A stretch of DNA of 23,312 bases from positions 1 through 23,312 of IMG/VR virus record IMGVR_UViG_3300022745_000144; one strand, 5' to 3'. This document shows, one piece after another, positions 1-23,312 of the stretch. The translations under genes and the position numbers were made by a program. The notes beneath the pieces were generated by a model. The model saw only the letters and a program-made list of their open reading frames with translations, had not been told where the DNA came from and made no database searches. Position 1 is the first letter of the stretch. Each line of letters starts with the position of its first letter. This stretch comes from a virus.

Positions 1-155
1 AAGCAAAAGATAGATTAAAAGCAGCCGAAATGATATTTAAGGTTTTTGGTAGTTTTGCGCCAGAAAAAAGAGTTAATTTAAACATACAAGAAAAAGAAAT
101 AAGTCCAAAGGTTCAAGAATTTGCACGTAAATTGAATTATGGAATTACTGACTAA
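1..155 (+). CDS. Putative terminase small subunit, C-terminal end (partial)
   Basis: An open frame enters from the window edge (first whole codon at 3) and ends at TAA 153-155. It encodes about 50 residues, beginning AKDRLKAAEMIFKVFG and including FAPEKRVNLNI. A pattern of the type 'RLKAAE...FGSFAPEK' is familiar from C-terminal parts of phage small terminases, which recognise DNA and feed it to the large subunit. The next gene is the large terminase and starts inside this frame, with a 17-nt overlap, which fits the usual small-large pair. The DNA-binding N-terminus is outside the window, so the assignment rests on the tail pattern and the neighbour. Confidence 0.6.
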   Translation, partial: AKDRLKAAEMIFKVFGSFAPEKRVNLNIQEKEISPKVQEFARKLNYGITD

Positions 156-1833
156 AGAAGAAATGATACAAGCCGCCAACTTGTATCCGTATAGTTGGAC
201 ACTTCAGAATGAAATAAAGAACGAGGTGGGTTTACCATTGGATTTTGATAAAAGACCGTGGCTTAAAGCTATATACAACGACCTAAGCCCACACCAAGCG
301 TTCCTTAAACCTCCTCAAATTGGAGCAACCGTAATGAATACCCTTAAATCACTATGGGTAGCTAAAAACCTACGTAGACAAATCATTTATACTCTTCCCA
401 CTCAAGGAGACGTACAAGATATGGTAGGAGGTTCTTTTAACCGTATCATTTCCCAAAACCCTATACTAATGGACTGGGTAAGAGACCACGACACTGTAGA
501 ACAAAAATCAGTAGGAGAGTCGATGATATTCTATAGAGGTACGTTTACCTCAAAGCAGGCCATGATGATTCCATCAGGGCTTAATATTCACGATGAAGTA
601 GACGCGTCAGATCCAAATGTTATCGTGCAGTACGAGAACCGTCTCCAAGCTCAAGAAGATGGTGGCTGGCGGTGGTACTTTAGTCACCCTAGCCTATCAG
701 GGCATGGTGTAGATGTATATTGGCAACAGTCAGACAAGAAAGAGTGGTATATAACTTGTTCTAAGTGTGACACAGAACAAACCCTACAGTGGCCACAGAA
801 TGTAGACATGGACCATAAACGCTTTATTTGTAGCCATTGTAAAGAGATTCTAAGTGAGGAAGATAGAGCGTATAAAGGATGCTGGAAGAACCAAGATGGT
901 GTAGTGTGGACTGGAGAAATAGCAGGGGATTACCTATTCTCAGGCTGGCACGTAAGCCAGTTAATGCTGTACAACAAGACTGCCAAGCAGATAATAGACG
1001 CATACAATGACCCTCTAAAGGACAAACAATACTTCTATAACTACGTACTGGGACTTCCATATGTAGACTCAGACGACCGTATTGACCCTGCGGTGGTACT
1101 GCGTAATTGTGTAGATACCGTAAACGACCAGACAGACCGTGTGGTTATTGGTGCAGATACAGGGCATGGCATTCACTTTGTGTGTATGAACAAGCAAGGT
1201 GTTTTCTACTATGAACACGCCACGACTATCAGTGCCAGTCAAACACCGTATGACCGTGTCAAAGAACTATTGAAGCGCTGGCCTAAGTCTATAGCAGTCT
1301 TTGACCAAGGTGGTGACCTTATTGGAGTGCGCCAGTTGCAGTCAGAGTATCCCGGCCGTGTATTCCTTTGTTTCTACAACAAAGACCGCAAGAGTATTGA
1401 ACCTATTGAGTGGGGCAGTAATGATGAATACTGGAAGGTACGAGTAGATCGTAACCGTATGATGACCCTAGTAGTAGAACAGTTACGTGATACAGGACGT
1501 ATTCTACTCAATGGTACTAAAGACGAATGGTATGACTTCGCAGCTATGTTTGGCAATATGTACCGTGAAAAGATTGTAGCTAAAGAACAAAAAGGTAAGG
1601 ATGACCGTACACTCTATGGTAGTGAGTATGTATGGAAACGTAACGGACCAGACCACTTCGCACACGCTTTTCTTTACGCAATGGTGGGTATGCAGCGTTT
1701 CGGTGGCGGAGAAGCTAAGGTAGTAGGAGACAATGTATACACAGGTATGCAATCAGGACGTATCGTACAAGCACCAGTTATCAACAGTTTTGCACCTGAC
1801 GCTTTTACAAAGGAGAATCAAGTGTTATTATAA
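139..1833 (+). CDS. Terminase large subunit, GpA-like packaging ATPase/nuclease
   Basis: 564 residues. This is the motor that translocates DNA into the prohead and cuts it. The ATPase shows a deviant P-loop, KPPQIGAT (57-64), with the lysine at the first position as in lambda gpA (KSARVGYS), and an acidic Walker B-like LNIHDEVD (148-155). A zinc knuckle with Cys207, 210, 231 and 234 follows, as in many GpA-type terminases. The RNase H-like nuclease shows candidate acidic residues Asp340 (VIGADTG), Asp389 (AVFDQGG) and Asp505 in NGPDHFAHA. The protein is slightly shorter than lambda gpA. The ATG overlaps the upstream gene by 17 nt and has no Shine-Dalgarno sequence. Confidence 0.93.
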   Translation: MELLTKEEMIQAANLYPYSWTLQNEIKNEVGLPLDFDKRPWLKAIYNDLSPHQAFLKPPQIGATVMNTLKSLWVAKNLRRQIIYTLPTQGDVQDMVGGSFNRIISQNPILMDWVRDHDTVEQKSVGESMIFYRGTFTSKQAMMIPSGLNIHDEVDASDPNVIVQYENRLQAQEDGGWRWYFSHPSLSGHGVDVYWQQSDKKEWYITCSKCDTEQTLQWPQNVDMDHKRFICSHCKEILSEEDRAYKGCWKNQDGVVWTGEIAGDYLFSGWHVSQLMLYNKTAKQIIDAYNDPLKDKQYFYNYVLGLPYVDSDDRIDPAVVLRNCVDTVNDQTDRVVIGADTGHGIHFVCMNKQGVFYYEHATTISASQTPYDRVKELLKRWPKSIAVFDQGGDLIGVRQLQSEYPGRVFLCFYNKDRKSIEPIEWGSNDEYWKVRVDRNRMMTLVVEQLRDTGRILLNGTKDEWYDFAAMFGNMYREKIVAKEQKGKDDRTLYGSEYVWKRNGPDHFAHAFLYAMVGMQRFGGGEAKVVGDNVYTGMQSGRIVQAPVINSFAPDAFTKENQVLL

Positions 1834-1876
1834 AAACAATTTCCGGCATTCAGCTTAATAAATATATTTAGCGTAC
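1834..1876 (+). promoter_or_regulatory. Short gap with weak promoter-like -10 before portal gene
   Basis: This 43-nt AT-rich gap contains TATATT at 1863-1868, eight bases before the portal ATG. With normal -10 spacing, transcription from it would begin at or next to the start codon, giving a nearly leaderless message. No good -35 box is visible; TTTCCG at 1840-1845 is a poor match. The call is tentative, because the gap may be plain spacer inside a long late transcript. Confidence 0.2.
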
Positions 1877-3814
1877 ATGGCTGATGAGACTAGCCCGTTC
1901 TCACTTAACGTGAGAGGGGTAACAGATTTGGTTGAAAACCAAACAAATAAAACACCATCAGGTGCTGGTGATTCTGTTGAAGGTGCAACGGGCGCAAAGT
2001 ATGACGCCCTCAGTATTTCAATGTCAGATGAGGAGTTGTTGAAACTACGCAATGACATAGAAGCAAAGTATGCACCATATGAAGCTAAGTTTAAGAAGTG
2101 GGCAGAACGCAACCTTGAGAGTTATTTAGGCAAGAAGAAGGACGGTCAATGGCTTACTGAAGGTGGTCCAATTGCCGCTAACCTTCAATTTGAATCAGAA
2201 GAAACCTTTCTTTCAGCTACCCTAGCCAAAAACCCAGAGCCTGTTGTATGGAGTGATAATTCAGAAGCAGGTAACGAGCTTGCTACCTCAGTTAAGACAA
2301 TGCTTGCGTTCCATAGCGAACAGCTTGTCCTTAAGCGTAAGTTTGCCCTCATGGTACGCCAGTGGTCTATCTACCACTTAGGCGTTATTAAGTATGGTTG
2401 GAAGCCTGTAGACGGTGATGATACTAAGGGTGACGTAGAAGTAATGAACCGAAGGATTCAAAACTTTATCTTTGACCCTGAAGGGTATGTTGACGCCTAT
2501 GGTGATTTTATTGGTACTCTTGGTGAACGTGTAGAAATTACCGCAGACAAGCTAATTGAAATGTTCCCTGAACACAAGGAATACATTGTTTTGCAGGTAG
2601 ATGGCAAGCTAGGCACTAAGGTCACTTACACTGAATGGTGGAGTGCAGACAATACCTTTACGTTTGTAACCTTCAAAGAAAAGGTGCTAGATAAGCATAA
2701 AAATGAATACTTTAGATACCCAGAGCCAGAAGTAGATGTACTTACAGGTGAGCCAGTAATTAATGAGATGGGTGAGCCAACAATGAAGCAGCATTTAAAC
2801 CATTTTGCTGCCCCTAAGAAGCCGTACACATTCTTTAGTGTATTTTCCCTACAGGAACAACCACATGATATTACAGGACTTGTAGAGCAGAACATTGCCA
2901 ACCAGAAGAAGATTGCAGACCGTAGTGAACAGATTGACTATAACGTAGCAGCTTCTAATAACGGGTACGCCTACTCAGAAGATAACTTCACACAAGAAAC
3001 AGCCAAGCAAGCTAGTAACGCTCGCCGTAAGGGCAATCCTATTCTTGTCCCTTCAGGTGGACCAATTGACCGTGCTATTCTTCCACTCCCAGCGCAAGAC
3101 CTCCCAGCAGCTATCTTTAATGAGCTAGAAATAACCAAGAACGACTTACGTCAATCATGGGGTATTAATGGTATTGTGGCGCAAAAGCCAGACGAAGACC
3201 AGACAGCTCGTGGCATGATTATCAACCAGTCAAACGATACGTCTCGTATTGGTGGTGGTATTGGTGATGCGCTTGAACAGGTAGCTTCAAGTACCTTTAA
3301 CTGGTTAACTCAGTTGTATTACGTCTTTTATGATGAACCACACTACGCGGCTATCATGGGTAACGCTAAGGCAGTAGAATTCATTACCCTTTCAAACCAA
3401 GACCTTAACCGTATTCTTATTGTTTCAGTATCACCTGATTCACTAAAGCCAAAAGATGAGGTAACTCAAATAAACCTAGCCCAAGCCCTATTTGATAAGG
3501 GTGCTATTGGACCAAAGACTCTTCTAAAAATGTTGGACTTCCCAGACCCAGACCAAGCAGCCGCAGATGGAGTCCTTTACAAGACTGACCCTATGGCATA
3601 CATGCAATTAAACTTCCCAGAGGAATTCGCACGTATGCAACAGTCGCAGCAGATGCAAATGCAACAGCAACAAATGCAACAAATGGGCGGTGGCGCACCT
3701 CCCGAACAAATAAACGGAGAACCACCACAGACTATCAGCCAAGACCCAGCCAGCGCAGCACTCAGTAACGTCCCCTTACCAGGTGTCCAACAATCAGGAC
3801 CAGCATTAAGTTAA
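1877..3814 (+). CDS. Portal protein
   Basis: 645 residues, in the usual range for podovirus portals (P22 gp1 is 725). Portal dodecamers sit at one capsid vertex, dock the terminase and pass DNA. Portal-like features are the stretch around NFIFDPEGYVDAYG (196-209) followed by a predicted helix ending MFPEHK, the helical segment around TARGMIINQSNDTSRIGG (443-460), and the late motif MLDFPDPDQ (552-560). The C-terminus is Gln/Met-rich (about 587-603) then Pro-rich, as expected for a flexible crown. Position directly after the large terminase supports the call. This is the only visible start without T at -1 (it has C), and it has no Shine-Dalgarno sequence. Confidence 0.88.
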   Translation: MADETSPFSLNVRGVTDLVENQTNKTPSGAGDSVEGATGAKYDALSISMSDEELLKLRNDIEAKYAPYEAKFKKWAERNLESYLGKKKDGQWLTEGGPIAANLQFESEETFLSATLAKNPEPVVWSDNSEAGNELATSVKTMLAFHSEQLVLKRKFALMVRQWSIYHLGVIKYGWKPVDGDDTKGDVEVMNRRIQNFIFDPEGYVDAYGDFIGTLGERVEITADKLIEMFPEHKEYIVLQVDGKLGTKVTYTEWWSADNTFTFVTFKEKVLDKHKNEYFRYPEPEVDVLTGEPVINEMGEPTMKQHLNHFAAPKKPYTFFSVFSLQEQPHDITGLVEQNIANQKKIADRSEQIDYNVAASNNGYAYSEDNFTQETAKQASNARRKGNPILVPSGGPIDRAILPLPAQDLPAAIFNELEITKNDLRQSWGINGIVAQKPDEDQTARGMIINQSNDTSRIGGGIGDALEQVASSTFNWLTQLYYVFYDEPHYAAIMGNAKAVEFITLSNQDLNRILIVSVSPDSLKPKDEVTQINLAQALFDKGAIGPKTLLKMLDFPDPDQAAADGVLYKTDPMAYMQLNFPEEFARMQQSQQMQMQQQQMQQMGGGAPPEQINGEPPQTISQDPASAALSNVPLPGVQQSGPALS

Positions 3815-3821
3815 ATAAATT

Positions 3822-3992
3822 ATGTCACTAGATAAAGCATTGAAGAATAAGGTTCGGACTTTAAAAGTAAAATCTACACCTTCATCAGAATATACCCATT
3901 CTTTTCACAAGAAAAACAAAACAGAAAATGAACGAGGGGAACATCAATCAAATTATAAGTACATTCCAAATAGTCGGAAAATAGAAAAATAA
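3822..3992 (+). CDS. Small basic protein of unknown function (56 aa)
   Basis: An open frame of 56 residues between portal and scaffold, starting MSLDKALKNKVRTLK and ending SRKIEK. It is strongly basic and hydrophilic, with no membrane segment and no cysteines. The ATG sits 7 nt after the portal stop and the next gene begins 4 nt after its own stop, so it fits neatly in the operon. The LDKALKNKVR segment weakly resembles LDEALKKKAK in the next protein. Size and charge would allow nucleic-acid binding or a small head component, but neither is shown. Confidence 0.6.
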   Translation: MSLDKALKNKVRTLKVKSTPSSEYTHSFHKKNKTENERGEHQSNYKYIPNSRKIEK

Positions 3993-3996
3993 CTTT

Positions 3997-4161
3997 ATGA
4001 AGCCAAACACAAGTGCATTCACCCCAGCACTCAACAACATTAGGGGAACAAAGCCAAAATCAGCCCTTGATGAGGCATTGAAGAAAAAGGCAAAGCCAGC
4101 AATTAAACAGTACGGTGACAAAGGTTACAAACCTTCTAACGGTACCGGAGTCGGCTACTAA
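3997..4161 (+). CDS. Small basic protein of unknown function (54 aa)
   Basis: An open frame of 54 residues starting MKPNTSAFTPALNN and ending NGTGVGY, four nt after the previous stop. It is Lys-rich in the middle (KSALDEALKKKAKPAIK, 21-37) with a Gly/Tyr-rich tail. There is no membrane segment or recognised motif. Its neighbours are portal and scaffold, so a minor head-assembly or internal role is possible but inferred from position only. Confidence 0.6.
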   Translation: MKPNTSAFTPALNNIRGTKPKSALDEALKKKAKPAIKQYGDKGYKPSNGTGVGY

Positions 4162-4263
4162 GTTTTACGGTGAAACACGGGTTGTAAAGCTCCCGTCAAA
4201 AGCTTGAATATCAATACTAAAAGTCCTAGGAATAGGCGTAATCGCTAGAAATAGCCAACACAT
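4162..4263 (+). promoter_or_regulatory. Intergenic gap with hairpin upstream of scaffold gene
   Basis: A 102-nt gap without an ATG-started ORF. It contains the inverted repeat ACGGG/CCCGT (4177-4181 with 4192-4196) around a 10-nt loop. No U-tract follows, so it is not a classical intrinsic terminator. It could be an RNA processing or stability element between the portal segment and the scaffold-capsid segment. No convincing sigma70 promoter is seen. Confidence 0.3.
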
Positions 4264-4992
4264 ATGAACGAATTAGAAGCATTCCTTAAAGGAACAGAAG
4301 AGCAGGATGATTTGCTTAACCAAAGCCTTGAAATTGAACCTGAAAAGGTAGAAGAGCAAGAGGAAGAGCAACATGAGGAAGATATAAGTCCAAAGACTCG
4401 CAGAGAGCGACGGCTTAAAGAGAAGTTGGAAGCTGAAAGACAATCAGCTATCGACCTCGCTAATCGTTTAGCACGACTAGAAGAAGCACGGGCAGTCCGT
4501 GACGAAGATGAAGAATATCTTAAGGGTATCGAACGCATTTACGGCACAGATTCACCTGAAGCTCAAATGGCTACCGAGTTACTCACTAAAGCTATTGTCG
4601 GGGCGCGTGATGACGCTGAACGCAGGGCATACGAACGTATACAGTCAGAACGTCAAAACGAGTCACAAGCAGTCCAACAGGCAGAATCAGAACTTGATTC
4701 CATTGTTGATGACATTGAAGATAGCTACGGTGTAGAACTAACAGAATCCCAAGAGCGCAGTTACTTTGAACTCTTGCAAAAGATGTCTCCAAAAGACCGA
4801 GAAGGTAATGTCGTTAGTTTGGCAGACCCTTACGCAGTCTTTGAAATCTTTTCTGAAAAACTCCAAAAAGGAACGGATAATCGGGCAAAATCATTATCAA
4901 GCCGTTCGATGGTACAAAGTGGTGCTACTAAAGACAGCACACTTAAAGATGACGCAATGGAGCGTTACCTAGTCGAAAACGGCATAATTTAA
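4264..4992 (+). CDS. Capsid scaffolding-like protein
   Basis: 242 residues, highly charged and predicted mostly helical, directly before the major capsid gene, where scaffolds normally sit. An acidic N-terminus with Glu runs (25-40) leads into a basic/coiled-coil region (44-80) and a further coiled coil around 115-150. The C-terminus contains KSLSSRSMVQSG (209-220) and ends in YLVENGII, the kind of conserved tail seen in scaffolds of environmental podoviruses. It would guide capsid protein assembly and be removed before packaging. There is no protease gene nearby, so exit without cleavage is possible. The start has no Shine-Dalgarno sequence. Confidence 0.75.
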   Translation: MNELEAFLKGTEEQDDLLNQSLEIEPEKVEEQEEEQHEEDISPKTRRERRLKEKLEAERQSAIDLANRLARLEEARAVRDEDEEYLKGIERIYGTDSPEAQMATELLTKAIVGARDDAERRAYERIQSERQNESQAVQQAESELDSIVDDIEDSYGVELTESQERSYFELLQKMSPKDREGNVVSLADPYAVFEIFSEKLQKGTDNRAKSLSSRSMVQSGATKDSTLKDDAMERYLVENGII

Positions 4993-5005
4993 AAACTAAA
5001 CTTAT

Positions 5006-6037
5006 ATGGCACCTAATGTAACACTTCAGGCTACCGTAAATCAGTACCTTGCACCCTACTGGGTAGATCAGGTACTTCGAGACAACCTCTTTTTCGGTAA
5101 ACTGATGACTAAGACAAAGAAGTGGGATGGTGCTCAATACCTCATCCCAATGAAGTACCAGAAGGGCGTCTCTTCAGTAGCGTTCAATGGTTACGACCTA
5201 CTTCCAATCACACAGCAGCCAACTACTGTGAACATGACTTTTTACCCAACTTTCATTGCTACCAACGTTTCATTGTCTGGTTCAGACCTTTCGGTCAACG
5301 CTACTCCAATGCAGACTTTGAATCTCATGAAGGTAACAATGGAAAGTCGTAAGCAGGATGCTGCTGACGATGTTGGTAACTTCCTACAGGGTGACGGTAC
5401 TAGCTTCGGTGGTAAGGCTCCTAACGGACTCGCTAACACTATCGACGATGGTACAGTTGCTTCAACTTACGGTGGTCTTTCACGTACTACCTACTCAGGT
5501 CTTAACGCAACTAAGACTGCTTCAGGCGGTACTATCTCACTCGTAAAGGTACGTACTCTTTGGAACGCTATTGCAGATGGTCCAGTACAGCCTGACTTCA
5601 TCATTACTGATTACACCACATGGGGTTACTTCGAGCAGCTTCAGACTCCATTCCAGCGAAACACTGCTGACTTTGGTCGTGACGCAGGTCGTACTGCTTC
5701 AACTTCTGGTTACAGCGCACAAATGTGGGATGGTATGGAAATCAGCCGTGACAAGAAGGTAACTTCTGGTAGTTTCTACATGCTCAACATGAAGGACACA
5801 CTTGACTGGTACGCACTCAAGTGGTGGGAAGGAGAGCGAGTTACTCCAAAGGCTAAGGACATTCAGGGTAACATTTACGAAGACCGAACTTACGCACCTT
5901 CTGATGCATTCACATGGACTGGCATGATCAAAGCTTACAACCAGGGCACTATCAATGGATTCATGATTCTTGGTGGACAGCTCATTTGTAAGGCTCCATT
6001 CCGTAACGGTGTTCTCACAGGCATCACAGGTGTATAA
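5006..6037 (+). CDS. Major capsid protein, HK97-fold type
   Basis: 343 residues, a normal size for an HK97-fold capsid protein, directly after the scaffold and 13 nt from its stop. The N-terminal part contains MTKTKKWDGAQYLIPM (34-49) and a middle helix around 104-128 (LNLMKVTMESRKQDAADDVG). A DFIITDYTTWGYFEQL segment (197-212) and the late WDGMEISRDKKVTSGSFYML (241-260) match the shape 'G-x-P-V-xx-D-xxx-G-x-Y-xLN' common in HK97-like capsid proteins. No long N-terminal delta domain is apparent, consistent with a separate scaffold. Two of its alternative frames are also open, which I take as a codon-usage by-product. Confidence 0.88.
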   Translation: MAPNVTLQATVNQYLAPYWVDQVLRDNLFFGKLMTKTKKWDGAQYLIPMKYQKGVSSVAFNGYDLLPITQQPTTVNMTFYPTFIATNVSLSGSDLSVNATPMQTLNLMKVTMESRKQDAADDVGNFLQGDGTSFGGKAPNGLANTIDDGTVASTYGGLSRTTYSGLNATKTASGGTISLVKVRTLWNAIADGPVQPDFIITDYTTWGYFEQLQTPFQRNTADFGRDAGRTASTSGYSAQMWDGMEISRDKKVTSGSFYMLNMKDTLDWYALKWWEGERVTPKAKDIQGNIYEDRTYAPSDAFTWTGMIKAYNQGTINGFMILGGQLICKAPFRNGVLTGITGV

Positions 6038-6042
6038 AGTTT

Positions 6043-6068
6043 ATAGGTAACTAATTCATAATACCTAT
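6043..6068 (+). promoter_or_regulatory. Inverted repeat covering the start codon after the capsid gene
   Basis: ATAGGTA (6043-6049) is perfectly complementary to TACCTAT (6062-6068) across a 12-nt AT-rich loop. The right arm includes the A and T of the ATG at 6067. In RNA this 7-bp stem would partly mask the start codon of the downstream decoration-like gene. It lies in the 29-nt gap after the capsid gene and could tune the ratio of the two proteins. Function is inferred. Confidence 0.35.
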
Positions 6069-6426
6069 GACTCAATACATCGAGGACGTATTGCCTCCAA
6101 TCCAGTCAGCTGGACTCAATACGCAAAAGGCATTTAGTACTACAAGTACTCTTGCTTCAGGCGCACAAACTGTAACTGGTGCTGTTTCAGCAACAGGTAC
6201 AACCACTTCACTTAGCGGTACTGCAACCACAGCCGGTGGTGCAACTGCTGCGGCATTCTCAATGGGTACTGCCGCAGTTGGTATTTACTTCGGTTCAGGC
6301 GCACCAACTATCTCAGCTGCACAGGGTAGTCTCTACCTTCGTACTGATGGTTCAAGCACATCAACTCGACTATACGTAAATACCAATGGCTCTACTACTT
6401 GGACAAACGTAACTACTGCCGCTTAA
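6067..6426 (+). CDS. Small beta-rich virion protein, head fibre/decoration-like
   Basis: 119 residues, rich in Thr, Ser, Ala and Gly. After a short N-terminal segment (MTQYIEDVLPPIQSAG) comes a low-complexity Thr/Ala region (24-70). The final module contains GIYFGSGAPTISAAQGSLYL and ends TNGSTTWTNVTTAA. The pattern 'GAPT..A..GSLYLRTDG...LYVNTNGSTTW' recurs in phage head-fibre and tail-fibre tips. Position right after the capsid gene favours an outer capsid decoration. Start ATG 6067 lies within a 7-bp inverted repeat. A fibre role elsewhere on the virion cannot be excluded. Confidence 0.6.
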   Translation: MTQYIEDVLPPIQSAGLNTQKAFSTTSTLASGAQTVTGAVSATGTTTSLSGTATTAGGATAAAFSMGTAAVGIYFGSGAPTISAAQGSLYLRTDGSSTSTRLYVNTNGSTTWTNVTTAA

Positions 6427-6427
6427 T

Positions 6428-6583
6428 ATGACTAAGGTTGTAGAGGCTGTAAAAAAGGCAGTAACGAAGAAGCCTAAAGTAGTAGAAGAAACCGTTACAA
6501 CTTGTGAAAAGTGTAACGGTACCGGACTACTCGACGTCAACAACATTTGTGTTGTCTGCGACGGTTCAGGAATGGTTTCCTAA
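6428..6583 (+). CDS. 51-aa mini zinc-finger protein with two DnaJ-type CxxCxGxG motifs
   Basis: The ATG is one base after the previous stop (TAA-T-ATG). The 51 residues have a Lys/Val-rich N-terminus (2-24) and then two knuckles, CEKCNGTG (26-33) and CVVCDGSG (41-48), that match the CxxCxGxG repeat of the DnaJ cysteine-rich domain. DnaJ has four such repeats binding two zinc ions; the pair here would suffice for one. No J-domain or substrate-binding domain is present. It sits between decoration-like genes, so a role in folding or assembly of virion proteins, or simply a stable zinc-bound mini-fold, are possibilities. Function is unknown; the motif itself is clear. Confidence 0.8.
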   Translation: MTKVVEAVKKAVTKKPKVVEETVTTCEKCNGTGLLDVNNICVVCDGSGMVS

Positions 6584-6669
6584 AAACCTATGACGCCGAC
6601 ACGGTGGCTGCCCACGTTTTAGGGGGAAAGAGACGTGAAGGGAATTAGTAAATTAAAGTTAAAACTTAT
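6584..6669 (+). promoter_or_regulatory. Gap with 10-codon ORF and two mutually exclusive hairpins
   Basis: The 86-nt gap starts with a comparatively GC-rich stretch. A 10-codon ORF (ATG 6590, TAG 6620-6622; MTPTRWLPTF) begins 6 nt after the previous stop and has T at -1 like the real genes. Its end overlaps two stems that cannot form together: GTGG/CCAC (6604-6607 with 6612-6615), and CACGT/ACGTG (6613-6617 with 6633-6637), which can be extended by CC 6611-6612 pairing GG 6640-6641 past a two-base bulge. This resembles a leader-peptide or attenuator layout for the next gene, but could be chance. Confidence 0.25.
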
Positions 6670-7437
6670 ATGTCTAGAATTACTCAACGAGCTGCCAATG
6701 GTCCACTTGCACTTGTGGCTAACGGTGCTTTTCAGACTTCAACAGACGCTTCACTTAAGACTATGGTGGGAACACGATGGGACTTGAGCGATGGTCGTGA
6801 ACTCCTTTTGGTTCGCGCTGGTGCAGTTGATGTTGCTGCTGGTAAGCTCTATCAGGATGCTGCTATTGTAGCTAACCACCAAAACCTTACTGTTACTGCG
6901 TACACTGCGTACTCAAACAACGGTAACGTACCTGCTTCTGTAGCAGTTACTCTTGGTGCAACCGCAGCAACAGCTAACCAGTACGCAGGTGGTCTCCTTA
7001 TCGTGAACAGTTCAACTGGTCTCGGTCAGACACTACGTATTGCTTCACACCCAGCTGCAAACTCAGGTGCTGGTCTTGTACTTACTCTAGAAGAAGGTGC
7101 TGTTACAGCAATCACAACCTCTTCAAAGGTATGTCTCATCCCACCACACGGTGCTGATGTAATCATTAACCCAACTACACCAACTGGTGCTGTTGCGGGT
7201 ATCGGTTTGTACATCGTACCAACTACTACCTACGGTTTCCTTGTTTCTCGTGGTATTACCGCAGGTCTTGCAGATGGAACAATCACAGTCGGTACTCCAA
7301 TTTCACCCTCTACTTCAGTAGCCGGTGCATTGGTACAGACACCATACGCAACAAACGTGGTCACTGCGGCTGTTGTTGGATACGCCAACCAAGCTGGTGT
7401 GACAACTGAATACCGTTCAGTATTCATTAACGTCTAA
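6670..7437 (+). CDS. Putative capsid decoration / structural protein (255 aa)
   Basis: 255 residues, beta-rich, low in charged residues and rich in Ala, Thr, Val and Gly. It begins MSRITQRAANGPLALVANGA. The segment DGRELLLVRAGAVDVAAGKL (41-60) and the following regular 'small-residue' strands, including TAYTAYSNNGNVPASVAVTLG, look like a structural protein that coats a surface. There are no catalytic motifs or membrane helices. It lies in the head cluster two genes after the capsid protein. Such proteins next to capsid genes in environmental phages are usually virion components. The family name is not recognised with certainty. Confidence 0.6.
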   Translation: MSRITQRAANGPLALVANGAFQTSTDASLKTMVGTRWDLSDGRELLLVRAGAVDVAAGKLYQDAAIVANHQNLTVTAYTAYSNNGNVPASVAVTLGATAATANQYAGGLLIVNSSTGLGQTLRIASHPAANSGAGLVLTLEEGAVTAITTSSKVCLIPPHGADVIINPTTPTGAVAGIGLYIVPTTTYGFLVSRGITAGLADGTITVGTPISPSTSVAGALVQTPYATNVVTAAVVGYANQAGVTTEYRSVFINV

Positions 7438-7448
7438 CCTATCCGTAA

Positions 7449-7490
7449 GGCTCCCTAATACTAGGGGGTCTTATCGGGTCTATTAGACTC
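7449..7490 (+). promoter_or_regulatory. Tandem hairpins in the 98-nt gap after the 255-aa gene
   Basis: The gap 7438-7535 has no ORF. Hairpin one (7449-7470) pairs GGCTCCCTA with TAGGGGGTC around loop ATAC: nine pairs, two of them G-U in RNA. Hairpin two (7476-7490) pairs GGGTCT with AGACTC around ATT: six pairs, one G-U. The two stems are five bases apart. No U-tract follows directly; the nearest is ACTTTGTT at 7494-7501. They may be a weak terminator, a 3'-end protecting structure or a processing site. A weak -10-like TAATCT is at 7509-7514. Confidence 0.4.
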
Positions 7491-7535
7491 GGAACTTTGT
7501 TAAAAAGTAATCTAGCCTGTTAAAGGCACAAATAT

Positions 7536-8057
7536 ATGCCAGACGATAAGTCAATTATGAAGTATGAGTCAGTTCTCCCAGAGAACTTTGACGGTACATT
7601 CAAGTTTAGTAATTGGTCAGACGAGGACTTTGTTGGAAAGTGGAATAGCAAGGAATATCGTTTCCCTGCTGGCACTACCGTACCAATGGTAATGCCAGAA
7701 CACTCACCACTTGAAATCCAGCACATCCGTAAGAAGTTTGCTAAAGACCTTGCTGAACGTGAGTTCTTCAAAACCAAGCGATACGAAACGTTCCGTAACC
7801 GTGAAGGCTTAAAGGATGATATGGGTATGATCCAGCCACGAGGACAGGGAATGTCACACGCTGGTCAGTACACCATTGAAGACCTTACGCCATTCATTCT
7901 TAAGGGTCTTGAACCACTCCCGAACGGGACACTCACTACAGCACCAGTGGCTAAGGTACCACTAGAGGACATAATCCACCGGGATGACGAGGGTAATCTC
8001 GTAACCGAAGCGATTGATAAGAAAACCTCACTTAGAGACCGAGCCTTAAAGGGATAA
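7536..8057 (+). CDS. Conserved-looking phage protein of unknown function (173 aa)
   Basis: 173 residues, mixed alpha/beta and hydrophilic. The N-terminal half has FKFSNWSDEDFVGKWNSKEY (22-41), FPAGTTVPMVMPEHSPLEIQ (43-62) and a helix HIRKKFAKDLAEREFFK (63-79). This 'apply to a sheet, then helix' pattern is familiar from hypothetical proteins in head clusters of environmental phages, but I know no function for it. The C-terminal third is acidic and probably flexible. It stops one base before the next ATG, so it is translated with the coiled-coil gene. A minor head or neck protein is the best guess. Confidence 0.6.
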   Translation: MPDDKSIMKYESVLPENFDGTFKFSNWSDEDFVGKWNSKEYRFPAGTTVPMVMPEHSPLEIQHIRKKFAKDLAEREFFKTKRYETFRNREGLKDDMGMIQPRGQGMSHAGQYTIEDLTPFILKGLEPLPNGTLTTAPVAKVPLEDIIHRDDEGNLVTEAIDKKTSLRDRALKG

Positions 8058-8058
8058 T

Positions 8059-8763
8059 ATGAAACTACTAGCAAAATCAGATATACACCAGAAAAAGACT
8101 GCCGAACAAAAGCAGACTTTGGATGAAGGTAAAAAACTTGCTAGTACGATTGACCGTCTGCGTGAAGTGGCAGCCCAAGAAGAAACCTCACTAGAAAAGT
8201 TTCGCAGTGAAACTCTCGCTAGTATCCATAAGGAGACTTCTGAAGCTGCTACAAAGCGTGACGCTCTATTAGGCGATGTACGCGAGCTACAGATAGCCCG
8301 CCAGAAGGCACTGGAGCCGCTCACAAGCGAATTAAACCTCCTAGAAGTAACTAGAGAGGAATTGGCGCAAAAAGCCCAACACAACGTAGAAATAGCCGCC
8401 ACGTTAGACGCGTGGGAGCAATCACTCATAGAGAAGTATAAAGAGTTATCCGATACCCTCTTACGGGCAGAAACCAAAGAAGAAGCTGCTAGAGTTAAAA
8501 TGGAAGAAATAATCCGATTAGAGGAGTCAACCAAACAATCTAGCGAAGAAACTCGCAAAGTTAGGGACGAAGTGGAAACTATCCGCAACACCCTACAGGG
8601 AGAGCTTGTACACAGAGAACAAATGTGTACCAACAGGGAAACCAGTATTATACTTAGAGAGGAAACTCTTGAACAAGAAAGAAAGGCAATTCAGGAAGAA
8701 AAGATAAGGTTGGATGACCGTAGTCGCACGCTTGAAAGAGCATTTAATAGGCTAAATAAATAA
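8059..8763 (+). CDS. Long coiled-coil protein (234 aa)
   Basis: 234 residues, almost entirely charged heptad-like helix, e.g. LREVAAQEETSLEKFR (33-48) and the C-terminal ETLEQERKAIQEEKIR. No globular domain is visible. The C-terminal third contains spaced Arg-Glu pairs (REQ..., RET..., REE...), a pattern repeated in the second coiled-coil gene at 9068. The start is one base after the previous stop and has the nearest thing to a Shine-Dalgarno sequence in the window (AAAGGGA, 4-nt spacer). It could be a rod of the virion such as a whisker or fibre shaft, a scaffold, or an assembly chaperone. Short tape-measure use is unlikely at this length. Confidence 0.65.
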   Translation: MKLLAKSDIHQKKTAEQKQTLDEGKKLASTIDRLREVAAQEETSLEKFRSETLASIHKETSEAATKRDALLGDVRELQIARQKALEPLTSELNLLEVTREELAQKAQHNVEIAATLDAWEQSLIEKYKELSDTLLRAETKEEAARVKMEEIIRLEESTKQSSEETRKVRDEVETIRNTLQGELVHREQMCTNRETSIILREETLEQERKAIQEEKIRLDDRSRTLERAFNRLNK

Positions 8764-8765
8764 CT

Positions 8766-9065
8766 ATGAATCCAACAGTCAGAACACAAAATGCCACCGT
8801 CACTCCAATCGCCAGTGCTGCCACAGCCCTTGCCGCCAACAGCAAGCGTGTAGGCTTTATCCTACAAAATCTAGGTACTAACCCATTATTTGTAAAATAC
8901 GGAAGCGCAGGGTCGTCTTCTGATTTTTCAGTAGTATTGAAAGGCTCGTCAGTACAGGATGATGGTACAGGCGGTGTTATTACTGCAGATTCTACCCTGT
9001 ACACGGGTATTATCACCATTGCAGGAACTTCACCACGTTACACAGTAACTGAACTAGCACCATAA
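8766..9065 (+). CDS. Small beta-rich virion-like protein (99 aa)
   Basis: 99 residues, predicted beta throughout. It contains RVGFILQNLGTNPLFVKYG (28-46), a pattern widespread in small proteins of phage and metagenome structural loci, then SGGV-like loops and a C-terminal strand SPRYTVTELAP. There are no cysteines and no signal peptide. It sits between the two coiled-coil genes with 2-nt spacers on both sides, which suggests that all three are made together and may form one appendage with helical shafts and a beta-sandwich cap. That assembly is inference. Confidence 0.6.
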   Translation: MNPTVRTQNATVTPIASAATALAANSKRVGFILQNLGTNPLFVKYGSAGSSSDFSVVLKGSSVQDDGTGGVITADSTLYTGIITIAGTSPRYTVTELAP

Positions 9066-9067
9066 GT

Positions 9068-9550
9068 ATGGTAGTAGACAACTCAGGCGCAACATATGTA
9101 TTTGACGCCAATACCACACAAGCCATTGAAGAAGGCAAAAACCGCATTACTTTATTGCAGGTAGAGGAGCTTCGACTCAGTAATCTCAAGTCTTCACTTG
9201 AAAGCCAAATCATTACAGCTGAAAACTCACTTACATATAAAACCGAACAGTTGGACAAGCTAACTGTTGAAGTAGAGACAACCAATATTAAACTCAGTGA
9301 CTTAAATGATGCTGTAGCTGGGAAACAGTCTGAATATGACAATCTTGTAAAGACAATACAAGACCGTACTGCATCCTTAGAGGTACTAGAGACTCAAATT
9401 ACTGATCGTGAACAAGCAATAATGGAACGAGAAAACGCAGTGACAGTACGTGAACAGAAGTTAAACGACTTAGAGAACACCGTTTCACAAGACGCTGAAA
9501 TTATTTCAGAAAAAAGACAAAAAATAGAAGACTTCCTTAAAGAACTATGA
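9068..9550 (+). CDS. Second coiled-coil protein (160 aa)
   Basis: 160 residues. A short non-helical head (MVVDNSGATYVFDANT) is followed by continuous coiled coil from about residue 17 to the end (IEDFLKEL). The stretch with REQAIMERENAVTVREQKL resembles REQMCTNRETSIILREETL in the 234-aa coiled-coil protein in spacing of Arg-Glu pairs, suggesting a paralogue or a shared interaction surface. Its TGA overlaps the next ATG (ATGA, 4 nt), so it is probably translationally coupled to the fibre-like gene behind it. Role unknown; a fibre shaft or assembly factor is plausible. Confidence 0.65.
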   Translation: MVVDNSGATYVFDANTTQAIEEGKNRITLLQVEELRLSNLKSSLESQIITAENSLTYKTEQLDKLTVEVETTNIKLSDLNDAVAGKQSEYDNLVKTIQDRTASLEVLETQITDREQAIMERENAVTVREQKLNDLENTVSQDAEIISEKRQKIEDFLKEL

Positions 9551-9966
9551 AAGTAACTATTCCCGGAGCTTCATCATTTACACAATTAAGTGACGTACCT
9601 CACACCTATTTAGGTGCGGCCAGTAAAGTTGTTGGTGTAAATGTTACAGAAACAGGATTAGAGTTTAATACAGGTGGTCCGGGTGGCTCAGGTATTACAC
9701 GTACCGTAACTAATATTACAGGCAATACAAATGCAGGTTCAACTGCTTCTACTGATTATGTTTACAATTGTACCGGTCCACTTATACTCACCCTTCCCAC
9801 TGCAGTAGGGAATACTAACCAGTACACAGTAAAACGTGTATCGGGTGCAGTAACCATAGCTACTACTAGCGCGCAGACCATTGACGGGAGCGCTAGTGCA
9901 AGCCTAACAGTAGATAATATGTCGCTTGATCTAGTATCAAATGGCTCTAATTGGAATGTTGTATGA
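9547..9966 (+). CDS. Fibre-tip-like beta protein (139 aa)
   Basis: 139 residues. The N-terminus (MKVTIPGASSFTQLSDVPHT) has the form of phage fibre anchors containing 'FTQLSDVP.TY'. A Gly-rich hinge GGPGGSG (about 43-49) follows. The C-terminal module includes LILTLPTAVGNTNQYTVKRV and ends SNGSNWNVV. The same module type ('TLPT...G..Y.I.R...G..TI...TI.G....W.V') recurs near the end of the 606-aa protein at 11725. It overlaps both neighbours by 4 nt (ATGA at both ends), so the three genes are tightly coupled. Likely a short tail fibre or fibre tip. Confidence 0.65.
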   Translation: MKVTIPGASSFTQLSDVPHTYLGAASKVVGVNVTETGLEFNTGGPGGSGITRTVTNITGNTNAGSTASTDYVYNCTGPLILTLPTAVGNTNQYTVKRVSGAVTIATTSAQTIDGSASASLTVDNMSLDLVSNGSNWNVV

Positions 9967-11444
9967 CATATGTACCTCCTAATCCTAACGGGCAAGCTAC
10001 GATGGCAAATAGTTCGCCAGTGGTTTTACCTAGTAATCAAACTGTAGCAATAACAGGAACTGTAGACACCGAACTACCTGCTGCTGCTGCACTCGCCGAT
10101 GGCGCTGCTAATCCAACCACACCTACAGTCGGTGCGGCCATTTCTGGTTTTAATGGTACAACGTGGGATAGAGTAAATATTGAAGGTACAAATGTAGACG
10201 CAGAGGCAGTTATGACTACTGGAGCGCTTGCTGTAGAAAACTACAACATGCTCTTTAACGGCACGACCTGGGATAGAGTGCGCGGTGATATTACAAATGG
10301 TCTTGACGTGGATGTTACACGCCTTCCTGCACTGGTAGCTGGTTCAGCGGTAGTGGGAAAGGTGGGTATTGACCAAACAACACCGGGAACTACTAATAAA
10401 GTCACTCTTGGTAGTGATGTGGTACACACTATTGTTGACTCAGGTTCAATGACGGTAAATGCCGGAACTAATCTAGACACTTCAGCTCTTGCTCTCGACG
10501 CTACCCTTACAGGTGGAACTCAAAAAGCTATTACTCGCGGAGGTGCTAAAGGTACAACTACAGCCGCAGACATTACCTCAAACCCTATTGACGCAAATAC
10601 TCAAGCACTTCATGTTGATGGCTCAAAGGTAACTCAGCCTGTATCTATCGCCACCATGCCTACCACACCCGTTACAGGTACATTTTGGCAAGCGACACAG
10701 CCGGTATCTTTGGCTACCAATACACCAACTCTACAATCTGGTTCTACTACGGCAGTTACTCAGGCTACAGCAGCCAACTTACAAGCAACTGCTACGCAAG
10801 CATTGGGTTCAGCAGCAACAAGATGGTTTTCCCAAATATCAGATGGTACTAACTCACCAGCAGTAAAAGCAGCATCAACGGCTTCGGCGTTTACTGACCC
10901 AGCATTTACAGTTTCTATCAGACCCGGTGAATTGCTAGGTTCGACGGCAGCTTTGGCTGACGCAACAGCTAACCCAACTGAACGAAGAGATGCAGCAGAC
11001 AACTTTCTCTTTAACGGTACTTCATGGGACAGACAAAGAGGTATGTCAGTAGCCACCACAACAGGTGATACAGGTGCCAAAACAGCCACAGGTAACGGTG
11101 CAACTCAAACAAACGTAGGAAATAAAGGTATTCAAGTAGTAATTGTTATTGGTACAGTTTCAGGAACTACTCCAACCTGTGTATTCAAGCTTCAGAACTC
11201 AGTTGATAGTGGTACTACATGGGTAGATATTCCGGGAGCTGCGACAGCTTCACTTACAGCAACAGGTAACTTCGGTATTTCAGTTTACCCAGGTCAGGTT
11301 GTTACCGCTGGTACAACTACCTCCAACACAACCGCAACAGCAAACGGTATTTTGGCACGCTCTTGGCGTGTTGTGTGGACAATTGGTGGAACTACTCCTT
11401 CATTTACCATTACTTCAATTACGTATAACTACATTCCAAACTAA
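9963..11444 (+). CDS. Tail fibre / appendage protein with WDR-type repeats (493 aa)
   Basis: 493 residues, Thr/Ala/Gly-rich and beta. The start chosen is ATG 9963, overlapping the previous TGA as ATGA; an in-frame TTG at 9951 is less likely. The motif FNG-T-S/T-WDR occurs three times (63-70, 98-105, 350-356), and a longer unit beginning AALAD-A-NPT precedes the first and last copies. The final ~110 residues (from about 388, GNKGIQVVIVIGTVSGTTPT) form a beta-sandwich-like domain of a type often seen at the end of phage appendage proteins. It probably contributes to host binding or to a decorated fibre. No catalytic residues are recognised. Confidence 0.65.
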   Translation: MTYVPPNPNGQATMANSSPVVLPSNQTVAITGTVDTELPAAAALADGAANPTTPTVGAAISGFNGTTWDRVNIEGTNVDAEAVMTTGALAVENYNMLFNGTTWDRVRGDITNGLDVDVTRLPALVAGSAVVGKVGIDQTTPGTTNKVTLGSDVVHTIVDSGSMTVNAGTNLDTSALALDATLTGGTQKAITRGGAKGTTTAADITSNPIDANTQALHVDGSKVTQPVSIATMPTTPVTGTFWQATQPVSLATNTPTLQSGSTTAVTQATAANLQATATQALGSAATRWFSQISDGTNSPAVKAASTASAFTDPAFTVSIRPGELLGSTAALADATANPTERRDAADNFLFNGTSWDRQRGMSVATTTGDTGAKTATGNGATQTNVGNKGIQVVIVIGTVSGTTPTCVFKLQNSVDSGTTWVDIPGAATASLTATGNFGISVYPGQVVTAGTTTSNTTATANGILARSWRVVWTIGGTTPSFTITSITYNYIPN

Positions 11445-11445
11445 T

Positions 11446-11721
11446 ATGGCAAACGCAAAAAAAGACAATAACGGAATATCCACATTACTAGGGGTGCTAG
11501 ACACTAACGGTTCAACCCTAGTTCGTGTTAAAGTAAATGCAAGTAGCAATAATGCGCTACAAGTAAGCAACGGTTCTACAGGTACAGATAGAGGTCCCAG
11601 CATTGCGCCACGGGACGAAAATTTTGTTCCTGCCCTTATAGCAGTTTCCAGTGTTGATGGTGTGACGCCAGTAGTCGTGTATGCAGATACGAACGGTAAA
11701 TTATTAATCAATAGCAACTAA
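11446..11721 (+). CDS. Small fibre-anchor-like protein with two module copies (91 aa)
   Basis: 91 residues starting at ATG 11446, one base after the previous stop; a longer frame from 11299 would run deep into the upstream gene and is rejected. It looks like two copies of one ~35-residue module: MANAKKDNNGISTLLGVLDT (1-20) onward, and PRDENFVPALIAVSSVDGVT (55-74) to KLLI. A third, very similar copy opens the next protein (KRDQNFVPTLLGVSNADGVT). Modules of the form 'RD.NFVP.L.GVS..DGVTPV.VY.D' recur at the N-termini of phage fibres. It probably serves as an adaptor or a short partner of the 606-aa fibre. Confidence 0.65.
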   Translation: MANAKKDNNGISTLLGVLDTNGSTLVRVKVNASSNNALQVSNGSTGTDRGPSIAPRDENFVPALIAVSSVDGVTPVVVYADTNGKLLINSN

Positions 11722-11724
11722 CAT

Positions 11725-13545
11725 ATGGCGGACGCTAAAAGAGACCAGAACTTTGTACCCACGTTGCTTGGTGTTTCAAACGCTGACGGAGTTACCCCCG
11801 TGGCAGTATATGCTGATCCAGTAACTCACCGCTTACTTGTAGATTTACCAACAGGCACAGGAACCGTTACATCAGTTTCCGTAGTCTCAGCTAATGGCTT
11901 CGCTGGTACAGTTGCAACCGCGACCTCAACCCCCGCTATTACTCTTTCCACCACTATTACTGGTGTCCTTTACGGTAACGGTACTTCTATCTCAGCACTT
12001 ACAATTGGTTCAGGGCTTCAATTAGTTGGTACGACTCTATCAACTACTGGGGGCGGCTCTGGTGATGTTGTTGGTCCAGCTTCTGCTACTGACAATGCTA
12101 TTGCACGATTTGACCTTGCTACCGGTAAGCTCATACAAAACTCTGCTGTACTTATTGCAGACACTACTGGTGTTATCTCAGGTACGCAGGGTGTCACTTT
12201 CTCAGGCGCTACAAGCGGCACTATTGCACTTATACCTACGGCTGTAGCAGGCTCTAATACACTTACCCTTCCTGCTTTGACAGACACAGTGGCAGTACTT
12301 GGTGCCGCTCAAACATTTACGGGTGCTAACACTTTTAGTGGTTTAAATGCAGTGCTTGTTTCTTCTTCAGGACTTACAGTACGCAATCCAGCCAACACAT
12401 TCAAATATACTATTACAGGCGCAGCAATAGCCGCAGATCGTACTCTAAACCTACCTCTCATTACTGGTACAGATACTTTAGCTTCACTTGGTTTAGCGCA
12501 GACATTTACTGCTACACAGACGTTTGGAACACTTGTTGCCACAACAGTGAATGGTAATACGTTCACTACAGGTACATATACCCTCACTGGTGCAGCCGGG
12601 AAAACCCTTACTTTCAATAACTCAATTACTTTTGCGGGTACAGATGCGACAACAATGACGTTTCCCACAACGTCTAAAACAATTGCTGCCAATGATGGCA
12701 GCAACATGACACTAGCATCTCAAGCTATCGGCGACCTCATTGTGGCGACAAGCACCACAGCAATTGGCCGCGTAGCCGATGTCGCAGTTGGACAAGTACT
12801 TGTTTCAGGGGGGGTTGGTGTAGCACCATCTTATTCAGCTAACCCACAAGTCACCACAATTGAACTTGGTGCTGCAACTGATACAACCCTCGCTCGAGTC
12901 GCTGCTGGAATTATCTCTGTAGAAGGTGAAGTGATGAATGGTTACGCTACCACCGCTACTGCAGCTGGTACTACAGCACTTACTATTGCAAGCGCTCAAA
13001 CTCAATTCTTTACAGGTTCTTCAACTCAAACTGTAACACTTCCAACTACTTCAATTATTGTCGGACAAACATACAGAATCGTAAACAATTCTACTGGTAG
13101 TGTTACCGTACAATCTTCAGGAGCTAACACTATTCAAATCCTTGGGGCAGGAATGTCAGCTACCTTTACAGCAATTGTGGCCACACCAACCACAGCCGCT
13201 AACTGGAGTTGTTCTCTGATTTCTTCAACAGGTGAAAATATTGCCCAGACAGCTTCTGCTAACGCAGCAACAGTAAACCTTGCGTATGTCACGAACACAA
13301 TCACAAACAACTCAGCTGCTACTCTTACCATAACCATCCCAACTGCCGGAGCCATTGATGGCGAACGTAGAATGGTACGAGTACTAGATTTCTCAGCAGT
13401 AGCTCAAACACTGACTCTAGTAAATACAGAAAACTCGACAGTCACACCAGCAGCTACAACAAATGGATCAACGACATTGCCTTATACCTTTGGTGTTCAA
13501 TACAACGCAGGTACAAGTAAGTGGCGTGTAATAGCTTCAGCATAA
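11725..13545 (+). CDS. Large tail fibre protein (606 aa)
   Basis: 606 residues. The N-terminal anchor module (4-39) resembles the 91-aa protein before it. Next is a GTGTVTSVSVVSANGFAGTV segment (43-62) ending in VLYGNGTSISALT, a shaft motif common in phage fibres. Repeats AAQTFTGANTFSGL (194-207) and LAQTFTATQTFGTL (257-270) are typical trimeric fibre repeats. The C-terminal region has two beta modules: about 410-500 (TVTLPTTSIIVGQTYRIVNN) and about 530-606 (LTITIPTAGAIDGERRMVRV, ending KWRVIASA). The first is related to the 139-aa protein at 9547. It is probably the main receptor-contacting fibre or its shaft. Confidence 0.75.
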   Translation: MADAKRDQNFVPTLLGVSNADGVTPVAVYADPVTHRLLVDLPTGTGTVTSVSVVSANGFAGTVATATSTPAITLSTTITGVLYGNGTSISALTIGSGLQLVGTTLSTTGGGSGDVVGPASATDNAIARFDLATGKLIQNSAVLIADTTGVISGTQGVTFSGATSGTIALIPTAVAGSNTLTLPALTDTVAVLGAAQTFTGANTFSGLNAVLVSSSGLTVRNPANTFKYTITGAAIAADRTLNLPLITGTDTLASLGLAQTFTATQTFGTLVATTVNGNTFTTGTYTLTGAAGKTLTFNNSITFAGTDATTMTFPTTSKTIAANDGSNMTLASQAIGDLIVATSTTAIGRVADVAVGQVLVSGGVGVAPSYSANPQVTTIELGAATDTTLARVAAGIISVEGEVMNGYATTATAAGTTALTIASAQTQFFTGSSTQTVTLPTTSIIVGQTYRIVNNSTGSVTVQSSGANTIQILGAGMSATFTAIVATPTTAANWSCSLISSTGENIAQTASANAATVNLAYVTNTITNNSAATLTITIPTAGAIDGERRMVRVLDFSAVAQTLTLVNTENSTVTPAATTNGSTTLPYTFGVQYNAGTSKWRVIASA

Positions 13546-13547
13546 GT

Positions 13548-13955
13548 ATGAAACCAAACGTTCAACCAGTAACAAGACAACTTACTCAACGTACCTACTT
13601 AGGTGTTGGGTATGTTCATTGTTTCTTGAATGAAAGTTCTGGTGAAGATGAGTTTTTTCCTTGTAGTGAAGCTGAATATTTAAAACTGGGTGAAGTAGGT
13701 GGAAATGCACACAATCCTGTACGTGCTGGTTATACATGGAAATATTCACTTGGAGGTACTGACAAAGTAGATACTCCAAACACCCTACTTGGTGTAGATG
13801 AATATTGTATTAGAAATGGCAAGGCAGTTTCGCTCTTAGCAGATGCCAATGGTATAGATACAGCCTACCTTGAATTACCCTTGTCTGCAGTTGACAGTAA
13901 AGGGCTTTTAAACGAAACAGTGGTAACAGAATTAGGATATGGCAATAGCATTTGA
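13548..13955 (+). CDS. Unrecognised protein in the fibre cluster (135 aa)
   Basis: 135 residues with start ATG 13548, two bases after the previous stop; a GTG at 13521 lies inside the fibre gene and is not favoured. Unlike its neighbours it is not low-complexity: it has aromatic and charged residues (TYLGVGYVHCFLNESSGEDE, 16-35) and three cysteines (Cys25, Cys39 and Cys87), with no membrane segment. No family is recognised. The next gene starts 17 nt before its end. It may be a small fibre-associated or baseplate-like component, or a fibre chaperone; position is the only support. Confidence 0.55.
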   Translation: MKPNVQPVTRQLTQRTYLGVGYVHCFLNESSGEDEFFPCSEAEYLKLGEVGGNAHNPVRAGYTWKYSLGGTDKVDTPNTLLGVDEYCIRNGKAVSLLADANGIDTAYLELPLSAVDSKGLLNETVVTELGYGNSI

Positions 13956-14619
13956 CGCAAAAACAAAAGCAACACCAACAGGAGCTGGCAGTAGTTCCAT
14001 TACTTTTTCTCATACAGTAACTGGAACTAATCCATTCCTTATCTTGGGTGGTCAAACCTATAACTTTTCTACTGGCACACCTACCCCAACTGCTACTTAC
14101 AACGGGACCACTATGACAGTAGTGGCTCAAGATATTAAGGACTATTCGTTAAATAACTATAGAAGCCACCAATTTTACTTAAAAGCCCCATCCACAGGAG
14201 CTAACAATGTTGTGATGACAGCCACTACAGGTACTGGGGTACTCACAGGTGTAGCTGTTTCTTACACTGGAGTAGACCAAACTTCCCCTTTCCTCACTAG
14301 TGGGACATTTGTTAATAACACAGATACTGGAGCATCACTTACAGTCAGTCTCACTACTTCTTCAACAGGCTGGTGGTTTATTTCTGGAGCAAACGTAGAT
14401 GCTAACTGGTCCTCTGGTGGAGGAAACACAACTAATATTGTAGATGTCACTGCAACCAATGGTTGTGCTGACTCAAATGGTGACATTACTGCACAAACCG
14501 GTAATGCCACAATGAACTTCTCTGGTGGAACACGTGGTGCTGGCGGTATTGCTATGGCATTTAAAGCTGCTGCTGCCTCATCAGTCAATTCTAACTTCTT
14601 AATGTTCATGAATCAATAG
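13939..14619 (+). CDS. Beta-sandwich appendage-like protein (226 aa)
   Basis: 226 residues. It begins MAIAFDAKTKATPTGAG, then ITFSHTVTGTNPFLILGG, TATYNGTTMTVVAQ and VAVSYTGVDQTSPF, and ends RGAGGIAMAFKAAAA. The arrangement 'IAFDA...S.T.SHT..G.N..L.VG...YNG..MT.V.......ANNVV......AVSYTGV.Q' is a recurrent beta-sandwich pattern in phage and bacterial surface proteins that I know without a firm function; carbohydrate binding is a reasonable guess. There is no signal peptide, so it is probably a virion part. ATG 13939 lies inside the previous gene. It stops at TAG, one base before the next ATG. Confidence 0.6.
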   Translation: MAIAFDAKTKATPTGAGSSSITFSHTVTGTNPFLILGGQTYNFSTGTPTPTATYNGTTMTVVAQDIKDYSLNNYRSHQFYLKAPSTGANNVVMTATTGTGVLTGVAVSYTGVDQTSPFLTSGTFVNNTDTGASLTVSLTTSSTGWWFISGANVDANWSSGGGNTTNIVDVTATNGCADSNGDITAQTGNATMNFSGGTRGAGGIAMAFKAAAASSVNSNFLMFMNQ

Positions 14620-14620
14620 T

Positions 14621-14887
14621 ATGACAGACAATAATTTCTCATTAAAAGATATTGTAATTGAAGTTCGTAACGAACAGAAAATTAGTAATGACGCCCATAT
14701 TAAAATGGCTATTACACTTGAAAGTATGGAACTTCAGATGAAAAAATTCTTAGCAGTTGCTGAAGATCACGAGACTCGTCTTAAGGACTTTGAAGGTTTC
14801 AAAGGTAAAGCGATGGTTATTTATGGAATAATAGTCATTATATTCACAGTCTTTGTAAATAAGGTATTAGCAAGTATAAATTTCTAA
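14621..14887 (+). CDS. Small single-span membrane protein, XhlA/holin-like
   Basis: 88 residues. The hydrophilic, coiled-coil-like N-terminal part (about 8-60, e.g. SMELQMKKFLAVAEDHETRL) is followed by a clear membrane helix at about 64-80 (AMVIYGIIVIIFTVFVN) and a short tail. This soluble-helix plus C-terminal anchor layout resembles XhlA-type phage proteins that assist lysis, and some small holins. Its place in the fibre/tail cluster, far from the M15 endolysin at 23141, is unusual. A membrane contact of the tail, or superinfection-related function, is another option. Start TAG-T-ATG. Confidence 0.55.
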   Translation: MTDNNFSLKDIVIEVRNEQKISNDAHIKMAITLESMELQMKKFLAVAEDHETRLKDFEGFKGKAMVIYGIIVIIFTVFVNKVLASINF

Positions 14888-14890
14888 CGT

Positions 14891-17827
14891 ATGTCATGGA
14901 GAACGGAAAAGACTAGGACAGGACAAGACCTTGTGTGGGACACAGTGGAACTTGGTATTTCTCCGTCTCCAACTAAGGGAATTGCTAATTTACAAAACGT
15001 CAACATCTCTACAGAAAGTGGTGAAATGCTTGCTTCATATGCGCGTATTGCACAACAACAAACGGCTATAACTAACGGTACTTTAACACCAAACGGTTCA
15101 ACTAACTTTACTGGACCTAACACATTAAAAGCTGGTACATGGATTTCCGTGTCTGCTTCTAGCGTAACTTCAATTTCAACTACTACTAGTCCAAGCTCAG
15201 TTACTGCCAGTTACCTTACCGTTGGTGGTGGTGGTTCAGGTGGTGGTGTAGCTAATGTCAATAAAGCAGTTGGTGGTGGTGGTGGTGGTGGTGAAGTAAA
15301 AACTGGCACTAATGCGTTTTCAGTAGGAAGTACTTTAATTACTGTAGGAGCAGGAGGTGTTGATGATGGCTCAGGAACTTATCATCCCGGTAGTTCTTCT
15401 ATAATTGCTGGGGTTTCTACAGCTACAGGTGGGGGTGCTGGTGGTCGTGGTGCTGCCTCAAACTTAAATGGTGGTTCAGGTGCAAATGGTGGTGGAGGTG
15501 GTGCACTTGATCCTACTGCTGGTACAGCAGGCACAGGAACCGTTAAAAACGGTGGTGCGGGTGTGTTTTCTGCAGGTGTAAGTGCTGCTGCTGGTGGAGG
15601 TGGTGGTAACGCGGCTAATGGTTCAAATGGTTCAGTTTCTACTGGTGGTAACGGTGGCGCTGGTACATCAAATTCAATCTCAGGCACAGCAGTTGTTTAT
15701 GGTTCAGGTGGAGGTGGTGGAGGGTTTTCAACGGGTGGTACTGCTGGTACTAATGCTGGAAATGGAGCAGGTAACGATGCAGCAGGTTCTAATGCAACAG
15801 CAAATCTTGGAGGTGGTGGTGGCGGTGCAGCTGCAAATGGAGGGTCTTCTTCTCATTTAGGGGGAAGCGGAGCTAATGGTGTTGTTATTATTTCCTATAC
15901 AACAGGTTCAATGGTAGCTCACGGAGGTACAATAACGTATTCAGGAAGCAATACCATCCATACGTTTACCGAAACAGGCACTTTTACTGTAGTTTCAATT
16001 GCAAAGACAAACCTCTACTACGTTTCGTACGCTAGTGGTACTACTTTTAAATTGTCTTCAAAATTTGACCCTACTGGTGCAAATGCACTTTCACACGGTA
16101 CTACAGGTAGTATTACCTTTAGTACTGTAGCAGTACCGAATCAAGGGGTCGCTAAAGCTACTGAACAATACACCACAGCAAGTATAACGGCATATAGATA
16201 TTACGTACTAGATGCTAACGGGTACACGTGGGTGTGGGACACTACTATTAATTCCGCTTACGGAACGCAGTGGATGTTACCTGATCCAAACGATTATTCC
16301 ACTCTTAAATTAACTGGTTTAGCGGCATTAAATGGGCAATTGGTATCAGTAGGTATGGCCTCTATTTATGCAAAACCAACAGTAGATTTAGGTAGACTGT
16401 ACAACAGATTAAATAATTGCTGGTTAAATGAGCCATTTCCTACTCATAAAAACTTTGCTATTGCTTCAAATCAAGGCAAAATTTATTATTGTGACGGTAA
16501 TTATATTGGTGAAATATTCCCCACCACTTCACTCATTACTAGCATTGCAAATATTCAGTCTAACTGTTCCTACACCGCTTCAAGTACAACGGGCACACTC
16601 TCTGCGATTGTAAGTGGCTCTATTCCGTATTCTTCTGACGGGACTCGTATTCCCGCCGTGTTTTATACGGATGTGTATGGAACACAACCAACTAACCTTA
16701 CACCGAGTACCGTGTATTACATTCAATACGCACCAGCATCAGGTACTTTTGAGGTGTACTTAGCGTCTGCAGCTGGTTCAGCAATTGATATAGCTACAGG
16801 CGCAACTGGAAATCAGTACTTTAATACTTTCTGGCCATTTGGTTCACAGGCGGGTATCAACGGCACACTTCCTACAGTGCAATTCAGTAACCAACGCGTA
16901 AACCTTCCCGCTAATGAAACAGCACAGACAATGGTAGAAATTGGTAATACTGTGCTTATTGGCGGTACTAGTTCAACTATTTACCCGTGGAATCAAGTAG
17001 ACGCCACTCCTTCCGACTTTATTGAATTACCAGAAGCAAACGTAAAAACAATGGTAAACGTCAATAATATTGCGTATATCTTTGCTGGTAATAAAGGCAA
17101 TATTTACATTTCAAACGGTAGCGTAGCTTCTTTGATTCTTAAGGTGCCAGACTATTGTGCTGGCGTTCCGGGAACTCCCCTTACGTACATTGAGCCTGTA
17201 TATACATGGGGTGATGCTGATTACGTACGTGGTCGTGTATATTTTTCAATTCTTGACCAGACCTCAACCAAAGCAGGTAACTGTGGTGGTGTATGGTCAT
17301 TTGTACCAAGTCAAAACATTGACCCTAACCAAGATATTGGTATGGCACTTCGCCTTGAAAACCAAAACTCATATGGTGACTATGACGGGTACTGTAACCT
17401 AATTATTGCCAATCAAGAGCAAAATGTAACCTCACCACAATACTGGACAATGTGGCAGGATAGTTATTCAACTGGGACTTCGTCATTCGGTATTGATGGA
17501 ACTGGAACAACACCAGTAACCCAATACATGTTTGAAACAGACTTACTCCCTGTTGGTACTTTCCTAGAAAAGGGGACTTTCCAACAGCTCGAATATAAGC
17601 TTACTACACCACTTGCTTCAGGTGATTCAATCCAACTCTACTATCGTACCAACTCAACTGAAGCATGGACTTCATTTGGATCTGCAACTACCGAGACAGG
17701 TACCGTGTCAGCTTACTTCAGTCAAACAGTGCAAAAAAGTCAATGGTTACAATTTAGAGGTGTAGTTACAACCGACGGAACTACTGCTTCCTCATTTGTC
17801 AGATTTAAACAGCTTATGCTTCGCTAA
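14891..17827 (+). CDS. P22 gp10-like tail/stabilisation protein with glycine-rich domain (978 aa)
   Basis: 978 residues. The N-terminus (LVWDTVELGISPSPTKGIAN, 14-33, then NVNISTESGE) fits proteins related to P22 gp10, which plug and stabilise the neck; the region 420-550 and 660-978 reads as beta-propeller-like repeats. Within it, residues about 103-337 form a glycine-rich domain, from VTASYLTVGGGGSGGG to GVVIISYTTGS, of the kind seen in phage adhesins and related surface proteins. Residues 345-367 resemble the first strands of a second such domain. Another small beta module lies at about 560-645. So it is probably a tail hub that also displays a binding surface. The gp10 assignment is by pattern only. 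Confidence 0.65.
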   Translation: MSWRTEKTRTGQDLVWDTVELGISPSPTKGIANLQNVNISTESGEMLASYARIAQQQTAITNGTLTPNGSTNFTGPNTLKAGTWISVSASSVTSISTTTSPSSVTASYLTVGGGGSGGGVANVNKAVGGGGGGGEVKTGTNAFSVGSTLITVGAGGVDDGSGTYHPGSSSIIAGVSTATGGGAGGRGAASNLNGGSGANGGGGGALDPTAGTAGTGTVKNGGAGVFSAGVSAAAGGGGGNAANGSNGSVSTGGNGGAGTSNSISGTAVVYGSGGGGGGFSTGGTAGTNAGNGAGNDAAGSNATANLGGGGGGAAANGGSSSHLGGSGANGVVIISYTTGSMVAHGGTITYSGSNTIHTFTETGTFTVVSIAKTNLYYVSYASGTTFKLSSKFDPTGANALSHGTTGSITFSTVAVPNQGVAKATEQYTTASITAYRYYVLDANGYTWVWDTTINSAYGTQWMLPDPNDYSTLKLTGLAALNGQLVSVGMASIYAKPTVDLGRLYNRLNNCWLNEPFPTHKNFAIASNQGKIYYCDGNYIGEIFPTTSLITSIANIQSNCSYTASSTTGTLSAIVSGSIPYSSDGTRIPAVFYTDVYGTQPTNLTPSTVYYIQYAPASGTFEVYLASAAGSAIDIATGATGNQYFNTFWPFGSQAGINGTLPTVQFSNQRVNLPANETAQTMVEIGNTVLIGGTSSTIYPWNQVDATPSDFIELPEANVKTMVNVNNIAYIFAGNKGNIYISNGSVASLILKVPDYCAGVPGTPLTYIEPVYTWGDADYVRGRVYFSILDQTSTKAGNCGGVWSFVPSQNIDPNQDIGMALRLENQNSYGDYDGYCNLIIANQEQNVTSPQYWTMWQDSYSTGTSSFGIDGTGTTPVTQYMFETDLLPVGTFLEKGTFQQLEYKLTTPLASGDSIQLYYRTNSTEAWTSFGSATTETGTVSAYFSQTVQKSQWLQFRGVVTTDGTTASSFVRFKQLMLR
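15272..15292 (+). repeat. (GGT)7 tandem repeat inside the glycine-rich domain
   Basis: Seven consecutive GGT codons encode Gly128-134 of the 978-aa protein. Shorter GGT/GGA runs recur throughout 15220-15860. Triplet slippage here would change loop length without shifting frame. Confidence 0.85.
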
Positions 17828-17828
17828 T

Positions 17829-18449
17829 ATGACACCAGACAAAATTAGACAAATAGTGCGCGAAGAAATCAGTAGGAGCAATGCTTCTTCTCGGTTTCGA
17901 TATGACAGCGTTCCCCACCATACTCATAATGGTACTGATAGCCTACAAATTAAAAATAACGATATTATTCCGGGTGTTTCTGTTTCAGGTAGTATAACTT
18001 TTCAGTCTGCTGATACATATATCCTTTATTTTAACGCCCCGTTTACTCCTAAACAGATACTGTGTACTGGGAATGCACAAACAATAGGAGGTGCAACAAA
18101 TCGTTATTTCTTTATTGGCACAGCCCAACTTGGTCCTAGTTTCTATTTTCAACCACAAGATAATCGAACAGTTATTGCTGGTGGACCGCAATATCCTTTT
18201 AGAGACCCAAATCACCCTGAATATGGGACAAACATACCTATGCAGTCCACTGCATATTGGGGCAGCGAATCAGCTGGTGGAACACGTCATACGCTTGCTG
18301 GCAATTTCCACCTAATTGATATCCAGTACCCAATAGGGACAAGTCATGCAAGAGCGACAGTTACTGACTTTAATAAAAACTCTGTTACGATTGTTGTGGA
18401 TGCTTTAGATGCAGGATGGGAGATAAACGCTAATATAGTAATTACATAA
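17829..18449 (+). CDS. Tail protein with HTHNG metal-motif, 206 aa
   Basis: 206 residues from ATG 17829 (TAA-T-ATG); a TTG at 17796 inside the upstream gene is rejected. A short N-terminal helix (KIRQIVREEISRS, 5-17) is followed by SVPHHTHNGTDSLQI (27-41). 'HTHNG.DS' motifs with closely spaced histidines are common in phage tail-tip and neck proteins, where HxH can bind metal at a trimer axis; that role is inferred here. The rest is beta-rich, with FTPKQILCTGNAQTIGG (72-88) and a C-terminal strand pair ending WEINANIVIT. Between a gp10-like and a connector-like gene, it is probably a tail hub or spike base. Confidence 0.6.
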   Translation: MTPDKIRQIVREEISRSNASSRFRYDSVPHHTHNGTDSLQIKNNDIIPGVSVSGSITFQSADTYILYFNAPFTPKQILCTGNAQTIGGATNRYFFIGTAQLGPSFYFQPQDNRTVIAGGPQYPFRDPNHPEYGTNIPMQSTAYWGSESAGGTRHTLAGNFHLIDIQYPIGTSHARATVTDFNKNSVTIVVDALDAGWEINANIVIT

Positions 18450-18450
18450 T

Positions 18451-19563
18451 ATGAAAACGTACACTCAACTTAAAAACCTTGCCACCAATCTCTCAAATAA
18501 CAGCTCTACTGACAATGCTAATTTAATGGGGCAGCTTATTTCTGACCGACATCGCTATCTTATTCAGAAATGGTTCGATAACGAACGTACCTACACAACA
18601 GTTACTATTGGCGCTCAATCCCTTACAACCACAGCCTCTCTATCTGTAGGTGATACCTCAGCCACCCTTACAACCACTTGGACTAGTCCTTCTTGTCAGC
18701 AGCTAGTTAATTTCTCAGGTGGCGAACAACGCACGGTGCGGTTTACGCAAGGTTCTACCGCTATTTCATGGCAACCTCCACTTACTGAAACTGCTACCAC
18801 AGCTATCACCACCGTTGGTGTACAGGCATACCCAATCCCAGCTAATGTTTCAAAGATTAAAAATACCACAATCACTCTCGGTCAATTGGTGTACACCCCT
18901 TCTACAGTCCAATCTATCCAAGAATGGACCATGCTTAATGCTCTCCCATACACCTCTGATATTCCAAACCAATTCTATATCTACAATAACCAGATAATGT
19001 TCTGGCCTATTCCGAGTACTTCAGGAAACGTCATTACCCTTAATTATAAGAGCCGCGTACCAGACCTTTCCTTTGCTGATTACAGCACAGGGACACTTTC
19101 TAGTATTGCAGTCGGAGACAATCAAATTACAGGTATTAGTACTTCATGGAATACCACTGGAACATTTCCATTAAATACTGATCTCACTTTCTTTAATCTC
19201 TTTCTTAGAATAGATCCGCCAAAGGGCGATGGTATTTGGTACCCAATCCAAAAGTTTAATTCTGATACTGAGGTGATTCTTGCTACTCCTATCCAAAATG
19301 CTCCTTCTTCAACTGCTACTACATACACCATCGGTCAATTACCATTGCTTGAGGAAGACTTTCACGACATGTTAGTGTTTGGCGCTCTCAAGGTGTACTT
19401 CTCCTCAATTGTAAAAGACCAAAACCTATTTCAGCAGTATAATAATTTAGAAGCAGAACGTCTTGAAATGTTGAAAGATTATGCTGGCACGAAATCAGTA
19501 AATGTTGACCTAGGCTCACAAGTTGTGCCGAATAACCCTAACCTTTACCTGTTTGCAAACTAA
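18451..19563 (+). CDS. Head-tail connector-like protein with inserted beta modules (370 aa)
   Basis: 370 residues. The N-terminal helix region with LMGQLISDRHRYLIQKWFDN (25-44) and the middle LPYTSDIPNQFYIYNNQIMF (165-184), WPIPSTSGNVITLNY and the C-terminal helical ending (LPLLEEDFHDMLVFGALKVY, 297-316) match adaptor proteins of the T7 gp11 / P22 gp4 kind, which join portal to tail. Two beta segments look inserted: about 58-125 (with TLTTTWTSP and RFTQGSTAISWQP) and about 213-295 (with WYPIQKFNSDTEVIL). Start TAA-T-ATG. The assignment is from pattern and position. Confidence 0.6.
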   Translation: MKTYTQLKNLATNLSNNSSTDNANLMGQLISDRHRYLIQKWFDNERTYTTVTIGAQSLTTTASLSVGDTSATLTTTWTSPSCQQLVNFSGGEQRTVRFTQGSTAISWQPPLTETATTAITTVGVQAYPIPANVSKIKNTTITLGQLVYTPSTVQSIQEWTMLNALPYTSDIPNQFYIYNNQIMFWPIPSTSGNVITLNYKSRVPDLSFADYSTGTLSSIAVGDNQITGISTSWNTTGTFPLNTDLTFFNLFLRIDPPKGDGIWYPIQKFNSDTEVILATPIQNAPSSTATTYTIGQLPLLEEDFHDMLVFGALKVYFSSIVKDQNLFQQYNNLEAERLEMLKDYAGTKSVNVDLGSQVVPNNPNLYLFAN

Positions 19564-19573
19564 TTATTAATAT

Positions 19574-21202
19574 ATGGCATACATAAACAACACATTCAAA
19601 CCCGCACCTTCTGTATCTCCTGCTTGGAAAGCTTTTGGTAGTCAGTACAAAGTTAATACTGATAACCAAATAGCTCCTAAAAACAGTTATTCTTATACTC
19701 CTTCAATTGCTAACATTACTGGTACAAAAGTAGCGCCGAGCCTGTTTTCTAATGGAACATCTGGTGTGGTAAAGCCATCTACAACGGGTAACGCTGTTAG
19801 CAAAAGTTCAGCACCTCTTACTCCTAGTGTAGCGGGTAGTCAGGGTGTTGCACCAGCAAGTACGCCAATTAATTCTGGTATTGGAGCCACAACAAATGTT
19901 GGTTCTGTACCGCAAACAGGTACTAAAGGACTTCTGAATGCCCCAGCAAAAAATGCTCGTGGTGGTATTGCAAAAGCAGATGCAAGTACGGGAACAAGTA
20001 CAAATCCAAGCACGGGGTACGCAGGGTATGTTGGTCAAATTGGTAATGCTGCCAATGCTTCAGATGCACAACGTAAATTACAGCAACAGCTACAAAACGA
20101 ATCAATGGCTAATAAGCAAATTGGTGAAAATGCACGAAACATCGCTGATCAATACAGTGGTGAAATTGCTCGTATTGGTAAACTTGGTGCTGGTGCAGTT
20201 GCAGGTGACATGTCTACAGGTTCAAATGTCGTTGGTTCGGGTAATGCAGCAATTGCTTCACAGTCTGCTTCTTCACGTATGCAAGCACTTGGTAACGCTG
20301 AACAAGCAGCCCTTCAAGGAACAGGACAGCAACTTACTGGACAGGCACAGGCACAGTCTGGACTTAATCAAGCTCTTGGTAGCGCCAATACACAACAGCA
20401 ATTACAGATTAGTGGTCTTGGTACTGCAGCAGGTTATGCTCAACCTAGTCCAGCTGCCTATGGTCAGTCGGTATTTAATCCCCTTACAAGGCAATATGAG
20501 GGCAATAGTGGGCTTCCACCGGAGACAATGGCTCAATACGCACAAATGGCTGCTAATGGGCAATACAGTGCCATTCCTAGCTCAATTACTAGCAATCCGG
20601 TACTATCTGCACAGCTTAATGCTGCTGCCCAGCAAATTAACCCTGCGTACAATCCTATTGCTTCACAAGCTCAAGGTGCTACACAGGCTTCTAACATTCA
20701 GACACTTGGTACAGCCGGGGCTTCTTCAGCTGCTGGTCTAACTCAACAAATGAGTCAATTGCAATCAAGTGCAAATGGCGCAGAAGCAAATTTCAACTTG
20801 CTTACTAATATTGCTCAACAAGGAGGAGTAAATAATTTTGACCAACCAGCTCTTAACCAGATTGAACAAAACGTAAAGAAAGGTCTTATTGGTGATGACG
20901 CTGTTATTCAGTTCCGTTCTATTATTCAGACTGTACGTTCTCAATATGCTTCTATTATTGGTGGTGGTACTCCTTCAGTAGAAGCCTTGCAAGAAGCGCA
21001 GCAAATTATTCCTGATAATGTATCTATTAATAGTCTCAAAAATCTTGGAGTAAATCTTCGTGCAGATGCACAAAATCGTATTGCTGGTATTCAGCAACAA
21101 ATAAGCAGTCTTAGTAGTAGCGCACCGGGAGCAGGAAGTCAAAGCGTTAATAATTTTCAGCCAGTCCAAACTTCAGCAGGAACCATTAATACTAATTGGT
21201 AA
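19574..21202 (+). CDS. Putative ejection (internal virion) protein, 542 aa
   Basis: 542 residues, rich in Ala, Gln, Ser and Gly. The first ~150 residues are Pro/Thr/Ser-rich and probably disordered. From about 155 to the end it is mainly helical, with stretches such as DAQRKLQQQLQNESMANKQI (163-182), and a C-terminal part GIQQQISSLSSSAPGAGSQ. No enzymatic motif is seen. This is the composition of the proteins ejected with DNA by podoviruses (P22 gp7/gp20/gp16, T7 gp14-16), and it lies directly before a protein with a lysozyme-like domain. The call rests on composition and position. Confidence 0.55.
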   Translation: MAYINNTFKPAPSVSPAWKAFGSQYKVNTDNQIAPKNSYSYTPSIANITGTKVAPSLFSNGTSGVVKPSTTGNAVSKSSAPLTPSVAGSQGVAPASTPINSGIGATTNVGSVPQTGTKGLLNAPAKNARGGIAKADASTGTSTNPSTGYAGYVGQIGNAANASDAQRKLQQQLQNESMANKQIGENARNIADQYSGEIARIGKLGAGAVAGDMSTGSNVVGSGNAAIASQSASSRMQALGNAEQAALQGTGQQLTGQAQAQSGLNQALGSANTQQQLQISGLGTAAGYAQPSPAAYGQSVFNPLTRQYEGNSGLPPETMAQYAQMAANGQYSAIPSSITSNPVLSAQLNAAAQQINPAYNPIASQAQGATQASNIQTLGTAGASSAAGLTQQMSQLQSSANGAEANFNLLTNIAQQGGVNNFDQPALNQIEQNVKKGLIGDDAVIQFRSIIQTVRSQYASIIGGGTPSVEALQEAQQIIPDNVSINSLKNLGVNLRADAQNRIAGIQQQISSLSSSAPGAGSQSVNNFQPVQTSAGTINTNW

Positions 21203-21204
21203 TT

Positions 21205-23055
21205 ATGCAGCCACAAATGGATACTGACGCAATCAACCTTGCTAAAGCAATCCGCCAGACAGAAAGTGGCGGTAACTTTAATGCTAAAGGAAAAAGCGGT
21301 GAATCAGGTGCATACCAGTGGACACCAGACACTTGGAAAGTACACGCTAAACAAGTACTCGGAGATGAAAATGCACCGATGACTCCTTCAAATCAAAACG
21401 CTGTTGCCTATAGTGTTATTAAAGCAGATAAGGACGCAGGATTAAACCCAGCCCAAATTGCCGCTAAATGGAACTCAGGTTCTCATGTAGGATGGGAGAA
21501 TAAGGTTGGTGTAAACAAAATGGGTGTCAAATATGACGTTCCGGCATACGTAAAGTCAGTCACAGAAGCCTACCAACAAATTAAAAGAGGTGGCAATGTT
21601 GGAATGGATGCGAATAATCCTTCGAGCACAGGTGCGCCTCCAACTAGCGCTTACCAAACACAACCTGCCGTAACACCAACTGCCACTTCACAAGTGGCGC
21701 CAGAACAACCACGAGAAACTGGCGTGTTTCAAGGAGCTAAACAATTCTTACCGGGTCTTATGGGTGACCTTTCTGGTCGTCTTAAAGATGCATATTCGGC
21801 AGGTGCTAGTGGTTTGACTGCGGTGGGACAAGGTAATGTTGGAGGCGCAATTGCAGGCGGTATCAACACTCTTGGTGCTGTAGCGGGTGGCGTTGGAGAC
21901 GTATTTAACCGAACTCTTGAAACAGTGCCGGGGGTTGTACAGGCAGAAAACGCTATCGCTGGTACTAAGACAGCTCAAGGTCTTGGTGAAGACTTGCAGA
22001 CTTTTGCACAAGAACACCCTGACGCTAATAAGCTCATTGGTTCTGGTTTAAACATTGCTTCAGCTCTTCCAATTATTGGTTCTGTAAAAAATGCAGCAGG
22101 TGCTGTGTCTCGAATTGTAGATAAGGCAGCAGTAAAAACCATTACAAAAGATGCTATTGGCGATCTAAAGTACGCTGCGGGAAATAGCAAAACTGCACAA
22201 AATCTTGGCAAACGTGGGGTATTTGAAAGTCTAGTAAAAAACGATACTTTACCGGAAGTATCGGTAAATCATGTGGGTATTCCAGTATTCAACTCGGAAG
22301 GTGCTTTAGCTAAAGTCCAGTCAAAACTTGATGACATTATCAAGCAACAAGATGAAATCCTTGCGAAACAGCCAGCCAAATACAACTCACAGCAGTTGGG
22401 TAATTACACCAAGTTTAATGGTGAAACTACGATTACCTCACCAGTACATGACGCTATTGACGCTCTTAAAAAACACTTTGATTCAACCTACGACACAACT
22501 GGTTCTACATGGGTAAAACAAATGGAACAAAAGGTTGCTAGTGATGGAATTACTGTTGGTGAAATAAATAGTATTGCTCGAAAACTAGGGGAAACAAGTG
22601 ATTCATTTAAAAACACCGGTGACTTATCTACTCAGACTACCAAAAAGGCTTTAGAAAATATTCGAAAGCAATTAAAGGAGGAAGTAGCAAATCGCGATGT
22701 GACTGGTGGGGTGCGTAAACTAGACGCTGAATACGCCAAATTAAGAAATGATAAAAAGGCGCTTGAAGGTCTAAATAATAGAAAAGCACCTCTTAAAAAG
22801 AAAGGTGGTCTTGTTCGCAAAACATTGTCTAACGCTCTTGGGGTAGCTGGTGAAGGTGCTGGCAAGGCAGTCGGTACACCTATTACAGGTGCCCTTGGTG
22901 GGCGTGGTCTGGCAGGTTTAGTGCAACCAAAAGCGATATCTTCTGTACAAAAACTTAATGACTTGCGGCAAAAATCCACTCTAGGAAGGAAAGCCCTAAA
23001 ACAAGCAGTACGGGGCCAAGTCCAAACAAAAGCAGAAGAAGCAACAAGACAATAA
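21205..23055 (+). CDS. Virion protein with N-terminal lysozyme-like muralidase domain
   Basis: 616 residues from ATG 21205, two bases after the previous stop; an in-frame TTG at 21196 is disfavoured. Residues 8-125 form a transglycosylase/lysozyme-like domain: AKAIRQTESGGNFNAKGKSG (13-32), with Glu20 as likely catalytic residue, then SGAYQWTPDTW (34-44), AAKWNSGS (86-93) and YVKSVTEAYQQI. After a Pro/Thr linker (about 138-172) come Gly/Ala-rich amphipathic helices (about 176-300) and helical, basic C-terminal parts, including LDDIIKQQDEIL. It is most likely an ejection protein that digests peptidoglycan locally at infection, comparable to T7 gp16 in logic. No signal peptide. Confidence 0.7.
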   Translation: MQPQMDTDAINLAKAIRQTESGGNFNAKGKSGESGAYQWTPDTWKVHAKQVLGDENAPMTPSNQNAVAYSVIKADKDAGLNPAQIAAKWNSGSHVGWENKVGVNKMGVKYDVPAYVKSVTEAYQQIKRGGNVGMDANNPSSTGAPPTSAYQTQPAVTPTATSQVAPEQPRETGVFQGAKQFLPGLMGDLSGRLKDAYSAGASGLTAVGQGNVGGAIAGGINTLGAVAGGVGDVFNRTLETVPGVVQAENAIAGTKTAQGLGEDLQTFAQEHPDANKLIGSGLNIASALPIIGSVKNAAGAVSRIVDKAAVKTITKDAIGDLKYAAGNSKTAQNLGKRGVFESLVKNDTLPEVSVNHVGIPVFNSEGALAKVQSKLDDIIKQQDEILAKQPAKYNSQQLGNYTKFNGETTITSPVHDAIDALKKHFDSTYDTTGSTWVKQMEQKVASDGITVGEINSIARKLGETSDSFKNTGDLSTQTTKKALENIRKQLKEEVANRDVTGGVRKLDAEYAKLRNDKKALEGLNNRKAPLKKKGGLVRKTLSNALGVAGEGAGKAVGTPITGALGGRGLAGLVQPKAISSVQKLNDLRQKSTLGRKALKQAVRGQVQTKAEEATRQ

Positions 23056-23058
23056 TTA

Positions 23059-23087
23059 AGGTTAGTTTCATACATAAAACTATACCT
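23059..23087 (+). terminator. Hairpin after the muralidase gene
   Basis: Four bases after the stop, AGGT-TAGTTT (23059-23068) pairs with AAACTA-T-ACCT (23077-23087): ten pairs with one bulged T and an 8-nt loop. It lacks a following U-run, so it is a weak terminator or a transcript-end protecting element rather than a strong intrinsic one. It divides the virion genes from the lysis gene. Confidence 0.4.
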
Positions 23088-23140
23088 CACTATCCCCAAT
23101 AATGCAAGATTTATCCCCAATTAAGTTTTATAGTAAAACT
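23088..23140 (+). promoter_or_regulatory. Candidate operator/promoter region before the endolysin
   Basis: The 10-bp sequence TATCCCCAAT occurs at 23091-23100 and exactly again at 23112-23121: 21 bp apart, two helical turns, as expected for a protein bound on one face of DNA. Then AGTTTTA/TAAAACT (23124-23130 with 23134-23140) forms a perfect inverted repeat ending at the base before the ATG. TATAGT at 23129-23134 is one mismatch from the -10 consensus, six bases from the ATG, so the message could start at or near the ATG. No good -35 is seen, which would fit activator dependence. All inferred. Confidence 0.4.
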
Positions 23141-23312
23141 ATGAAAGATTCTCTACTTCAACAGATAGCCAAATTACAGGCTTTGTTGCAAACCTTATCA
23201 TTCCAGCGGCCGGCTAGACTTACTAATCTAGTACAAAAAAAAGCTGACGAAGTAATAGCTGAAATGACCACTTTTGGTTACAAAGTAATGATATATCAAG
23301 GATTTCGTTCTT
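23141..23312 (+). CDS. Endolysin, M15-type peptidase, N-terminal part (partial)
   Basis: The first 57 residues of a gene that runs off the window. After a helical lead (MKDSLLQQIAKLQALLQTL) come LTNLVQKKADEVIAEM (27-42) and YKVMIYQGFRS (47-57). The pattern 'helix ... V.I.QG.RS' is the entry to the catalytic domain of M15 peptidases (VanY / L-Ala-D-Glu endopeptidase endolysins); the zinc ligands HxxxxxxD and HxH would lie beyond the edge. The Leu/Gln-rich heptad lead is unusual and may anchor or oligomerise the enzyme. Its likely role is cell-wall cleavage at lysis. Confidence 0.65.
   Translation, partial: MKDSLLQQIAKLQALLQTLSFQRPARLTNLVQKKADEVIAEMTTFGYKVMIYQGFRS

Follow-up and report, generated by a model that had tools for sequence, protein, structure and literature searches.

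Genes in this stretch of phage DNA begin almost invariably at TATG, with a T at position -1 and next to no Shine-Dalgarno (SD) pairing upstream. The same start mode recurs in related phages and in several lineages of Patescibacteria (CPR), which supports in part the original interpretation, namely a start mode of phage or host marked by UAUG and not by anti-SD pairing. We consider it reasonably likely that the phage is tuned to an SD-less host that chooses A/U-rich, unstructured UAUG, the likely host being a member of those Patescibacteria lineages whose own genes carry the T.

The stretch analysed (hereafter the window) is the entire 23,312-base IMG/VR record IMGVR_UViG_3300022745_000144. We re-derived 26 plus-strand genes in it, among them those for terminase, portal, major capsid and tail; the window is a fragment of a tailed phage. 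With starts picked by position, ATG is the start codon of all 26 genes and T occupies -1 in 25 of them, the sole exception being the C before the portal gene at 1877; these are the counts, and the exception, that had been read from the sequence at the outset. The starts are as follows.

138..141, + strand: TATG start of the terminase large subunit gene 139-1833 (PHROG 675, E 1e-77)
1876..1879, + strand: CATG start of the portal gene 1877-3814 (PHROG 156), the only one without T at -1
3821..3824, + strand: TATG start of gene 3822-3992
3996..3999, + strand: TATG start of gene 3997-4161
4263..4266, + strand: TATG start of gene 4264-4992
5005..5008, + strand: TATG start of the major capsid gene 5006-6037 (PHROG 9953, E 9e-36)
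6066..6069, + strand: TATG start of gene 6067-6426
6427..6430, + strand: TATG start of gene 6428-6583
6669..6672, + strand: TATG start of gene 6670-7437
7535..7538, + strand: TATG start of gene 7536-8057
8058..8061, + strand: TATG start of gene 8059-8763, with the strongest SD-like site among the starts (AAAGGGA, -5.1 kcal/mol)
8765..8768, + strand: TATG start of gene 8766-9065
9067..9070, + strand: TATG start of gene 9068-9550
9546..9549, + strand: TATG start of gene 9547-9966, which overlaps the preceding gene by 4 nt
9962..9965, + strand: TATG start of gene 9963-11444, which overlaps the preceding gene by 4 nt
11445..11448, + strand: TATG start of gene 11446-11721
11724..11727, + strand: TATG start of gene 11725-13545
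13547..13550, + strand: TATG start of gene 13548-13955
13938..13941, + strand: TATG start of gene 13939-14619, which overlaps the preceding gene by 17 nt
14620..14623, + strand: TATG start of gene 14621-14887
14890..14893, + strand: TATG start of gene 14891-17827
17828..17831, + strand: TATG start of gene 17829-18449
18450..18453, + strand: TATG start of the tail-related gene 18451-19563
19573..19576, + strand: TATG start of gene 19574-21202
21204..21207, + strand: TATG start of gene 21205-23055
23140..23143, + strand: TATG start of the last gene (from 23141), open to the window end

The last, truncated reading frame (23141-23312, ending ...MIYQGFRS) resembles the start of a putative peptidase-type lysin. 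Stop codons of the window genes are TAA in 21, TGA in 3 and TAG in 1 of 25 cases, a usage that fits code 11.

The T at -1 is a property of starts and not of ATGs at large. Only 26 of 112 internal in-frame ATGs of the window (23%) and 18-21% of its out-of-frame ATGs are preceded by T, so the frequency at starts is far from that of internal ATGs (Fisher p ~5e-11 against the in-frame set, slightly conservative as it was computed with 24/26 T at starts). The -1 column holds 1.49 bits of information; no other upstream column exceeds 0.37. A trivial origin would be tight gene packing, in which the T simply trails the preceding stop codon (TAAT), or else the procedure by which starts were selected. 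Six window genes do have a stop, then T, then ATG (1-nt gap; TAAT-ATG or TAGT-ATG). However, gaps to the previous stop span -17 to +102 nt and the T is found across this whole range, including 19 of the 20 starts with other gaps; it therefore belongs to the start and does not depend on a fixed TAAT around the stop. Starts were chosen by position, homology-anchored starts in relatives agree on the T (see below), and relatives that have the same gene order and lack the T show A or C instead. Operon packing does not account for the T in the window, and we regard an artefact of packing or start picking as extremely improbable.

SD pairing, by contrast, is weaker at window starts than at internal ATGs: against CACCUCCUUA, the best duplex averages -0.7 kcal/mol at starts, whereas internal ATGs average -2.6 (p = 5e-4). 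The start at 8059 is the only one below -4.4 kcal/mol, in agreement with the initial reading of a near-total lack of SD with 8059 as the best site. SD cores occur at 0% of window starts vs 12% of internal ATGs, and are thus no commoner where initiation takes place; SD motifs were not seen in most early genes, and a test for enrichment of anti-SD-complementary motifs upstream of window starts found none.

Scans with the capsid and terminase recovered about 25 distinct related IMG/VR phages of useful length, several of 39-44 kb. With starts selected by position only, and with the statistics of some genomes resting on about 20 starts each, T at -1 reaches 0.90, 0.83, 0.77 and 0.71 in four relatives (G003, G002, G007 and G005), vs 0.15-0.29 at their internal ATGs. 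Elsewhere in the clade T is low, at 0.17-0.30, with A or C in its place. At starts anchored by homology to window proteins, T stands at -1 in 61 of 83 cases in T-type relatives vs 12 of 45 in the others, T-type and non-T groups (of phages and, below, of cellular genomes) being defined by T at -1 itself. On the terminase phylogeny most low-T phages occupy one nested clade, where T is mostly 0.17-0.35, and the high-T phages (0.71-0.90) are spread over several other lineages. No clade phage tested has an excess of SD cores. The T signal is thus not fixed across the phage clade; its recurrence, with differences, among relatives marks it as genuine, inherited and able to change, which is what a signal that tracks the host should show. 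Distant capsid relatives use SD at 81% (MG269973) and 68% (MW202566) of starts. The former, TM7 phage DolZOral124_53_65, is a capsid relative at 26% identity that is assigned to a Patescibacteria host; it differs from the window phage in using SD, as Saccharibacteria do, so phages mirror the initiation mode of their hosts.

Several other features of the relatives were observed. In six of them (G006, G007, G011, G015, G016 and G020) the major capsid gene matches as two segments separated by several hundred bases, an arrangement that looks like an intron or another inserted element, and in L030 and L069 the terminase matches are likewise stretched. A divergent Cpn60/GroEL-like chaperonin is encoded upstream of terminase in nearly all relatives (L075:11226-12734 and homologues), adjoined in many by a conserved 60-amino-acid open reading frame (KEYGELVxKHxIDFATYPxFVPDGxGGF). 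Two relatives have tRNA genes, L033:5046-5117 (tRNA-Met, cat) and L042:11836-11909 (tRNA-Trp, cca).

The features around T-type starts bear on how the T is used. In T-type phages the starts lie in A/T-rich sequence with little folding (-2.2 kcal/mol, against -5.3 at internal ATGs) and have fewer other ATGs nearby. T precedes internal in-frame ATGs of these phages at a frequency of 0.25, below the 0.34 seen before other A-starting codons (p = 4e-9). The window gives 0.20 before internal Met codons vs 0.41 before other A-starting codons; non-T phages, at 0.24 vs 0.22, show no avoidance. For the phages, these data suggest that the signal is TATG as such and that genes avoid it internally, although codon-pair effects may contribute. 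Another conceivable source of the T is leaderless translation, with a promoter abutting each gene and the T belonging to its -10 element or to the context of the transcription start. TANNNT does lie within -14 to -5 at 20% of starts vs 7% of internal ATGs of T-type phages, but the A/T richness of these regions would by itself predict roughly such a rise, no fixed -10 column exists upstream of starts, and most genes overlap or closely follow the previous gene (1-3 nt gaps) in long co-directional runs. Given this packing and the missing -10 column a leaderless mode is unlikely, and as an account of the T we rate it very improbable.

The same signature is found in cells. For a CPR sample centred on one named set of loci fetched by 16S pattern, we scored 20-kb ribosomal-operon stretches of 40 Patescibacteria genomes for T at -1 and SD. 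T at -1 spans 0-0.95 in these stretches: 6 of the 40 (G087, G077, G071, G095, G048 and G082) have T at 0.87-0.95 with no SD excess, and G050, G079, G062 and G061 have 0.70-0.79, SD enrichment again being absent. Saccharibacteria, Daviesbacteria and others use SD. Within the class of G077, which we believe from 16S and tree position to be Paceibacteria (Parcubacteria), 10 of 24 sampled genomes reach T >= 0.7, and SD cores have a median of 0.13 at starts vs 0.17 inside genes. In the 16S tree, G095 and G062 group with this class, G050 and G071 adjoin it, and G087, G048 and G082 fall elsewhere, a scatter that places the T trait in more than one lineage. Separately, genomes labelled Nomurabacteria (G021-G023; L125, L148, L149) use SD and cluster with Saccharibacteria, G022 and G023 in the tree of ribosomal proteins and G021 and G022 in that of 16S; the labels of G021-G023 may be wrong.

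Because the signal of T before ATG with no SD is also present in some Patescibacteria genes, the phage is probably adapted to such a host, one that we infer from the start signature only. A signal peculiar to the phage and not dependent on the host, decoded by a phage-encoded factor or by a modified ribosome, would agree with the difference in T between lineages of one phage clade and with the avoidance of internal TATG, which CPR genes do not share, a disparity that we count against the Patescibacteria reading. However, Pfam searches of 20 proteins of relatives found no phage-coded translation factor, and the same T signal is present in cellular genes; we hold this explanation to be improbable.

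The remaining alternative is that the host is a member of the Bacteroidota or another SD-less group (for example, Chlorobi), the T being an extreme form of a known start logo. In Bacteroides logos T is enriched at -1, and in Chlorobi C or T directly precedes the start, the enrichment in the logos of both groups being a weaker one (PMC3155529). The T at -1 is not confined to CPR, which also counts against a Patescibacteria host: in Bacteroidota phages it ranges over 0.51-0.76 (11b 0.58, B124-14 0.51, crAss001 0.76), with little or no SD excess in these three. Bacteroidota initiation, which is SD-independent and Kozak-like (A-3/A-6), resembles the mode described here in lacking SD while mostly retaining the anti-SD, and in its A/T-rich, unstructured start regions with T enriched at -1 (PMC6847099, PMC3155529). 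The present signal is set apart by a near-universal T, by the lack of an A block at positions -14 to -11 and by a best cellular match, among those found here, in Patescibacteria. A makes up 40-50% of positions -14 to -11 in T-type phages and 41-47% in T-type CPR, vs 61-68% in Bacteroidota phages, so that the block typical of Bacteroidota is missing from the clade and from T-type CPR alike. The -20 to -1 profile of T-type phages correlates at 0.74 with that of T-type CPR, a value driven largely by the -1 column itself, and at 0.50 with that of Bacteroidota phages. The weak A block and the higher CPR correlation favour Patescibacteria over Bacteroidota.

Gene content and promoters bear on the same choice. 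The clade chaperonin matches Cellulophaga and Flavobacterium phages, but at only ~31% identity, and Enterococcus and Listeria phages match too; we rejected this GroEL-like gene as a host marker because matches at such identity occur in many phages and are uninformative. The Bacteroidota-type promoter TTG-N19-TANNTTTG is at chance level in the clade, while crAss001 and B124-14 carry a ~3-5 fold excess, a weak argument since Flavobacterium phage 11b is likewise at chance; sigma-70 promoter counts in the clade are not enriched. Scans for a prophage or shared-gene link between the phage clade and a host gave none, which counts against the Patescibacteria reading. A TerL profile scan of genome contigs returned 107 pattern hits and no relative, although an empty scan without a positive control shows little; the capsid profile matched neither 20 named CPR genomes nor 380 Patescibacteria genomes; and a conserved small phage protein used as host marker gave one partial match (E 7e-4), taken as chance. 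We judge a Bacteroidota or other SD-less host outside Patescibacteria to be fairly unlikely.

The translation machinery of the T-type Patescibacteria genomes places the loss of SD use in context. The 16S tail CCTCC is kept in most of them (G077, G071, G095, G050, G087 and G062), so their start mode does not in general stem from a lost anti-SD. Altered tails, each from a single assembly in which sequencing error is possible, were read in G082 (L301; GGAACACTTAAACAAG, anti-SD lost), in G048 (L309; CTTCC) and in G085 (L302; CCGCC), the last a genome without SD and A-type at -1. These three resemble, in their altered tails and lack of SD, the organisms lacking a CCUCC anti-SD, for which a survey lists mainly Bacteroidetes, Mycoplasma and Carsonella (PMC6107228); most T-type CPR genomes differ in retaining CCUCC. 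SD use thus seems to be lost before the anti-SD decays, a sequence of events suggested for other SD-scarce groups as well (PMC10783764). Readable tRNA-Met(cat) genes have A37 in T-type G095 and in non-T G085, G067 and G063; A37 is therefore available yet does not explain the difference between lineages. A bS21 gene is present in 7 of 10 T-type genomes, with no match in G087, G048 and G079, and shows no clear link.

With respect to mechanism, the most probable reading has the initiation complex selecting an open AUG with U at -1, and this U would stabilize the complex either through a fourth pair with A37 of the initiator tRNA or through stacking in the P/E-site mRNA path. The putative U-1:A37 pair is the simplest physical explanation. 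An extended codon-anticodon interaction between U-1 and A37 was reportedly found by experiment on single genes (Esposito et al. 2003, EMBO J). A direct role for U at -1 would follow from such an interaction; the earlier case concerns single genes, whereas here the putative pairing would be a genome-wide rule. More broadly, many Patescibacteria and their phages might have replaced SD by a four-base UAUG read by the initiator tRNA, with the anti-SD decaying in some lineages, a generalization that we offer tentatively and consider rather doubtful.

Enrichment of T at -1 in SD-less bacteria is already known in weaker form. In the limited literature searched we did not find a near-invariant T at -1 common to CPR genomes and a phage clade, nor a paper joining Parcubacteria with anti-Shine-Dalgarno. 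How ribosomes locate starts in the absence of SD has been studied mainly in Bacteroidota, and the near-invariant U at -1 of CPR genomes and this phage clade offers a simple, testable alternative signal. Such a signal would improve the calling of gene starts in CPR genomes, and start logos would help to predict the hosts of uncultivated phages.
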